Shown: positions 1 through 49,082 of the stretch, piece by piece
How the letters are laid out: every line of letters begins with the position of its first letter
Numbering within the stretch: position 1 is the stretch's first letter
Source of the DNA: a virus
Direction: 5' to 3' (one strand)
IMG/VR virus record: IMGVR_UViG_3300017971_000371
Span: 1-49,082 of that record
DNA: 49,082 nt
Position numbers and translations under genes: made by a program
The notes under the pieces: model-generated
Database searches by the model: none
What the model saw: only the letters and a program-made list of their open reading frames with translations
Told to the model about the DNA's origin: nothing

Positions 1-579
1 CTCCTCGCGAATGATCTTGTACGCCGCGTCGAGCGGCTCGGCGAACGCCGTCCCTCCACCGGGGCGAACGAACGAGAGCAGATCGACGACCGGGTGATCC
101 GCTGTCGGGGGATCTATCACGAGAAGCTCTCCCGAGAGAGCGTCGGGGTTGTCGTCGGCGACGCGCCGCTTGAAGGTCGCCACGAACTCGGACGCGAAGC
201 GGAGATCCTTTCCCGACGCGATCTTCCCCTCGAAGGTCTCACCGTCCGCGATCATGCGATCGACGATCTCCCGCTTGACGCACGCGTAAGCAATTTCTTC
301 TTTGCTCTCGCCGAGCTTCTCGACCACGAAGTCGCGCGCCTCGCGTCCGCGGCGGGCATTCACGATCGCGCGTCGGAAGCACGTCAAGGCGGGCGGGTCG
401 GGGAGCACGATCTCGGTCGAGAGCCCGAGGTCGTTGAGCAGGTTGTTCACCTCGACCCGAGGGGCGTTGATTGATCGCGAGTTCCACATTACCAGATCGC
501 CTACGACGCGCCCGTCCTCGGGGACCAAGTCGCGGCGAAGCCGATCCTCTACGATCCTTTCGAGTTGATCTCTTGTCAT
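1..579 (-). CDS. Phage protein of unknown function, 3' end beyond the window
   Basis: This frame is open from ATG at 579 to the window edge (193 codons, no stop), so the C-terminus is missing. AGAGGTAAAGCA lies directly before the ATG and gives a good ribosome site. The product begins MTRDQLERIVEDRLRRDLVP and is a soluble, charged protein with no membrane segment. The stretch VVGDLVMWNSRSINAPRVEV followed by LPDPPALTCFRRAIVNARRG faintly recalls the phage family DUF6744 (layout: W-x-S, then a short helix pair, then P-x-x-FRRA). I hold that only as a suggestion. Codon use (ATC, GAC, GCG) matches the structural genes. It sits downstream of the late operon behind a hairpin, so it may belong to another transcription unit. 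Confidence 0.75.
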   Translation of the reverse strand, partial: MTRDQLERIVEDRLRRDLVPEDGRVVGDLVMWNSRSINAPRVEVNNLLNDLGLSTEIVLPDPPALTCFRRAIVNARRGREARDFVVEKLGESKEEIAYACVKREIVDRMIADGETFEGKIASGKDLRFASEFVATFKRRVADDNPDALSGELLVIDPPTADHPVVDLLSFVRPGGGTAFAEPLDAAYKIIREE

Positions 580-616
580 TGCTTTACCTCTCTTTTTCTC
601 GCGGCGTGCCGCGTAG

Positions 617-862
617 TTATGGCCTGATCTCACCTTGCCACCTTTGGCCGTGTGTGACAAGTATTTTCGCGCATATTTTTTTTGAGCCTATGAAATCGCG
701 GGGTTGCATTCGCGCGAACCGTTGCGCCGGGATAGGGATCGACGCCGCGATGACCCTCGCGGCCTTGTCGAACAGGGGATCGAGTGAGCGCTTCGAGAAC
801 GCCCCATGAGCCGCGAGAGCGATCCGATCCATGTCCTCGTAAGGGAGAGGATCGGAAGGCAT
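617..862 (-). CDS. Possible small protein, 81 residues, doubtful
   Basis: The open frame begins MPSDPLPYEDMDRIALAAHG and ends GQRWQGEIRP. No family is recognised. In favour: the first two thirds read like a helical protein, and it fills an otherwise empty stretch before the next gene. Against: the ATG at 862 has no close ribosome site (the nearest GAGG is about 18 bases upstream), and the last third uses ATA and AAA codons that neighbouring genes avoid. A shorter frame from 873 has a better-placed GAGG but reads as an Arg/Ser-rich shadow. This may be a non-coding leader of the next gene. Confidence 0.35.
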   Translation of the reverse strand: MPSDPLPYEDMDRIALAAHGAFSKRSLDPLFDKAARVIAASIPIPAQRFARMQPRDFIGSKKICAKILVTHGQRWQGEIRP

Positions 863-1272
863 TCACGGGGCATTCAAGAGCCTCTAAATGGTAGGCGCCA
901 GATCGACCCGTAACGACGCGGATCGGAGCGCGTTGCTAATAGCATCGCCCCTTTTTAATCTAACTTGCTCGCTATCAATCAAACCGTAACCAAGCAGGAT
1001 CTAAACGCTTCGAGCCAGTAACCAAGCGGCTCGAAGCGTTTTTGTCGGTTGGATCGCCACCCGCCGTTTCCACATTCTTACCACGCCTAAGGATCGGATG
1101 GTGCTCTTACGAGTCGGATTGCCGCTTTCACCGATCGGGGCGTCGTGAGGCGGAGCCCCGCACCATTACTGGGTTACAGCGTTTTTGGGGTGGGCGAGTT
1201 TGCTCGTTCAGCTATTTCGATGTGATTAGCAAGTGAGCAACAAGAGGCTATCAAGAGGCTATCAAGAGGTTA
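863..1272. other. Non-coding segment between the late operon and the next genes
   Basis: About 410 bases have no convincing gene on either strand. The segment is richer in A and T than the genes around it. It holds a 14-bp perfect hairpin (1003-1041), a 10-base direct repeat GTAACCAAGC (986-995 and 1018-1027, the second copy forming most of the hairpin loop), an 11-base palindrome TGCTAATAGCA (934-944), one copy of the TACGGGTCG family (904-912, inverted), and three tandem 11-base units beside the holin-like gene (1241-1273). On the minus strand, TTGATT and TTGATA boxes near 970-980, followed by an A/T-rich stretch near 950-960, could be a weak leftward promoter for the genes at 862 and 579. 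I cannot place it exactly. Confidence 0.6.
1003..1041. terminator. Strong hairpin, probable bidirectional terminator
   Basis: AAACGCTTCGAGCC (1003-1016) pairs perfectly with GGCTCGAAGCGTTT (1028-1041), giving a 14-bp stem and an 11-base loop. On the plus strand the stem ends in five T residues (1039-1043). On the minus strand it ends in three (1005-1003). It lies 230 bases downstream of the last late gene, where a leftward terminator is expected. The better T-run faces the other way, so it could also stop rightward transcription. Confidence 0.65.
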
Positions 1273-1273
1273 T
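1241..1273. repeat. Three tandem 11-base units at the 3' end of the holin-like gene
   Basis: The units are CAAGAGGCTAT (1241-1251), CAAGAGGCTAT (1252-1262) and CAAGAGGTTAT (1263-1273), followed by a partial CAAGA. The last unit abuts and overlaps the TGA stop of the minus-strand gene at 1273. Read on the minus strand each unit is (A)TAGCCTCTTG and supplies several stop codons. Slippage of a short terminal sequence is the simplest origin. Confidence 0.7.
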
Positions 1274-1605
1274 CAAGACTCGGGTTCGGCGGGCGACGAC
1301 TGCTCGGGGAGACCCTTCCCAAACAAGCGGCGGATCGTGGTTCGACCGTGGCTCGCCAGTGTACCAGCGATCACACCGAGAATGATCCTGTGAAACCATC
1401 CGAGGTCGGAGCCCTCGGGGAGCGACGCGGGGATCAGCATGAGCCCGATCCCGAGCGCGACCGAGATCACCGGGAAGAACCTCCGCGCGAGATTCGAGTT
1501 CAGTTTGATCCCGAACGCGCGACGCGCCGCCCAAATCAAACCGAAGATCCCGAGCGCGCAGATCGCGAGGCGAACATAGAGTTCCGAGCCGAGTAACGCT
1601 TCCAT
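1273..1605 (-). CDS. Small membrane protein, holin-like
   Basis: The product is 110 residues, with ACGGAGG six bases before the ATG. Three hydrophobic segments are visible: about residues 9-27 (LYVRLAICALGIFGLIWAAR), 42-60 (FFPVISVALGIGLMLIPASL) and 72-85 (IILGVIAGTLAS). They are followed by a basic stretch (TTIRRLFG) and an acidic/polar tail ending PAEPES. Size, three membrane spans, charged tail and position at the end of the late operon beside another small membrane protein fit a phage holin. No specific holin family is recognised, so lysis is inferred. No endolysin is visible in the window other than the papain-like candidate at 33700-34230. Confidence 0.6.
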   Translation of the reverse strand: MEALLGSELYVRLAICALGIFGLIWAARRAFGIKLNSNLARRFFPVISVALGIGLMLIPASLPEGSDLGWFHRIILGVIAGTLASHGRTTIRRLFGKGLPEQSSPAEPES

Positions 1606-1619
1606 TTTTTCCTCCGTTG

Positions 1620-2120
1620 TTATCCGAGACCGGGGAGCACCCCGAACGCCGAGAGAAGCCAGCCCGCAACGGCGATCGCGAGCCCGACGGTAACGCCAAT
1701 CCAAACGATCTTGCTCGGCACCGTGAACCCTCCCGAAGTCACGATGGGGCCCCGCTGGATCTCGACGACTTGCGAGTCGTCGGGCGATCCCGCGTAGCCT
1801 CGCGCGTATTGCGGCGGGCGCGGGATGTTCTGATCCGAGTCGTGATCGGTAGCCTTGCGACGAGCGCGAGCGCGGGCGATGCAATCTTCCGCGTGCGCCT
1901 TAACCGCGCCGTTGATCGTTGTTGGTAGTTCCTCGAAGCGCCGGTCGATCTTGCCGCTCAACCCTCGAACCTCATGCCAGAGAGACTTGGTGCTTTGTTC
2001 TTGCGATGCCACGCGCTCGCGAAGCAACCCGACCGAGTCGGTTTGCTTGCTTACCTGTTCACTCAACCCGTTGATCGAAGCGACGAGAGCCTCACCTATA
2101 CTGCTTTCGCTGTCGCCCAT
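1620..2120 (-). CDS. Tail-anchored membrane protein with coiled coil
   Basis: ATG at 2120 is chosen because ACGGAGG stands five bases before it. The frame also stays open to an ATG at 2174, which has only a distant GAGG and would add 18 residues. The product (166 residues) has an N-terminal helical, coiled-coil-like half (INGLSEQVSKQTDSVGLLRE and following), a basic linker (CIARARARRKA) and one C-terminal membrane segment (IVWIGVTVGLAIAVAGWLL). The arrangement recalls XhlA-type lysis accessory proteins, but no family motif is certain. Its stop overlaps the ribosome site of the holin-like gene, so the two are probably co-translated and could act together in lysis. Confidence 0.65.
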   Translation of the reverse strand: MGDSESSIGEALVASINGLSEQVSKQTDSVGLLRERVASQEQSTKSLWHEVRGLSGKIDRRFEELPTTINGAVKAHAEDCIARARARRKATDHDSDQNIPRPPQYARGYAGSPDDSQVVEIQRGPIVTSGGFTVPSKIVWIGVTVGLAIAVAGWLLSAFGVLPGLG

Positions 2121-2230
2121 CCAAGCCTCCGTTAATTCGTTCACGTCGAGCGCCTCCCCCCCGGTTGCGATCATTGAACTTCGTTCCGCCTCACCTCGTT
2201 ATCACACGCCCCGCCATCGGGGACGTGGTT

Positions 2231-4846
2231 CTAACGGGTCGCCGGGTTCGGCAAGCGGTAGATGTCCGCGCCGTCCCGTTCCGACCCGTACCAAATGAAA
2301 GCCCCGTCGCACGCGACGCGCGCGGGGTAGTTGCTCCCGCATGTCCACGAAGGCGCCGCGAGCGCTTGAGCCGCCGCCGCCTTGCTATCGTTCGCGCCGT
2401 TGTAGCGAGTGCAAGGGAATTTCTCCAAATAGAGATTGTCGGTCGTGTCGTCGTCTTCTATGAAGAGCCACACGTTCGTTCCGTCGAACGCCATGTTCAA
2501 GGGGTTAGCGTCGTAGGTGGCGCCGCCCGCAACGCTCCCGACGAACTCCGTGTTGTTCCACGTCGGGGTTCCACCGGGATCGTTGACCACGCCGAGCTTG
2601 ACCGCTGTCACCGCGCTCGCGATCCGTTGGGGAACCCAAAGGTTCCACCCGTCGAAGAGCAGATCCATGCAATGAGCTTGCCCCGTGGACCACGGTCCGT
2701 TGACGCCGTCCGCCGCCATGTTCGCGAGGTTGATCGCAACGACGCGCCCGCTCGGAGAGGTCGTGTCGTAGAGGCTGAGATAGACGTCGGTCCCGTCGCA
2801 CGCGAGCCCCCCGTCGACGGTCTCGTTCGCCGAGCCGACCAGCGTCGCGCCGAAGCCGCTCGTTTGAAGAGCGCCATTCTTGTCGTACCGGAAGAGCGGA
2901 CCCGTTCCGCCGTTGGTTGGGAGGTTGCCGAGCGCGAGCACGATGTCGGAGCCGACACAGATCATTCGATCCTTGTCGTTGAGTGCAACCGAGGAAGCCG
3001 GGAGAGAAACCGGCCATGAGCCCGACGTGTCCTCGACGAACGCGCCGCCCGTGATCGTGTACTTGCGGAAGGTGTCGTCGTTGTAGATTACATAGAACTC
3101 GTTAGACCCCGAGGCACACATCGCCGCGGGCTCGATACTCGCGGACGCTCGAACCGTCGTGTCGATCACCGCCGTCGACATATCGAGCGGATCGATCATG
3201 ACGAGGTGTGTGTCGCCGGTCGCGCCGGTGCCGAAGCACGCGACGGAGAACCAGCGAGTTCCGAGCCCGTCGCCGCGGTCGTAGGTCACCGAGGCGATAT
3301 CGCAGAACTCGTAACCCGCGCCGCCCGAGAACACGTTCGCGCCTTGGTGCGGGTAGGCTCCGATCGTGTTCGAGTCCGTGAACTGCTTTCGCGCGATGTA
3401 GTCTTGCGCCGAGTCGGGGGGCCAGAACGAGAACGCGGGCTTATCCGCGATCAGATTGCCGACCACGTTGATCGGGCCGACCGCAACGTCCGCGCCGATC
3501 TTCGAGAGCTTCGTGTCGATCGCGCTTTCGAGCGAGAGGAGCTTCGCGCGAACGCTTGACGGGGTGGCGCCGTCGAGGAACCCCACGCGCGCGGCTCCGT
3601 CGGTTCCGGTGTTCGACGATATCGCGTTTTGCAAAGCGACGAACTTCGCGCGCACGTCCGAACCCGAGATTCCCCACGATAGCCCGCTCGACGTGTTGGT
3701 CGTATCGATCCCGATCTGCGCGGCGCCGGTGAGCGTCGTCGAGGCGAGGTCGTCGATCAATTCCTCCAAGAAACCTTGAACCTCGGTCGCACCCGTCACG
3801 AACGAGTGTGCCGATACGCCGATACGGGTCGCGCCCTCCGAACCCGCCCCCGTCGCCGCGAGGTCGTCGACAATCTCTTGAAGCGCCGCTTGAACGTCCG
3901 TCGAGGCGATCCACGAATACGCGGAGGAATCGATCACGCTCGCGGTGTGTCGCGGAGCCGAGCCGCCGATGTGATTGTCGATCGCTGTCGCCAACGCGGA
4001 CAGCGCGCCGGTTACCGCGGCGCTCGCCCACGAGACATAAGTGAGGCTCACGTCTGGAGTCCCGACAAGGTCCGAGCCGGTCGACTGCGCGAGGTCGTAG
4101 ACGATCGCGTCGAGCGCCTCTTGAACGTCGGTCACCGGGGGCGACGCGCCAGCGACGGCGACCGAGCCGAACCACGTCGACGTGAACGAGAACGGGAGCC
4201 CCGAGACCAGCGTGTCGATGTTAGCGAGAACCTGTTCGAACGCCGCCTTCGCGTCGCCCTTCGCTATCGTCCCGAACGTCGGCGACACGTAGCGGAGCCA
4301 TGTCTCCGCGCGCGTTACGTCGATGTCACCCGCGAGGATCTGAGTCTGCGAGAACGTAAGGGTGATATCCCCGAGGAGAAGCGCCGACGACATGAGCGGG
4401 GGCGCCGACGGAACGACCGCCTCCGCGCCTTGACGGAGGAAGATCTCCGCGTCCTCGAACTGCTCGGTGTAGATCGTGGCGCCGTTGCCGTCGGTCTCGG
4501 GAGCTTCGAGGCGCCGTTTGAAACGGACGAAGACGGAGAGGATCTTCGAGTTCGCCGCGCCGACGACCGCCGTCGAAACCCCGTATTCGTCAACCGTGCA
4601 ATCGAGGTTAGTCGTCGAGTCCGCGATGTAGATCCGTTCGCCTTCCTTGCCCGTCGCTACCAGCGGACCGGGAACGTCGACCGTGAGATCACCGAGCCCG
4701 TGTTGCGCGGGCTCCGAGGCGGAGTGAACCCCGACGAGATCGTTGTCCGTGGCGACTTCCCATATCGAATCCTCAACCCAACCGAACGCCTCATCCATCT
4801 CGCTCTCGGTTACGATCTGCTTGTAGTACCAATCGCGGAAATTCAT
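2231..4846 (-). CDS. Tail fibre with helical repeats and beta-propeller tip
   Basis: The product is 871 residues, with a strong GGAGGAG ribosome site. The N-terminus (MNFRDWYYKQIVTESEMDEA) is likely the baseplate-attachment end. From about residue 230 to 450 there are recurring shaft repeats with the core DVQ-A-L--IV-DLA (DVQEALDAIVYDLA, DVQAALQEIVDDLA, EVQGFLEELIDDLA), typical of trimeric fibre shafts. The last 390 residues contain blade-like repeats beginning with DG and an aromatic strand (DGTDVYLSLY, DGWNLWVPQR, DGTNVWLFIE, DGAFIWYGSE), consistent with a beta-propeller receptor-binding head. It directly follows gpI, the normal position for a tail fibre. Receptor binding is inferred from position and architecture. 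Confidence 0.8.
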   Translation of the reverse strand: MNFRDWYYKQIVTESEMDEAFGWVEDSIWEVATDNDLVGVHSASEPAQHGLGDLTVDVPGPLVATGKEGERIYIADSTTNLDCTVDEYGVSTAVVGAANSKILSVFVRFKRRLEAPETDGNGATIYTEQFEDAEIFLRQGAEAVVPSAPPLMSSALLLGDITLTFSQTQILAGDIDVTRAETWLRYVSPTFGTIAKGDAKAAFEQVLANIDTLVSGLPFSFTSTWFGSVAVAGASPPVTDVQEALDAIVYDLAQSTGSDLVGTPDVSLTYVSWASAAVTGALSALATAIDNHIGGSAPRHTASVIDSSAYSWIASTDVQAALQEIVDDLAATGAGSEGATRIGVSAHSFVTGATEVQGFLEELIDDLASTTLTGAAQIGIDTTNTSSGLSWGISGSDVRAKFVALQNAISSNTGTDGAARVGFLDGATPSSVRAKLLSLESAIDTKLSKIGADVAVGPINVVGNLIADKPAFSFWPPDSAQDYIARKQFTDSNTIGAYPHQGANVFSGGAGYEFCDIASVTYDRGDGLGTRWFSVACFGTGATGDTHLVMIDPLDMSTAVIDTTVRASASIEPAAMCASGSNEFYVIYNDDTFRKYTITGGAFVEDTSGSWPVSLPASSVALNDKDRMICVGSDIVLALGNLPTNGGTGPLFRYDKNGALQTSGFGATLVGSANETVDGGLACDGTDVYLSLYDTTSPSGRVVAINLANMAADGVNGPWSTGQAHCMDLLFDGWNLWVPQRIASAVTAVKLGVVNDPGGTPTWNNTEFVGSVAGGATYDANPLNMAFDGTNVWLFIEDDDTTDNLYLEKFPCTRYNGANDSKAAAAQALAAPSWTCGSNYPARVACDGAFIWYGSERDGADIYRLPNPATR

Positions 4847-4877
4847 TTCGCTTGTCTCCTCCGCCCTTACGGGTCGC

Positions 4878-7550
4878 CTACTCCATGAGTTCGCTCTCGT
4901 CGCCGAGAGTAGAAAGCCCGAGTTGCCAACCTTCCACGGGGACCGGCGCCGTCGGTCCGGTGACCCGCTTCAAGTGTGTGTGTGCCGGTTTCATGTAGTC
5001 CGCGATCCTCCGAATGATCTGCTCTTCTATAGATGATAGTGGATCGCTTGATACTACGTCAAAGCAGTAGAGCGTATACGAATCCCCCGGCGCGAGTTCG
5101 GCTCCGCCCGAGCCGCCGATCGCGCCCGTCGGGAAGTCGAGCACCGTCGCCGCCGTTCCGCCGAGCGCCTCGACGATCGAATCGACTCCGACCGTGTCCG
5201 ACTCAATCACGACTCGCGCCGCGTCGCTCCCTGTCGCGAGGGTAGTCGGTAGACCGAGCACCGCTTGAAGGGCGCCCGCCGCCACCTGTAGCGATTGCCC
5301 CGCGCCATAGACCAGCGTCATGATCTCCAACACGCCGCCCGTCCCCGCGCCAGCGACAACCCCGCTCGATTGATTGTTGATCTTCTCCGCCACGTCGAGC
5401 GCGTCGGTCTCGGTGCCGTCGAGGGTGACCGTGTAGCTGGACCCGTTGACCGTGAAGCTGAACGAGTCCCCCGGCGAGATAATCCACGGGGGCGCGATCG
5501 TCCCCGTTACGATCGCGCGCGTCCCGATGAGCGGAGCATACGCGCCGCCCCCCAAGAGTTGCGCCTCGATAGCCGTCGCGACTTCCTCCGCCTCCGCCGC
5601 GGAGGGCGTTACGAAGTCGACGCCAGCCGTCGAGGAGAACGTGAGCCGCTGAACGATCCGCCCGTCGGCGGTCGCGTCCGGTATCGCGGAAGCCACCGGG
5701 ATGATCGTCACGCCGCCGACCTCCGCCGCGCCGGGAGCCGCGACCGTATACGTCCCATCATTGCCGGTGCTCTCGACCACGCGGAACACGCGACCCGTAA
5801 GGAACTCCGACGCCCGCTCCCCGAGGATCGTGAAATCCTGATCAGGAACCGAGACCGCCGAGATCGAGGAGCCGCCGTCGATCGCCACGTAGAGATCGCG
5901 ATCGACCCCTGAAAAGTCGTAGGTCTCCGCCGCGCCCGAAACGATCTCCGCTTGCGCCCCCTCCCCGAGTTCGTCGACCCCGAGAACCCAACCGTCGCTT
6001 ATGTAGTCGACGACCTCGACCTCTTTCCCCAAGAGAAAACGAACCACGCTCTCGACGCCGACCGCCGTCCCCTTGAGCTTGTAGATCGAAACGAGCACGC
6101 GCAAGAGCTTGCGCTTTTCGAGCGCCGTGAGTTCGAGATCCGTCCATGCCGCGAACGGGTTCCCCACGTCGTAGAGCATCGCGTCGATCTGATCGTCGGT
6201 CGCCTTGTCGGGATCGTATTGATCGGTGAAGCGGTCGACCTCGTATGTGATCAGATCGAGCGCCTCTTGAAGCACATTGATAAACCGTCGGAGGTGACCC
6301 GTTCCCGCGTTGTCTTGCTCGCGGTTGACCAGCGGGATGAACTTCCACAAATCCCACCGACGCCCCTCGGGGATCGTGGGTTGGAATCCCGCGAACGCCG
6401 CCGTTGTCCAATCGGGATCGATCGCGTTGCCGCTCACGTCTTCGACGTCGCCGTCGACGGTCAAGAGGTAGTCGGCGAGGGGGGTCATCTCCCAGTTGAG
6501 CGTTAGATCAAACTCTTCGCCCGCCGCGCCCGCGGTAGTATCGGCTACCGCCACCGAGACAACCGACAAGTTGACCGCCGCCGTCGGTGGCGTCGTCTGT
6601 CGCGCGATCGTGAAGTTGTCCTCGGAGAGCACGGAGAGCGACGACCCCGTCGCGACCGTCGTCGGGAACCCGAGGATCGTGTTCGCGTCGCCCCCGGTGA
6701 CTTGCATCGTCACGCTGTCGCCTACCTCGTCGCTCAAAAGGTGGACGTAACCCGACACCGCGATCGCGCTCGCCCCATCGAGAGAGGCGCTCAACACGCT
6801 CGCGACTTCCTCCGCGGTAGCGTTCGACGGGTCAATGAAGTTGGACAAGAGGAAGGTCGCGGTTTGCGCGCTCCCTCCCTCGACCCTCGCGTCGAGAGTC
6901 TCACCGCCCGAGAAGTTGAACGGCTCCGCGAGCGTGCTCACGATCGTCGCGTTGCCGCCCTCGGGGTCGTCTTGCATTTCTTCGTTGAAGCGGACCCTCA
7001 CGGTTTTCTGATCGATCGGCTCCGCGCTCACAAGACGCGGCGCGGTGAGATCCTCCGCGGTGAAGTAGTAGGTTTCGGAGATCGTCGGCGACGTTGGCGG
7101 ACCCGACCCGAACGCGCCGGTCCCGAACGGACCGAAGCCGAAGCCGCCCGTCGCGCCAGCCGACACGCGCACGCCGACAACTTGCTCCGAAGAGAGAACC
7201 GCGGGCGACTGATCGCAAGTTACCTCGATGTAGAGATACGGGTCGGTCGCGGAGCTTTGCGCGGTAGTGCTCCCCGCTCCCGTCCAAGGCGCGGCGAAGC
7301 TGGCTCCGTCGAAGGCGACGACAAACCCGCTCCCGAGATCGATCTCGACTTGCATCGTGAAGCCGGTCGGGGGCGCCGCGGGATCGCCGTCCAGATCGAC
7401 GACTCTCGCGGTGACCGTCGAGGAGATCGCGATCCCCGTTTCGTCCGGTTGCGGGTCTCGCAAAATGATCGCGTACCGACCCGCAACGACCACGCCCTCC
7501 GCGTCGTCGACGGAAAGGAGCGCGATAAGTTGGTCAACCGTGAGGGGCAT
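4878..7550 (-). CDS. Baseplate tail protein I (P2 gpI-like) with large insertions
   Basis: In P2-like phages gpI joins the baseplate wedge to the fibres. The family core is split here. Residues about 395-525 carry its first part (WDLWKFIPLVNREQDNAG, ALEKRKLLRVLVSIYKLKGT, SVVRFLLG). The end (IEEQIIRRIADYMKPAHTHL, about 840-860) carries the conserved PAHT. Between them, about 540-820, sit beta modules resembling the flagellar-hook IN motif (693-775 is clearest). Another lies at about 207-305, preceded by an Ig-like strand pattern (PRLVSAEPIDQKTVRVRFNE). Length 890 residues against about 180-250 for P2-type gpI. The start is fixed by CGGAGGATAG before ATG; that TAG is the stop of the preceding gene. 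Confidence 0.8.
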   Translation of the reverse strand: MPLTVDQLIALLSVDDAEGVVVAGRYAIILRDPQPDETGIAISSTVTARVVDLDGDPAAPPTGFTMQVEIDLGSGFVVAFDGASFAAPWTGAGSTTAQSSATDPYLYIEVTCDQSPAVLSSEQVVGVRVSAGATGGFGFGPFGTGAFGSGPPTSPTISETYYFTAEDLTAPRLVSAEPIDQKTVRVRFNEEMQDDPEGGNATIVSTLAEPFNFSGGETLDARVEGGSAQTATFLLSNFIDPSNATAEEVASVLSASLDGASAIAVSGYVHLLSDEVGDSVTMQVTGGDANTILGFPTTVATGSSLSVLSEDNFTIARQTTPPTAAVNLSVVSVAVADTTAGAAGEEFDLTLNWEMTPLADYLLTVDGDVEDVSGNAIDPDWTTAAFAGFQPTIPEGRRWDLWKFIPLVNREQDNAGTGHLRRFINVLQEALDLITYEVDRFTDQYDPDKATDDQIDAMLYDVGNPFAAWTDLELTALEKRKLLRVLVSIYKLKGTAVGVESVVRFLLGKEVEVVDYISDGWVLGVDELGEGAQAEIVSGAAETYDFSGVDRDLYVAIDGGSSISAVSVPDQDFTILGERASEFLTGRVFRVVESTGNDGTYTVAAPGAAEVGGVTIIPVASAIPDATADGRIVQRLTFSSTAGVDFVTPSAAEAEEVATAIEAQLLGGGAYAPLIGTRAIVTGTIAPPWIISPGDSFSFTVNGSSYTVTLDGTETDALDVAEKINNQSSGVVAGAGTGGVLEIMTLVYGAGQSLQVAAGALQAVLGLPTTLATGSDAARVVIESDTVGVDSIVEALGGTAATVLDFPTGAIGGSGGAELAPGDSYTLYCFDVVSSDPLSSIEEQIIRRIADYMKPAHTHLKRVTGPTAPVPVEGWQLGLSTLGDESELME

Positions 7551-8009
7551 CTATCCTCCGAGCCGGGTCGCCAGTAGAGAGAGAAGCGCGGCGCCGTTGT
7601 CGGGCTCCGCCGTTCGTGCGTAGCTGTAGACCAAGCGGCACGCGACGCCGCCGTTGTCATGGAGCAACGCGCGGACCGGGCTCGGCGCGCGCCTGAATTT
7701 CCGCTTTCCTTCCCGTCGCTCCGAGTCCTTGCGGCTCCCGTCCGTGATCCCCCTGGAAAGCGCGAGAACGTCCGCCACGCCGTCGAACTCGATCCCCATA
7801 CCCTCGACCATATCGCACGCCCAAAGGCGAGCGGTCGCATTGTCGAGCATGTGAGAGAGGATCTGCGCGCGATCGTCCGCGGGCGCCCCCGAATGCTGGC
7901 AAACCTGCAACGAGGTGAGCGTCGGCGCCCCGTTCCAAAGCGATTCGTATTGAGCCCGCGAGTAACACGTCGGCAAGCTCAACATTTCATCGATCGACCA
8001 ACCGCTCAT
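7551..8009 (-). CDS. Unassigned baseplate-region protein
   Basis: The product is 152 residues with a strong ribosome site (GGGAGG, then ATG after six bases). Its stop codon touches the ATG of the gpI gene. No family is recognised. It is largely helical, with five scattered cysteines (residues 15, 37, 64 and two nearby), a basic central stretch (GSRKDSERREGKRKFRRAPS) and a hydrophobic C-terminus (AALLSLLATRLGG). Its place between the beta-helix proteins and gpI suggests a small wedge or fibre-assembly factor, but nothing in the sequence proves it. Confidence 0.65.
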   Translation of the reverse strand: MSGWSIDEMLSLPTCYSRAQYESLWNGAPTLTSLQVCQHSGAPADDRAQILSHMLDNATARLWACDMVEGMGIEFDGVADVLALSRGITDGSRKDSERREGKRKFRRAPSPVRALLHDNGGVACRLVYSYARTAEPDNGAALLSLLATRLGG

Positions 8010-8019
8010 CGATACCTCC

Positions 8020-9423
8020 CTATAAGTACAGGTTAGCGTTTGCCACGTTGTACGGGCTCGCCTCGTAATTGGTCACGTTCGCATGTATCCCGAGGTTCAT
8101 CCGACAATGAGTGATCAGCGCCGAGTATGCGGCGGCGGCGTAGACACAGAATCCCGCGCCTGAACCCGCCTCGATAGCGGCACCAAAAATTTCGGCGCCG
8201 GTCGCGACCACCTCGAAGGGCGCGAGGGTGTTCGTCGTCCTGAAGCGCCCACCGCTAACGATTCCGTTCGCGCCTATCTCGATCGCCAGCGTCGCCGCAA
8301 GACACTCGCAATCAATCATTCTGCCGCCCGAACTGACTCGGATCCCCCCCTCGTCGAAGCGGCACCCGAGCATGATTCCGCTCATTGATTGACCGCCGAA
8401 CGAGTCGGTCCCCGCGACGCACCTCTCGGCGCGCCCGCTGAACGATCCGTCGGAAGGCGTCGACCCCGCTCCGAACGAGTTGTCGCCGCCCTCGCAATCG
8501 TAAGCCTCGCCGGTGAATGCGCTGATCGACTTCGACGTCGGGCCCGAGCCGAACGAGTAGTTCCCCGCGGTGCAAAATCGCGCCACGCCCTCGAACCTTC
8601 CCTCGACCCCCCCCGAGTCTTGCGCCGAATAGCCGAAGCAATTATTCCCGCCCTCGCACCGCTCCGCGTAACCCGAGAAGATCCCGTCGCCAGCCGCCGC
8701 CGAGCCAAACGAATCGTTGCCTCCCTTGCAATCGTACACCTCGCCCGAGAGCGTTACGCCGGAAGCGACGTTACTCCCGAAAGAGTATTGACCGCCCGAG
8801 CAATGGCGCGCGATCCCGCTGAACTCTTGACAGCGAAGGAAGGATTGCGTCGGCTCGGCGTGACAGTGCTCCCAGTAACCGCCGATGCCCAGATACGTAC
8901 CCGAGAGCCAGCACCCGACGGCGTTGGAGTCGACGAGGTTCTCGACGTAGAGATCGCGGAACTGGGAATCGCTCGCGCTGGTCGCCGAGTCGATCCGCAA
9001 CGGATAGCCGCCCGCGCTCCCGTCGGCGTCGAGTTCGATCCTCAACCCTTCGAGTCTCACGTCTTGCGCCGTTACCTCGACCGTGTAGCTCGCACCGTTC
9101 CCGTGGTGAACGTAGGTCTCGGGCTTTTGCACGACCACGCCGTCGATCGAACGGCACGACCCGAACCCCTTCACGTCGACATAGTCGGTGTCGAGTTGAA
9201 GCCCCGAGTTGCCGATGTCGTAGTCGCCGGGAGGAAGCAACACAAGAACGCGATTGTCCGCGGTCGGCGAGAGGTTCTTCGCGTAGCCGAGAAACTCGTG
9301 AAGGTAAAGACCGTTGAGGATAGGGTTCGAACCCACGGGGACGCGGAACACACGTTGATCCGCCCCGACCCCGTAATCGCCGGGGTTGAGGGTGAATTTG
9401 ACATCGAGGATTGTTGCCGCCAT
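8020..9423 (-). CDS. Cysteine-ladder beta-helix tailspike-like protein (short paralog)
   Basis: The product is 467 residues; AGGAGAGCGCG precedes the ATG. The first part (NRVLVLLPPGDYDIGNSGLQ, then LDTDYVDVKG) is the entry to a right-handed beta-helix of the pectate-lyase-like type. From about residue 190 there are at least six repeats of about 27 residues with the pattern F-S-G-x-A-x-x-C-x-G-G-x-x-S-F-G, for example FSGYAERCEGGNNCFGYS and FTGEAYDCEGGDNSFGAG. One cysteine and one SFG recur at the same place in each coil, so a stacked ladder is expected. The next gene upstream encodes a longer paralog. No catalytic residues can be named. A role as tailspike or fibre tip is inferred. Confidence 0.75.
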   Translation of the reverse strand: MAATILDVKFTLNPGDYGVGADQRVFRVPVGSNPILNGLYLHEFLGYAKNLSPTADNRVLVLLPPGDYDIGNSGLQLDTDYVDVKGFGSCRSIDGVVVQKPETYVHHGNGASYTVEVTAQDVRLEGLRIELDADGSAGGYPLRIDSATSASDSQFRDLYVENLVDSNAVGCWLSGTYLGIGGYWEHCHAEPTQSFLRCQEFSGIARHCSGGQYSFGSNVASGVTLSGEVYDCKGGNDSFGSAAAGDGIFSGYAERCEGGNNCFGYSAQDSGGVEGRFEGVARFCTAGNYSFGSGPTSKSISAFTGEAYDCEGGDNSFGAGSTPSDGSFSGRAERCVAGTDSFGGQSMSGIMLGCRFDEGGIRVSSGGRMIDCECLAATLAIEIGANGIVSGGRFRTTNTLAPFEVVATGAEIFGAAIEAGSGAGFCVYAAAAYSALITHCRMNLGIHANVTNYEASPYNVANANLYL

Positions 9424-9432
9424 CGCGCTCTC

Positions 9433-11535
9433 CTAATTGCGGACGCTGGCGTCGACCAAGTTGGGCGCCGACGCGAAGAGGTTTGTCACGTTGATCGAGA
9501 TCGGCTTGCTCAATGAGCAGAACGAGATCCTCGCGTTCTGCGAGCCGCTCGAATCGATCGACATCGAATAAGTGGTCGCCGCTTGGATCTCCGTTTTGTC
9601 GATCAGCGGAGCCGACGACGAGGTTGTGATCAAGAGAGGAGCCGCGCTCAACGCGTCGCTTGCGCGTATCCGCGAGAACTTGATTTGCAATCCGCTTCGA
9701 ACGCCGATCGCGTGAACCGTCTCTTGAGCGGTACACTCCCAAATTATTTTATTGACCTGCGAGGTCGTTCCGCCCGTCCCCCCGAACGCATACGCCGCGG
9801 CGATGCAGCGGATCGCCGTCCCCGCGAAATCGCCATTCGCGCCGAAGCCCGCGCCCGTAACCTCGCAATCGCGGGCGAACCCGAAGAACTGATCGTTGCC
9901 AATGGGGACCGGCCCCGAAGCTCCGAACGCGTAGCCGGTAGCCTTGCATCCGGTGAGGAGAGCGGAGGTCGCGACGTGACCCGCCACGGTAGCCGAAGGC
10001 GCGCGCGAAGCTCCGAACGCGTAGTCTCCCGCCGAGCAGTTGAGAGCCGTCCCCGAGAACGAACCTTGCGCCCCGTAGGAAAATCCGAACGTGTAGTCTC
10101 CCGCCTCGCAATCGCGGGCGTCGCCTGAGAATGTGCCGTTGCCCACGTTGGCGGCACCGAACGATGAGCTTCCGCTCCGACAACGCCGGATCGTTGCGCT
10201 GCACTCCGCCGAGCCGTTGTCGCAGTAGCCGAACGAACCCGAACCACCCGTCGAGCCGTTGTCGCAGTCGTCGAGGAAGCCGCCACACAACACGCTGTAA
10301 CTGCCCGCGCCGTTGAAACTCGAACCGAACCCACTCGACGACACCTGACACCGCACGGCATATCCGGCGAACGTGGCGTTCCCTCCGCCCATCGTAGCGC
10401 CGAACGACCCGAGCCCCGCGAAACAATCCTGCGCGTACCCAGTAAACGCGACGTCGACCTCGGTCCCCGTGTCCGAGTTGCCCGCGAAACTTCCCGCCTG
10501 TCCAACGCACCGGAAGAACGTCCCCGCCGTGTTGGTTTGCCAGATAAAGCCGGGGATATCCGCGACGCAATCTTGCCAGAACCCATCGATCCTTCCGACC
10601 GTGTCCGACTGAACGGCGACCGGATTCGGCGACGCGCCCGACGTGAAGACGAGCCCTTGATACCGCGACGCCGCGGCGTAAGAAGCCACGTTGATCATGA
10701 AGCACGTCGCGGACGGCGTCCCCTGCTCGACGGTTATGTTCGAGAGGCGCACGTCTTCGACGGTTTGGTTCAGCACCGATGCGCCGATCCCCATGATATA
10801 GGCGCCGGTCTTGAACGTGGAACCGCCAAAGGTGCGCGCGGCACCGGGGCAAAGTCCGTACAGATCGACATAGTCGGTGTCGAGGTTGAGGGTCGCACTT
10901 TCCAGATCATAGACCCCGTAAGGGATCAAGACCTGTGCTCGGTTGTTCGCGCCCAGCGACTTGCCCGCGGGCGTGAGGAGCTTCGCCGCCGCGTATGCTT
11001 CGAGGAGCTTCACGCCGTTCTCGGCGGCGTCCGCGCCATGCTCCACAACGATGACCGAGTCGTCGGGGAATGCCACGCCGCCCGCCCCGTCCGCGAACCG
11101 CGATTGAACGAACTTCACCTCTTGATTGTTGCCGTTATAGAGACCGAGGATCAGCGCGCCCGAGGGCGGCGTCGCCGACTCTTGAAGCGCGAGGGTCTCG
11201 TCTACCAAAGGCCATGATGACGGGATCACGTAGAGCGAACGGATCTCGCTCGTCGAACCAAACGACAACGATCCGATCGGGATGTCGATCGCCTTGAGCC
11301 CGGTTCGGTGAGAGAACACGTAAAATTTTTCGGACCATTGGAGGTCGTAGCCTCCGGCCCCGTCGTCGACCACTTCCACGTCGCCGCCGCCCGTGAAGAT
11401 CAACGAGTTCTCCTCCCGGTTACGGAACGCTTGAAGATCGACCGAGTTGATCATCGCCTCGAATTTTGCATACCAGGGATCGTCGCCTGAACTCGGCCAG
11501 GGTATCCCAAGATAAGGAGTCGTGTTACCAGCCAT
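9433..11535 (-). CDS. Cysteine-ladder beta-helix tailspike-like protein (long paralog)
   Basis: ATG at 11535 (MAGNTTPYLGIPWPSSGDDP) is preceded by GAGGAGGGTTGATC. The open frame extends further upstream but overlaps the previous gene and lacks a site. The product is 700 residues. Residues 1-165 form an N-terminal virion-binding part, beginning with the TPYLGIPWP motif seen at many fibre N-termini. Residues 170-230 (NRAQVLIPYGVYDLESATLN, LDTDYVDLYG) match the helix entry of the shorter paralog. Residues about 360-600 carry ten or so coils with repeated Cys and FG (C371, C396, C452, C476, C500, C530, C557, C577, C600). The two genes look like a tandem duplication followed by change in coil number. 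Confidence 0.78.
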   Translation of the reverse strand: MAGNTTPYLGIPWPSSGDDPWYAKFEAMINSVDLQAFRNREENSLIFTGGGDVEVVDDGAGGYDLQWSEKFYVFSHRTGLKAIDIPIGSLSFGSTSEIRSLYVIPSSWPLVDETLALQESATPPSGALILGLYNGNNQEVKFVQSRFADGAGGVAFPDDSVIVVEHGADAAENGVKLLEAYAAAKLLTPAGKSLGANNRAQVLIPYGVYDLESATLNLDTDYVDLYGLCPGAARTFGGSTFKTGAYIMGIGASVLNQTVEDVRLSNITVEQGTPSATCFMINVASYAAASRYQGLVFTSGASPNPVAVQSDTVGRIDGFWQDCVADIPGFIWQTNTAGTFFRCVGQAGSFAGNSDTGTEVDVAFTGYAQDCFAGLGSFGATMGGGNATFAGYAVRCQVSSSGFGSSFNGAGSYSVLCGGFLDDCDNGSTGGSGSFGYCDNGSAECSATIRRCRSGSSSFGAANVGNGTFSGDARDCEAGDYTFGFSYGAQGSFSGTALNCSAGDYAFGASRAPSATVAGHVATSALLTGCKATGYAFGASGPVPIGNDQFFGFARDCEVTGAGFGANGDFAGTAIRCIAAAYAFGGTGGTTSQVNKIIWECTAQETVHAIGVRSGLQIKFSRIRASDALSAAPLLITTSSSAPLIDKTEIQAATTYSMSIDSSGSQNARISFCSLSKPISINVTNLFASAPNLVDASVRN

Positions 11536-11537
11536 GA

Positions 11538-12665
11538 TCAACCCTCCTCGGAGATCAAGCGGAACGCTACCTCGTGATTTCCGAGGAGCCTCCGCACGGG
11601 GGCGAAAAAGTCTGTCCACGTCCGCCGCTCGCTTGCGCTTACGGGTCGCGAGACATAGACCTCGCCGTCGATCAAAATTTGCATGAGCCAGTGAATATCG
11701 AGCGCGGTCGGCGCCGCCTGTAGTGCTGCGAGATCGGCTTGGTGTTGCGCGAGCCCGTGATAGGTGTTCGACAACCGCACGCTATCGATCGCCCCCCACA
11801 AGTCGGGGTCGGCGATCTGGATCGCCCCGTCGGGGTAGGGGTTGAACGGACCGACCCCGAACGCCGAGAACCCCACGTCGACCAACGCGCCATCGACGAA
11901 CAGATCGAAAGCGTTCCCCACGCCCGCCCACGATACCGTGAAGAAATGCCATCCCGAGCTTGCGGTGATAGTGAATGCGCCCGTGTTGCTCGACGAGGAG
12001 ACCCCGAAAAATCCGTGAGTCACGGAGATCAACCACGAATGCGCGCCGGGACCGACGGCGCCCGAGAGCGCGATCTTCAACCCGCTCGCGAACGGCGAGT
12101 CGGTGAGCATGAAGATCACGGGGTCGACACCCGACGATCCGACGTGAGAGTCGGCGTCGAAGTTGAGCAGGAAGTCGACCGAGTAGGCGGAGAGCGCCCC
12201 GCTCCAAACCTCGGGCTCGTTGCCCCCGTCGAGTTGACCAGCGAACGAGAGCGCGGGGATCTCGCGACACAAACCCGCCGCGGCGCCGAACGTCTCTCTC
12301 GCTTGGCGCAACGCGGGAACCCCGGTCAAGTGGTGCGCGCCGGGGGCGTCGTCGAGGGCGCCGCGCGAGTTGCTGTTCATCGGGTAGTTGAGCAGGGTAT
12401 CCGAGAGCGTCGGAAGTTGCGCGGGCTTGAGCACACCGGGATCGGCGGGCGCCCGAGTGTCGAACGTGGCGCCGACGAGATCGACATCTTCGAGGTTGAC
12501 CGTTTGCTTGATCTCGGTGAAGTCGCCGCCCGTGATCAACGCGCGCTCGATCAGCGCCTCCGCCCCGAGCGCGAACACGAACGACCCGTCGGGAGCGGTG
12601 AAGGTCGAGGGCTCGATCCTCCCGCTCTTCGTGGCTCGGTAGTGGTCGAAATCTGTCGCGCTCAT
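11538..12665 (-). CDS. Lectin-like (LamG/ConA-type) baseplate or fibre protein
   Basis: The product is 375 residues; GAGAGGG precedes the ATG, with one TACGGGTCG-family copy (12665-12673) inside the spacer. Residues about 110-310 have the strand order of a laminin-G/concanavalin-type sandwich: a domain entry (LLNYPMNSNSRGALDDAPGA), a middle beta-sheet (YSVDFLLNFDAD), W-H-F-F-TVSW, LFVDGALV, and the closing DPDLWGAIDSVRLSNTYHG. The final part (ALDIHWLMQILIDGEVYVSR and following) is separate. Such domains bind sugars, so host-surface contact is likely but inferred. It sits among fibre genes downstream of baseplate J. Confidence 0.65.
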   Translation of the reverse strand: MSATDFDHYRATKSGRIEPSTFTAPDGSFVFALGAEALIERALITGGDFTEIKQTVNLEDVDLVGATFDTRAPADPGVLKPAQLPTLSDTLLNYPMNSNSRGALDDAPGAHHLTGVPALRQARETFGAAAGLCREIPALSFAGQLDGGNEPEVWSGALSAYSVDFLLNFDADSHVGSSGVDPVIFMLTDSPFASGLKIALSGAVGPGAHSWLISVTHGFFGVSSSSNTGAFTITASSGWHFFTVSWAGVGNAFDLFVDGALVDVGFSAFGVGPFNPYPDGAIQIADPDLWGAIDSVRLSNTYHGLAQHQADLAALQAAPTALDIHWLMQILIDGEVYVSRPVSASERRTWTDFFAPVRRLLGNHEVAFRLISEEG

Positions 12666-12679
12666 ACGGGTCGCCCTCT

Positions 12680-13405
12680 CTACGTTGCCGCGAAGATCTC
12701 GACGTGGTCGACCGCGGCTCTACGGTTGATCGCCTCTTGCACCGTGAACGCGAAGCCGCCGCGCCCCGCGAGGAGCGGCGCGCTCCCCGAGTTGATCGCG
12801 AGATCGTCGTCGACGAAATCGGTCATCCCGGTCACGGGTTGCCAGTTGGGATTTTCCACATCGACCGCTCCGCCTATCACCGAGCGGAACACCTTCAAGA
12901 GCACGTCGCCGTTCGGCTCGACAAGCGCGTCAAGGCGAAGGTGGAACCATAGATCGTCGGCGATCGTGAATTGCTCGGAGGAACGACGGAGCCACGTCGA
13001 GCCTTCCTCGTCGGTCGCCGGGAGCCCGCTCACGATCGAGCCCTTGCGAAGCACGATTCGGAACGGGTCGGCGTTCTCTAACCCGAGGAGATACGCTTCG
13101 TCGTTGACGCTAGGCGGTCCCCCTTGCGCGCAGAAAAAGAGAAGCGGGGTGAACCCCGTATTCGCGATCGACGAGAGGCGCTTGATCGCTCCGCGTATGG
13201 AGCCGCCGCCCGCCGTCGGATCGAAGCCGGAAAGGATACAGAACTTCCCGACCGCCCCGGTCGCGTCGCCGGTGATCGAGTTGAACCCGTATGTGAACGA
13301 GCCGCCGCCCGCGGGGGGCGTGATCGTTCCGCTGTTCGCGATCCCTCTCCGAACGTCCGCCGTCGTCAAGGCGCCGTCGAGATCTTGCCAATCTGCTAGA
13401 CCCAT
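12680..13405 (-). CDS. Beta-rich structural protein, unassigned
   Basis: The product is 241 residues with a clear GGGAGGATCAG ribosome site before ATG (MGLADWQDLDGALTTADVRR). The middle part (YLLGLENADPFRIVLRKGSI, then DLWFHLRLDALVEPNGDVLL) reads as a lectin-like jelly roll: it describes a visible object, then W-x-H-L-R-L-D and a polar strand, a pattern common in phage surface proteins. No family is certain. It lies between the large baseplate protein and the LamG-like protein, spaced 12 and 14 bases, so co-translation and a baseplate-periphery role are likely. Confidence 0.6.
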   Translation of the reverse strand: MGLADWQDLDGALTTADVRRGIANSGTITPPAGGGSFTYGFNSITGDATGAVGKFCILSGFDPTAGGGSIRGAIKRLSSIANTGFTPLLFFCAQGGPPSVNDEAYLLGLENADPFRIVLRKGSIVSGLPATDEEGSTWLRRSSEQFTIADDLWFHLRLDALVEPNGDVLLKVFRSVIGGAVDVENPNWQPVTGMTDFVDDDLAINSGSAPLLAGRGGFAFTVQEAINRRAAVDHVEIFAAT

Positions 13406-13417
13406 CTGATCCTCCCT

Positions 13418-16400
13418 TTAGAACACCTCACCGAGCCACTTATCTTCCGTGAAGGTCTCCGCCAAACGGTAACCGGGCGCCGGGGGCGCTGGCGCGTCGT
13501 TTGGCGGAACGTGATCGAACTCCGCGGTTGTGGTCGAGTAGTCTGTCAATTCATCCTTCCAAACCGCCGACGCGTCGTTCGTCCACCCCTTCAACGTCAC
13601 GCGGTCGACGTAAGTGCCCGACCCGATCGACGTGTCGAACTCCGCGGCCCCCCAATTGTACGGCAACGCGAAGAGACCCGAAACCGGATCGTTGACCACT
13701 TCATAGATCACGAGCCCCCATTGTTCCGCAAGATAATACGATCCGCTCGGATCATACGGTCCGGTCGATCCACTATCCCAGGCGTCCGCGGGGATCTTCA
13801 ACTCCGAGCGCGACCCGTTAGGACCAATGCCGATCAGCCCGAGGGTTTCTCGGGCGTCCTGATCGAAGTAGAGCCGATCGGATCTCGGGGTGGACAGGAT
13901 AGCGAACTCGGAGATCGACGACGTGGAACCGTCCCATCCTAACCAGATCCCTTCCTGCTCGCCGTCCTCGCTCTCCCATGTACCGAACGTCAACCCCGAG
14001 GTGTCGCCGCTTAGAGCGGCGACCAGGGCGCTTTGAAGCTCGGCGACGAGGGCGCTCGCGCTGGCGTAGCTCCCCGCCGTGATCGGCAACTCAAGGACAC
14101 GGAACCCGGCGACCGGCGCGATCGTCCCCCATCCCAGGGTTAGGCGGTTACGGGTCGCGCCCACCCCGAGCGGGAAGGTCAACGCGCTCGAATAGAGCCG
14201 ACCGTCGCCAGCGGTGCCGGGGGTCAAGGCGTCCGCGGTGTAGGGGGTGGTCAACATCGGGAGAACGTCGTTCTCCCACCCCTCGACGAACCCTTCGAAC
14301 GCGCGCGTCCAATCGTGCGACCACGGGGCGCCCTGGTCTACCGAGGAAGTGAATCCCCCCGGCGTATACGTGAACGCCTCTCGCCACGGTTCGCCGATCC
14401 AATTCGGAGGAACGTGGAACTCGTCGCCCCAAACCTCGAACCCCTCGAAGGTCTCCGAGCCGCCCGTGAACTCTCCCGTCGTGACGTTCGAGAAGTCAGT
14501 GAGAAGCTCAGACCATCCGACGTCGTTCGCACCTTGCGAGGTCGTAGCGTCCGTGAAGCCGAGCACGACCGCCGCCGCTTGTGCGATATCGACCGAAAGC
14601 GTCGAGCCCTCTCCGTCGCTTGAGGAGCGCACCGCGACGAACTCGCCGAGCCACGGGAACGCGTCCCCGCCCTCGATCAAATCGTTCAGCGCCGCGCACA
14701 CCTCCGCCGCGGTAGCGTTCGCGGGATCTTCAAACGTCGCGACCGCGGGATCGATCGTGACAAGCTGGCCCACGCCGTCGATCGTTACGCCGAACGCCTT
14801 CGCGGAGGAAAAGTCGAACGGCTCCGCGTTGGAGCCTATCTTGATCGCGCGTGTCCCGAGGTGATCCCAATCTTCCCACGGGGCGCGCAAGCGCTCAACG
14901 TAGGCGGTGAACTCCGCCCATGCCGCCGCCACTTGTTGAGAGATCCACTCCCACGCCTCCGCCTCCCCCACGCGCCCGCTGGTCGCCTCAATCTCGAAGC
15001 TCGGGTTCTCGAAGGGGGTCGGGATTTCCTCGGGAGAGAACGCCGCTCCGAGCGCCTCGTCGGTCATTGGCTCTTGATAGATCACCGCGCCGCCGAACGT
15101 GCCCCGGTAGCCTTGCCGCATCGGGAAATATGCGGCGTGAGTCGCGGGCCCGAATGAGATCGCGTCGGTTGCGTTTCGGGCGATCTCCGCGTCGTCAACC
15201 TTGAGGGTCGCGAGGGTCACGCCGTCGACAACGACCCGTAAGGTCCGATCGTCGAAGCCAGCCGCGGCGCCCTCGTCGCCTGTCCAAGCGATCCCGAGTT
15301 CGAGTTGCTTCCCGTCGTAATCGCCGGGGGCGAACGGGGCCCTCGCCTCGACGAAGCTCGCCGAGCCTAGCGAATAGATCGTCGCGACTAGCTCCTCGGT
15401 CTTCGCATCCCAGTAGAGCGCGAAGCCGTTGTCGACTTGCGGATCGCCGACGAGGAACGTCCCCCCCATCGTTATCAGTTGGCAATACTGAAAACCGAAA
15501 GCGAGCCCCTGGAAATAGAACAGATCTTGAAGCCCGAACCTCCCGACTATCGCGAAGGGTTCCCCGATCCCCTTCCATGCTCCGTCTGCTCGGAGCAAAG
15601 GTCGGGGAGAGATCGTCGTGTTCTCGATCAGCACGGTCGACCCCGAGGGAACGGAAGAAACAACGGACCACTCGTCGACCTCGACGACCGAGTTCCACGC
15701 CACGTCAACGACCCGTAAGGACACCGGCGCTCCGAAGTTGGAGCCGATCGGGACGTGGATCAGATCCGCCGCGGGGAAGAACAGATCGCCATCTTCCCCA
15801 AGGTCGCCGTCGTATGCTTGGCGGTTACGGGTCGCCAGCCGGTTTATGATCCACGGCTCGAAGCGATCGACCTCGACCTCGTTGAACCAATGAACGAGCA
15901 CGTCCGCCCCACTACCGAAGACCTCGGTCGCGCCAGCGAAGAGCCTCGCGACCATCCCCGCTTGTTGCCAGTTTGAACCGATCGGGGCGGGCAACGTTTG
16001 GAAGATCGTCGTCAAGTCGATCGGGCCCACCGAGGAGATCGCGATCCATGTCGAGCCGTTGTGATACTGCGCGGTCACCGTCGCCGCCGTCGGCGTCCCA
16101 CTGAACACGAGGCGCGCTTCACCGCTCGTCACGCCATCCCACGGGATCGACACATGCGCCGCCGCGGGGAGCCCCGCCCAACCATTCGGATCGTCGACGC
16201 TCGCGAAGTGATACTTCCAGAACCCGAGGTCGCTCGCCGCCTTGCCGTGGAGCGCCGCCCACTCTCTCGCCGCCGCTTGATTGAACGGGGAGACCAGCGC
16301 CGCGAACGCGCCGTCGTAAGAGCCGCGAGCTTGCGCCAAGAACCGGATATCGGCGTCGCCCCACTTCACGCGCAAGGTTGGATCGAAGCCGAGCGATTGA

Positions 16401-16756
16401 CCGCCGATCCACCCGCGGAGGTACGGACCCCACGCGCGCGATATGTAAAACTCGTTGAACGAGTCGCCTCGCATGATCGGTGTGAGCGGCTCTCCGCCTA
16501 AATAGGTTGACGTCTCGGGCATCTCCCCCGACGCCTCGACGCCGTTCCCTTCCTCTACGCCCGCGCCGTCCTCGAAGCGGTTGAGGTTCAGATATTGAAC
16601 GGCTTGGCTATTGTAGGGGAAGACGATCCCCTCGATTCCGACGGCGCGCTCGAACTTGTCCAGATCGGACGCGTCGAGAACGAGAGAGGGATCACCGGGA
16701 TTCACAACGAGGTCGGCGTTGTCCTCGGGTAACCACCAATGCGTCGGATAGCTCAC
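13418..16756 (-). CDS. Very large baseplate-associated protein with lectin-like and IN-like modules
   Basis: The product is 1112 residues from a GTG start behind AGGAAGGGG. No single family covers it. Residues about 395-565 look like a LamG-type sandwich (LYWDAKTEELVATIYS, LELGIAWTG, LRVVVDGVTLATL, FGGAVIYQEPMTDE). Residues about 640-740 are one copy of the IN-like module shared with the sheath, gpI and spike (EPFDFSSAKAFGVTIDG, DPANATAAEVCAALNDLIEG, SVDIAQAAAVVLGF). The second half is tryptophan- and glycine-rich and includes a second, weaker module (about 885-985, ending ARETLGLIGIG). It follows the baseplate J gene by 12 bases, so a wedge extension that carries fibres is the most economical idea. 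Confidence 0.65.
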   Translation of the reverse strand: MSYPTHWWLPEDNADLVVNPGDPSLVLDASDLDKFERAVGIEGIVFPYNSQAVQYLNLNRFEDGAGVEEGNGVEASGEMPETSTYLGGEPLTPIMRGDSFNEFYISRAWGPYLRGWIGGQSLGFDPTLRVKWGDADIRFLAQARGSYDGAFAALVSPFNQAAAREWAALHGKAASDLGFWKYHFASVDDPNGWAGLPAAAHVSIPWDGVTSGEARLVFSGTPTAATVTAQYHNGSTWIAISSVGPIDLTTIFQTLPAPIGSNWQQAGMVARLFAGATEVFGSGADVLVHWFNEVEVDRFEPWIINRLATRNRQAYDGDLGEDGDLFFPAADLIHVPIGSNFGAPVSLRVVDVAWNSVVEVDEWSVVSSVPSGSTVLIENTTISPRPLLRADGAWKGIGEPFAIVGRFGLQDLFYFQGLAFGFQYCQLITMGGTFLVGDPQVDNGFALYWDAKTEELVATIYSLGSASFVEARAPFAPGDYDGKQLELGIAWTGDEGAAAGFDDRTLRVVVDGVTLATLKVDDAEIARNATDAISFGPATHAAYFPMRQGYRGTFGGAVIYQEPMTDEALGAAFSPEEIPTPFENPSFEIEATSGRVGEAEAWEWISQQVAAAWAEFTAYVERLRAPWEDWDHLGTRAIKIGSNAEPFDFSSAKAFGVTIDGVGQLVTIDPAVATFEDPANATAAEVCAALNDLIEGGDAFPWLGEFVAVRSSSDGEGSTLSVDIAQAAAVVLGFTDATTSQGANDVGWSELLTDFSNVTTGEFTGGSETFEGFEVWGDEFHVPPNWIGEPWREAFTYTPGGFTSSVDQGAPWSHDWTRAFEGFVEGWENDVLPMLTTPYTADALTPGTAGDGRLYSSALTFPLGVGATRNRLTLGWGTIAPVAGFRVLELPITAGSYASASALVAELQSALVAALSGDTSGLTFGTWESEDGEQEGIWLGWDGSTSSISEFAILSTPRSDRLYFDQDARETLGLIGIGPNGSRSELKIPADAWDSGSTGPYDPSGSYYLAEQWGLVIYEVVNDPVSGLFALPYNWGAAEFDTSIGSGTYVDRVTLKGWTNDASAVWKDELTDYSTTTAEFDHVPPNDAPAPPAPGYRLAETFTEDKWLGEVF

Positions 16757-16768
16757 GCTCGCCCCTTC

Positions 16769-18304
16769 CTAGATCTGCGTCGACGTTGCACCGTTGATCA
16801 AGACCACCGTCCCGAGCCGCGGGAATTGGTGATTCGAGATCGGCACGTCGTCAGAAACGCCGTTGAGTAAGAAATCGTCGGGACCGGCTCCGATCTTTCG
16901 AACACCGGGAACGTCGCGAACCACGTTGAAGATGTCCGACCACGAAATCTCCCCCGCGGGGTTGCCGTCCGCGTCCTTGTAGTTGTAGCCGAAGTCGACG
17001 TTCGCGTTCGCGGTCCCGTCGTCTTCGAGCGGCTCGAACCAATCGACGAGCGCCGCTTGAATCGCCGCCTTGACAGCGGTCGCCGAGTAACCTTCGCGGA
17101 GCCAGATCGTCGCCCGAACGTCAACGTCGAGATACGCGGGATCGAGAACCTCGACTTGAAACGTGATCGTGTTCGGATAGGTCTCGGTAACCATCGCCAG
17201 AACCGACGCCTTGAGAGCCGCGCTCGGCGTGCTCCCGCTCGACGGTATCACGTAGAGCCGCCCGTGATTCTCGCTGATCCCCGTGTCCTCGTTCGACGAG
17301 AGCATGAGCGCGCGACCTACGCCGGGAACGCGTAGAGCGTTGATCTCGTAGTCCTCGCGGGCGACCGTGCGGTTCAACACGCGGAGTGATTGCGGCGCCA
17401 ACGAGCGAGCCGCCTCGACGGTCTCCCTCTCCGCTCCCCCCGCCGCCGCCGCCGCGTTCGTGCTTCGCAGATAAGCGGGATTCCCGAGCGAGTCGGAGAA
17501 CGTACCGACGAGCTTGACGAGAGACGCCGCGTCGACGTTGCCTTCGAGCCCTCCGCCCGTCTTATAGTCGGCGGTTATGGTGTCCCCGTCGGGCGGGATC
17601 TTCCCGTTCGTGCCGTCGCCGAAGCCGATCGTCGCGTGATCGTTCTGGTCAACCGAGACCGTGAAGTGGAGATCGTTCGGACCGCTTTCGAGGAAGTTGT
17701 CGACCTCCGTCCACCCCGTCGGGTAGCTGGTCGTCGAGATCTCGATCGACCCGTCGAGGTACGGGGAGAACGGGAGGAACTTCTCTTGATCGGCGAGACC
17801 ATCCGACGTGAAGACCGTTTGCTTTGTGAGAGAGTGCTCCCATTGCACATCGACCGTGAGGCTCCCCGCGGGAATCACGGGATCGCCCGAGCCGTCCCAC
17901 CCTATGATCTCGCCCTTGATCGGATCGGTGACTTCGAGGGTTTGAATCACTGAGCCGAGAGGGACCGGCACGTCGCCCGCGAGCGGTCCGTTCGCAAGCG
18001 TGATCGTGCAATCGGCGGTCGCGGCGCTGGCGCCGCTCAACTCGTAGCCGATCAGCTTGGCAAGCGCGATCGCGTTGCGCCTGAGTTGCACGAAACCCCA
18101 TCGGCCCTCGGGCGCTTGGTTGTCTTGGTAGTAGATCAACACGTCGAGGACGAACGCAAACATTTCGAGGATCACGTTCCCGAAATTGGCGATCTCGAAA
18201 TCGGTCCACTCGGGGAAAACGCTCTTCGCTAAATCGATCAAGCGCGAGCGCATCGCGTCGAAGTCCTTGTCGGTGTAGTCGTAATTTTCGGGAAGGATCG
18301 ACAC
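16769..18304 (-). CDS. Baseplate wedge protein J (gp6-like)
   Basis: The product is 511 residues from GTG at 18304 behind GGAGGTAACA. The N-terminus has the classic baseplate J layout: DKDFDAMRSRLIDLAKSVFP, then WTDFEIANFGNVILEMFAFV, then YYQDNQAPEGRWG and RRNAIALAKLIGYEL. This is followed by a beta domain and later IGFGDGTNGKIPPDGDTITA and ETVEAARSLAPQSLRVLNRT, also typical. J forms the wedge ring that opens during sheath contraction. Its start codon is two bases from the stop of the gp25-like gene. The assignment is secure by motif order and by its neighbours (gp25, gpV, gpI). Confidence 0.92.
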   Translation of the reverse strand: MSILPENYDYTDKDFDAMRSRLIDLAKSVFPEWTDFEIANFGNVILEMFAFVLDVLIYYQDNQAPEGRWGFVQLRRNAIALAKLIGYELSGASAATADCTITLANGPLAGDVPVPLGSVIQTLEVTDPIKGEIIGWDGSGDPVIPAGSLTVDVQWEHSLTKQTVFTSDGLADQEKFLPFSPYLDGSIEISTTSYPTGWTEVDNFLESGPNDLHFTVSVDQNDHATIGFGDGTNGKIPPDGDTITADYKTGGGLEGNVDAASLVKLVGTFSDSLGNPAYLRSTNAAAAAGGAERETVEAARSLAPQSLRVLNRTVAREDYEINALRVPGVGRALMLSSNEDTGISENHGRLYVIPSSGSTPSAALKASVLAMVTETYPNTITFQVEVLDPAYLDVDVRATIWLREGYSATAVKAAIQAALVDWFEPLEDDGTANANVDFGYNYKDADGNPAGEISWSDIFNVVRDVPGVRKIGAGPDDFLLNGVSDDVPISNHQFPRLGTVVLINGATSTQI

Positions 18305-18306
18305 TG

Positions 18307-18705
18307 TTACCTCCGCACTTCGATGACCGCTTCGTTCGTGCGATCTGAATTATAACCTAACGGCGTGTAGGAAACGAACACTCGAAGCGCAGTATCCGAA
18401 ACCTCAACGCGGGCGCGGGTCACACGAACCCGAGTCTCGAAGCGAGAGATCACTTCGGCGGTCATTTGGAGGGCGAGCCCCTGGATCGTCGAGTTGTGGA
18501 TCTTCCGGTGCTTCAAGTTGATCAAGCGCGTTCCCACCTCGTCACGCCACGGAAGCTCGCCGCGCTGATCCGCCGTCGGTCCGATTATGCCGATTAGCTC
18601 GGCAAGATCCGAGCGGAGCAACTGGTCGCCGGTCGTGTTGGCGAAGTCGCCCTTGCCGTCCCTTTGAAACGGGGTGATCAATCCTCGACCGAAATCAAGA
18701 GCCAT
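18307..18705 (-). CDS. Baseplate wedge protein W (gp25-like)
   Basis: The product is 132 residues, typical for the GPW/gp25 family. The family pattern is present: FGRGLITPFQRDGKGDFANT at the start, LLRSDLAELIGIIGPTADQR, GELPWRDEVGTRLINLKHRK, and a C-terminal strand pair (RVTRARVEVSDTALRVFVSY). The conserved GELPWRxxxG segment is intact. In contractile machines gp25 links baseplate and first sheath ring. AGAGGTGTTAAGCG precedes the ATG. It is immediately followed by baseplate J, the standard gene order. Confidence 0.92.
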   Translation of the reverse strand: MALDFGRGLITPFQRDGKGDFANTTGDQLLRSDLAELIGIIGPTADQRGELPWRDEVGTRLINLKHRKIHNSTIQGLALQMTAEVISRFETRVRVTRARVEVSDTALRVFVSYTPLGYNSDRTNEAVIEVRR

Positions 18706-18708
18706 CGC

Positions 18709-19488
18709 TTAACACCTCTGCTTTCCAAGCGCGAGCGTGAGTTCGAGCACGGGATCAATGATCGCGTCCGCAATTTCTCGAAGCACTTGCGCCAGCGTGA
18801 GAATGATCTCGATTATCGCGTCGAGCCCCTCCGCGAGATTGTCCGAGACGAGTTGACCGAAACACGGGATTTCCTCGCCGCCAATTAGACCAATGAAGAT
18901 ATTGAGGAGCAAGATGATCCGACCGATTCCCTTGAGCGCCTCCGCCGTCGAGAGAACCCCGTCGTCGACGGTGCGCTGAGAGCACGCGAGGATCGCGTTC
19001 AGCGAAACGTCGTTGAGGTCCGCGGCGCGGTCGATCAGATCGGCGATCCTCTGAACCTGCGATTGAATATAGAGCAAGTCGGCGGCGATCCCTTCGAGTA
19101 GTTGCGCGAACGCTTCAAGCGTTTTCTTGATCATGCGCGGGATCGAGAGTTGCGGGATCATGGCGAGGAGCTTGTCGAGGATCTCGGCGAGGTTCGGAAT
19201 GCACTCTATGATCTTGGTCGGGTCGAGTTCCGTGATTGCGTCGACGCCGCCCTCGACACACTTGAAGATCGCCAGCGCGAAATCAATGATATCGAAGATC
19301 GGTTTCAGCGGCGCCAGCGCGGGCCCGATCTGCGAAAAGAATTGAAGCGGAACGTCGGCGGCGTGCGGGATCTTTTCGATACCATCCCAAATGTGCGAGA
19401 GGCAAAAGCCACCGGGAAAACAGATCTCGTCAATCGAGGGTATCTCGGGAAGAGCGAGGCACGGGATGTCGTCGGGAGACCAAACCAT
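18709..19488 (-). CDS. Hydrophobic helical baseplate-region protein, unassigned
   Basis: The product is 259 residues. The N-terminal third is rich in Cys and Pro (IPCLALPEIPSIDEICFPGG, FCLSHIWDGIEKIP). The rest is a series of amphipathic and hydrophobic helices (PIFDIIDFALAIFKCVEGGV, IIECIPNLAEILDKLLAMIP, IGRIILLLNIFIGLIGGEE) ending LALGKQRC. I recall similar proteins, always between the spike and gp25 genes of large myophages and annotated only as hypothetical. Seven cysteines in a virion protein are unusual. Position inside the hub-to-wedge gene series argues for a baseplate hub component, for example inside the central channel; that is inference. AGGG eight bases before the ATG is a weak ribosome site, and the stop of the spike gene lies three bases upstream. 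Confidence 0.7.
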   Translation of the reverse strand: MVWSPDDIPCLALPEIPSIDEICFPGGFCLSHIWDGIEKIPHAADVPLQFFSQIGPALAPLKPIFDIIDFALAIFKCVEGGVDAITELDPTKIIECIPNLAEILDKLLAMIPQLSIPRMIKKTLEAFAQLLEGIAADLLYIQSQVQRIADLIDRAADLNDVSLNAILACSQRTVDDGVLSTAEALKGIGRIILLLNIFIGLIGGEEIPCFGQLVSDNLAEGLDAIIEIILTLAQVLREIADAIIDPVLELTLALGKQRC

Positions 19489-19491
19489 TTT

Positions 19492-20418
19492 TCAACCCTG
19501 TATCGGCTTCGTCGAGGGCATGACGATCCGATCGTTAATCTGTACCTGCGCGCCCTTGATATCGATCAGCGGAGCGTCGAGCGCGAGCGTCCTCTCCGCG
19601 CGAATGAGCGCCGAGTTCTGATCAGCGTCGAGCACGAACTCGACCATCGTTTCCTCGGTCCCCTTCACGTCTCGAACCGCCTTGAGCGTCGCTTGCCGCG
19701 AGCCGCTCCCTTTCTCTTGCTCGGTACTGAGCCCGAGCGCCGACGCCGCGCTCCCCCCGATTTGCAACGTCGTCGACTCGCCAGTGAACACCGACTCGAT
19801 CACGATCGCTTTGTTGATCGCGTAGCACCGAACGCGCGTCATGACCGCGGCGATCTGAGAAGCTACCGTTCCCGCCGAGAGCGTCCCGTCGCTCGACTGC
19901 GAGGCGTCGAGGGTAACGCTCTCCTCGGTCGCGAGGTTGACCGCCGCCGTGAGCGTCTTGCCGTCTAGGTCCGAGAACGGACCCGTCACAGAACCGGCAA
20001 CACGAGCCGGATCAGCGCGGTTGTCGAGCACAACGCGGAACGGCCCGAAGCCGAAGACCTTGATCCTCGGATCGGTATACTCGGGGAACTGCTCGCCGTC
20101 GCCATGCCAGCCGGGAGCCCAAACGGGTTGATCTGGATCGCCGTTTACGAACATGCAATAGACATCAGCGCCCACGGGGGGGACGTAGTTGCGCCCCTCT
20201 TGCGCCGAGCCTCCCGCCCCGAAGGGGAGGGCCCAAACGCTTTCGGGTTCGATCAGCCCAGGGATGACGAACTTGATCCGCCCGATATAGGGAAGCTCTT
20301 CCGCGTTCGGATCGTTGGGGTCGTTCTCGATCTTGACGACGGTCCCCGTGTAGAGCCCGAAGAGCTTGTCGGGATCGTCGTCGTAGAACTGATCGTCGTA
20401 TGCGTGCGGTGTGTTCAT
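19492..20418 (-). CDS. Baseplate central spike V (gp5-type OB fold) with inserted module
   Basis: The product is 308 residues. Residues about 20-105 are the OB fold of the gpV/gp5 family (LFGLYTGTVVKIENDPNDPN, LPYIGRIKFVIPGLIEPESV, PVGADVYCMFVNGDPDQPVW). Residues about 265-308 are the short-repeat beta-prism (ALIRAERTLALDAPLIDIKG, AQVQINDRIV). Between them, about 140-245, lies one IN-like module (DGKTLTAAVNLATEESVTLD, TVASQIAAVMTRV, GSAASALGLSTEQ) not usual for this family. The spike tips the tail tube and pierces the outer membrane. Its start follows the stop of the gpD gene by one base (AAGTGACATG), so translation is likely coupled. Confidence 0.85.
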   Translation of the reverse strand: MNTPHAYDDQFYDDDPDKLFGLYTGTVVKIENDPNDPNAEELPYIGRIKFVIPGLIEPESVWALPFGAGGSAQEGRNYVPPVGADVYCMFVNGDPDQPVWAPGWHGDGEQFPEYTDPRIKVFGFGPFRVVLDNRADPARVAGSVTGPFSDLDGKTLTAAVNLATEESVTLDASQSSDGTLSAGTVASQIAAVMTRVRCYAINKAIVIESVFTGESTTLQIGGSAASALGLSTEQEKGSGSRQATLKAVRDVKGTEETMVEFVLDADQNSALIRAERTLALDAPLIDIKGAQVQINDRIVMPSTKPIQG

Positions 20419-20419
20419 G

Positions 20420-21760
20420 TCACTTGGGCCCCGCGGTTCGCGGTAGCTCTACCCCCTTGCGTTCCCACTTCTCGCGATCCGATCTCGGAAGCGCGGCGAC
20501 TTGCTCGGCTGTCAACGCGACGGCGTCGCCCTTGCGGTTGCCTTCCGAATCTTCCCAAACGTAACCCAAAACAAGCGTATCTTTGGGCCCCCTGATTCGA
20601 ACGACGTGTCGCGTGAGTTTCCCGACGGGACCGCCCGACGAGTCGTTTATGTTCTGTTTGAGCGTCTTCTTTAACCTCGCCTTCACTTGGTCGAGCGCGT
20701 TCTTTTTGCCTTCGAGTTCCTGAACGAACTGGCCCGGTTTGATCAGGGTTCGAACCTTGGTCAAGTAGTAGTTCCCCGACCACGTATCACCGACGCCGAG
20801 AAGCTCGACGACTTGCTTCGCTCCGATCTCGGGGTGTCCGATCGTCTTCCACTTCGCCGAATATTTCCCCTCCGCCGTGAGCCGCCATCGCGCGTCGGCG
20901 CGGAGCTTCGCCTCCGAGGTAGGCATGAGAAAGATCGGTCGATCGACTTGGCGCGTAACGCGGATCTGTCGCTCTCCCTGGTAGTCGTCTGGATCGCCAT
21001 CTTCCTCTTCCTTGCCGAGCGACGTGAACTCGGTATCCTTCGACGACCCGTAAGCCTCGCTCCATTCCTTCGTGATCGGATCGCGCGCCAGCGTCCGAAC
21101 GCGGGTCACGCCGCGCGTCAAGTTTCCCTCGAACGAGGGGAGCGCTAACACGTCGCCTTGACCGGGGTCCGCGGCGTAGATGTAGATACGGGTCGGTTGC
21201 AACTCGAAGGGGCGCCGGTGAAAGTGAAACCCCAAGTGATCGAGATAGAACACGAAACCGTTTCGCTTCGCCAGCTTCGATAGAAAGCGCATGTCCGAGA
21301 CGCGTTGAGAAACCTCGTGATAAACGATCTCGCTCGTGTCGTCGACGTGTAGAAGCTCGCCCTCGAACCCGTACTCTTTCGCAATCTCGATCGCGATCGC
21401 CGAGTGCGACATCCACGACCAGATCCTTCGGCGCGGTTTGCGGTCCATAAGGATCGCCGGGGAGCGCGCCTTGACGGTTAGCGGGTCGGTCCCTGAAACC
21501 TTTTGAACGATCACGTCGCGGGGCGCTCCCATGTCGCCGGGGTAACCCCATTGCACGCGGAGCCGTTGCCCCTTCACGAACGCGGGCTCGTCGAGGAGCT
21601 TGAGATCCGTGTTCCTGAGAACGAGCGTCGCTTGATCGAGCTTCTTTTCCTCGTCGTCGAACGTGAACGAGAGGAGCCGATCTTGAAGGTATCCGATCAG
21701 CTTCTCGCCCTCGTCGGCGTGAATCAGCTTCACGAATAGACGCACGTCCGCGAAGGGCAT
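20420..21760 (-). CDS. Baseplate hub protein D (gp27/late control D-like)
   Basis: The product is 446 residues. The family pattern is a first beta domain (RLLSFTFDDEEKKLDQATLV, RLRVQWGYPGD), a middle helical part (AIAIEIAKEYGFEGEL) and SDMRFLSKLAKRNGFVFYLD, the usual gpD signature, then LGFHFHRRPF. The hub forms the trimeric adaptor between the tail tube and the spike encoded directly downstream. The C-terminal 80 residues (VGKLTRHVVRIRGPKDTLVL and following) are an extra, charged extension. GGAG stands eight bases before the ATG. Confidence 0.88.
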   Translation of the reverse strand: MPFADVRLFVKLIHADEGEKLIGYLQDRLLSFTFDDEEKKLDQATLVLRNTDLKLLDEPAFVKGQRLRVQWGYPGDMGAPRDVIVQKVSGTDPLTVKARSPAILMDRKPRRRIWSWMSHSAIAIEIAKEYGFEGELLHVDDTSEIVYHEVSQRVSDMRFLSKLAKRNGFVFYLDHLGFHFHRRPFELQPTRIYIYAADPGQGDVLALPSFEGNLTRGVTRVRTLARDPITKEWSEAYGSSKDTEFTSLGKEEEDGDPDDYQGERQIRVTRQVDRPIFLMPTSEAKLRADARWRLTAEGKYSAKWKTIGHPEIGAKQVVELLGVGDTWSGNYYLTKVRTLIKPGQFVQELEGKKNALDQVKARLKKTLKQNINDSSGGPVGKLTRHVVRIRGPKDTLVLGYVWEDSEGNRKGDAVALTAEQVAALPRSDREKWERKGVELPRTAGPK

Positions 21761-21763
21761 CCC

Positions 21764-22102
21764 CTAGATCTCCCTTCGTCGGTTCGAGTTCATGATCTCC
21801 ATTCGCACCAAGCGCGACGACGGGATCTTGAGTTGCGACGACGGCGTGAGCGCGATCGTCGGATCGTGTATGCCGTTGAAGTCGGCGATGATCCACCAAA
21901 GGCCGCACGCGCGATCGGTATCTATGGCGCGGAAGTAGCGACCCGCAAGGTTAAACAGGGTGTCGCCCTCCGCGACGACGTGCGTCCGGTTGTCGGTCTC
22001 TTCGCGGAAGCGGAACGGTTGACGCTCGACGAGGTAGTCGCGCCCCTCGTCATCGGTCAGCCCGAACACGAATCGGTAACGACTGTTGAAATAGATCGCC
22101 AT
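21764..22102 (-). CDS. LysM-type baseplate protein (tail protein X / gp53-like)
   Basis: The product is 112 residues. A LysM-like core covers about residues 40-98: THVVAEGDTLFNLAGRYFRA, then LWWIIADFNGIHDPTIALTP and SSQLKIPSSRLV. The GDTL and the LxIP motif are the recognisable parts. In contractile phages this small protein attaches the wedge to the hub or binds the cell wall. The ribosome site is GAGGTGCTAG before ATG. It stands between the tube-baseplate linker and the gpD hub gene, its usual place. Confidence 0.85.
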   Translation of the reverse strand: MAIYFNSRYRFVFGLTDDEGRDYLVERQPFRFREETDNRTHVVAEGDTLFNLAGRYFRAIDTDRACGLWWIIADFNGIHDPTIALTPSSQLKIPSSRLVRMEIMNSNRRREI

Positions 22103-22110
22103 CTAGCACC

Positions 22111-22737
22111 TCACCGGAACGACCCGAGATCTCGCGCCGCCTCCATTGTGATCCGCGAGATCGGCGCCTCGTCGAACTTGAGTTGAGCGGTCCAGATCAT
22201 CGGGCGCATGAGCTTGTCGAATCTCGCGTAACGGAAATGACAGGTTATCAAGCGCACCCGCAACGACAAGACGTTCCCGATATTGAGGCGCAAGGGCGGG
22301 GGCGCCGCGCCTATGATCCCCTCGCTCGGTCCGGTTTGCGGCTCGGGGTCGGGAGGGTAGAGACACGAGATCAAAAACTTCCGACCCTCTTCGCCTTTCT
22401 CTACCGCGAGATCGAAGCGCTCGTTTGACGGGACGTCGTTGCGGAGTTCCTGAACGACCAGCATTCGGTTGTAGTAGATCTCGAAAGTGACCGGGACGTT
22501 CTTGTTCGCCTTGAATTGGTGGTATCCGTGCGACATGCCCATCGGGGATTGCATGTCGTATTCGGCTTCATAGACTTCCTCGATCGCCGGGGGGTTGAAG
22601 AAAAACTCGAACGACTCGCCGCTCCGCTCGTTCGTGATCGAGCCACGAACCACCGTCACGTCGCGACCGAAGATGTCGCTCAAGTTGCGATCGCCGCTTG
22701 GCTTGTTCGCCGGTTTTGCGTTCGGGTCTTGTGCCAT
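22111..22737 (-). CDS. Tube-baseplate linker protein (CIS-tube/Afp7-like N-terminal family)
   Basis: The product is 208 residues. After a polar start, the segment GESFEFFFNPPAIEEVYEAE with FxFNP is characteristic of the proteins that cap the tail tube at the baseplate in contractile systems. VPVTFEIYYNRM and LRLNIGNVLSLRVRLITCHF follow, and the end DKLMRPMIWTAQLKFDEAPI is the expected beta-sheet. The full-length family in injection systems fuses a LysM domain to this part; here the LysM domain is the separate next gene. GGGGAG precedes the ATG. Confidence 0.75.
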   Translation of the reverse strand: MAQDPNAKPANKPSGDRNLSDIFGRDVTVVRGSITNERSGESFEFFFNPPAIEEVYEAEYDMQSPMGMSHGYHQFKANKNVPVTFEIYYNRMLVVQELRNDVPSNERFDLAVEKGEEGRKFLISCLYPPDPEPQTGPSEGIIGAAPPPLRLNIGNVLSLRVRLITCHFRYARFDKLMRPMIWTAQLKFDEAPISRITMEAARDLGSFR

Positions 22738-22747
22738 CGCAACTCCC

Positions 22748-25402
22748 CTATTCCATCGCGCGCTCGGTCGCTTCGACGTTCTGCTTGTGGACTAACTCCA
22801 TGACTTTTTCGCCGTCGATCTCGGCGACGAGTTCGACCGGGCGACCCGCAAGCGCATCGATCGCGCTGGCGATTCGGTTGAACTCTTTCTCGTATTGGCC
22901 CGCGCGCTCCGAGGTGAGTTGTCCCGCCGCGCGCTCTTGCGCCATGTTGTATTTTTGTTCTTCGAGTTCGCCGAGCAACGAGGTAACCCCACCGCGCGCT
23001 TGCGCTATGTCGGATGTGATTCGCGCCTCTTGCGCCCGCTGCCCCGCTCGTTGAAATTGCGCTTGTATCTTATCGTGCCTCGCTTGTAGGAGCTTGCTTG
23101 ACCCCGCCGAGACTTCCCTTTTCCCGGTCACCGGATCGACGTATCCTGTTTGAACATTCATGAGCCGCCGCTGCATAATGTTTCCGAAATTGCCTAGCGA
23201 GATCTTCCCGCCGAACAGATCCGAGAACGTCTTCCCTATCGCGCTGAACGACTCAACGAAAACTTGCTTCATGTAGCGGACGGTTTCGATCAAACCCTGG
23301 ATCGCGTGAACGATAAACATGATCACGTCTTTGATAAAGACCGCCACGTCGTAGAGCGTTCCCATTACCGCGACCAGTGTTCGGAAGCCCTCGACAACGT
23401 CCGCCGCGGTGACGCCCTTCAACGACTCGCGGATATCCTTCGCGAGATCCATAACGCCCGACATCATGTCGATCGCGATCTCGCCGAGACCCGCAAGCGC
23501 AACGCCTGTTTGCGCGCCCGCGTCTTCCCACTTGCTCATCGAGCCAGTGAACATGCTGGTCGCGTCGACACCTATCAAGTCGAAGAATTTTTTCTTGAGG
23601 CGGTCGAGCGGCTCCGCGAGCATGTCGACGCCGCGGTCGAACCCCGTCTTCAACCCCTCCCAAAAAAGTTCGGCCCGCTTGAGAAAGCGCGTGAACCCGT
23701 TTATGAACGCGTTTAGCCCGCTCGAATTCATCTTGTCGAGTTCCTTTTCGGTCGCCGACGAGAGCGATCCTTGCGACCACAACTCGGTAACCGCCTTGAA
23801 CCCGAGCTTGAACTTTTTGACGAAGCCGTCCCACGTCGACCCCATCCCCCCTACGTTCTTTTGGAACCCGCGGAACATGGCATAAAACGCGATCCCCAAA
23901 CCTCCGATCAAGAGGGTCAACGGACCGAGCACGAGAATCATTTTTGCGAACGAGAGGATGAGCCCGCCGACACTGAACCCGAGGAGAGTCAAGATCCCCT
24001 TGAGCATGAGGAGCGCGCCAGCCGACGCAATGATCGAACCGATCGCTCCGAACACTCCGATGATCGCCGTCCGCACGCCGGGAGGGAGCGCGTTTATGAA
24101 ACGAGCGATCGCCTCCGTCGTTTTGTAAACCGCCTTCGTTACGAGCTTCATGATCGGGAGAGCGCCCTCGCCGATGGTGACCTTGAGGGTCTCGGTCGCG
24201 CCGGTCAAGAGTTGCTTTTGCCCCGCGTAGGTTTCGAGGAGCGCGTCGGCGAAATCTCTCGCGGCGCCCTCCGACGTCTTCGCAGTCTTCGCCCACGTTC
24301 GAAGCTCTTCCGTCGATAGCTTTTGGATCGCGGCGAGTTTCTCTTCCTCCGACGCGAAGCGGGCGATCTCGAAGCGCATCGCCTCGATCGCTTGCTTGCC
24401 CTTGAGGGTCTTGTCGGTGCCGTCAACCGTGATCGTCCGTGAGGCGTTCGCTACCGCGTTGTAAGCCGCCATACCACGCCGCCCGAACCCGAGGGTCGTC
24501 GTCAAGAAAGCCTCGGCGTCAGTGGCGCCCTTGAGCTTCTCGGAGAGGTCTTGCATTACGTCGATGAACGGTCGAACCTTTCCGTCCTCTTTGTCGAAGA
24601 CGTCGATCCCCTTTTTCTGGATCAACTGTTGGGTTCGCTGGTCGGTCGCGAGTCGCGCGAACGATTCACGGAGAGAGGTCGAAGCGATCGACGCTTCGAT
24701 GTTCTGATTCCGCAAGAGCCCCATTGTGATCAAAGTGTCGTCGAGACTTTGCTTGTAGAGGTTCCCCGAGGTCGCCGCGCGAGAGAGCCCCGTCGAAAAA
24801 TCGCGCGCTTGGAAGTTGGTCATCTGAGTGATCTTGAGGAGCTTGTCGGTCACGACCGAAGCGTTTTTCGCCTCGCCGACGTAGCCTTGCATTTCGATCC
24901 CCATCGCCTTCATTGTGCCGACGACGGCGTTCGCGGCGTCCGCGAGACCGACTTGACCGAGGGAGCCGGTCGCCAGATCGAGAACGGGGACAAGGGTCGA
25001 CATCTGCTCTTGTGCCGTGAGACCAGCGGTCGCGAGATTGGTCAACCCTTCGACCGCCTCGTCGGGCGAGAACTTCGTTCCGAGGGCGGCGTCGAGAGCC
25101 GAGTCGTGAAGCGCTTTCAAGTCGGCGGTCGTCGCCTGACTGATCACGCCGATCCCCGCGAGCCCCTGTTGAAAGTTGCCCGCGGCGTTCGCGGCATTGG
25201 CGACGCCAGCGGTCATGCCCGCGCCGACCTTGAAGGTCGCCATCGCGGTTGCCATTTGCTTGAACCCGTTCGCCATTCCCGACGACGCCGCGCGAACCTT
25301 GTTCGACATATTCATGAAGTTGCGACCGGCCCGACCGAAGACCGGCGACGCCGCGTCTTTCGCCCAAAGCTCGAAGCCCGCTCCCATGTTCGCAAGCGCC
25401 AT
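22748..25402 (-). CDS. Tail tape measure protein
   Basis: The product is 884 residues. Residues about 75-435 match the TP901-type tape measure core ([60 protein letters not shown], later [14 protein letters not shown]). Residues about 444-510 are strongly hydrophobic and glycine-rich, likely the membrane-inserting part. The C-terminus contains [20 protein letters not shown], a common tape measure end. At about 1.5 angstrom per residue the length predicts a tail of roughly 130 nm; that is a rule of thumb. It is preceded by the frameshifted chaperone gene, the canonical order. Confidence 0.93.
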
Positions 25403-25405
25403 CGT

Positions 25406-25663
25406 CTACCCCTTGAACCCCTTCACCTCCGCCTCGCGCTGATCGATTATCCGCTCGATCAATAGCTCCACCCGGTAGAGCGGCATCGCGAGAATTTCGG
25501 AAGGTTGGAACGAGCACCCGCCGCCGAAGATAGGAATCCAGTTTAGCTCATGAAACAACGTCGCGATTCCTTCCTCGCCTAGCGAGCCGAACCCTAGCGT
25601 TGCAAGCGCCGAGCGCGCTTGCGCTTCCGTCTTCCACGCCCAGGCAGGAATAAGGAAGCATCG
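25406..25663 (-). CDS. C-terminal extension of the tail-assembly chaperone, reached by -1 frameshift
   Basis: This frame has no credible start of its own: upstream it opens only at TTG 25702 inside the previous gene with no ribosome site, and an internal TTG is the only other choice. It overlaps the last 70 bases of the previous gene in the -1 frame. It encodes 85 residues after the shift point (RCFLIPAWAWKTEAQARSAL and TLFHELNWIPIFGGGCSFQP, ending EAEVKGFKG). The block HELNWIP-(x)-GGGCSFQP-(x)-MPLYRVELLIERI resembles small proteins encoded just before tape measure genes in other myophages. As in lambda gpG/GT and P2 gpE/E', the extended form would bind the tape measure. A separate TTG-started protein remains possible. 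Confidence 0.7.
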   Translation of the reverse strand, partial: RCFLIPAWAWKTEAQARSALATLGFGSLGEEGIATLFHELNWIPIFGGGCSFQPSEILAMPLYRVELLIERIIDQREAEVKGFKG

Positions 25664-26364
25664 AAAGGGACGTCGAGCACCGACGTGAACCCGCACCGGC
25701 AAGTGATTTCAATCTCGGTGTCCATTCCGCAATCGTTTTCGTCCATCGCGTCGCGGAGATCCTCCGCCTCGTCGCTGGTCAATTCCGAAAGCCAGTTGAG
25801 GAACTCCGACTCGGAGAGACCCTCGATCTTTTTGATCCGCGTCCGCAACGCGCATGAGGACACGCGATCGGGATACTGCTCTTGAAGTTTCTCGAACCGA
25901 TCCTCGTCGGAGCCGAGCGCGTGACGGTAAGAAACCGTCTTCCCGCCGATCTCAATGTTGAACGTTCCGCCCCGCTCGAACACCGCCGCGCTCTCTTCCG
26001 AGAGTTCCTGAACGGGAAGCTCTTCGAGCAGGTTGACCCGATACTCGCCGCGCTTACCGCACGCGGGGCACTGAGTTTCGAAGTCGTAGAGGGTTCCGTC
26101 GCGGAACGAGATCGTGCGAAGGTAGATGAACGCCGCGAAGCGATCCCCGCCGAGCACCTTGTTCCAGTCGGGCTTGTCCCCCTCCGCAAGCGACCCGTAA
26201 GGACCGGGGTCGACGACCCGCAAGCAACACGCGTCGAGGAGCGCTCCGATCATTTTCGATTGTCGGTTGCTCTTCCCGCTCGTGACAAGATCCTCGTCGG
26301 CGACGGTCATCGCCCTGAGTTCTACTTTTGCGCCGGAAGGTAATTGAAAGATCTCGGTTCTCAT
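25594..26364 (-). CDS. Tail-assembly chaperone, short form (gp51/gpG-like position)
   Basis: The ATG at 26364 (MRTEIFQLPSGAKVELRAMT) has GAGG eight bases upstream; the frame also opens at GTG 26373 inside that site. The product is 256 residues. It carries a split zinc-ribbon pair (QCPACGK near residue 100 and TCRCGF near 230) and a helical middle (SESEFLNWLSELTSDEAEDL). This resembles T4-type baseplate/tail chaperones annotated as gp51-like, and ends in a basic tail (GRGRRKRKRARRLQR) replaced when ribosomes shift at 25663-25669. Upstream bases 26365-26493 contain two AGGTAAAG boxes and a small GGCGC/GCGCC hairpin. Confidence 0.8.
   Translation of the reverse strand: MRTEIFQLPSGAKVELRAMTVADEDLVTSGKSNRQSKMIGALLDACCLRVVDPGPYGSLAEGDKPDWNKVLGGDRFAAFIYLRTISFRDGTLYDFETQCPACGKRGEYRVNLLEELPVQELSEESAAVFERGGTFNIEIGGKTVSYRHALGSDEDRFEKLQEQYPDRVSSCALRTRIKKIEGLSESEFLNWLSELTSDEAEDLRDAMDENDCGMDTEIEITCRCGFTSVLDVPFDASLFLPGRGRRKRKRARRLQR
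25663..25669 (-). promoter_or_regulatory. Probable -1 ribosomal frameshift site CCCTTTC
   Basis: On the coding strand the zero frame reads GTC CCT TTC GAT; C-CCT-TTC is a full X-XXY-YYZ heptamer. Slipping back one base gives CCC TTT CGA and joins residue 234 of the chaperone to the 85-residue frame below, giving about 319 residues. GCTTCC, three bases further on, can pair with GGAAGC 27 bases later, and a perfect 8-bp stem (GCAAGCGC/GCGCTTGC) follows about 40 bases downstream. Position directly before the tape measure gene is where such shifts are expected. Confidence 0.7.
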
Positions 26365-26493
26365 GTTCTTCACCTCGTCGTTTGGCTTTACCTCTAACGA
26401 CGCGAGAGGCGCGTTCTAAGCGCCCCCCGCGTCACGCCTTTACCTGATACGCGGTCACCCTCGGGACAGCGTCACGGGGCAACCTCGCGCGTT

Positions 26494-26955
26494 CTAGGCC
26501 GCGCTCGGGGTCCGCTCCGCGTAGCGCGGCTGGATCGTGACGACCTCGATCCGCACTTCGTCGGCTCCGTTGTCCCAATCGCCCGAGTCGAACTTCCTGC
26601 AATAGCAGTCGTAGAGGTGCCACCTCTCGACCTCGGAGCCGTCCCGGTCCAGTTGCACGACCTCGCAGTCGAAGAGCAAGTCGGGCTCGTTGAGCCCCTC
26701 GCCCGTCGCGACGTCGACCGTGTTCTTGAACAGGTTGTAGAGGTCGAAGTCGTCGGACGCGCCGCGCTCCATTGTGACCTCCGGTTGCGTCAACGTGCCG
26801 GGGGAGTGGTAGGGACGGATGTCCCCCCCCTCCAAATAGGACACGTCCGCCACCTCGGGCGCGATGTTCGAACACTTGTTGAACGCCGCGCGAGCGACGC
26901 CGTCGATCTCGACGACGAACTTGAATTTCTTCCACCATGTACGCGGAGTCGCCAT
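26494..26955 (-). CDS. Tail tube protein (gp19-like)
   Basis: The product is 153 residues, close to the usual 140-165. The family pattern is visible: KFKFVVEIDGVARAAFNKCS near the start, DVSYLEGGDIRPYHSPGTLT, then PEVTMERGASDDFDLYNLFK, which is diagnostic for T4-type tube proteins, and an end strand EVRIEVVTIQPRYAER. The tube hexamers stack inside the sheath encoded just upstream. GGAGGGATCGAAAC precedes the ATG. The adjacency sheath-tube is normal. Confidence 0.93.
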   Translation of the reverse strand: MATPRTWWKKFKFVVEIDGVARAAFNKCSNIAPEVADVSYLEGGDIRPYHSPGTLTQPEVTMERGASDDFDLYNLFKNTVDVATGEGLNEPDLLFDCEVVQLDRDGSEVERWHLYDCYCRKFDSGDWDNGADEVRIEVVTIQPRYAERTPSAA

Positions 26956-26989
26956 GTTTCGATCCCTCCGTTTCCTCTCTCACACCGCG

Positions 26990-29260
26990 CTAGGCGGCGA
27001 GGCTCTCTTCGAATGCCCGAGTGTCTTGGGTGACGATCAGGATTATGTATTCGGCGGGCTTGTTGGTCGCGAGCCCGATCCTGATCTTGAGTTCTCCCGC
27101 GAACTCGGTCGCGGGCGGGTTGAGCGCGTCGCTCACGTCGACGAAGAACGCCTCGGAGGGAACCGTCGAGCGGAACGCCCCCACGTTCATCTGCCGCGTG
27201 AGGAAGGCGACGATCGCGCGTCTCACGCGCTGGCGCAACACGCGGTTGTTCGGGCGGTGCTTGACCCAAACGAGCCCCTCCTTCAACGACTGCTCGATGA
27301 AAATCACACCGCGGCGCTCCCCGATATACGGGAAGTTGCCGCTCGACTTGAGCGTGCGACACCCGTCGATGTGGCGCGTCGTGCCGGGAAGCTGAGTGAT
27401 CGGGTTGATCCTCTTCGGATAGATCAGATCCCGCTTGCGCTCGTCGAGAACCTCGTCGGTCTCGAACCCGACGCACCCGACCACAACGCCCGCGTTCTGC
27501 TCGACGCCCGCGGGGTTGTCGTAGACTCCCCCGAGTCGCGAGTCGTTGCGCGCGTAGACGCCCGCGATGAACCCCGAGGGCGCGACCGCCAAGTTGTCGT
27601 CGGACCCGAAGACGTTCTTGTCGGGGTTCGTGATCTCGATCCGCGGCCAGTAGATCGCGGCGAACTCCGACTTCCCGAGGATCGCCGTCGTCGTGTCGAC
27701 GTAGGTCACCATCGCCGCCGCGGTCGGCACGCTCGCCAGCGGGGGCGGATCGAGGATCGCGAAGCACGAACCGCCGCGCCACGTCTCGCAGTAGTCGATC
27801 ATGTGGTTCGCGATCGCGTTGCCCGTCTTGCCGGGGATGATCAGGATTCGGAGTTGCTGAACGAGGTCGAGCGCATACGTCCCGTTTTTCGCGGTCGACG
27901 TCCCGATGAAATCGGTGTCGGCGATCCCCGAAAGACCGTCGCTCCCGCCCGTCATGGGGCCCCAATCCACGTAACCGCTTCCGGTCGGGTCGCAGTCGGG
28001 CTTCGCGACGTCGGGGTTGTAGGGGAGCCCCTGATCGGTCACGGCGATCAGGTTCGACCCGAGCGCTACGTGATTGACCACGGTCTCGACGTAGTTGTCG
28101 GCGGTCGAGTCCATCGTGAGGTTCGGGAAGGTCTCTTGAACGACGCCGCTCTTGATCACTTGGAGATTGAACTCGTCGACGTCCCCGCTCGAAGCGAGGA
28201 GCGTTCGGATCGTGAGGTCGTCGGTGTAAGCACCCTCGGTCTTGCCGTCGACCTTGAGCGTGTTCTCGGGAGTGGCGTCCGAGCCCGTGTGAAGGAGAAC
28301 ATCCATCCCGAGCGCCGCGGCGAGGTCGGGCGATCCCGCCGTGAGTTGGATCGTCTTCGTCGACCCCGTGAGATCGGTCGCGATCGAGAGTGCGTTCGTC
28401 CCGAGGATCGTCGCCGTCGAGTTCGGATCGGCGGCGTCGATCAGCGCCTTCATTTCTGTCGGCGTCACGTTGTCGACGTCGGCGACGTTGCCCGAGCCCG
28501 TGGTCGTTCCCGTCGGGAGGGAGATCAGCGCGGCGAGGTCGGTCCCCGCTCCCGCGGCGACGATCAGGGTCGCGCCCGATCCTTTCTGGTCGGTGTGAAC
28601 CACCGGAACGCCGCCCGCGACGACCGCGAAGCCGCCCGTGATCGAACCGTTGATCAGATTGGCGATATCGAGCGCGCTCGTCTCGCCGCCGACCGCGGTG
28701 ATCGTTTGGGGTCCGTTGCCGTCGCCCGTGTCGATCGACATATCCTCGCCACCGGCGAGAGCCGCGATCGGATACGCGGCGCCCGAGGTCGCGGTCGCGT
28801 CCGCGGCGGTCACTGTCGCGGCGTTGGGGCCCGCGAGGTCCGTCGTGATCCCCATCGTGTAACCGTTTTCGAGGTTCCACGGACCGGCGATCGTTCCGGT
28901 GACTACCGCGGCGGTCGCGGCGGCTCCCTCGTTCTGGAGCATTTGCGTTCCCTTGACCGCGGTGAAGCTGTTCTCGTCGAGGGGATCGGTATAGTGACAC
29001 GTCCTCACGACCCACAAGAACGAGCCGCCGTTGAGGAAGAACCCGTGCGCCGCCTTCGCGACCTCCGAGTTCGTGGTGAACCCGCCGAAGATTTCGACGT
29101 ATTCCTCCATCGACGTGACGAGGGTCGCGACTCCGATCGGACCTCTCTCGGTGACCCCGACAACGCCGGTGACGGCTGTCGGTTGCGCGGCGATTGCGGG
29201 AATACGCGGCGCCTCTTCCAGTATGACGATCTTTGCCGCAAGCAATTCGGTTGAAGCCAT
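26990..29260 (-). CDS. Contractile tail sheath protein with two inserted beta modules
   Basis: The product is 756 residues, longer than T4 gp18 (659). The start has the sheath signature: IVILEEAPRIPAIAAQPTAV, TGVVGVTERGPIGVATLVTS, MEEYVEIFGG. The C-terminal half has the conserved layers (YCETWRGGSCFAILDPPPLA, SEFAAIYWPRIEITNPDKNV, RRGVIFIEQSLKEGLVWVKH). Between them, about residues 122-258 and 260-330, two modules of the IN-like type are inserted (TSALDIANLINGSITGG, DLAALISLPTGTTTG; TPTEMKALIDAADPNS, DLAAALGMDVL). Insertions at this place face outward in known sheaths, so the modules may decorate the tail surface. GGGAGGATCGGATC precedes ATG. Confidence 0.93.
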   Translation of the reverse strand: MASTELLAAKIVILEEAPRIPAIAAQPTAVTGVVGVTERGPIGVATLVTSMEEYVEIFGGFTTNSEVAKAAHGFFLNGGSFLWVVRTCHYTDPLDENSFTAVKGTQMLQNEGAAATAAVVTGTIAGPWNLENGYTMGITTDLAGPNAATVTAADATATSGAAYPIAALAGGEDMSIDTGDGNGPQTITAVGGETSALDIANLINGSITGGFAVVAGGVPVVHTDQKGSGATLIVAAGAGTDLAALISLPTGTTTGSGNVADVDNVTPTEMKALIDAADPNSTATILGTNALSIATDLTGSTKTIQLTAGSPDLAAALGMDVLLHTGSDATPENTLKVDGKTEGAYTDDLTIRTLLASSGDVDEFNLQVIKSGVVQETFPNLTMDSTADNYVETVVNHVALGSNLIAVTDQGLPYNPDVAKPDCDPTGSGYVDWGPMTGGSDGLSGIADTDFIGTSTAKNGTYALDLVQQLRILIIPGKTGNAIANHMIDYCETWRGGSCFAILDPPPLASVPTAAAMVTYVDTTTAILGKSEFAAIYWPRIEITNPDKNVFGSDDNLAVAPSGFIAGVYARNDSRLGGVYDNPAGVEQNAGVVVGCVGFETDEVLDERKRDLIYPKRINPITQLPGTTRHIDGCRTLKSSGNFPYIGERRGVIFIEQSLKEGLVWVKHRPNNRVLRQRVRRAIVAFLTRQMNVGAFRSTVPSEAFFVDVSDALNPPATEFAGELKIRIGLATNKPAEYIILIVTQDTRAFEESLAA

Positions 29261-29287
29261 GATCCGATCCTCCCTTGGTGGCTCGAT

Positions 29288-29680
29288 TTACCGTTTCCGT
29301 TTGCGCGCCTTTTTCTTCGTCGGCTTATCCTCGCCGACGGGCGCTTCGGTCTCCGCCTCGCTTGGTTCTTGCGGGTCGGTGACTCTCTCTTCGCTTTGCT
29401 TGGGCTTGACCTGTTCTCGGGCGGGCGCCCCCGCGGGGCGTTCGACCTTTATCGCGCGTTGCCTTTCGGCGTTGCGGAATTCTTCGGCGTGTAACAACCG
29501 CGGGTGAATCTCTCGCGACTCCCCCGCGGAGAGGTTGACGGTTCCGCCGCGACCGTACTGATCGCATATGCACCGTCCGACCGAAGCGCACACTTCGGAA
29601 TGACGGAAAGAAAGCGAGAGAGGCTCTCGCTTCGCGTTCGTTATCCTGGCGAGTGTGTTCGGCTTGGTGTTGGCGGGCAT
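29288..29680 (-). CDS. Unassigned protein with basic C-terminus, next to the sheath
   Basis: The product is 130 residues; AAGGGAACGCG precedes the ATG. Residues about 20-60 read as a compact beta domain with two cysteines near residues 36-38 (SVGRCICDQYGRGGTVNLSA) and the phrase AGESREIHPRLLHAEEFRNA. The C-terminal half is disordered, acidic then strongly basic (KPTKKKARKRKR). Small proteins of this kind precede sheath genes in many myophages, but I know no function. It lies in the operon between the neck gene at 29697 and the sheath. Confidence 0.65.
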   Translation of the reverse strand: MPANTKPNTLARITNAKREPLSLSFRHSEVCASVGRCICDQYGRGGTVNLSAGESREIHPRLLHAEEFRNAERQRAIKVERPAGAPAREQVKPKQSEERVTDPQEPSEAETEAPVGEDKPTKKKARKRKR

Positions 29681-29696
29681 CGCGTTCCCTTCGTGT

Positions 29697-30671
29697 CTAT
29701 GGCTCTTCGCTCTCTACCTGTAACCCGTACCCCTCGCCGACGTGCGCGGTGTAACCGCGGCGGAGGATCAACCCATCCCTCTCGTCAACGTCTACCCCTC
29801 GGATCATACAAGTCGCGCGAAAACTCCGCAAGTTGTCAACCACCGGAATCGAGTCATAAACCGGCTGGCCCTCGAACGGCATGTCGAGTTCATAGCGCTT
29901 CGTCCCCGCGGCGGGATCGTTCGGATCGATCGGAACAGTCAACCATTTGTGATCGCGCAAGAGCAGAACGAGCGCTTGCCCCATGCCGTACAAGTGGCGC
30001 GAGTTGTCCGTCCACCCCACAAGCTCGAACGAGAGGTCGACGGTCACCGGCTCTTTGTATTGAATCCATCCGAACGGGTCGGCGGGATCTTCCTCGGGGT
30101 CGAGTCGGTTCAACGAGTAAAAGCGATTCTCAACCGTGCTCGGGCCCTGTATGTGGAGAAGCGGAAGCCCCGCTCTCTTGACGAGATCGAGCCCCGTCGC
30201 CACGTCGTCGCTGTAGAATTTCGACAATGTGATCCAAACATTTTCGATCACATGGCGCCGGAAGAGACCGATCAACTCCGAGATCACGATCTGAAAATCG
30301 GTCTCGGTGGTCATTACGGGTCGGTCGACCGCGTAGGCGTCCGCCGCGATCACTACCTCGCCGGGAATCTCGACGCCGCTATCGTCGAGGTTAGCGATCC
30401 TCACGTCGAGGTCGACGGGCATTGTCTCCCCGTCGGCGCCTGTCCACTCGGGGACCGTGGCATAAATCAGATCGGACGTGATCGCGTGAGCCCACGAAGA
30501 TTCAACCCCGTCGAACTGTACGCTCACGGTCTTCTGTGCGGGCCCTCCGACCGGACCCTCCGCGGGCGGCGACGGCGGGAGTCGAAAATTCGTTCCCTCG
30601 ATCTTGACGAGGTTCGTTCCCTTCGTCGGTCCGCTCGTCGGGTCAATGCTTGTGAAGGTCGGTATCGCCAT
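29697..30671 (-). CDS. Neck or tail-completion protein with N-terminal IPT/TIG domain
   Basis: The product is 324 residues. The first 110 residues have the IPT/TIG immunoglobulin-like pattern: IPTFTSIDPTSGPTKGTNLV, KIEGTNFRLPPS, VQFDGVESSWAHAITSDLIY, ATVPEW. The remaining 200 residues (VISELIGLFRRHVIENVWIT, RAGLPLLHIQGPSTVENRFY, FELVGWTDNSRHLYGMGQAL) form an unassigned globular domain. Position between the gpS-like gene and the sheath suggests the neck or tail terminator. AGAGGTAAGGG precedes the ATG. Confidence 0.68.
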   Translation of the reverse strand: MAIPTFTSIDPTSGPTKGTNLVKIEGTNFRLPPSPPAEGPVGGPAQKTVSVQFDGVESSWAHAITSDLIYATVPEWTGADGETMPVDLDVRIANLDDSGVEIPGEVVIAADAYAVDRPVMTTETDFQIVISELIGLFRRHVIENVWITLSKFYSDDVATGLDLVKRAGLPLLHIQGPSTVENRFYSLNRLDPEEDPADPFGWIQYKEPVTVDLSFELVGWTDNSRHLYGMGQALVLLLRDHKWLTVPIDPNDPAAGTKRYELDMPFEGQPVYDSIPVVDNLRSFRATCMIRGVDVDERDGLILRRGYTAHVGEGYGLQVESEEP

Positions 30672-30674
30672 CCC

Positions 30675-31304
30675 TTACCTCTTTCGGAATCCTAGCGGGC
30701 CCAACGACGCGAGGAGCCGCTTCTCGAACCGGCGCGTCGCCTCTTTCTCCCACTCCTCATAAGACGGCACAAGGAAAGGCCGCGGCTTGAGACCGGGATG
30801 GGAGATCACGCTCCCCACGGGGGGGATACCTTCGACAACCTCTTCGAGCTTGAGGAAGATAAAGAAGCGGTGCATCTCGGGGGTGACCTCTATGAGATAC
30901 GGCTTCGTCCCTTCCTCTTGCATCATGGCTATGTTTTCGAGCCGCTCCCCGTAGGTCGACCGCTCCTTTCGGTGAACGCCCACGAAATACCGATCCGCGC
31001 GGAGCTTCGTCACGTTGACACTGTGGAGCAAGTCGGCGTTGTTGATCAGCGCCTTCGTCGATCCCTTGCGCGCCTTCGTGCCGGGGGCGGGCGGTAGCTG
31101 GCGAAGTGCGATCGTCGTGTCGGCGAGTTTCGCGAACGCCTTCCCTCCCGGTGCTTGGTTTCTAATGCCCATCCTGATCTTGGATTTGAGCATTTCCGCC
31201 TCTTGCGCGAGGATCGTCAAGGTTTGCGTCTTCGCGATAGCCGCCGCCGCCGCGAGGTTAGCCGCGCTCTCGAAGGCTCCCGTCACGTTGACGCCCATCA
31301 TCAT
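30675..31304 (-). CDS. Tail completion protein (gpS/virion morphogenesis-like)
   Basis: The product is 209 residues and starts at the first of three ATG codons, overlapping the previous stop as ATGA. A hydrophobic N-terminal helix is followed by KSKIRMGIRNQAPGGKAFAK, KGSTKALINNADLLHSVNVT and LRADRYFVGVHRKE, the pattern of phage virion-morphogenesis/tail-completion proteins (gpS of P2, gpG of Mu). The C-terminal part (GLKPRPFLVPSYEEWEKEAT) with RPFL is also typical. It would close the head-proximal end of the tail. Confidence 0.78.
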   Translation of the reverse strand: MMMGVNVTGAFESAANLAAAAAIAKTQTLTILAQEAEMLKSKIRMGIRNQAPGGKAFAKLADTTIALRQLPPAPGTKARKGSTKALINNADLLHSVNVTKLRADRYFVGVHRKERSTYGERLENIAMMQEEGTKPYLIEVTPEMHRFFIFLKLEEVVEGIPPVGSVISHPGLKPRPFLVPSYEEWEKEATRRFEKRLLASLGPLGFRKR

Positions 31305-31813
31305 GTTCGGCGCCCCTGTCCCTTCCTGTCGGGCTTGGCGTGAACGAACACGAGGTTACGGGTCGCCCCCGCCGCCGAGTCGATCCCCATCCCCGCGTCC
31401 TCGACTTGCGTCACGTAGAGAGGGGAGTCCGCCCAAGAAATGATCAGGGTTCCCGAGGGGCGACGAAGCTCGGAGATCTTGTCGCCGAGCCCGATCCTTA
31501 CCTCTCCGCTAGGGAGAACGAGACCGAGGCGTTCGAGGTCGTTGAGGTGAAGCGTGAAGATCGCCTCCGTGTCGACGTGCTCTCCCCCGCCTGTCATTTC
31601 CTCGCGCCCCCATATCCCGCGATCAACCTGACAGGGGATCACGTCGGGGTCGTGAAAGCGAACCGAGTCGTCGCCGAACTGAGAGCCGTCGGCGACCGGG
31701 ATGGTCTCGCCGAACCGATCGTCGTAGCCGCCGCCCACAACGAGGCTCGTCGCCTCGGTGTCGAGACGTTCGAGCACGATCGCGGCGCGCTGTATGAGTC
31801 GCCCCCGGTACAT
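31301..31813 (-). CDS. Head-tail connector protein
   Basis: The product is 170 residues, beginning at an ATG that overlaps the previous stop as TAATG. A helical start (MYRGRLIQRAAIVLERLDTE) is followed by a beta-rich body (SVRFHDPDVIPCQVDRGIWG, TLHLNDLERLGLVLPSGEVR). This shape is common for the stopper/neck proteins that follow the gp6-type connector. No exact family is named. Both ends overlap neighbouring genes by one to four bases, so translation is tightly coupled from 32847 to 30675. Confidence 0.65.
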   Translation of the reverse strand: MYRGRLIQRAAIVLERLDTEATSLVVGGGYDDRFGETIPVADGSQFGDDSVRFHDPDVIPCQVDRGIWGREEMTGGGEHVDTEAIFTLHLNDLERLGLVLPSGEVRIGLGDKISELRRPSGTLIISWADSPLYVTQVEDAGMGIDSAAGATRNLVFVHAKPDRKGQGRRT

Positions 31814-32847
31814 TAGACCGCCCCCATCCCGAGCGGGGAGCGGAACGCCCCGAGGATTCGATCAACCGTGGGGTTCCCCGTGAGCGAGTCCGGTTGAAGC
31901 GATGCCGCCGACGACGCCGCTTGATACTGAACTTCCTGATCGCGCGTCTTCTCTTTCGTGATCGGTCCCGAGGGCCCCACGCCTCCGCCGTCCGCGAGCG
32001 GCGTGAGGTAGTCCGCGACGAGGAGCAACGCGGCGCGCTTGATCAAGGGCGGCGTTTCTCCGTAGCTCAACGGGATCTGCGAACCGGGCGACGTCTCTCC
32101 GACGGGATCGTTCGGTCCGAGCGTCGTGTATCCGAACACGCCCTCGACGCCTATGTTCTGGCGCCCCTCTATGAACGGGATTCCTTGCTCCTCGATAATG
32201 ATCGGGTTCGCGGGATCGAGCGCCGCGACCGTGAAGTCGAACGAGACTCTCGGATTCGATCGGTCGTCGGGGCGCGTGAGCCCTTGCGTTAAGTGCCGGT
32301 TGTAGATCCTGAACGAGCCCTCGATCTCTTGCTCCAAGTCGTAGATCGTGAGCTTCGTCACCGCGCAGATCGGGAGGGAGAGCAGGAAGTCGATCCCGCG
32401 AACGTCCTTTCGACCGTCGAGCAGGAACGAGCATTGACGAGGCTCGAACCACATCTTCGTCGCGGTGTCGATCGTGGCGGTCGCCAACTCGATCGCAGAA
32501 ATGATCCGCGCGTCGGTCCAGGGCGGATCGGTGAACCCCTCGTCGCGCACGTCTTGGATCGATACGTAACCGGACAAATCCCCGCGCTTCGGTTCGGAGA
32601 GTGACGACTCGTGCGTCGTTGACGTGTTGTAATAGCTGATCGCGTAGTAGTAGGACGGATCGCCCGCGCCGTCGTCGTAGAAATAATTTTCGACGCCAAC
32701 AACGAGCGGGACACGGGTCGCAACCGTCGTGATCTCCGTCCACGGTCCCTCGGGCCCGGTCGTCGAGCGGTAAACCTTTTGCACGTCGAAGTTGCTCATG
32801 ACGTTCGCAAGCTCGTCAACGTGCCATCGGATTTTGATCGTCGCCAT
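31813..32847 (-). CDS. Head-tail adaptor (gp6-like) with N-terminal fibronectin-like domain
   Basis: The product is 344 residues. Residues 1-90 have a fibronectin type III-like pattern (IKIRWHVDELANVMSNFDVQ, KVYRSTTGPEGPWTEI, YYYAISYYNTSTTHESSLSE). Residues about 93-300 match connector proteins of the gp6/YqbG type: GYVSIQDVRDEGFTDPPWTD, ARIISAIELATATIDTATKM, and LIKRAALLLVADYLTPLADG. These form the ring below the portal. GAGGACTAGCGAC precedes ATG. An extra surface domain on a connector is unusual but known in large phages. Confidence 0.75.
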   Translation of the reverse strand: MATIKIRWHVDELANVMSNFDVQKVYRSTTGPEGPWTEITTVATRVPLVVGVENYFYDDGAGDPSYYYAISYYNTSTTHESSLSEPKRGDLSGYVSIQDVRDEGFTDPPWTDARIISAIELATATIDTATKMWFEPRQCSFLLDGRKDVRGIDFLLSLPICAVTKLTIYDLEQEIEGSFRIYNRHLTQGLTRPDDRSNPRVSFDFTVAALDPANPIIIEEQGIPFIEGRQNIGVEGVFGYTTLGPNDPVGETSPGSQIPLSYGETPPLIKRAALLLVADYLTPLADGGGVGPSGPITKEKTRDQEVQYQAASSAASLQPDSLTGNPTVDRILGAFRSPLGMGAV

Positions 32848-32851
32848 GTCG

Positions 32852-33124
32852 CTAGTCCTCGGTTACGGTTGTGATCTCCGGTTTCAAATTCTCCGCTGTA
32901 TCTACTTCGGGCGCAAGATCGCGCGCACTGGTAATGCGCGGCTTGAGATCCGCGACGGGGGTCACCGGGGCGACAACGGCGCCAATCTCGGGCGTTAGAT
33001 TCTGAGTCTTCCCCACGTCGGGCTTGAGGTCGACCGCGGAGTCGATCGCCGGTCTCAACGTGGTTGTTCCATAGATCGCGAGGTGAAGCCCCACAAGGTT
33101 GAACTCGTTGGAGAGGATCGCCAT
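32852..33124 (-). CDS. Small protein made of decapeptide repeats
   Basis: ATG at 33124 follows GAGGGTTTGAT; an upstream ATG at 33166 would overlap the previous gene and lacks a site. The product is 90 residues. After MAILSNEFNLVGLHLAIYG it becomes a run of ten-residue units with the pattern (D/N)-L-x-P-x-(I/V)-x-x-x-x: DLKPDVGKTQ, NLTPEIGAVV, then APVTPVA, DLKPRITSAR, DLAPEVDTAE, NLKPEITTVT. Leu at position 2 and Pro at position 4 are invariant. I know no such family. A small extended fibre or decoration strand is a guess, supported only by neighbouring virion genes. Confidence 0.7.
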   Translation of the reverse strand: MAILSNEFNLVGLHLAIYGTTTLRPAIDSAVDLKPDVGKTQNLTPEIGAVVAPVTPVADLKPRITSARDLAPEVDTAENLKPEITTVTED

Positions 33125-33125
33125 A

Positions 33126-33698
33126 TCAAACCCTCGTGAAGCCAAGGTTAGCATGGAACGTCGCACCGTCGCGCGTCGCCGTCGCCTCGATCAGATATGG
33201 AACGTGTCGATCCAGAACACCCGACCCGCAAGAGAACTCGAAGACCCCGTCGCTCGAAGGCGTCGAGCTTGTTCCGAGATCGGCGATCTCGAAGCCGCCC
33301 CCGTCCTTAATCTTAGCGCTCATGGTGTCGACGTCGATCAAGCGTTGCCCGTCGAGGTTGAGCCAGATATTCGCCGCGAAGATCGCGCCGTCCTCGCCCA
33401 TCGAACAACCGAACTTGAGATCCCCAACGCTCGCATACTCGCCCTTCCAAACGTCGCGGTTATACGGGATCTTGACTTCGAGAAACCAAAATCCAGGGGC
33501 GTTCGGTTGAAATGCGGTCCGGTATTCTCCGCTCGATCCGATCTCCGTGATCGTGACCGGGACCGCTTGAAGCGCGCCGTCGCGCCAGATCGAAACGATG
33601 AACGAACCCGCGAGCCCGCTCTTCTTATCGAAGCCGTTCAACTCCCACGCGGGGAACTGATCATAAATCGTTTGACCGACTATGATCTCGCGGCTCAT
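33126..33698 (-). CDS. Beta-rich virion protein, unassigned
   Basis: The product is 190 residues; a strong GGAGGAATGAG lies before ATG, and the stop overlaps the start region of the next gene. Two similar beta halves are suggested by SFIVSIWRDGALQAVPVTIT with FWFLEVKIPYNRDVWKG, and by DRHVPYLIEATATRDGATFH at the end. No catalytic motif or membrane segment is seen. Its place between the connector genes and the papain-like gene suggests a head-surface or neck appendage. Confidence 0.6.
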   Translation of the reverse strand: MSREIIVGQTIYDQFPAWELNGFDKKSGLAGSFIVSIWRDGALQAVPVTITEIGSSGEYRTAFQPNAPGFWFLEVKIPYNRDVWKGEYASVGDLKFGCSMGEDGAIFAANIWLNLDGQRLIDVDTMSAKIKDGGGFEIADLGTSSTPSSDGVFEFSCGSGVLDRHVPYLIEATATRDGATFHANLGFTRV

Positions 33699-33699
33699 C

Positions 33700-34230
33700 T
33701 CATTCCTCCGTCGGCTCGTCGACTTGGTGGAAGTGCGGGCTCGCTTTCATGAACCGTCGAAGATCTCCCGGCGACACGTTCGCGGGAATCCATTCCTCGG
33801 TGCCTGGAACCTTCGAGCGCTTGAGCACCTCCGCGACGAACTCCGAGCAGAACAGGCGACCGTGCGAGTGAATTGCCTTGTCGACTTCCCAGCCGCCGAC
33901 CCGTAAGAGCACGGCACGGAGTAAGCCGACGAGCAACCCTCGCCAATCGTAACGCGCCATTCCGACGAATCTCCCCATCGCCCTCATGCCTATGCCGAGA
34001 TCGAGGTCGCTCTCCCAGTGCTCGATGTAGTCGAAGCGCGCGAGGTATCGAGCGTCTATGTCCCGCGGTCCCCGCTCGTCGATCTCGGTAGCGCGCCACG
34101 CTCCCCAAAACGGATCATCGTGCTTGACGAGCGAGTGGTTCACGCGGGAGCGCGTCGCCCACCGGATCAGCTTCCCATACCACTTGCGGGTCGCGGTGAG
34201 GCAAACGAGAATTCGGCGGCGCGTGCTCAT
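33700..34230 (-). CDS. Permuted papain-like (NlpC/P60-related) peptidase
   Basis: The product is 176 residues. The start chosen is ATG at 34230, which shares its A with the preceding stop (TAATG); the frame is open further upstream but lies inside the previous gene. NHSLVKHDD (His32) near the N-terminus and LFCSEFVAEVL (Cys128) near the C-terminus match the circularly permuted NlpC/P60 or YiiX-type layout, in which the His comes before the Cys. DYIEHWESDL and YDWRGLLVGLL between them are also typical. In virions such enzymes cut peptidoglycan peptides. It could be a virion-borne lysin or the endolysin of this phage; context favours the former. Confidence 0.62.
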   Translation of the reverse strand: MSTRRRILVCLTATRKWYGKLIRWATRSRVNHSLVKHDDPFWGAWRATEIDERGPRDIDARYLARFDYIEHWESDLDLGIGMRAMGRFVGMARYDWRGLLVGLLRAVLLRVGGWEVDKAIHSHGRLFCSEFVAEVLKRSKVPGTEEWIPANVSPGDLRRFMKASPHFHQVDEPTEE

Positions 34231-35033
34231 TATTCCCCGCTGTATTCTTGGTCGAGGTGAACTTGAACGTCGGGATACCTGACTCGACAATACTCGATCT
34301 CTCCGCCGTCCTCGGTCTTGTACGGCTGATCGTCCGAGATCTTGATCGTTACGCTGTAGAAGTATGGCATCGGCGCCCCAGGGGGGGCGACCGCCGTTCG
34401 TAGCGTGAGCGGTTGGGGGAAAAGATACTCGTACCACTCGATCGTGTTCTCGTAACGGTCGACCGAGATCTTCACGAGACTCGTGAACCTGTCGAGGAAG
34501 TCGTCGAGGTTCTTGTAAACCGTTTCTTTGATCGTCGTGCCGTCCTTTGCCTTGTAGATGATCAGCAACGGCGAGTGCATTCGCGCGTTTTGCGACATCT
34601 TGAGCCACACCGACGAGATAAGGATCGCCTGTCCCCATCCCTGATCGGGGTTCTCCGCTGGCGCGACCATGAACGCCGAATCGAAGTTGTTGTAAGCCAC
34701 GTTCCCCCCCGAGGTGAACGGCTCGAAGTCGGCGCCGTCGGTGTCGTCGAGATCGAAGAGATCGTCGCCGACCTTAGTCGCGGTAAAGGTCTTGCCGTTG
34801 AGAGAGGTCGTGCCGCCCACGTCGCTGAACGTGACATGCATCCCGGTCTCCACGCCAGCCGCGACGACCCGCACGCGCACCGGGGCGCCCGCGCTTGTTG
34901 CGACACTCTCGACCGCCAAGTCGCCAGTTGTCCACCCCTCCGAGGGCTTGGCTTGCCATGTCTCGGGATCGCGGAAGTCGTGACAAGGCAAGCTGTCGGT
35001 GTAAAGCGCGTTAGGTGATAGTCCGCTGATCAT
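34230..35033 (-). CDS. Phage structural protein with FCCH-like beta domain
   Basis: ATG at 35033 overlaps the preceding stop (ATGA) and has GGGAGG seven bases upstream; an ATG two codons earlier is too close to that site. The product is 267 residues. Residues about 50-110 (RVRVVAAGVETGMHVTFSDV, SLNGKTFTATKVGDDLFDLD, FTSGG) follow the pattern of the E1-FCCH-type domain found in many phage surface proteins (G-M-x-x-LNG-x-x-F-x-V ... F-x-L). The C-terminal part (YSVTIKISDDQPYKTEDGGE) is beta-rich. Function is unknown; the head-tail junction or a head appendage is likely from position. Confidence 0.62.
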   Translation of the reverse strand: MISGLSPNALYTDSLPCHDFRDPETWQAKPSEGWTTGDLAVESVATSAGAPVRVRVVAAGVETGMHVTFSDVGGTTSLNGKTFTATKVGDDLFDLDDTDGADFEPFTSGGNVAYNNFDSAFMVAPAENPDQGWGQAILISSVWLKMSQNARMHSPLLIIYKAKDGTTIKETVYKNLDDFLDRFTSLVKISVDRYENTIEWYEYLFPQPLTLRTAVAPPGAPMPYFYSVTIKISDDQPYKTEDGGEIEYCRVRYPDVQVHLDQEYSGE

Positions 35034-35497
35034 CCCCATGCCTCCCAGTTGAAACCGACGGAGATCCCGCTCCGTCCTTTTGCTCTCATGCTGATCATGA
35101 AATGGTCTTCGCGAACGTCGATCACTTGAATGTCGGTCGCGTTGCTCATTTCGGAATTAGAGATCGCGACCTTCGGAATCTCCGCGAAGCGAAAACCGAA
35201 CTGGACACAAACCCGGTGTTCCGTCCATCCGTTGCTATTGGCGTAAAGCTCTTGATAGGAATATCCCGACGTCCGCTTGAACCTCGGGCCCTTTGTTTGG
35301 GCGGTCGCGACGATACCTTCGAGCGAGGTTTGGAGCGCCTCGGAAAGCTCGGTCGCAAACCAAATCTTGAGCCACCTCTCCGACGGGTGAAACGAGATAT
35401 TCTCGATCGCCGGAAAGCCCGCTCGCTCGGTCTCGACCTCCACATAGCCCTGATTCGGAACAGCGTCGAGACCTCCAAATTCGTAGAGATAGGACAT
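35030..35497 (-). CDS. Unassigned virion protein, 155 residues
   Basis: ATG at 35497 overlaps the stop of the fibre gene upstream (TAATG); the frame continues upstream only within that gene. The product begins MSYLYEFGGLDAVPNQGYVE and contains ISFHPSERWLKIWFATELSE, FGFRFAEIPKVAISNSEMSN and QVIDVREDHFMISMRAKGRS, a beta-sandwich-like alternation ending WEAWG. No family is known to me. The double overlap with both neighbours suggests fixed stoichiometry with the fibre-like protein at 35497-37005. Confidence 0.6.
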   Translation of the reverse strand: MSYLYEFGGLDAVPNQGYVEVETERAGFPAIENISFHPSERWLKIWFATELSEALQTSLEGIVATAQTKGPRFKRTSGYSYQELYANSNGWTEHRVCVQFGFRFAEIPKVAISNSEMSNATDIQVIDVREDHFMISMRAKGRSGISVGFNWEAWG

Positions 35498-37005
35498 TAG
35501 TAATTCTTCTCCATGCCTAGCATCGCGGAATTGAGGTTCCCCGAGAGCGCCGAGTGATCGAAAATCCATTCGATATAATCTCCGACGTCGAGGTCAAGGA
35601 TCACGGGGGGAAGAGTTATCGCCTGATCCTCGTTGCCGTAGTTCCCCGTTCGGAGCCGCGTCCCGGTGACCTCGGTCGTTCCGTTCTTGCGAACCCACGC
35701 CTCGCATGTCCAAGTGAACCCGCCTGTGCTGTCGATATTTGCAAATCCGCTAACGTGGTATTCGCCCTTGAAAGCCGCATAGAGTCTGGTCGGATTCGTA
35801 GGATTATCCCAGTAGCTAACGTCGGGGTTCCCGCCGTGATCCTCGGTGTCGAACGGGACCGGGGTCGGCGTCCCGAAGTTGCTCGACGCCCACGTCGCCG
35901 CGCGCCGAACCTGCAAATGGTGGTGGACCGTTGAGATCCTCATCCACGTTGTCGCGAGACCTCCGTTCACGGCACCGAGCATTATGCTCTCGGAATCGTG
36001 CGACAAGAGGACCGAGACGAGCCCGTCGCTGAACGCGCCACTACTCGCGATGTCGACGGTCAACTCGTTATCGCCCGAGAAGTTGCCGACGTAGATCGGC
36101 CCGCGGAACATTCCATCGTTAGGGAGCCCGCTCGCCGCGGGAAGCGTGAAGGTGAGATCCGCGGTCGTCTCGTTGCCGGTGTTGTCGGTGCCGTCGAAGG
36201 CGAAGATCTTCCCGTCGTCGGTGCCGTCCGTGTACGGTGCGATCAATGCGGTCGTTGTTGAGAGTTGAACGCGTACCCCCGCGCGCACGTAGCCGCTCCC
36301 GTCGTGAGGAACCACGAACGCCCAAGCGCTCCCCGTCCAGTAGACGATCGCGCCAGCCCCTACCGCGAGAGAGCCCGCGGTGAGCGTGCCGCTGTCGGTG
36401 ACCGTGTAGGAATCACCCGCCGTCGCGCTGATCCCGTTGAGATAGGACACACTCCCGTTCCCGACGTGGCTCGTCACGCTGATCGCCGTGTTAAAAAATA
36501 CCGCGTGCCCGAACGCGTAAAGCTCGGACCACGAAGGCGCCCAATCTTCGCCGAGCACCTTGCCGTAAGGGACCAAGGGGAGCGGCTCGTTCTTCCACTC
36601 GCCCGCGGTCTCGTCGTAATAGATCTTGCACCCCATACGAAGCGACGAGAACGTGAGGTCGCTCCCCTTGAGAGACCCCGCGTCTTGCTCGTCGGCGAGT
36701 ACGCCAGAAAGACCCGCGACGCTGATCTCGTCGCCCCCGCCATTTTGGTGAGACGAAGCGTGCGACGTTGGCGCTTGCGGGTCGGCAAGTGTGCCGCTCA
36801 ACCCCGCGACGCTGATCTCGTCGGCTCCCCCGTTCTCGTGCGTCGACGCGTGAGCGGGAAGCGTGCCGCTCGAAGCGAACTGGATCTCGTTCCCGCTCTC
36901 GTCGAGCGCGTAGAGGTTGCCGTCGCTCTTGAAGTAAAGCTCGGAATATCCCGCGGGCGGATTCGAGGTCGGCGTCGATTGATGTTCGAGTCTATGCTTT
37001 CCCAT
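35497..37005 (-). CDS. Head or tail fibre with HASxH repeats and C1q-like tip
   Basis: The product is 502 residues. The N-terminus has the LYFKSDGNLYALDESGNE element seen at many fibre bases. Residues 51-110 are two tandem 30-residue repeats with the core HAS(T/S)H-x-NGG-x-DEISVAGLSG; paired histidines in such repeats bind metal in known fibre shafts. The C-terminal 150 residues (HVSGFANIDSTGGFTWTCEA, WVRKNGTTEVTGTRL, VILDLDVGDYIEWIFD) look like a C1q/TNF-type trimeric tip. The start directly abuts the previous stop (TAAATG). Confidence 0.7.
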   Translation of the reverse strand: MGKHRLEHQSTPTSNPPAGYSELYFKSDGNLYALDESGNEIQFASSGTLPAHASTHENGGADEISVAGLSGTLADPQAPTSHASSHQNGGGDEISVAGLSGVLADEQDAGSLKGSDLTFSSLRMGCKIYYDETAGEWKNEPLPLVPYGKVLGEDWAPSWSELYAFGHAVFFNTAISVTSHVGNGSVSYLNGISATAGDSYTVTDSGTLTAGSLAVGAGAIVYWTGSAWAFVVPHDGSGYVRAGVRVQLSTTTALIAPYTDGTDDGKIFAFDGTDNTGNETTADLTFTLPAASGLPNDGMFRGPIYVGNFSGDNELTVDIASSGAFSDGLVSVLLSHDSESIMLGAVNGGLATTWMRISTVHHHLQVRRAATWASSNFGTPTPVPFDTEDHGGNPDVSYWDNPTNPTRLYAAFKGEYHVSGFANIDSTGGFTWTCEAWVRKNGTTEVTGTRLRTGNYGNEDQAITLPPVILDLDVGDYIEWIFDHSALSGNLNSAMLGMEKNY

Positions 37006-37758
37006 TTACCCTAGCCTTTGCAGCGTCAACCCCGACGCATTGGCGAGGAGCGCGAGGCTCGATCCGCCGTTGGCGAGTTGCGCCTGAACCTTCAACCTGT
37101 CGCCCGCGGCGAGGGACAAGATCCGCGTCACGCTGGCGGAGTCTTCTCCGAGGTTCAGAGTCCTATTATACATCGCCGCCCTCGAACCCGACAATTCCGC
37201 GAAGCCGCTCCCGGTGTCGATAGCGATCCGCATCCTGCTATCCGTGCGACTCGTTCCCGACGTGATTGTCGTTCCACAACGCGCGCTCACCAAGTAACGA
37301 CCGGCGACCAAAACGACCACGGAGGGTTCGGGCGTCGAATGCTGGAACACGTCGCCCGGTGTAGCGACATTGGTCAAGGGCACGTCAACCCATGACGCCC
37401 CGACCACCGTCCCGCCCGCACCGTCGAACGCGTCGAACGCTTGCGGGTCGCTCCCGCCGAAAATAACGCTTGTTCCCTCGACGATGTAGACGCCTGATCC
37501 CTCCGTGGTGAAGGTGTCGTTTACTATGTGTTGGTGATCTTCCTTGACGCGGAAGGTGTCGCCGTCCTCGACCTTTTCCTTGACTTGATCGTCACCCTCG
37601 GACGCCGCGACGAGTTCCGAAAGTGTTGGCGTGCCGCTTACAACCTGATCCTTGAAGACGAGGTTACCGCTTGCGTCCTTGCCGACGGCGACCTCTTCCT
37701 CGCCACCGAGCCCGAACCACGAGGCAACGGTTCCGGCTAACTTCTCCCATCGCGACAC
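37006..37758 (-). CDS. Fibre protein with C1q-like C-terminal domain
   Basis: The product is 250 residues from GTG at 37758, with GGCGAGG close upstream. The N-terminal MSRWEKLAGTVASWFGLGGE is similar to that of the next gene upstream (MAWYEKLRGIIGNLFQFDGQ), which supports the GTG start and suggests a shared anchor. The C-terminal 150 residues (SWVDVPLTNVATPGDVFQHS, SVVVLVAGRYLVSARCGTTI, RILSLAAGDRLKVQAQLANG, LTLQRLG) have the strand order of C1q/TNF-like trimers. A head or neck fibre is likely from position. Confidence 0.65.
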   Translation of the reverse strand: MSRWEKLAGTVASWFGLGGEEEVAVGKDASGNLVFKDQVVSGTPTLSELVAASEGDDQVKEKVEDGDTFRVKEDHQHIVNDTFTTEGSGVYIVEGTSVIFGGSDPQAFDAFDGAGGTVVGASWVDVPLTNVATPGDVFQHSTPEPSVVVLVAGRYLVSARCGTTITSGTSRTDSRMRIAIDTGSGFAELSGSRAAMYNRTLNLGEDSASVTRILSLAAGDRLKVQAQLANGGSSLALLANASGLTLQRLG

Positions 37759-37771
37759 GCCCTCGCCACTA

Positions 37772-38602
37772 CTACGCCAGCGGGGTTACGTAGTGAACGA
37801 TCACTTGACCGGCGCCCGTGGTCGACGTCCCCGGCGTGACGGTGAGCGTGACCGGCCCGGTCGTCGACGAGGTGATCGGGGTGTGCTGCGGAACGCTGTA
37901 CTCGTTCGCGGCCTTGAGCTTCGAGTCGGTCGTCGCCATCACGGTCTCGTCGGAGCCGCCGTCGACGTCGACTTGAACCGTCGCCGAGTTGTCGTTGAAC
38001 GCGGTTTGCACCGAGTTCGTGACGCGGGTCACGATCGCACCGTCGGGGATCTCGGTCGTGCTCGAAACGCTCGAATCGTTGAAGTCGTAGTCGACCGCGA
38101 TCGCCAACTCGTGACCGAGTTGCGTCGGCGTCCCGTCTCCCTTGAGAGTCCACGTCGCGCCCTGCCTCGCATAGAGACCGTTTGCGATGAGCGAGATCGT
38201 CCCGCTCACCGCGGCGCGGCTCGTGAGGTGCGTCGCCACGTTGGACGGCATGACGACCAGCGCGGCGCCCGTGTCGTAGACGATATCACCCGCCGTGTAG
38301 CTCCCGCCCGACGTGTGACAGAAACCGAACTTGTCGGTGTTGGCGCCCGCGGAGGGGGGGCTCGCGCCGTCGAACGAGAACTCGACGTCGACCACGCGAC
38401 CGCGGAGGTCGAGCAGATCGGGGAGATCGTCGAGCGTCGAACCGCTCGCGGGGATTCCCGCGCCCCTCATGAGCGCCATCGCCGCGTCGGTGTTGTCCCG
38501 CGCCTCGATCACGCCCGAGTTGTTCTTGAGTTGCGGCCCGTCCTGCCCGTCGAACTGGAACAGGTTACCGATGATCCCGCGAAGTTTCTCGTACCATGCC
38601 AT
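37772..38602 (-). CDS. Fibre or decoration protein sharing an N-terminal anchor
   Basis: The product is 276 residues behind AGGAGAAAGCTCT. The anchor MAWYEKLRGIIGNLFQFDGQ, followed by LKNNSGVIEARDNTDAAMAL, parallels the next protein downstream. The body is beta-rich, with repeated Ser/Thr and Val (SGTISLIANGLYARQGATWT, DGAIVTRVTNSVQTAFNDNS) and ends PVTLTVTPGTSTTGAGQVIV followed by HYVTPLA, a common last strand of phage appendages. The role is inferred from architecture and neighbours. Confidence 0.62.
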   Translation of the reverse strand: MAWYEKLRGIIGNLFQFDGQDGPQLKNNSGVIEARDNTDAAMALMRGAGIPASGSTLDDLPDLLDLRGRVVDVEFSFDGASPPSAGANTDKFGFCHTSGGSYTAGDIVYDTGAALVVMPSNVATHLTSRAAVSGTISLIANGLYARQGATWTLKGDGTPTQLGHELAIAVDYDFNDSSVSSTTEIPDGAIVTRVTNSVQTAFNDNSATVQVDVDGGSDETVMATTDSKLKAANEYSVPQHTPITSSTTGPVTLTVTPGTSTTGAGQVIVHYVTPLA

Positions 38603-38625
38603 AGAGCTTTCTCCTCTCTTTTCGT

Positions 38626-38997
38626 TCAGTCGAGGAACACGGTTATTTTAGCGCGTCCCGTGGTCGGATTTCCAACCGGAAAATAAACAAAAATTTCAGT
38701 GTCGCTTGTGTAGCCGTCGAACACGTTGTTGACGTTGTAGTGGTTGACGTGCGTCGGCTTGTTGTCCGTGATCGCCTGGAACCTAGCTTGCGCGGCGGAA
38801 TCTCCGACGGTGATACCGAGACCCCCGTCGAAAACTTCGAGGATCTGAACGACGGTTTCGCGCACGGTATGACCGAACGGAACGGTCCCGATCTTGAGCG
38901 GACCGCCCGAGACTTCCGCGAACGTGAACTCGATTGCGAGCGGAAGCGGTCGCAGATATCGAAGTCTCTCGGGCGTGACTGCATTTCGTAGATCCAT
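38626..38997 (-). CDS. Unassigned small beta-rich protein
   Basis: The product is 123 residues. ATG at 38997 is fixed by an in-frame TGA nine bases upstream, although the ribosome site (GGTGAACGAACGGG) is weak. The sequence (LPLAIEFTFAEVSGGPLKIG, VPFGHTVRETVVQILEVFDG, IFVYFPVGNPTTGRAKITVF) looks like a compact beta-sandwich with a regular phage-fibre feature: a statement of property (VPFGHTVRETVVQILEVFDG) followed by AxITVFLD at the C-terminus. It may be an adaptor for the appendage proteins around it. Confidence 0.62.
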   Translation of the reverse strand: MDLRNAVTPERLRYLRPLPLAIEFTFAEVSGGPLKIGTVPFGHTVRETVVQILEVFDGGLGITVGDSAAQARFQAITDNKPTHVNHYNVNNVFDGYTSDTEIFVYFPVGNPTTGRAKITVFLD

Positions 38998-39052
38998 CCC
39001 GTTCGTTCACCCGGTTAGCGGGGAGTCGCCCCCGTTCCCACCGGCGCAGCTA

Positions 39053-39718
39053 CTAGGTCAACCGCGCTTGGATCGGCGCGCTGATATCCGTCATCGGCGT
39101 CGGCGTGCCGCCCGCGGTGTAGGTCTTGACCACGGTGATCACGTCGCCCGCGGTGAACGTGTTCGCCGCGGCGTCGACCGTCCCCGCGGTGTAGTTGGTT
39201 CCCGCGGTGTCGTCGAGCGTGACCGGCGCCGTGAGCGCTGTCGTGCCGTTGATCTGGACGTCGACGGCGCACGACTCGCCCGCCGCCGCCGCGGTCTCCG
39301 CCTTGGCTCCGAAGCGCTCGATCACGCCGTCCGCCGTCGCCGTGAAGCGGTGCTCGGTCACGGTCGCGGCGACCGCGAGGCTCTCGTCGTCGACGATCGT
39401 CCCGGCGCGAGCGTCGAGGGTGTCGAGGGCGGCGGACGCCGTCGCCCCCGTCACGCCCGAATCGTTGGCGATGTCGTCGGAACCGAGCGCGCCGATATCC
39501 GTCGCCAGTTGATCGAGAGCCGCGGTTGCCGTCGCGCCAGCGACGCCCGAGTCGTTGCTCACGTCGTCGGTCCCCACGGAACCGACGGCGCTCTCGTTCG
39601 CGTTGATCTGAGCGATCATCTCGTTGATCAGATCCGCGAGTTCCTTGTTTGCGTCGGGGTCGGGGACGATGTTCCGACCGCCCGCGAAATAGTTGTCGCC
39701 GATTGTGCTGAGTGCCAT
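39053..39718 (-). CDS. Fibre-like protein with two tandem 30-residue repeats
   Basis: The product is 221 residues behind GGAGGATCGAAA. After a helical start (ANKELADLINEMIAQINANE) come two repeats with the core DD(V/I)(S/A)NDSGV(A/T)GATA, then AALD-x-L. The same shaft motif occurs in many phage fibres. The C-terminal 110 residues (TEHRFTATADGVIERFGAKA, SCAVDVQINGTTALTAPVTL, TAGDVITVVKTYTAGGTPTP) form a beta-sandwich ending ISAPIQARLT, resembling head-fibre or capsid-decoration domains. A position close behind the capsid genes favours a head fibre. Confidence 0.65.
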   Translation of the reverse strand: MALSTIGDNYFAGGRNIVPDPDANKELADLINEMIAQINANESAVGSVGTDDVSNDSGVAGATATAALDQLATDIGALGSDDIANDSGVTGATASAALDTLDARAGTIVDDESLAVAATVTEHRFTATADGVIERFGAKAETAAAAGESCAVDVQINGTTALTAPVTLDDTAGTNYTAGTVDAAANTFTAGDVITVVKTYTAGGTPTPMTDISAPIQARLT

Positions 39719-39745
39719 TTTCGATCCTCCGTTTTTTTGTGAGGG

Positions 39746-40027
39746 TTAGTCGCCCCTCTTTGCGCCCTCTCGGTTCACCATTTTTTTGAGCGTGCGAACC
39801 GCGCTGTCGTAGCGAGAACAAAGGGAATTCGCAAAGGCGAGGTGAAGCTGATCCCATCGCCCGTCGGGGTTTTCCTCACTCGGGGGATCGTCGAACTGGA
39901 ACTCGAACTCGCGACCGCGGCGGTCCGCTTTCCTGAGTGGCAAACCTTCCATGTAGAGAAACCCTGCAACGGCTAGATCCCTTGTTGTTCTCACGCGCGG
40001 ACCCCGCGCACCTTTTGTGTCGCTCAT
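39746..40027 (-). CDS. Small protein, DUF5659-like
   Basis: The product is 93 residues; AAGGTAAAGAAAC precedes ATG. The core RTTRDLAVAGFLYMEGLPLR, then EFEFQFDD, then SRYDSAVRTLKKMVNR fits the phage family DUF5659 (Tx-DL-x-A-x-L-x-x-G, F-x-F-D, R-x-LK). These occur in structural modules of large phages and have no known function. It is the first gene after the three coupled Cys-rich proteins. Confidence 0.65.
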   Translation of the reverse strand: MSDTKGARGPRVRTTRDLAVAGFLYMEGLPLRKADRRGREFEFQFDDPPSEENPDGRWDQLHLAFANSLCSRYDSAVRTLKKMVNREGAKRGD

Positions 40028-40063
40028 GTTTCTTTACCTTCGGGCTTTACCTCAATGGCGATC

Positions 40064-40351
40064 TTAACACTCGCGGGCGTCCGCGCCTACTTCGATCGCT
40101 TTCCCTGATCTGATCCTGAATTCACACGCGCAACGCACACACGCGCACCGTAACGGCTTCGCAAATGTGGGAGCGCTGGCTTCACCTTGTAGTTCGTTCG
40201 CGACGAATTGAACGGCATTACAGGCGGGACAGCGCAGGATATGAGCGCCCGCCTTGTGGCGAATGATCTCCCCCGAGGCGAGAAAGGGTTTCGCCCCGAG
40301 CGAGTCGATCTCCTCGTTGAGAAAATAGCTCTTGCCTTCCCAATCGCTCAC
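40064..40351 (-). CDS. Small zinc-ribbon-type protein
   Basis: GTG at 40351 overlaps the preceding TGA (GTGA), giving 95 residues from MSDWEGKSYFLNEEIDSLGA. A longer reading of the frame lies inside the previous gene. Cysteines CPAC in the middle and CACVRCAC near the end can form a zinc ribbon; AHILRCPACNAVQFVANELQ is the typical first knuckle. It is translated after, and probably coupled to, the CxGTG protein upstream. The function is unknown. Confidence 0.65.
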   Translation of the reverse strand: MSDWEGKSYFLNEEIDSLGAKPFLASGEIIRHKAGAHILRCPACNAVQFVANELQGEASAPTFAKPLRCACVRCACEFRIRSGKAIEVGADAREC

Positions 40352-40731
40352 GCCTCGATCTCCTCGCCGGTCATTTGATTGATTCGCTCGTTCGCCTTGT
40401 CCGCGTTCTCTTTCGCAAGCGCCGCCTTGAGCTTCTCTCCCCCTGGCGTCTTGACGCCGCCGCGCCGAGTGACACACCGACAAATGATCGGGATCTTCAC
40501 CTCACCCTCGACCGTGTTGATCGTCTTGTAGCCTACGATCCCGGTTCCATTGCATCGCTTGTGCCCCGGCTTCGCCTTCGAGAGATCAACGTCTTCGGCC
40601 CGCGCCACCGGGGGCGCCCTGAGAGGGCCCACGCTCGCCGCTGTCGCCGCCTCCGCCCCTTCCCCTTGTCGGGACACCCGCCGACCCGTATCGGCCCCTG
40701 GACGCGGTCCTCGTAAGTCTCGCTCGCTCAT
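40348..40731 (-). CDS. Small protein with CxGTG zinc-knuckle
   Basis: ATG at 40731 overlaps the previous stop as ATGA. The product is 127 residues. A polar, Arg-rich N-terminus leads to HKRCNGTGIVGYKTINTVEG, then IPIICRCVTRRGG, which is half of a DnaJ-type cysteine knuckle (C-N-G-T-G with a later CRC). The C-terminus is a charged helix (LKAALAKENADKANERINQM). It lies in the middle of the coupled trio of small Cys proteins. The function is unknown. Confidence 0.62.
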   Translation of the reverse strand: MSERDLRGPRPGADTGRRVSRQGEGAEAATAASVGPLRAPPVARAEDVDLSKAKPGHKRCNGTGIVGYKTINTVEGEVKIPIICRCVTRRGGVKTPGGEKLKAALAKENADKANERINQMTGEEIEA

Positions 40732-41171
40732 GACTCGATCATCCCTTCCTCGATCGCGCGCTCACGCCAGCGCTTGAAAAAGCACCCGGCGCAATGATCC
40801 TCGAAGACCTTGTGGTCGCAACGGGTCGGATCTCCCTTCGACCTCGGACCCGCGCCCGCCTCGCACGGGTTGAGCTTTGCGTCGAGTAGTCGGAGAGGAA
40901 CGAGGATCGAGGCGCGAGGGTAGTCACGATCAACCACGAACGCGGGAACGAGAAAGGTATCGGGAGAGGTAGAGGTCGGATCGCTGTCGGCTTCGAGAGC
41001 GTCCGAAAGCGCGTCGTCGCGAACTTTGATCTCGCAGCCGCCTAACAAGTGCAAGGCCCCGCCGAGAACACGATCCCACGGAGCCTCCACCGGAACGGTG
41101 ATCGGTTCGATCGTGGTGAACGCGCCCCCGGCGAGGTCGCGCAGATCTGCGATCGTCGGGTAGCGGGACAT
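40728..41171 (-). CDS. Small Cys-rich protein, unassigned
   Basis: The product is 147 residues. The N-terminal two thirds read as a structural adaptor (MSRYPTIADLRDLAGGAFTT, APWDRVLGGALHLLGGCEIK, LVPAFVVDRDYPRASILVPL). The C-terminal third has four cysteines and a histidine pair (LNPCEAG, TRCDHKVFEDHCAGCFFKRW), a likely single zinc site. The ribosome site (AGGCGGG) is weak. It heads the trio of overlapping small genes. Confidence 0.6.
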   Translation of the reverse strand: MSRYPTIADLRDLAGGAFTTIEPITVPVEAPWDRVLGGALHLLGGCEIKVRDDALSDALEADSDPTSTSPDTFLVPAFVVDRDYPRASILVPLRLLDAKLNPCEAGAGPRSKGDPTRCDHKVFEDHCAGCFFKRWRERAIEEGMIES

Positions 41172-41179
41172 CGGCCCGC

Positions 41180-41674
41180 CTACTTGCGCGAACGCTTCGA
41201 CTTGCTCTTCGACGCCTTCGACGACTTGGGCTTCGCCTCGGTGCGCTTACGGGTCGTTCCCCCGCTCACGTCCGTCGAGGTGAGTGCTCCCCCGCTCTCG
41301 GGCTCCTCGGTGTCGGGCGCCTCGTCGTTCAGATCGTCGCTCATGTCGTCGAGGTTCACCTCGCGAGCCGCCGCGTCGCCGCGGGCTCGGTGGATCGTGA
41401 GACCGGCGCTCCGCCGACGTCTCTCCTCTTCCGCGATCCTCTCGCGTCGAACGAGATCCTTCGCTTCCGCCGTCGTGCAAACGTCGAAGGCGAGGGGCGA
41501 GTCGGCATCGTTGTGTTCCTGTCGGCAATCGCGCAAGTAGTCGGCGGTCGAGAGATCGACCTCGTACCAGCGACCCGACTCGAAGCGGACGCCGCGGAAA
41601 ACGTAGCGCCTGAGAACGTGCCCGCGCTTGGGCGCGAAGGGCTTGAGCCTGACCAACATTTTCGAAGTTGCCAT
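41180..41674 (-). CDS. Phage protein with beta N-domain and basic tail
   Basis: The start is ATG at 41674 (MATSKMLVRLKPFAPKRGHV) behind GGGAGAGAAACCG; 16 more codons upstream are open but lack a site. The product is 164 residues. Residues 1-65 (KPFAPKRGHVLRRYVFRGVR, FESGRWYEVDLSTADYLRDC) form a compact beta domain that I have seen in many phages directly after capsid genes. A charged helix follows (KDLVRRERIAEEERRRRSAG), then an acidic, and finally a Lys/Ser-rich tail (KSSKASKSKSKRSRK). Its function is not known. Confidence 0.68.
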   Translation of the reverse strand: MATSKMLVRLKPFAPKRGHVLRRYVFRGVRFESGRWYEVDLSTADYLRDCRQEHNDADSPLAFDVCTTAEAKDLVRRERIAEEERRRRSAGLTIHRARGDAAAREVNLDDMSDDLNDEAPDTEEPESGGALTSTDVSGGTTRKRTEAKPKSSKASKSKSKRSRK

Positions 41675-41701
41675 CGGTTTCTCTCCCTCTCTCTTTACCT
41701 T

Positions 41702-41718
41702 GCCCGCACGGTGCGGGC
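41702..41718. other. Tight stem-loop in the leader of the gene at 41674
   Basis: GCCCGCAC (41702-41709) faces GTGCGGGC (41711-41718), an almost perfect palindrome forming a 7-8 bp GC-rich stem. It lies between the decoration-type gene and the next gene. On the coding strand AAGGTAAAG follows it directly instead of a T-run, so it is more likely an mRNA 3'-end stabiliser or attenuator than a free-standing terminator. Confidence 0.5.
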
Positions 41719-41775
41719 GCAAAGGCGCGAGGCGACCGAAATCACCCCGCGCCGTTTATCCGGTTGTCCGACGTG

Positions 41776-42108
41776 CTACTTCGAGAACACGGTCGCGACG
41801 AAGGTGATGCCCGACTTGTCGCCGGGAGAGACCTCCGCGGGCGGCGACGTGTTCATGTCGATGATCTTGAGCTTGTCGTTCGCTCCGTCGAACTGGAGTT
41901 TGTATTGCCCGGTCTCATCCTGCCCGATCACGTCGATCACGGTCCGCGTGAGCGTCGGCGTCATCGCGGCGTTGAGAGCGGCGGTCGTGTCCGCGGTGCC
42001 GCCCGTCTTGTAGTCGTCGTCGCCGACGAGCACGATCCGATCCGCGCGGAGAGGCGCCGAGGGTTGCCCCCCCGACTTGATCTGAGAAGTGATTGCTCCG
42101 AATGCCAT
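41776..42108 (-). CDS. Head decoration-type protein
   Basis: The product is 110 residues; GAGGTAGGAAC precedes ATG. Pattern: FGAITSQIKSGGQPSAPLRA, RIVLVGDDDYKTGGTADTTA, RTVIDVIGQDETGQYKLQFD, GANDKLKIIDM, and AEVSPGDKSGITFVATVF. The order GD-x-x-Y-x-TGG, Y-x-L-x-FD, N-x-K-L-K is typical of the small proteins encoded immediately after the major capsid gene. Decoration of the capsid is inferred from that position. It is separated from the capsid gene by a GC-rich hairpin at 42138-42166. Confidence 0.7.
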   Translation of the reverse strand: MAFGAITSQIKSGGQPSAPLRADRIVLVGDDDYKTGGTADTTAALNAAMTPTLTRTVIDVIGQDETGQYKLQFDGANDKLKIIDMNTSPPAEVSPGDKSGITFVATVFSK

Positions 42109-42137
42109 GTTCCTACCTCGCTTTTCGTAGCGTTCCG

Positions 42138-42166
42138 CCGCCCCTCCCTATCGAGGAGAGGGGCGG
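42138..42166. terminator. GC-rich stem-loop downstream of the major capsid gene
   Basis: CCGCCCCTC (42138-42146) pairs perfectly with GAGGGGCGG (42158-42166), a 9-bp stem and an 11-base loop. It sits 35 bases after the capsid stop and 30 bases before the ribosome site of the next gene. No T-run follows on the minus strand, so partial termination or protection of the capsid mRNA end is more likely than full termination. Confidence 0.5.
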
Positions 42167-42200
42167 GCTCGGTTCATGTTCCTAGACCCCGATCACGCCG

Positions 42201-43136
42201 CTAGGCGACGGTGACCTTGATCGCCTTCGCCGCGGCGGTCTCTTCCGCCCACTTGACGTCGAAGCGCAGGGTCGCGACGATGATCAGCACGCCCGCGGGG
42301 GCGTCCTGCTGAGTCTCGATCCTGATCTTGCGCCAGATCCCGACCTGGATGTTCTTCGGGTCGGAGAGAAGAACGTTGGTCTCGTTGGTCCCGATCCCGA
42401 GGTTCTCGGGGAAGAGCGGCGCGTCGACGAGCGGCACGCCCGAGTAGAGCACCGGGGCGTCGGTTTCGAGGAACTTGTCCCCGGCGCCGGTCGCGCGGCC
42501 CGCGAGCGTGTCGCGGTAGTCGATCAGCGCGTCGACCGACGTTATGTACCGCATGATCTTTTTGTTGCGGAGCCACTCCGACGGCATCGCCTTGAGCATG
42601 TCGCGGAGCACGCCCTTGTTGAGCGGCACGGTGCCGCCGTCGACGACGTTGGAGGTCGTCTGCTTGAGGAGCCCGTCGAGTTGCGCGAGGAACGGGTCGG
42701 CGGAGCCGGTGTCACCGTTGATGATGACCTCGTCCATGTCCCGCGCGATCGCCTCGCCGAGCAGTTGCATGATCGTGTTCTTGAGGGCCCCGCGCTCGAT
42801 GGAATCCTCCAACGCCTCGTAGCTGATCCTGGCCTCCGCCTTGAACAGCTTGGCGTCGAGTTCCGTCTTGGTGAGATCGGGCTTGACCCTGTCGCCCACC
42901 GGGAGCGCTACCGCCTCGGTGCCCGCGCGGAGCACGCGCGATCCGAACCTGATCTTCTCGATCAGTTGCTTCGGCGAGCGCATCGGCACGACCGTTGCCA
43001 TGTTCATGACCGTCGACTGCTTGACGAGCAGTCGCATGAACTTGGCGGCTTGAGCAGGTTGGAGCAGACCGCCGCCCGAGGTGAGATCGGCAACGGCGAG
43101 ATCCGCTTTCTCGATGATCGAGCGGTTGTCGTCCAT
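42201..43136 (-). CDS. Major capsid protein (HK97-type fold)
   Basis: The start is ATG at 43136 ([20 protein letters not shown]), eight bases after GGAGG; two further in-frame ATGs lie upstream, one too close to the site. The product is 311 residues. Pattern: [20 protein letters not shown], then [35 protein letters not shown] followed by [39 protein letters not shown] and later [18 protein letters not shown] and [20 protein letters not shown], all in the usual HK97 order (E-loop, spine helix, A domain). The N-terminus is probably trimmed little, since no long delta domain precedes the fold; the scaffold is likely the separate upstream gene. Confidence 0.9.
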
Positions 43137-43203
43137 TTTCATTTCCTCCGTTTTGAAAGTTTCGCTCTTGTGTTTCACCGACTCTTAACCTAGTCCTCGC
43201 CGC

Positions 43204-44280
43204 CTATTCGAAGCGGAGATCGTCGTCGGGCTCTTCGACCGCGTTCAGATCGCAACCGTCGCCCCAATCGGCCCGCTCTTCCCCTCTCGACTTCTGAACG
43301 CCCTCGGGTTGAATCGAGTTCGGCATCGGCTCCGAGGATTCGAGCGCGCGGATTTTTTGGTTCTGTTCGCCGACCGTCTTCGAGAGACCGGCGATTTGCT
43401 GAGAGAGCACCGGGATCGCCGCGACCGCTTTCGAGACATTCTCGATCGCTGTCGTGACTTCGGCGGGGACCGCTGGCGCCGCGGTCGGCGTCGGGGTGGG
43501 CGCGGGCTTGCTGAACGCGGCGAGCGCCTTGCGGAGTTCGTCCGCAACTGCGTTCACCTCGTCGAGCGCCTTACGCATCTCGGCGTCCTCGCGTTCCTGC
43601 TCGACGCCCTTTCGGGCCATTTTCGCGCCGCACTTGGGGCATACCTTTTCGGTACACATTTCGCCCGCCTTGCCGACCTCTTCGTATCCGCACTTCGCGC
43701 AAACGCAAACCTTGTTCTCGGCGCCGACGGCTTTCTCGGTGTCGGCGGCTTGCGGCGCTTGCGGGTCGGCGGGGGTCTCGGGCTCGGTCGACTCGGGCTC
43801 GGCGCCCTCCGCCTTCGCGGTATCGGCGGCGCGTCCCGAGGTCGGCGACGGATACTTCTCGCCGATCGTCATGATCAGCTTGCCGATCGCCTCGCACTCT
43901 TTCATGAGTTCAGCGGGGATCGGCTGGTCGATCTGCTCGTCGGTGGTCGGCGCGTCCTTGATCTTGTTGACGACGCCCATGAGCTTCGAGAGAGCCTCCG
44001 TCGCGACCTTGAGAACGGAGTCCTTGACCCCCTTCGGGATCGGGCCCATCGCCTTGTCGACGTCCTCGGGGACGCTCTCGGGCTCGGTCGTGAGTTCGCC
44101 GTTCTCGTTCTCGATCACTTCGTCGCCGATCGGGGTCTCCATGCCTTCCTCCCGTTTGATGAGCAGAAAGCGCCGCCGATTGGCGGCGCGGTCGACGAGC
44201 GAGACTTCCTTGACCTCCATGTCGAGCAGTCTGTGAACCTGCTTTGAGAGTTGCTCAATTCGAGCGAAGAGGTCGTTCAT
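43204..44280 (-). CDS. Capsid scaffold-like protein with XkdF-type start and zinc ribbon
   Basis: The product is 358 residues. Residues about 21-45 (MEVKEVSLVDRAANRRRFLL) match the segment found at the end of XkdF-type protease/scaffold proteins. An acidic disordered part, then a zinc ribbon (Cys192, 194, 197, 209, 214, 217: VCVCAKCGYEE and VCPKCGAKM), follows. A Pro/Ala linker leads to a coiled coil (about 270-315, TAIENVSKAVAAIPVLSQQI) and an acidic tail. Such proteins sit between protease and capsid genes and guide shell assembly. The ribosome site is weak (GGTTGAGACC); the leader carries promoter-like boxes. Confidence 0.72.
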   Translation of the reverse strand: MNDLFARIEQLSKQVHRLLDMEVKEVSLVDRAANRRRFLLIKREEGMETPIGDEVIENENGELTTEPESVPEDVDKAMGPIPKGVKDSVLKVATEALSKLMGVVNKIKDAPTTDEQIDQPIPAELMKECEAIGKLIMTIGEKYPSPTSGRAADTAKAEGAEPESTEPETPADPQAPQAADTEKAVGAENKVCVCAKCGYEEVGKAGEMCTEKVCPKCGAKMARKGVEQEREDAEMRKALDEVNAVADELRKALAAFSKPAPTPTPTAAPAVPAEVTTAIENVSKAVAAIPVLSQQIAGLSKTVGEQNQKIRALESSEPMPNSIQPEGVQKSRGEERADWGDGCDLNAVEEPDDDLRFE

Positions 44281-44424
44281 GGTCTCAACCGTTGCGCGTT
44301 GCGAGCGTATCCGACAAGACCGACCCGTAAGGGCGAGGGATTGGGGAACGCGGGCTTCGCATGGTTCGTTGTCTCCTGTCGCGCTTTCGTGTTCCCCCTA
44401 CGAAGTTGCGCGATCCGTGTCTCG

Positions 44425-44454
44425 ATCCTAACCGGCTTAAATTGCCGCTGTCAA
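44425..44454 (-). promoter_or_regulatory. Promoter-like boxes before the scaffold and capsid genes
   Basis: On the minus strand TTGACA (44454-44449) is followed after 18 bases by TAGGAT (44430-44425), a sigma-70-like arrangement 145 bases upstream of the scaffold-like gene. The spacer holds a short inverted repeat (CGGC-AATTTAA-GCCG). A 207-base gene-free stretch here, in an otherwise gapless operon, supports a separate promoter for capsid genes. Confidence 0.45.
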
Positions 44455-44461
44455 TTACAGG

Positions 44462-44491
44462 ATTTTCTCGCGTCAACTAACCCGCTGTCAA
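44462..44491 (-). promoter_or_regulatory. Second TTGACAGCGG copy, possible tandem promoter
   Basis: TTGACAGCGG occurs at 44491-44482 and again at 44454-44445, 37 bases apart. The upstream copy overlaps the TGA stop of the protease gene and is followed after 18 bases by GAAAAT (44467-44462), so both copies have the same layout. Either tandem promoters or a repeated binding site is possible. Confidence 0.35.
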
Positions 44492-47400
44492 GCGGAAGTC
44501 GAAACGGGAACCCTTCGAGCGCTACCGCCGATCGAAAATCCGGTCCATTTCCCGGTCTTGACGTCCGACCATAGCTTGTCATCGATCACGCGCACAACGA
44601 GGAGCCACGTTCCGCGCTTGACCTTTTGACCGCCGATCGTCATGTCGACGGGCGCAAGGAACGATTCGAGGATCTTGATCTTACCGTTGGCGAGTTCACG
44701 ATGCATGATTCCCATGTTCGCGAATCGTTCCATGTAGCCGTGAGCCGCCTCCGCGATCGCTTCCTCCGAGTAGATATCGCCTTGTGCGTCTACTTCCTCG
44801 GGAACCAACACGATCCCATAAACGATCCGCTTCTCTCCCGCGGCCTTGATAATCGGAACCTCTCGCTCGACCTCGAAGAGCCCGTCGAGAACTTTCTTGA
44901 TCTCCTCGGGCTTCGCCAGCGCGACGACTTCCTCCGCCTTCATGGGGCGACCCGTAACAACCCCGATCACATTCGGCGTGAACCAATGAACGGAATGCTT
45001 GTCACCCGAGGCGTCAACAAGTATCTCGGTCGCCTCGACTTGGATCACGTCGCCGACCTTCGCGTCCGCGTCACTGTTGGACGTGCTCCCGATCGGTGCG
45101 TAGGTTTTCCCGTCGACCTCGACGGTCGCCTTCCACTGGTCGGGGTTTACAGGCCCGATGGCGCAAAGGAAGTTGTAAACCCCCGGCGAGTCCTTGACGG
45201 GATGTCGTTCGTATACGATCGCGCGGATCTCTCTACCGTCCTTGACCTTGCGCTCGGGCGTCTCGACCTTCGCGCTCTCGCTCCTCGGGGCTTCCCCCTC
45301 TATTACGTCGGCGTCGTAGAGGTGGACGTCGTCGGAATCCCAGGGATCGCCGTCGTCGCTCTTCTCCATGTCGTCGCCGGGGGCGAAGGTCCAGATCGAC
45401 GATCCTTTCTCTTCGGCGGCGAGCGTGTAGAGACCGCGGAGCTTCTTACCGTTGAACCGAGCGCGCACGACGCCCGGTCCCATCTCGACGAACTCGACGG
45501 TCCCCTCGTCGACGATCGAGATCTCCGACGGCGTCGCCTTCGTGTCGTTGAGAACCTCACCGCCATAGGCGCGCCCCGGCTCGACGTCACCTTCGAGAGA
45601 GAAGAGCGCCTCGTTCGAGTCCGAACGCTTGACCGCCGTGATCGGATCTTTCTCCGCGAGCGGATCGCGTTGGAGTTCCCAACCGGGAAGCCCCTTGATC
45701 GAAAGAATCCAGATCTGGCGCGAGGGTCCGCCCCTTACGACGCGTTGACCCTTCCACCGTTGCCACGAAAGCGCGAAGCGCGCGGAGCCGAGCGCCTTCG
45801 TCGGCGTGTAGTCTGAACCGTCGCCGGTGTAGAGGAAACGCTTCGCGATCACTCGACGGAATTGACCGTCAACGATCCTCACGTTCTCGTCGGTGAAGAA
45901 CCTCTCTTTAACGAGAGCATCCCTGATATCTTGGGCTTCCTTGCCGGTCGCCTCCCAGTAACGGAACTGTTTCGGCGTCACCACTTCGAGCGAGCGGGGA
46001 AGCGCGCTCTTCCCGTTCGGTGGCATCGTGCCCTCTCTCACCGCCCGCGGCTTGAGCACGGAAGGAAGCGTCGACTTGGTGATCATCCCGGTCCAGAAAG
46101 TTTCGCCCTCGGGGGTCCGCCTCCCCTGCTCATACGGGTCGCCCCCCTCCCCTTCGAGCTTGATCGCCTTCGACGTCCCGGTGAGTTGTCGGAACGCCAT
46201 GATCCCTTGAACGGTCGAGTCCTTGCCGGTGAAAAAATATTCGTGGAAGAACGGCTTTTGAATGCCCCACTCGACGGACGGGCGATCAACGGCAACGATC
46301 ACGCCGACCTCGTTCGGCGACGCACCCACCTCACCGGGTTCGAACTTGCGCCCGCTGATTTCGAGCCACTCGATCGGTTGTCGCATTTTCTGGAACGCGG
46401 CGACGCGAGCGGGGGAGCGGAACGGCTTCCCATACCGATCACCGTCCGGCGAGAATCCGTCGCCGATCCGCTTCGCCTCTTCGACCGTGTCGACGACGGG
46501 AACGACGCCGGGGCGCTGGGTTGACAACGTCCACCCGACGAGGAAGTCGGGCGCGACCTTCATTCTAAGATCGACGTGTAGCGACTTCCCGCGAAAGTGA
46601 TACTGAAACACCGCCGCGAGCGGTCCCTCTTCCTTCGGCCAATCGAGGAGAGGATCGTCCGCCTTTTGAAGTCTCATTTCCTTGGTCGCAAACTCGGGAC
46701 GAACCTCGACAACGAGATCCGCGAGTTCGACGTGATCGGTGAAGGGCCCTCCGAGATCGTCGTCGATAACGGAGAGGCGCTTGCTCAATTCGGGCGGTAA
46801 CATGCGGGCGAGCCTGAACTTGATCACTTGAAGCAACTCGGGGGAAAGCGGACCCTTCACCAAGAGGTCGATATCGCCGCGGGTCTTTCCATGATTCGCC
46901 AACGATCCGACGAGCCAAAGGAACGGCATCCTCACCTTGAAGGAAGAGAACAACGGAAGAACGTCGTCGAGCTTGATCAACTCTCCGGTGCCTTCACCGC
47001 CTGGATTGACGACGGCGAGTTCGCGCTTTTCCGTTTTGCTGTTACGGGTCGCGCGAAGTTGCTCCGCCTCTATAGCGAGCGCCGTTTGCTTCGGCTTCAT
47101 GTCGCGATCTTCCATCTCGGCGGCGACGAAAATGTAAGCGTTGACGACCGCCTCGCGATTGAGATCGCCAGCGGTGACGCGGTTGTTTCCCTCGAAGTTG
47201 CCCCCGTAAATTTGGTGAAGGCGCCGGTTGATCGATAGCAACTCGCGATCGTCTACCGCCGCGAGCGCCCTCGGGTTGATCTCGTCGACTCCGAGCTTCG
47301 AAACTTCCTCGCGCTTCGCGATCCCGCACTCGAACTGCTCGACGATATCCGCTTTGTGAACTTCCTCGATGAGATCGCGCGCTTGATCCTCGTGATCGGA

Positions 47401-48774
47401 ACACGCCCCAACGATCCCACCGTTCCACGCCAGCGCGAGATCGGCGAGCCCGTCGCAGAACTCGCAAGCGACGACGCCGTCGGCGCTCTTACGGGTCGGC
47501 TCTTCCCCCTTGTCATAGTTCCAGATCAGCGATCGCCGCTTGCCAAGGGGGGCGCCTTTGAGAGCCCTCGCGAAGTTGTAACGGCGCCACCCCTCGCCGG
47601 GATCTATCTTGTCAAGGGTGGAGACCAGAACGCGCCCCTTGAGCGCCGAGAGCCCCTCCGAGAGCTTGCTCACGTCGTCGTCGGACCACTCGGGCGCCTC
47701 CGTCTCTTCCTCCGCCATGCGCGCCCCTGAGAGCGGCGGATCGAGGTACATGAAAACCCCCTCGCCGTCGTACTTGCGCGCAACCTCTAACCCGTCCGCG
47801 TCGAGAATCTCTACCCCTTCCAATCGCGCGCGGTATCCTTCGAGGTTCTTGAGGAAGATCTCGCCGGTTTGTTTTGCGGTGCGATCGGAGTGGTCAACGC
47901 GAGCCCCTCGCCCCTGTATTGAAAAAAGGTTGAGATACTTGAAGCGATACGCGCGACCGCGCAACGAGCGCGGCGACTGTCCCTTGAGCTTCTCGAAGTG
48001 CTCGGGATCGAGGCTCCATTTCTGCGATCTGAACCACGCGAGATCCTCGTTGCTTGCCGCCTGTAGAAACTTGTAGAACGCGACAACACCGCGATCCCTG
48101 TCCGCGAGGATCTCCCGCTTGGCTCGGGCTTTCGCCCAAAAGAGCGGAGCCGCTCCCGCGTAGGGTTCGATATAGGTCTCGTGATTCGGAACTCTTGCGA
48201 GCAACGAGCGGAGAATCGGGATCTCCGCCCCCGGTGAGCGGACGGGAGCCGGGAGACTCCCCGCACGCTTGTAGAACTCGACCGCCTCGTCGCGACCCGT
48301 AAGCACCTCGGGAAGATCGGCGAAGGCTCGAAGCCCGTCGATCCCCGCGTCGACCGCGAAGCGGAACTCGTCGGGCATGTCGCCGAACGATTTCCGAATG
48401 CCCATCGAAGCGGAGAGGAGAGCCGCGCCCAATTCGAGCGGTGAGCCGGTGACGGACGGCGCCCCCTCCCCTTTCTCGTCTTCTAAGCGCGCGAACTCTT
48501 CGGAGAGGTTTTTCGCTATGGAAGGCAGGGTCTCCAACACGTTGACCGCATCGGCGTTGTCCTTGTCGGCCAGCAACGGAGCGATAACGTCGTCGCCCAA
48601 CTCCACGATCGCTTTGGCGAACTCCGCGGCCAACGACGGAGCCGAAAGCGCGCCGATGGCGTCCGCCCCGTCAAGCTCGACGGTCGCTTCAATCTCTCGC
48701 TCGGTTGCGGGCTTGCGCCCACCTTTCACGGCGCCTGTAGCCGCCCTGAACCCATCCTCTCGCGTATCGCTCAC
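44488..48774 (-). CDS. Giant multidomain protein ending in an XkdF-type prohead protease
   Basis: 1428 residues from GTG at 48774 behind GGAGGTCCAAG. Order: helical part (1-175); D12-type adenine methyltransferase-like domain (about 183-425; YIEPYAGAAPLF at 201, then YLDPPLSG at 343, so DPPL instead of DPPY); CEFC...CSDH zinc knuckle (437-461); helical block with RRLHQIYGG; nucleotidyltransferase-like motif LVGSLANHGKTRGDIDLLV (621-639); LigD-phosphoesterase-like module with LHVDLRM (732-738); a second, degenerate one (about 998-1130; IWILSI at the same place); OB-like part (about 1180-1275; GDVIQVEATEILVDASGD); XkdF protease (about 1312-1425; His1358 in MHRE, Ser1414 in GFSIGG). The protease should mature the prohead. 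The rest may be packaged and cut free, which is inference. Confidence 0.78.
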   Translation of the reverse strand: MSDTREDGFRAATGAVKGGRKPATEREIEATVELDGADAIGALSAPSLAAEFAKAIVELGDDVIAPLLADKDNADAVNVLETLPSIAKNLSEEFARLEDEKGEGAPSVTGSPLELGAALLSASMGIRKSFGDMPDEFRFAVDAGIDGLRAFADLPEVLTGRDEAVEFYKRAGSLPAPVRSPGAEIPILRSLLARVPNHETYIEPYAGAAPLFWAKARAKREILADRDRGVVAFYKFLQAASNEDLAWFRSQKWSLDPEHFEKLKGQSPRSLRGRAYRFKYLNLFSIQGRGARVDHSDRTAKQTGEIFLKNLEGYRARLEGVEILDADGLEVARKYDGEGVFMYLDPPLSGARMAEEETEAPEWSDDDVSKLSEGLSALKGRVLVSTLDKIDPGEGWRRYNFARALKGAPLGKRRSLIWNYDKGEEPTRKSADGVVACEFCDGLADLALAWNGGIVGACSDHEDQARDLIEEVHKADIVEQFECGIAKREEVSKLGVDEINPRALAAVDDRELLSINRRLHQIYGGNFEGNNRVTAGDLNREAVVNAYIFVAAEMEDRDMKPKQTALAIEAEQLRATRNSKTEKRELAVVNPGGEGTGELIKLDDVLPLFSSFKVRMPFLWLVGSLANHGKTRGDIDLLVKGPLSPELLQVIKFRLARMLPPELSKRLSVIDDDLGGPFTDHVELADLVVEVRPEFATKEMRLQKADDPLLDWPKEEGPLAAVFQYHFRGKSLHVDLRMKVAPDFLVGWTLSTQRPGVVPVVDTVEEAKRIGDGFSPDGDRYGKPFRSPARVAAFQKMRQPIEWLEISGRKFEPGEVGASPNEVGVIVAVDRPSVEWGIQKPFFHEYFFTGKDSTVQGIMAFRQLTGTSKAIKLEGEGGDPYEQGRRTPEGETFWTGMITKSTLPSVLKPRAVREGTMPPNGKSALPRSLEVVTPKQFRYWEATGKEAQDIRDALVKERFFTDENVRIVDGQFRRVIAKRFLYTGDGSDYTPTKALGSARFALSWQRWKGQRVVRGGPSRQIWILSIKGLPGWELQRDPLAEKDPITAVKRSDSNEALFSLEGDVEPGRAYGGEVLNDTKATPSEISIVDEGTVEFVEMGPGVVRARFNGKKLRGLYTLAAEEKGSSIWTFAPGDDMEKSDDGDPWDSDDVHLYDADVIEGEAPRSESAKVETPERKVKDGREIRAIVYERHPVKDSPGVYNFLCAIGPVNPDQWKATVEVDGKTYAPIGSTSNSDADAKVGDVIQVEATEILVDASGDKHSVHWFTPNVIGVVTGRPMKAEEVVALAKPEEIKKVLDGLFEVEREVPIIKAAGEKRIVYGIVLVPEEVDAQGDIYSEEAIAEAAHGYMERFANMGIMHRELANGKIKILESFLAPVDMTIGGQKVKRGTWLLVVRVIDDKLWSDVKTGKWTGFSIGGSARRVPVSTSA

Positions 48775-48790
48775 CTTGGACCTCCAAGCG

Positions 48791-49082
48791 TTAGAAATTC
48801 GGATCTTCCCCGAAGTGGAACGGATCTTTCTCGGGCTCTCCCTCGGGGGCGTTCATGTCCGCGGGCCAACTGAAATCAGCGTCGGGCGCGGGTGTCGGCG
48901 CGGGCTCGGGTTCCGGTGTCGGCGCGGGCTCGGGCTTGGTCTCGACCGGGTTCGGTGCGGGCGCCGGTGCGGGCGTCGGCGCCGGGGTCGGCTCGGGCGT
49001 CGGCTCGGGCGTCGGGGTCGGGGTCGGGGTCGGCTCGGGCGCCGGGGCCGGCGCGGGCGCGGGCGTCGGCGCCGGTGCGGGC
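48791..49082 (-). CDS. C-terminal end of a Pro-rich protein, possibly the portal
   Basis: The frame is open from the window edge to TAA at 48791; the start is outside. Ninety-six codons remain. The first 55 or so are an almost unbroken X-Pro dipeptide chain, with X being Ala, Thr or Glu; then comes NPVETKPEPAP and a folded-looking end DADFSWPADMNAPEGEPEKD followed by PFHFGEDPNF. Ala/Glu/Thr-Pro chains are stiff linkers. The portal gene normally lies directly upstream of the prohead protease, so this may be its C-terminal tail, but no portal motif is visible. Confidence 0.7.
   Translation of the reverse strand, partial: PAPAPTPAPAPAPAPEPTPTPTPTPEPTPEPTPAPTPAPAPAPNPVETKPEPAPTPEPEPAPTPAPDADFSWPADMNAPEGEPEKDPFHFGEDPNF

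Follow-up and report, generated by a model that had tools for sequence, protein, structure and literature searches.

A 9-nucleotide word, TACGGGTCG, recurs along the whole of the IMG/VR virus record IMGVR_UViG_3300017971_000371, and it raises the question of what might read such a word and why a virus would carry it through its genes. The window analysed here is this complete record of 49,082 bp, which is the middle part of a bigger phage genome. Nearly all of its genes lie on the minus strand; they encode tail sheath, baseplate J, tape measure and capsid, together with a 1428-aa protein (44488-48774) in which an N-terminal D12 methyltransferase-like domain is fused to a C-terminal XkdF-type head protease domain. 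The virus is an uncultured contractile-tail phage with a genome of approximately 100 kb, and megablast against annotated phages returned no match.

Overlapping contigs of the same virus bring the total examined, in pieces, to about 94.5 kb, and from the nearest relative (G002, see below) we estimate that part of the genome was not recovered. IMGVR_UViG_3300017963_000402 (G001) matches window positions 10120-49082 at 99.98% and has an extra 4.2 kb with the portal gene; this contig is overlapped at 99.95% by IMGVR_UViG_3300028840_003491 (G396/L110), which contributes about 12 kb more, encoding terminase, a tyrosine integrase and a methyltransferase. IMGVR_UViG_3300017963_002549 (L112) adjoins the left end of the window, where the order at the junction is uncertain, and is overlapped at 99.99% by IMGVR_UViG_3300028840_002020 (G446), whose genes encode RecT, a YqaJ exonuclease, a RuvC-like protein and what we take to be a DnaB-like helicase. 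At this left end (window 1-92) the window, L112 and G446 join differently within a VWA-domain gene, reflecting either structural variants or assembly joins. At the other end, right after 48774, degenerate G+C-rich tandem repeats (48879-49082) differ among contigs and in G001 code for a Pro/Glu/Ala/Thr-rich protein.

Counts and enrichment of the word

Recounting the window gave the same figures as the initial annotation for TACGGGTCG (26 exact copies, 14 on the plus and 12 on the minus strand) and for its extended form TTACGGGTCG (19 copies). The ten copies of CTTGCGGGTCG reported for the variant carrying G in place of A were slightly off, as the eleven copies of TGCGGGTCG include ten of TTGCGGGTCG and nine of CTTGCGGGTCG. 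Apart from the few sites described individually below, the extended form lies on the plus strand at 14149..14157, 15826..15834, 30315..30323, 31357..31365, 41248..41256, 47043..47051 and 47490..47498, and on the minus strand at 5791..5799, 15232..15240, 15709..15717, 26191..26199, 33897..33905, 44948..44956 and 48293..48301. Further copies of TACGGGTCG are found at 3823..3831, 7237..7245, 21187..21195 and 46133..46141 (plus) and at 2282..2290 and 40682..40690 (minus), and the copy at 11640..11648 (plus) has the full consensus, GCGCTTACGGGTCG. The TGCGGGTCG variant occupies 29370..29378, 34185..34193, 36776..36784, 37442..37450 and 43760..43768 on the plus strand and 7477..7485, 21939..21947, 22842..22850, 26214..26222, 33222..33230 and 34865..34873 on the minus strand.

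Order-2 Markov expectations are 0.74 for TACGGGTCG and 0.13 for TTACGGGTCG, bearing out the excess over base composition that had been claimed, and both words are among the very highest-ranked under this model. When synonymous codons in the window are shuffled they are the top-enriched 9-mer and 10-mer, so the excess is not one shared equally by many words. Over 500 such shuffles TACGGGTCG appeared 5.85 times on average, about five of these being noncoding copies that were held fixed, and never more than nine times against the 26 observed; the initial annotation had named 20 or more as the yield that would speak for a coding effect. As the virus avoids restriction-like words, the shuffle was repeated with 361 depleted words preserved in addition to the codons, which gave a mean of 5.97 over 199 retained samples and, among the samples listed, none with more than nine copies. 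The over-representation is explained neither by protein coding nor by restriction-site avoidance.

The count was extended beyond the window, as had been suggested, and the word continues over the whole virus. The 94.5 kb carry 76 sites, approximately one per 1.25 kb, at a density that is uniform across contigs; overlapping contigs found later provided a held-out confirmation, carrying the word at equal density. The earlier description of a word spread over the structural region is correct for that region but not specific to it, the replication and terminase regions having the same density.

Motif, orientation and spacing of the sites

Across the 76 sites the full motif is 5'-G-Y-N-S-T-T-R-C-G-G-G-T-C-G-3', which is asymmetric and 14 bp long. 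The 9-mer and 10-mer first reported hold, but the motif reaches 5 bp further upstream. The core 9-mer is invariant except at R, and the upstream preferences are graded, with G at -5 in 59/76 sites, Y at -4 in 65/76, S at -2 in 72/76 and T at -1 in 64/76; they are not present at 36 CGGGTCG sites that lack the preceding TR. Single mismatches within the core occur near background frequency, suggesting that recognition is strict. We also searched around the word for palindromic or paired half-sites and observed no preferred second half. A stronger context requirement for the G variant, with CT upstream, was considered and set aside: the contrast of 22/24 versus 16/35 weakened to 25/33 versus 21/43 (Fisher p 0.02) with added sites, and is accordingly only suggestive.

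The sites are divided between the strands (41 plus, 35 minus) and relative to transcription (40 in the same and 36 in the opposite orientation), and all six phase and orientation classes relative to genes are represented, in agreement with the differing phases and orientations noted initially. Copies between genes also occur, as had been noted. While 33 of the 37 window sites lie wholly within coding sequence, four touch noncoding DNA, where 1.7 are expected (p 0.09): the TTACGGGTCG copies at 904..912 and 44321..44329 (both minus) are intergenic, the TTACGGGTCG copy at 4868..4876 (plus) sits inside a 31-bp gap separating two genes, and the TACGGGTCG copy at 12665..12673 (plus) overlaps a start codon and the ribosome-site spacer.

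The longest gap between TACGGGTCG copies in the window, from 33897 to 40682, agrees with the approximately 6.8 kb given at first for a word spaced about once per 2 kb; that account missed a spread more even than random. At each of the eight bin sizes, the site counts per bin vary less than under randomness (p 0.0007-0.04, in tests that are not mutually independent), and gap-length variation by itself is only suggestive (p 0.06). Near-equal use of both orientations combined with an even spread is a feature resembling that of uptake sequences.

The word in related phages

The nearest relative, IMGVR_UViG_3300009506_000005 (G002, 113.8 kb), is largely collinear with this virus at about 58% amino acid identity, the sheath being 65% and the baseplate 69% identical. 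In its 113.8 kb there are four copies of TACGGGTCG and one of TGCGGGTCG, without the flanking pattern, and the TTACGGGTCG site at 21044..21052 (minus) is the sole one whose 9-mer recurs at the homologous position in G002. Site-by-site comparison revealed mostly substitutions at homologous codons, both synonymous and non-synonymous, with a few sites in indel regions, and on this ground we rejected insertion of a mobile unit as the origin of the word. Residues under the word are 50.4% identical between the two phages versus 57.9% elsewhere (p 0.08), and thus show no extra conservation. Together with the substitutions at homologous codons, this indicates that the word arose, mostly by point substitution, within genes that were already there and at positions that tolerate change.

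Other virus contigs related through the sheath or the baseplate (17 and 38 records) showed no bulk occurrence of the word, and a two-copy pattern search in other viruses found many copies only in contigs of this one. The same holds for the 14-mer GCGCTTACGGGTCG in IMG/VR, where among the matches listed (80 of 114 stretches) only this virus's contigs have many copies. Among the viruses examined, the word is restricted to this virus.

A related phage, IMGVR_UViG_3300045051_000987 (G427), has a word of its own: the 18-bp palindrome TGTTCACCCGGGTGAACA recurs 18 times in perfect form, scattered along its first 100 kb (L264-L268), the only near-copy having four mismatches, and elsewhere in IMG/VR the palindrome is found as a single copy in one other contig. 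Like the word studied here, it is private, invariant and dispersed across the phage genome; unlike it, it is palindromic, present as 18 perfect copies and unrelated in sequence. Since it is palindromic and its copies are perfect, the parallel is a loose one. Five copies of the 16-bp core of TGTTCACCCGGGTGAACA occur in G096, one of the sampled Myxococcota genomes, three of them on one 5.7-kb contig, and G012 (L059-L063) has an enriched palindromic word of the GGTCGCGCGACC type with several close copies. Enriched words in G419 and G426 were discarded as resembling words of leaders or ribosome sites and of local repeats, and the one in G004 resembles, in our reading, a tRNA T-arm.

Candidate readers of the word

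Our preferred explanation, which we put forward tentatively, is that the sites may be bound genome-wide by a virus-specific, sequence-specific DNA-binding protein; we infer both the binding and its function. The word would belong, as its core, to an asymmetric recognition site of 14 bp, which selection would hold at its density of one per 1.25 kb across the entire phage genome. A protein, most likely encoded by the virus, would bind these sites regardless of the direction of transcription, so as to coat the viral DNA, organise it or mark it, in a nucleoid-type, self-marking or prophage-silencing role. With about 76 copies on both strands and through genes, the virus must gain something genome-wide. 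The known dispersed phage sites that we compared are tied to transcription or limited to one strand, and the dissimilar pattern found here points to a function at the level of the DNA itself, such as organisation, self-marking or protection. Of the meanings first proposed for the word, a site for a DNA-organising or packaging protein is the one that remains as the best fit.

The word is private to this virus, and a relative has one of its own, which makes a virus-encoded reader probable; proteins whose site specificity shifts from one relative to the next would account for a private word such as that of G427. A host protein, or an enzyme, might play this part just as well. Since G002 shares the tyrosine integrase but lacks the word, this integrase is an unlikely reader unless its specificity has changed. 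In a check for parS/ParB-type centromere sites, ParB_N (PF02195) had no match in the contigs of this virus searched (G000, G396 and G446), whose genome is incompletely recovered, or in G427, and the scanned genes of the recovered part included none recognisable as a repressor. It is conceivable, although we consider it doubtful, that a phage group probably infecting Myxococcota carries private genome-wide landmarks, here the asymmetric 14-mers and in G427 the perfect palindromes, read by fast-diverging virus proteins whose role would be the organisation, protection or marking of the whole viral chromosome. If so, these landmarks would be to phages what chromosome-organising or uptake words are to bacteria, and might be linked to survival under very heavy restriction.

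Uptake sequences (USS/DUS) occur about once per kb in both orientations, are evenly spaced, combine a strict core with a looser flank and are tolerated in coding DNA. A word of the host genome of this kind, or one like Chi, which the phage would mimic or acquire by recombining with host DNA, matches the geometry observed here well: evenly spaced sites, about one per 1.25 kb and randomly oriented, a strict core with a looser flank, sites in both coding and noncoding DNA and an origin by point mutation. However, the Neisseria DUS and Haemophilus USS, which share this geometry, are words of bacterial chromosomes, whereas the present word is found in a phage and is not enriched in the genomes surveyed. 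The metagenome-assembled genomes (MAGs) that hold sheath relatives are titled mostly Myxococcota or deltaproteobacteria, so that Myxococcota is the likely host phylum, as judged from titles of MAGs whose contigs are possibly misbinned. The phylum of G013, a Polyangia MAG, was sampled with 379 genomes, in which TTACGGGTCG reached at most 11 copies each and was usually below the reversed control; likewise CTTRCGGGTCG was not enriched in 284 genomes overlapping the 379. The survey as a whole covered Myxococcota plus two single genomes of other phyla. The word is also missing from the collinear G002, and no other many-copy virus appears among the matches listed for GCGCTTACGGGTCG. The sampled Myxococcota genomes thus give no support to a host word of the Chi or uptake type, a proposal that we regard as unlikely.

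The word may instead be where an enzyme encoded by the virus acts on the viral DNA, such as a nickase or a modification or packaging enzyme, but this too seems improbable. Localised single-strand interruptions are described in T5, phiKMV-like phages and phage tf, all on one strand, with 14 nick sites in tf and five major ones in T5 (PMC3517423). The core, which is strict and asymmetric, measures about 10 bp and tolerates one substitution, is similar in form to the phage tf nick site, 5'-TACTRTGMC-3' (PMC3517423), and the nick sites of these phages are likewise strict, asymmetric, phage-specific and present in several copies. They are, however, few and confined to one strand (PMC3517423), whereas the present word has about 76 copies on both strands (41 versus 35). 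The virus does encode two methyltransferase-like proteins, as well as a Topo6A-like DNA topoisomerase family protein (phrog_6247, L227 856-1740) with no homologue detected in G002. Both the methyltransferase of L110 and the D12-domain protein nevertheless have homologues in the word-less G002, and modification alone does not require over-representation of its target.

Dispersed repressor operators or transcription roadblocks, as in the cluster A stoperators or the SPBRE of SPbeta, are quite unlikely. The stoperators, bound by the repressors of L5, Bxb1 and Trixie, are asymmetric 13-bp sites in many copies genome-wide (PMC6550527, PMC9283540). They resemble the present word in being asymmetric, phage-specific and numerous and in varying in sequence between relatives, and the integrase suggests that this virus may be temperate. 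Stoperators, however, lie mostly in one orientation to transcription (PMC6550527), whereas the word here is randomly oriented (40:36), mostly intragenic and present in about 76 copies. SPBRE, a 15-bp site at about ten places in intergenic regions and promoters, is bound by MrpR, which has a tyrosine-recombinase fold (PMC10516654). It is likewise a dispersed phage site and is read by one phage protein; in contrast to its intergenic and promoter positions, 33 of the 37 window sites here are wholly coding, and unlike the MrpR case the integrase is common to a relative without the word. Stoperators, nick sites and SPBRE each fail one tested feature as families, although the word could work in a similar way.

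Palindromic 6-mers are avoided to an extreme degree by this virus: of the 43 that could be tested over the 94.5 kb, 22 fall below 10% of their order-1 Markov expectation and most of these are absent, including CGGCCG (0 observed, 110 expected), CTCGAG (0/79), TCCGGA (0/65), GAGCTC (0/50) and CCCGGG (0/47). Depleted non-palindromic words include CTGAC, GCAGC, CGGCC and AGGCC. The corresponding proportions of avoided palindromic 6-mers are 3/47 in G002, 13/52 in G012 and 20/61 in G414. Broad avoidance is usually read as long exposure to many restriction systems, and its extent here makes this virus a good case for how phages survive hosts with many such systems. Although very many words are avoided and this does inflate another word, CGCTGGCG, it is almost certain that TACGGGTCG is not itself a by-product of restriction-site avoidance, codon usage or base composition, given 26 copies versus about 6.0 with codons and the 361 depleted words preserved, and copies in all phases and between genes. 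CGCTGGCG/CGCCAGCG is a second enriched word (54 versus 5.5 expected in the 94.5 kb), whose neighbours CGCCGGCG, CGCAGGCG and CGCTAGCG are absent. In the window its 26 copies compare with typically 5-15 when avoidance is preserved, and we rejected it as a second functional word, its excess being largely a by-product of avoidance.

Follow-up and report, generated by a model that had tools for sequence, protein, structure and literature searches.

A module with a predicted FliD D3-like fold recurs in four tail proteins of a viral contig and is nested within itself

The closest described counterpart of the module reported here is the sheath insertion domain (InD) of Vibrio phage XM1 gp6 (PDB 7KH1), which the XM1 report calls unique to that phage, compares to FliD D3 and proposes to be of host origin (PMC10457771). 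D3 of FliD is set within D2, and the D2 and D3 domains of Campylobacter flagellin are structural homologues of each other (PMC8306008). A crassvirus auxiliary capsid protein contains an "FD" domain resembling FliD (PMC10172136); the paper on the Pakpunavirus Adele records the fold not only in FliD and flagellin but also in sheaths, nozzles and auxiliary capsid proteins, and describes a lateral sheath domain with no direct part in contraction (PMC12846349). The extra domains of sheaths have been surveyed, with adhesion and stability proposed for them, in a source that also cites Fraser et al. 2006 for phage Ig-like domains as a promiscuous surface domain swapped among virion proteins (PMC9230969). 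Neither the fold nor its occurrence as an insertion in sheaths is new.

The window analyzed here, a viral contig of 49,082 nucleotides, shares with XM1 the placement of such a domain in the N-terminal domain of the sheath; however, XM1 as described has one domain in the sheath alone, whereas the window has seven copies in four proteins and two nests. The D2-D3 domains of FliD and the outer domains of flagellin (Flagellin_IN, PF07196) have a fold like that of the window modules, and the best Foldseek matches align the whole nested pair of the sheath with FliD D2-D3, but they are flagellar and the window modules viral, and PF07196 matches just 4 of 16 modules at E<=1 (best 3.2e-5). The crassvirus FD and Adele lateral domains likewise place a FliD-like fold inside another domain of a virion protein, but they were recognized by fold and in single proteins, and the available parts of those papers do not describe nesting or reuse in several proteins with empty sites. 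The phage Ig-like domains have another fold, and in the window gpI an Ig-like domain hosts the module. Apparently new, relative to the literature in the parts available, are three things: the nesting, the presence of one module in several proteins of a single tail with empty sites in relatives, and its kinship in sequence to hook proteins; no earlier report of these was found, which does not prove that there is none.

The tail genes of the window were placed by means of Pfam and PHROGs; those examined all lie on the minus strand and include a baseplate J protein and others in addition to the following:

26990..29260, minus strand, tail sheath protein, 756 aa (phrog_15814, 4.5e-179; phrog_23 tail sheath, 5e-37)
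4878..7550, minus strand, gpI-like tail protein (Tail_P2_I), 890 aa (PF09684 at residues 434-517, 0.0015)
19492-20418, minus strand, gpV-like spike, 308 aa (Pfam/PHROGs)

The sheath-family profile also matches the sheath 8bky among PDB chains (2e-76).

The original prediction, made from the letters alone, was that one module resembling the flagellar IN motif occurs at least six times in the sheath, the spike, gpI and an 1112-aa protein of the baseplate region. The recurrence in these four proteins is borne out by a seed profile, an HMM of the sheath inner module alone (14 sequences), run on the six-frame ORFs of the window. The seed contains the window sheath copy, and the copies of the other three proteins are outside it; beyond the sheath it matches gpI at residues 209-303 (3e-23) and 688-775 (3e-10), the 1112-aa protein at ~645-740 (7e-11) and the spike at ~147-239 (2e-6). 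No window ORF outside the four proteins gives a meaningful match, and the reversed-ORF control is silent (best match 0.5). The iterated HMM finds the same gpI, spike and 1112-aa copies at 1e-18 to 1e-29, values that are not independent because these copies are now in its seed. The sheath family phrog_15814 also matches gpI 198-342 (1.1e-9) and the 1112-aa protein 642-737 (0.004), which hints independently at a module common to these proteins. Beyond the likeness of layout noted at first, the seed and iterated matches support homology of the copies across the four proteins. The total is seven modules (sheath two, gpI three, spike one, 1112-aa protein one), five of them uninterrupted and two split by another copy inside; the predicted minimum of six thus holds, with a third, split gpI copy that had been overlooked and with sheath boundaries that had been misplaced.

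The sheath copies had been drawn in tandem, at residues 122-258 and 260-330. They are instead one module whose strand pair is followed by a second, complete module before the rest of the first resumes:

28781..28897, minus strand, outer module, part 1 (strands 1-2), residues ~122-160 (half-profile [1-29] in relatives; AF2 strands)
28490..28774, minus strand, inner module, complete, residues ~163-257 (HMM 4e-21, window sequence in seed)
28271..28489, minus strand, outer module, part 2 (helix, strands), residues ~258-330 (HMM positions 31-95)

Part 2 is matched at 2e-5 by the inner-module profile and at 1e-11 after iteration, and in the AF2 model of the sheath fragment a helix at 169-179 and the strands fit it. 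Part 1 scores weakly in the window sheath itself (iterated HMM, iE 8), and the half-profile [1-29] matches at the same place in sheath relatives, the alignment of which clearly delimits the insert; the order of profile positions is 1 to ~29, then a complete 1-96, then 28-96. The same three-part pattern ([1-29], full, [28-95]) is present in 63 of the 76 module-bearing ORFs of a second locus set, which is not a frequency, as the inner module itself was used to collect the set. In 63/66 pairs the insert has diverged more rapidly than the sheath core. A 971-aa sheath (L161 2864-5776) apparently carries two nested pairs in a row.

The gpI-like protein carries one module inside an Ig-like domain and a second nest farther along:

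6960..7040, minus strand, Ig-like host domain, part 1, residues ~171-197 (model 175..389 matches Sap S-layer Ig domain)
6633..6959, minus strand, module inside the Ig-like (Big_5) domain, residues ~198-306 (HMM 3e-23; fold Z 11.9)
6384..6632, minus strand, Ig-like host domain, part 2, residues ~307-389 (PF13205 Big_5)
5874..5948, minus strand, outer module, first strand, residues ~535-559 (alignment with L028/L029)
5673..5873, minus strand, ~67-aa insert "STGNDGTYTV" in the outer-module hairpin, residues ~560-626 (alignment of relatives)
5505..5672, minus strand, outer module, second strand and helix, residues ~627-682 (HMM 17-56, 0.002)
5223..5495, minus strand, nested module, complete, residues ~686-776 (HMM 3e-10; Flagellin_IN)
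5091..5222, minus strand, outer module, closing strands, residues ~777-820 (HMM positions 58-97, 7e-7)

PF13205 (Big_5) matches residues 317-378 at its positions 35-96 (E 0.025), and the model of residues 175..389 aligns with the Sap S-layer Ig domain over only 79 residues (Z 9.8), as expected if an Ig-like domain is interrupted by the module. The third gpI copy is the split one (535-559, 627-682 and 777-820) around the 686-776 copy; its second strand and helix are matched by the iterated HMM at positions 14-61 (1e-6), and at the region of the outer module in the relatives L028/L029 the HMM spans positions 2/3-66 unbroken. The ~67-aa insert is found only in the window and G002/L067 and is absent from seven relatives, and its motif has no further copy among the ORFs searched. 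Relatives with the outer module show the profile up to position 57, a full copy, and then positions 57-96, an order by which the gpI nest is a separate nesting, at another site than that of the sheath (after the helix, not the strand pair). In G003/G006 a module copy is located at the gpI N-terminus instead, and the nested pair is absent.

The two remaining copies are uninterrupted, and their profile matches place them in the module family:

19702..19980, minus strand, module in the gpV-like spike between OB fold and tip, residues ~147-239 (HMM 2e-6)
14534..14824, minus strand, module in the 1112-aa baseplate-region protein, residues ~645-741 (HMM 7e-11)

The iterated HMM matches the spike copy at 2e-18. 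The copy in the 1112-aa protein is conserved in the 1139-aa homologue of L067; the 1065-aa homologue of L072, the only long one without a module match, is too divergent in this region for a clean empty-site alignment.

That the modules are mobile insertions, as had been proposed, is upheld by empty sites in relatives for the sheath, the gpI Ig site and the spike, and also for a lectin-like protein. Four sheaths (L018, L020, L025, L027) lack the whole pair and have 18-21 residues versus about 235 at its place; on the sheath-core tree the pair-less sheaths fall in at least three places, a minimum of three presence changes, and the absence is best read as repeated loss. Five full-length relatives (L028-L031, L034) lack the gpI Ig-site copy, which G002/L067 has. 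The spike site is cleanly empty in nine relatives (193-220 aa), between DNRE and G or at the equivalent turn. At these three sites, in the sheath, the gpI Ig-like domain and the spike, the comparison with relatives reveals a gain or a loss of the module. The lectin-like protein of the window (P0009) is without the module, and a relative in G013 carries one. The number of modules per record ranges from zero (G010) to seven (the window, and G002 by the same reading). At ~95 aa the module is too small to contain a typical mobility enzyme.

A model of the sheath fragment predicted from 15 sequences (AF2, mean pLDDT 90) displays the same order of elements twice, one inside the other. The inner module aligns with XM1 gp6 97-214 (Z 11.3, 2.3 A over 104 residues) and at Z about 10 with FliD D2-D3 entries and V. 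cholerae FlaA; Vibrio flagellins are also matched, and lower matches include the sheaths of E217, Mu, Milano, phiTE and A-1(L) and one T7 tail protein. The E217 alignment covers model residues 15..232, consistent with an outer module that continues across the inner one, and the best Foldseek matches, mostly to FliD, extend along the whole fragment. The gpI model, from nine sequences, has a pLDDT of 68 overall and roughly 80-93 within the modules; residues 196-306 align with XM1 gp6 95-217 (Z 11.9), and the nested copy (677-776) with V. cholerae FlaA (Z 10.9). Foldseek with the whole gpI model is uninformative and gives mostly antibody Ig domains. The copies are linked structurally through shared PDB matches: for the sheath and gpI copies alike, the predicted fold is that of the XM1 sheath insertion domain, of D3 in FliD and of the outer domains of flagellin. 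The models accordingly assign a predicted fold of the FliD-D3/XM1-InD type (strand pair, helix, strands) to the sheath inner module and to gpI 196-306 and 677-806. In sequence, the module profile matches XM1 gp6 residues 120-202 at E 1.4e-4 (next chain, a pyruvate kinase, 0.6), and the XM1 sheath is not among the matches listed for the sheath-core profile. PF07196 (cut-off 22.7 bits) matches the gpI nested copy with 26.4 bits at 5325-5465 (residues 696-741), and with 20.0 bits in a whole-protein scan.

Trees of the modules do not follow the host genes in the alignments used, although the module is short and the trees are weakly resolved: a single clade of all gpI modules is rejected (p 0.002), as is one of all sheath modules (p 0.013), and one of the gpI nested modules is not (p 0.15). 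The nested gpI copies of the window and G002 group with the sheath copies of the window, L003 and L072 (99/99), and a six-residue deletion is common to the window nested gpI copy and the same three sheath copies; together these suggest that sheath and gpI genes have exchanged modules. In another grouping, the copy at the gpI Ig site joins that of the 1112-aa protein (98/94).

In bacterial genomes, the sheath-module profile finds Planctomycetota proteins of 44-58% identity (E 2e-7 to 5e-18), and the overall identity range of sheath modules versus Planctomycetota FlgK/FlgE is 39-58%. These proteins carry FlgK_D1, FlgE_D2 and rod domains; FlgK/FlgE carriers of the module are found in L195, L184-L187, L189, L167-L169 and L171. 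The module is present in 25 of 149 Planctomycetota genomes sampled, often in two ORFs sized like FlgE and FlgK, of which a subset was checked with Pfam; the module hosts in the window are sheath, spike and baseplate-region proteins, none flagellar. In a Myxococcota contig three proteins, among them a sheath and a gpI-like protein, hold two or three modules apiece (L193 6632-10186; L194 3043-5478, 7287-9365). A single consensus module finds no match in named phages by tblastn, and profiles are needed; by profile, Myxococcus phage Mx1 (L086 13861-22601) has it in two proteins, one a "kelch repeat" protein (3.6e-19), the other long and baseplate J-like (8e-7), whereas no convincing module is seen in the tails of Streptomyces phage LuckySocke, Bacillus SP-15 and Flavobacterium immuto. 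The repeated entry of a flagellum-related domain into different tail proteins, and into its own copies, hints at a movable surface unit common to phage tails and flagella.

Our reading, which we hold with considerable confidence, is that one homologous ~95-residue alpha/beta domain, a removable insertion, has spread through the tail proteins and likely forms a dispensable lateral outer layer. The unit consists of a strand pair, a helix, three strands and a short helix, of the XM1 InD, FliD D3 and flagellin-outer kind; that it is a removable insertion is shown by sequence, by the predicted fold of the sheath and gpI copies and by the empty sites. It has entered the sheath, gpI at several sites, the spike and the 1112-aa protein, the lectin-like protein in another phage, and in two places another copy of itself. 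The trees and patchy presence point to a spread that probably began with rare illegitimate insertions, after which copies and phages recombined. Host folds would tolerate the module because its chain ends must lie close together, fitting between adjacent strands. By analogy with XM1 and other published sheaths, the copies most likely form a lateral outer tail layer dispensable for contraction and assembly, which would give spacing, stability or weak surface contact; in its favor are the patchy presence, the empty sites that fit exactly, a divergence more rapid than that of the core and the published lateral position. Convergence of low-complexity beta-rich sequence without homology could draw on the alanine, glycine and threonine rich composition, but it is contradicted by E-values to 3e-23 before iteration, the silent reversed control, the complementary split halves and the common PDB matches, and we regard it as exceedingly improbable.

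What the outer layer does is less certain. A structural or near-neutral role, in which the modules stiffen, space or shield the tail or are a tolerated passenger, has about an even chance; it fits the patchy presence, precise empty sites and zero to seven copies per record, and the lateral domain without a direct contraction role in the Adele paper (PMC12846349), but most sampled sheaths keep the nested pair, even if the second sample was chosen by module. The copies may also serve adhesion, a role proposed for sheath extra domains (PMC9230969). That each copy weakly binds cell-surface or environmental glycans, with copies along the tail raising avidity, is rather unlikely: the insert outpaces the sheath core in divergence, as surface parts often do, but the columns conserved across copies, few and mostly glycine and alanine, offer no obvious conserved binding site, and the presence changes on the sheath tree fit a dispensable part. 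Capture of the domain by phages from host flagella, as proposed for XM1, or by flagella from phages, is a tentative reading that we put at somewhat under an even chance; it draws on the identity of the sheath modules to FlgK/FlgE and on a tree in which most flagellar copies cluster together with some phage-type copies inside, but that tree (62 rows, 96 columns) is unrooted and does not give the direction. Tentatively also, and with the balance slightly against it, a family of domain-sized insertions may move through contractile tails by recombination, entering unrelated folds as well as its own copies, and may have passed between tails and flagellar hook proteins.

The scattered fold similarities of XM1, crassvirus, Pakpunavirus and FliD become in this way one sequence family with empty sites, which opens gain, loss and tail-flagella exchange to ordinary phylogeny, and the nests are a natural example of repeated insertion of a domain into its own copies.

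Elsewhere in the window, two proteins (8020-9423 and 9433-11619) share a recurring pattern around SFG ... SG.A..C, perhaps a beta-helix; the Pfam/PHROG scan gave no notable match for either. A 1428-aa ORF (44488-48774) combines a D12 adenine methyltransferase region with a C-terminal XkdF-type protease.

Follow-up and report, generated by a model that had tools for sequence, protein, structure and literature searches.

The window analysed here, 49,082 nucleotides of IMG/VR virus record IMGVR_UViG_3300017971_000371, contains two adjoining genes that probably encode tail spike or tail fibre proteins, in each of which a ladder of buried thiols would serve to pack the core of a β-helix. Both open reading frames lie on the minus strand, the first encoding a short coil protein, P0001 (467 amino acids, positions 8020..9423), and the second a long one, P0002 (700 amino acids, positions 9433..11535). 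The long gene starts with the ATG at 11535, two bases past the stop of an upstream 375-amino acid gene, and the short gene starts 9 bases after the long-gene stop. The pair is sited in a tail and baseplate module, with a baseplate J-like gene upstream (16769..18304, minus strand; Baseplate_J, 9.4e-16; baseplate wedge phrog_6, 2.1e-32) and a gene for a putative tail protein I on the other side, downstream (4878..7550, minus strand; Tail_P2_I, 0.0015, below the cut-off of that family). A tail sheath gene in the window (26990..29260, minus strand; phrog_23, 5e-37; phrog_17610, 3.5e-59) identifies the virus as a contractile-tailed phage. We infer that both coil proteins are located in the virion and bind the host surface. 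Searches of P0001 and P0002 against Pfam, NCBIfam and PHROG models gave nothing beyond one weak DUF match (E 0.059).

Each protein is predicted to follow the same plan, a conserved N-terminal cap leading into a right-handed parallel β-helix of Cys/SFG coils and then a C-terminal end. For the short protein, the cap contains the entry segment common to it and the long protein and covers about amino acids 22–186 (8866..9360, minus strand; limits approximate, pLDDT mostly 60–96); the LDTDYVD entry motif within it, placed by alignment to the long protein, occupies amino acids 77–83 (9175..9195, minus strand). The ladder coils follow at amino acids 187–377 (8293..8865, minus strand) and the C-terminal end at 378–467 (8023..8292, minus strand), the final residues of which are similar to those of the long protein; confidence is low from about amino acid 390. 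The long protein has its cap at about amino acids 158–322 (10570..11064, minus strand; approximate limits from the alignment and the model), the identical LDTDYVD motif, aligned to that of the short protein, at 218–224 (10864..10884, minus strand), ladder coils at 323–604 (9724..10569, minus strand) and a low-confidence C-terminal end, aligned with that of the short protein, at 605–700 (9436..9723, minus strand). The presence of two neighbouring genes with a common entry segment, as given in a preliminary description of this DNA, was thus confirmed. Only the long protein has a separate N-terminal domain (amino acids 1–157; 11065..11535, minus strand; pLDDT mostly <50), which matches the N-terminus of a 1740-amino acid relative at locus L010 (28% over 96 amino acids, E 2e-8), and as a putative virion anchor could attach the long protein to the particle.

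The recurrence of one Cys and one FG in the coils was assessed by counting the motif C-x6-FG. It occurs six times in the short protein (C208, C232, C256, C284, C310 and C335) and nine times in the long one, eight of these inside the coil region and one at C229, against a shuffling expectation of 0.12–0.24 on average and 3 at most (20,000 shuffles). The repeated coil is therefore real. Its length had been put at 24–27 residues and is slightly more variable, at 24–28 residues in the short protein and 20–30 in the long. The number of coils, first estimated as at least six and about ten, depends on how they are counted: the motif gives six and eight (plus C229), and the structural models described below give more, with 9 consecutive rungs in the short protein and 12 in the long.

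AlphaFold2 predicted a right-handed parallel β-helix for both proteins, with coils built from parallel strands PB1–PB3. The short model is a β-solenoid with pLDDT 80.1 and pTM 0.82, and the long model has pLDDT 69.9 and pTM 0.68, with coil blocks mostly at 85–97; over the five models, mean pLDDT spanned 74.6–80.1 (short) and 66.8–69.9 (long). These are single-chain models made from shallow alignments of 29 (short) and 24 (long) rows, in which repeats readily align out of register. In both, DSSP assigned each rung as a strand, two turn residues and a strand, the cysteine being the second residue of the turn T2 between PB2 and PB3. This holds for every rung of the short protein (C187, C208, C232, C256, C284, C310, C335, C354 and C372) and for the 12 of the long protein (C323, C343, C371, C396, C424, C452, C476, C500, C530, C557, C577 and C601); Cys440 of the short protein occupies the same T2 position outside its consecutive run. 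The structure prediction proposed earlier thus bears out both a solenoid and a ladder of aligned cysteines. Neither another fold nor cysteines on different faces was found, because the models are solenoids with a single cysteine register at the T2–PB3 corner, the inward side of which is deduced from the residue patterns given below. Two other repeat folds were considered and rejected. The commonest coil lengths, 20, 21 and 24–26 (415 spacings), and the separate strands in each coil do not suit a pentapeptide-repeat protein; for a leucine-rich repeat, LxxLxL is absent from the coils by eye, and each coil has several strands and no helix.

Relatives of the pair were found at 47 IMG/VR loci and four loci in bacterial metagenome-assembled genomes, and coil statistics were compiled from 492 coils in 46 proteins. 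P0001, P0002 and seven bacterial ORFs are part of this set, which leaves out 13 near-duplicate or same-contig entries (L006, L008, L016, L017, L027, L031, L034, L037, L038, L041, L043, L046 and L051). Relative to the cysteine, position −3 is hydrophobic in 99% of coils and position −7 in 80%, and positions −4, −2, −1 and +1 are polar in 70–90%. Residue volumes at −7 and −3 are compensatory (r −0.46, compared with −0.22 in within-protein shuffles, 0 of 2000 being as extreme). The IMG/VR loci were found with Cys-containing patterns, which guarantees one or more Cys coils in each of their proteins; the remaining coils were unselected. With a pattern that does not require Cys, the rung was cysteine in 249 of 250 coils; a looser pattern gave 417 of 433, with V, S, F, I or L accounting for 12 of the 16 replacements. 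Since the polar/hydrophobic alternation and the replacement residues agree, the rung cysteines would point into the helix. Each coil would then have three short strands around a narrow core made up of the central PB2 residue, an inner PB1 residue, the SFG Phe and the T2–PB3 corner Cys, and the stacked cysteines would form a buried free-thiol ladder that packs this core and holds the coils in register. The outer faces and T3 loops, which are variable, would provide the surface in contact with the host. A column so nearly invariant makes a good model for studying why a β-helix would need thiols in all of its turns. Ice binding was weighed because in many relatives the inner Phe is flanked by Thr pairs, but the window coils lack such pairs and the idea was dropped.

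Metal binding by the cysteines, or disulfide bonding between them along the helix, is very improbable. The rung is conserved beyond the apparent need of simple packing, as such a role would suggest, but there is one cysteine per coil in a single column, small or hydrophobic residues prevail among its replacements, and no acidic or His partner column runs alongside it in the 492 coils of the 46 proteins. Adjacent in-register residues on parallel strands have an unfavourable geometry for disulfide bonding, which counts against that part of the proposal. Still more speculative, and hardly to be expected, is that the thiols, up to 26 in an unbroken column, are themselves a working part, forming a soft-metal-binding or reversibly oxidizable wire inside the spike whose length is tuned by coil number; if it were so, spike stiffness or activity would depend on how oxidizing or reducing the host surface is.

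Comparison of the models with solved structures returned β-helix proteins as the top matches, among them the Sf6, Pam1, CBA120 and phi29 appendages. The short protein matched mannuronan epimerase AlgE6 (Z 21.1), the Sf6 tailspike (Z 20.9) and AlgE4 (Z 20.8), and the long protein matched the Sf6 tailspike (Z 18.1); no convincing sequence relative was found in the PDB (best E 0.14). The tailspikes of Sf6 (2vbe), cyanophage Pam1 (7eea) and CBA120 (TSP2) resemble the window pair in predicted fold (Z 16–21) and in belonging to a tail module, but there is no detectable sequence similarity, and the window family differs in having one near-invariant Cys per coil and a several-fold variation in coil number. 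Among predicted viral proteins, by far the best structural match was A0A6J5PWE7 (BFVD; 22% identity, E 9.6e-11), an uncharacterized protein of an uncultured Caudovirales phage.

Because the nearest solved folds are carbohydrate-active (AlgE6, AlgE4, Sf6, CBA120 TSP2 and several depolymerases), the pair might instead be tailspike depolymerases that cut host polysaccharide at an active site on the β-helix, the Cys ladder being merely scaffold. A precedent for the ladder is likewise an enzyme. In the fucoidan lyase FdlA (PMC9410043), the N-terminal domain is a β-helix with a five-rung Cys ladder inside it at the T2–PB3 juncture, lying under the groove and described as stabilizing. The corner and the spacing of one Cys per coil are those of the window proteins; however, FdlA is one protein with five rungs, whereas the window proteins have 9 and 12, their relatives up to 26, and the ladder is a family-wide rule. 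While the FdlA precedent favours a depolymerase, its description as stabilizing speaks against metal or disulfide chemistry. Catalysis does not follow from a common β-helix fold, no enzyme family match was found for the window proteins, and their core coils are Gly/Ser/Thr-rich and near-regular; the A-modules of AlgE4 and AlgE6, although among the top-ranked folds for the short protein, share 10% identity with it over the match and no family match. Depolymerase activity is accordingly possible but on the doubtful side. A repeated Cys ladder in a solenoid is also reported for InlJ, under the name of a "novel cysteine ladder", but that protein is a leucine-rich repeat of another fold. A literature search that covers subscription journals poorly turned up no paper on a Cys/SFG coil or on phage spikes with a Cys ladder.

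Ladder runs across the relatives range from 3 to 26 rungs, and comparison among related phages, as had been suggested, does show differing coil numbers. L025 and L040 are 92% identical over 3 kb aligned downstream (alignment A8, 63 of the 71 listed neighbours) and have 23 and 13 motif coils, respectively; for L039 and L048, with 96% identity over aligned upstream DNA (alignment A7, 67 of 67 neighbours), the numbers are 14 and 10. Coil-to-coil DNA identity in relatives reaches 97–99%, with coils 6 and 10 of L013 at 99% and coils 1 and 3 of L020 at 98%. Gain and loss of coils is thus supported in the relatives, where coil number differs despite similar flanks and caps and coil DNA can be near-identical. 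The suggestion that recombination between repeats alters coil number therefore fits the relatives, with their signs of recent coil duplication, but not the window itself. There, 15-residue coil cores share 31–78% DNA identity, Tandem Repeats Finder reported no tandem array inside either gene, and recent repeat expansion was rejected; with coils so diverged, no recent recombination is visible, and the coil DNA of this pair is old. A duplication of three coils within the short protein (1–3 resembling 4–6) was also set aside: an offset of three gave the best coil identity, but this is one of 15 possible pairings, and the DNA identity was 65%, vs 52% and 63% at other offsets.

Because every coil has the same register, coils could be added or removed with the caps intact, as has probably often happened in related phages. 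The wide range of coil number between similar caps, together with the very regular coil sequence of some relatives, could mean that the coils serve as a stalk or spacer of adjustable length, with the binding site in the caps, the C-terminal end or a partner protein. This is unlikely, although it merits consideration, because the coil region of L039 and L048 is the part that diverges most (18–40% identity over most of it, 80–95% at both ends), which fits a variable contact surface better than a neutral spacer. If the coils do contact the host, receptor variation may arise through coil changes, and the spread in coil number suggests a route for phages to change host reach or grip. With caps that change little while the number and surface of the coils vary, the family provides a natural length series for host-range tests that separate length from sequence.

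The two genes had been called tandem paralogs. They are adjacent and related (BLASTP E 7e-31, 28% identity), but their status as nearest relatives is not supported by a tree of the caps, built without L021, in which the short protein groups with L010 (83/85) rather than with its neighbour; both of the window proteins have long branches, united in only 20% of bootstrap trees. A tandem duplication within the phage lineage is suggested by their adjacency and kinship, by the recurrence of tandem sets elsewhere (three genes in L026, two in L029, four in L058 and two in L060) and by the clustering of the bacterial sets by genome, but given the tree we hold this origin only tentatively, as falling somewhat short of probable.

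No relative was found among named phages (INPHARED), a collection from which records close to the window may be missing. The expectation that such ladders are rare in phage spikes hence stands for named phages, but not for environmental phages, in view of the 47 IMG/VR loci. One pattern match, L009, had no ORF of at least 250 amino acids nearby and was set aside. In bacteria, the coil protein was found in one of 288 genomes from the phylum of G004, that one being G004 itself. Most relatives have a DxDYVD-like entry motif, and the family can be described as an uncatalogued modular domain with a simple rule, a cap, n coils and an end, present in numerous environmental phages as well as in a few secreted bacterial proteins. 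Most genes next to the relatives fall in no well-populated PHROG family, and some relatives adjoin baseplate wedge, tail fibre, tail spike or virion structural genes. One relative (L007/L008) lies directly behind a major capsid gene, and the bacterial relatives start with signal-peptide-like sequence and their N-terminal regions are unrelated; the coil module is therefore not confined to tails.

Tail sheath, tape measure, baseplate J and putative tail protein I are all encoded in the 49,082-base IMG/VR record, and the window is therefore assigned to a contractile-tailed phage. Between the genes for baseplate J and tail protein I, two tightly spaced genes on the minus strand encode the long protein (9433–11535, 700 amino acids) and the short protein (8020–9423, 467 amino acids), which are homologous (E = 7e-31) and have the motif LDTDYVD in common. 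The C-x6-FG motif occurs six times in the short protein and nine times in the long, one of the nine lying beyond the coil region, compared with a mean of 0.12–0.24 and a maximum of 3 over 20,000 shuffles. These values confirmed the preliminary description of paired tailspike-like genes with a common entry segment and a recurrent Cys/FG coil. Judged from genomic context, both products are most likely spike or fibre proteins, whereby the outer coil faces would contact the host surface and the thiol ladder would pack the core of the helix.

For prediction of the fold, AlphaFold2 models were built from family alignments. The short protein gave a pLDDT of 80.1 and a pTM of 0.82, and the long protein 69.9 and 0.68, respectively; in the latter, the coil blocks lay mostly at 85–97 and residues 1–157 mostly below 50. 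In line with the anticipated solenoid, both proteins were predicted to form a β-helix. Among solved structures, the short model matched AlgE6 best (Z = 21.1, rmsd 3.9, 313 residues aligned), followed by Sf6 tailspike (Z = 20.9, rmsd 4.7, 348 aligned), AlgE4 (Z = 20.8) and Pam1 tailspike (Z = 19.6); these scores differ little, and a common fold says nothing of function. The best solved match of the long model was Sf6 (Z = 18.1, rmsd 3.7, 325 aligned). Each modeled coil comprises PB1 (three residues), a two-residue turn that is often Ser-Gly, PB2 (three residues), a polar residue plus Cys, and PB3.

The suggestion that cysteines align on successive coils held in the models, where 10 of the 16 cysteines of the short protein (C187 to C372 consecutively, plus C440) and 12 of the 18 of the long (C323 to C601) occupy the second residue of the PB2–PB3 turn. 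A β-helix fold with a common Cys register is well supported by the models. Across 46 proteins, the rung was Cys in 249 of 250 coils recognized without demanding Cys, and in 417 of 433 under a looser pattern; the SFG motif was almost as invariant (Phe 274/279, Ser 249/279). By a sequence rule, the ladder register holds 635 of the 809 cysteines of these proteins, in runs of 3 to 26 (median 9), and relative L013 has all 26 of its cysteines within the ladder. Polar and hydrophobic positions alternate, and residue sizes at positions −7 and −3 relative to the rung compensate, which suggests that the rung Cys faces inward. The fucoidan lyase FdlA provides a published precedent: its five-rung Cys ladder, at this PB2–PB3 corner, is described as lying within the helix and as stabilizing (PMC9410043). 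The β-helix spike is itself an already known type, for which this Cys column is unusually strict. L013, L025, L033 and L044 carry long, regular coil arrays in which PB2 reads Thr-Phe-Thr; the paired Thr residues would form a flat row outside the helix. Similar Thr arrays occur in insect antifreeze proteins.

Searches with both proteins against Pfam, PHROG, NCBIfam, PDB sequences and INPHARED returned no match, apart from one weak DUF (E = 0.059). Scanning IMG/VR with the two-protein alignment located four loci, among them the L005 contig, which encodes long-protein residues 1–472 with 100% identity before it breaks off. With the coil alignment, 119 candidate stretches in IMG/VR yielded 48 relatives in 47 loci, and 44 candidates from a single scan of the genome collection yielded four loci, all MAGs (one bacterium, two Verrucomicrobia and one Hydrogenedentota). 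The bacterial coil proteins carry N-terminal stretches that by eye resemble signal peptides. The caps flanking the coils are conserved in phage and bacterial members alike, and a pattern search detected the entry motif in 40 of the 50 phage ORFs, with several more in which it was discernible. The coil protein L010:2193–7412 (1740 amino acids, 73 Cys) lies in a 194,905-base phage record. Those at L007:1757–3436 and L008:3755–5434 are encoded directly behind a major capsid gene, and their C-terminal part shows weak similarity to a tail sheath domain (E = 0.0049).

Coil lengths in the 46 proteins peaked at 20–21 and 24–26 residues. In one clade, defined by cap sequences with 100/100 support, coil number ranged from about 5 to 26. 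L025, L040 and L049 have 23, 13 and 12 coils with caps merely 0.01–0.05 changes per column apart, and over the aligned portion of the 3 kb downstream, L025 and L040 have 92% in common. L039 and L048 (14 versus 10 coils) have 96% of aligned upstream DNA in common, and their proteins are 80–95% identical at both ends versus 18–40% across most of the coil region. Near-identical coil DNA was found inside single genes (99% in L013, 98% in L020), and coil count was constant among near-identical viruses of different samples. Coil gain and loss is therefore faster than cap divergence and slower than divergence of near-identical genomes. On these sequence comparisons, a coil family that changes in coil number is well supported; in the window pair, no such gain or loss is visible.

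At least two coil genes lie side by side in the window, L026, L029, L058 and L060, and L061 encodes a single protein with two coil modules. Local duplication appears to have produced the bacterial tandem sets; the cap tree is undecided on such an origin of the window pair. An N-terminal domain is common to the long protein and L010 and is absent from the short protein, which may be attached by another route, at a guess via the long protein.

A gene of ~100–121 codons lies directly downstream of the coil gene in L012, L014, L015, L018, L025, L029, L032, L039, L040, L042, L048, L049 and L052, with a common C-terminal end GILNCRVN.EHKQIRF or a near variant, and 87-amino acid versions occur in L019, L020 and L044. 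None was seen in the window. The product is perhaps a chaperone or partner of the coil protein.

Upstream of the long gene, 11538–12665 encodes a 375-amino acid protein without matches in database searches, by eye resembling a lectin-type (concanavalin/LamG-like) β-sandwich. Parts of PHROG 15814 are matched by three window proteins: by the sheath (26990–29260) over its full length, and by the products of 4878–7550 and 13418–16756 over ~95–145 residues (E = 1.1e-9 and 0.0037); an inserted domain common to the three is possible. The end of the record (48879–49082) carries short, GC-rich tandem repeats with units of 6–30 bases.
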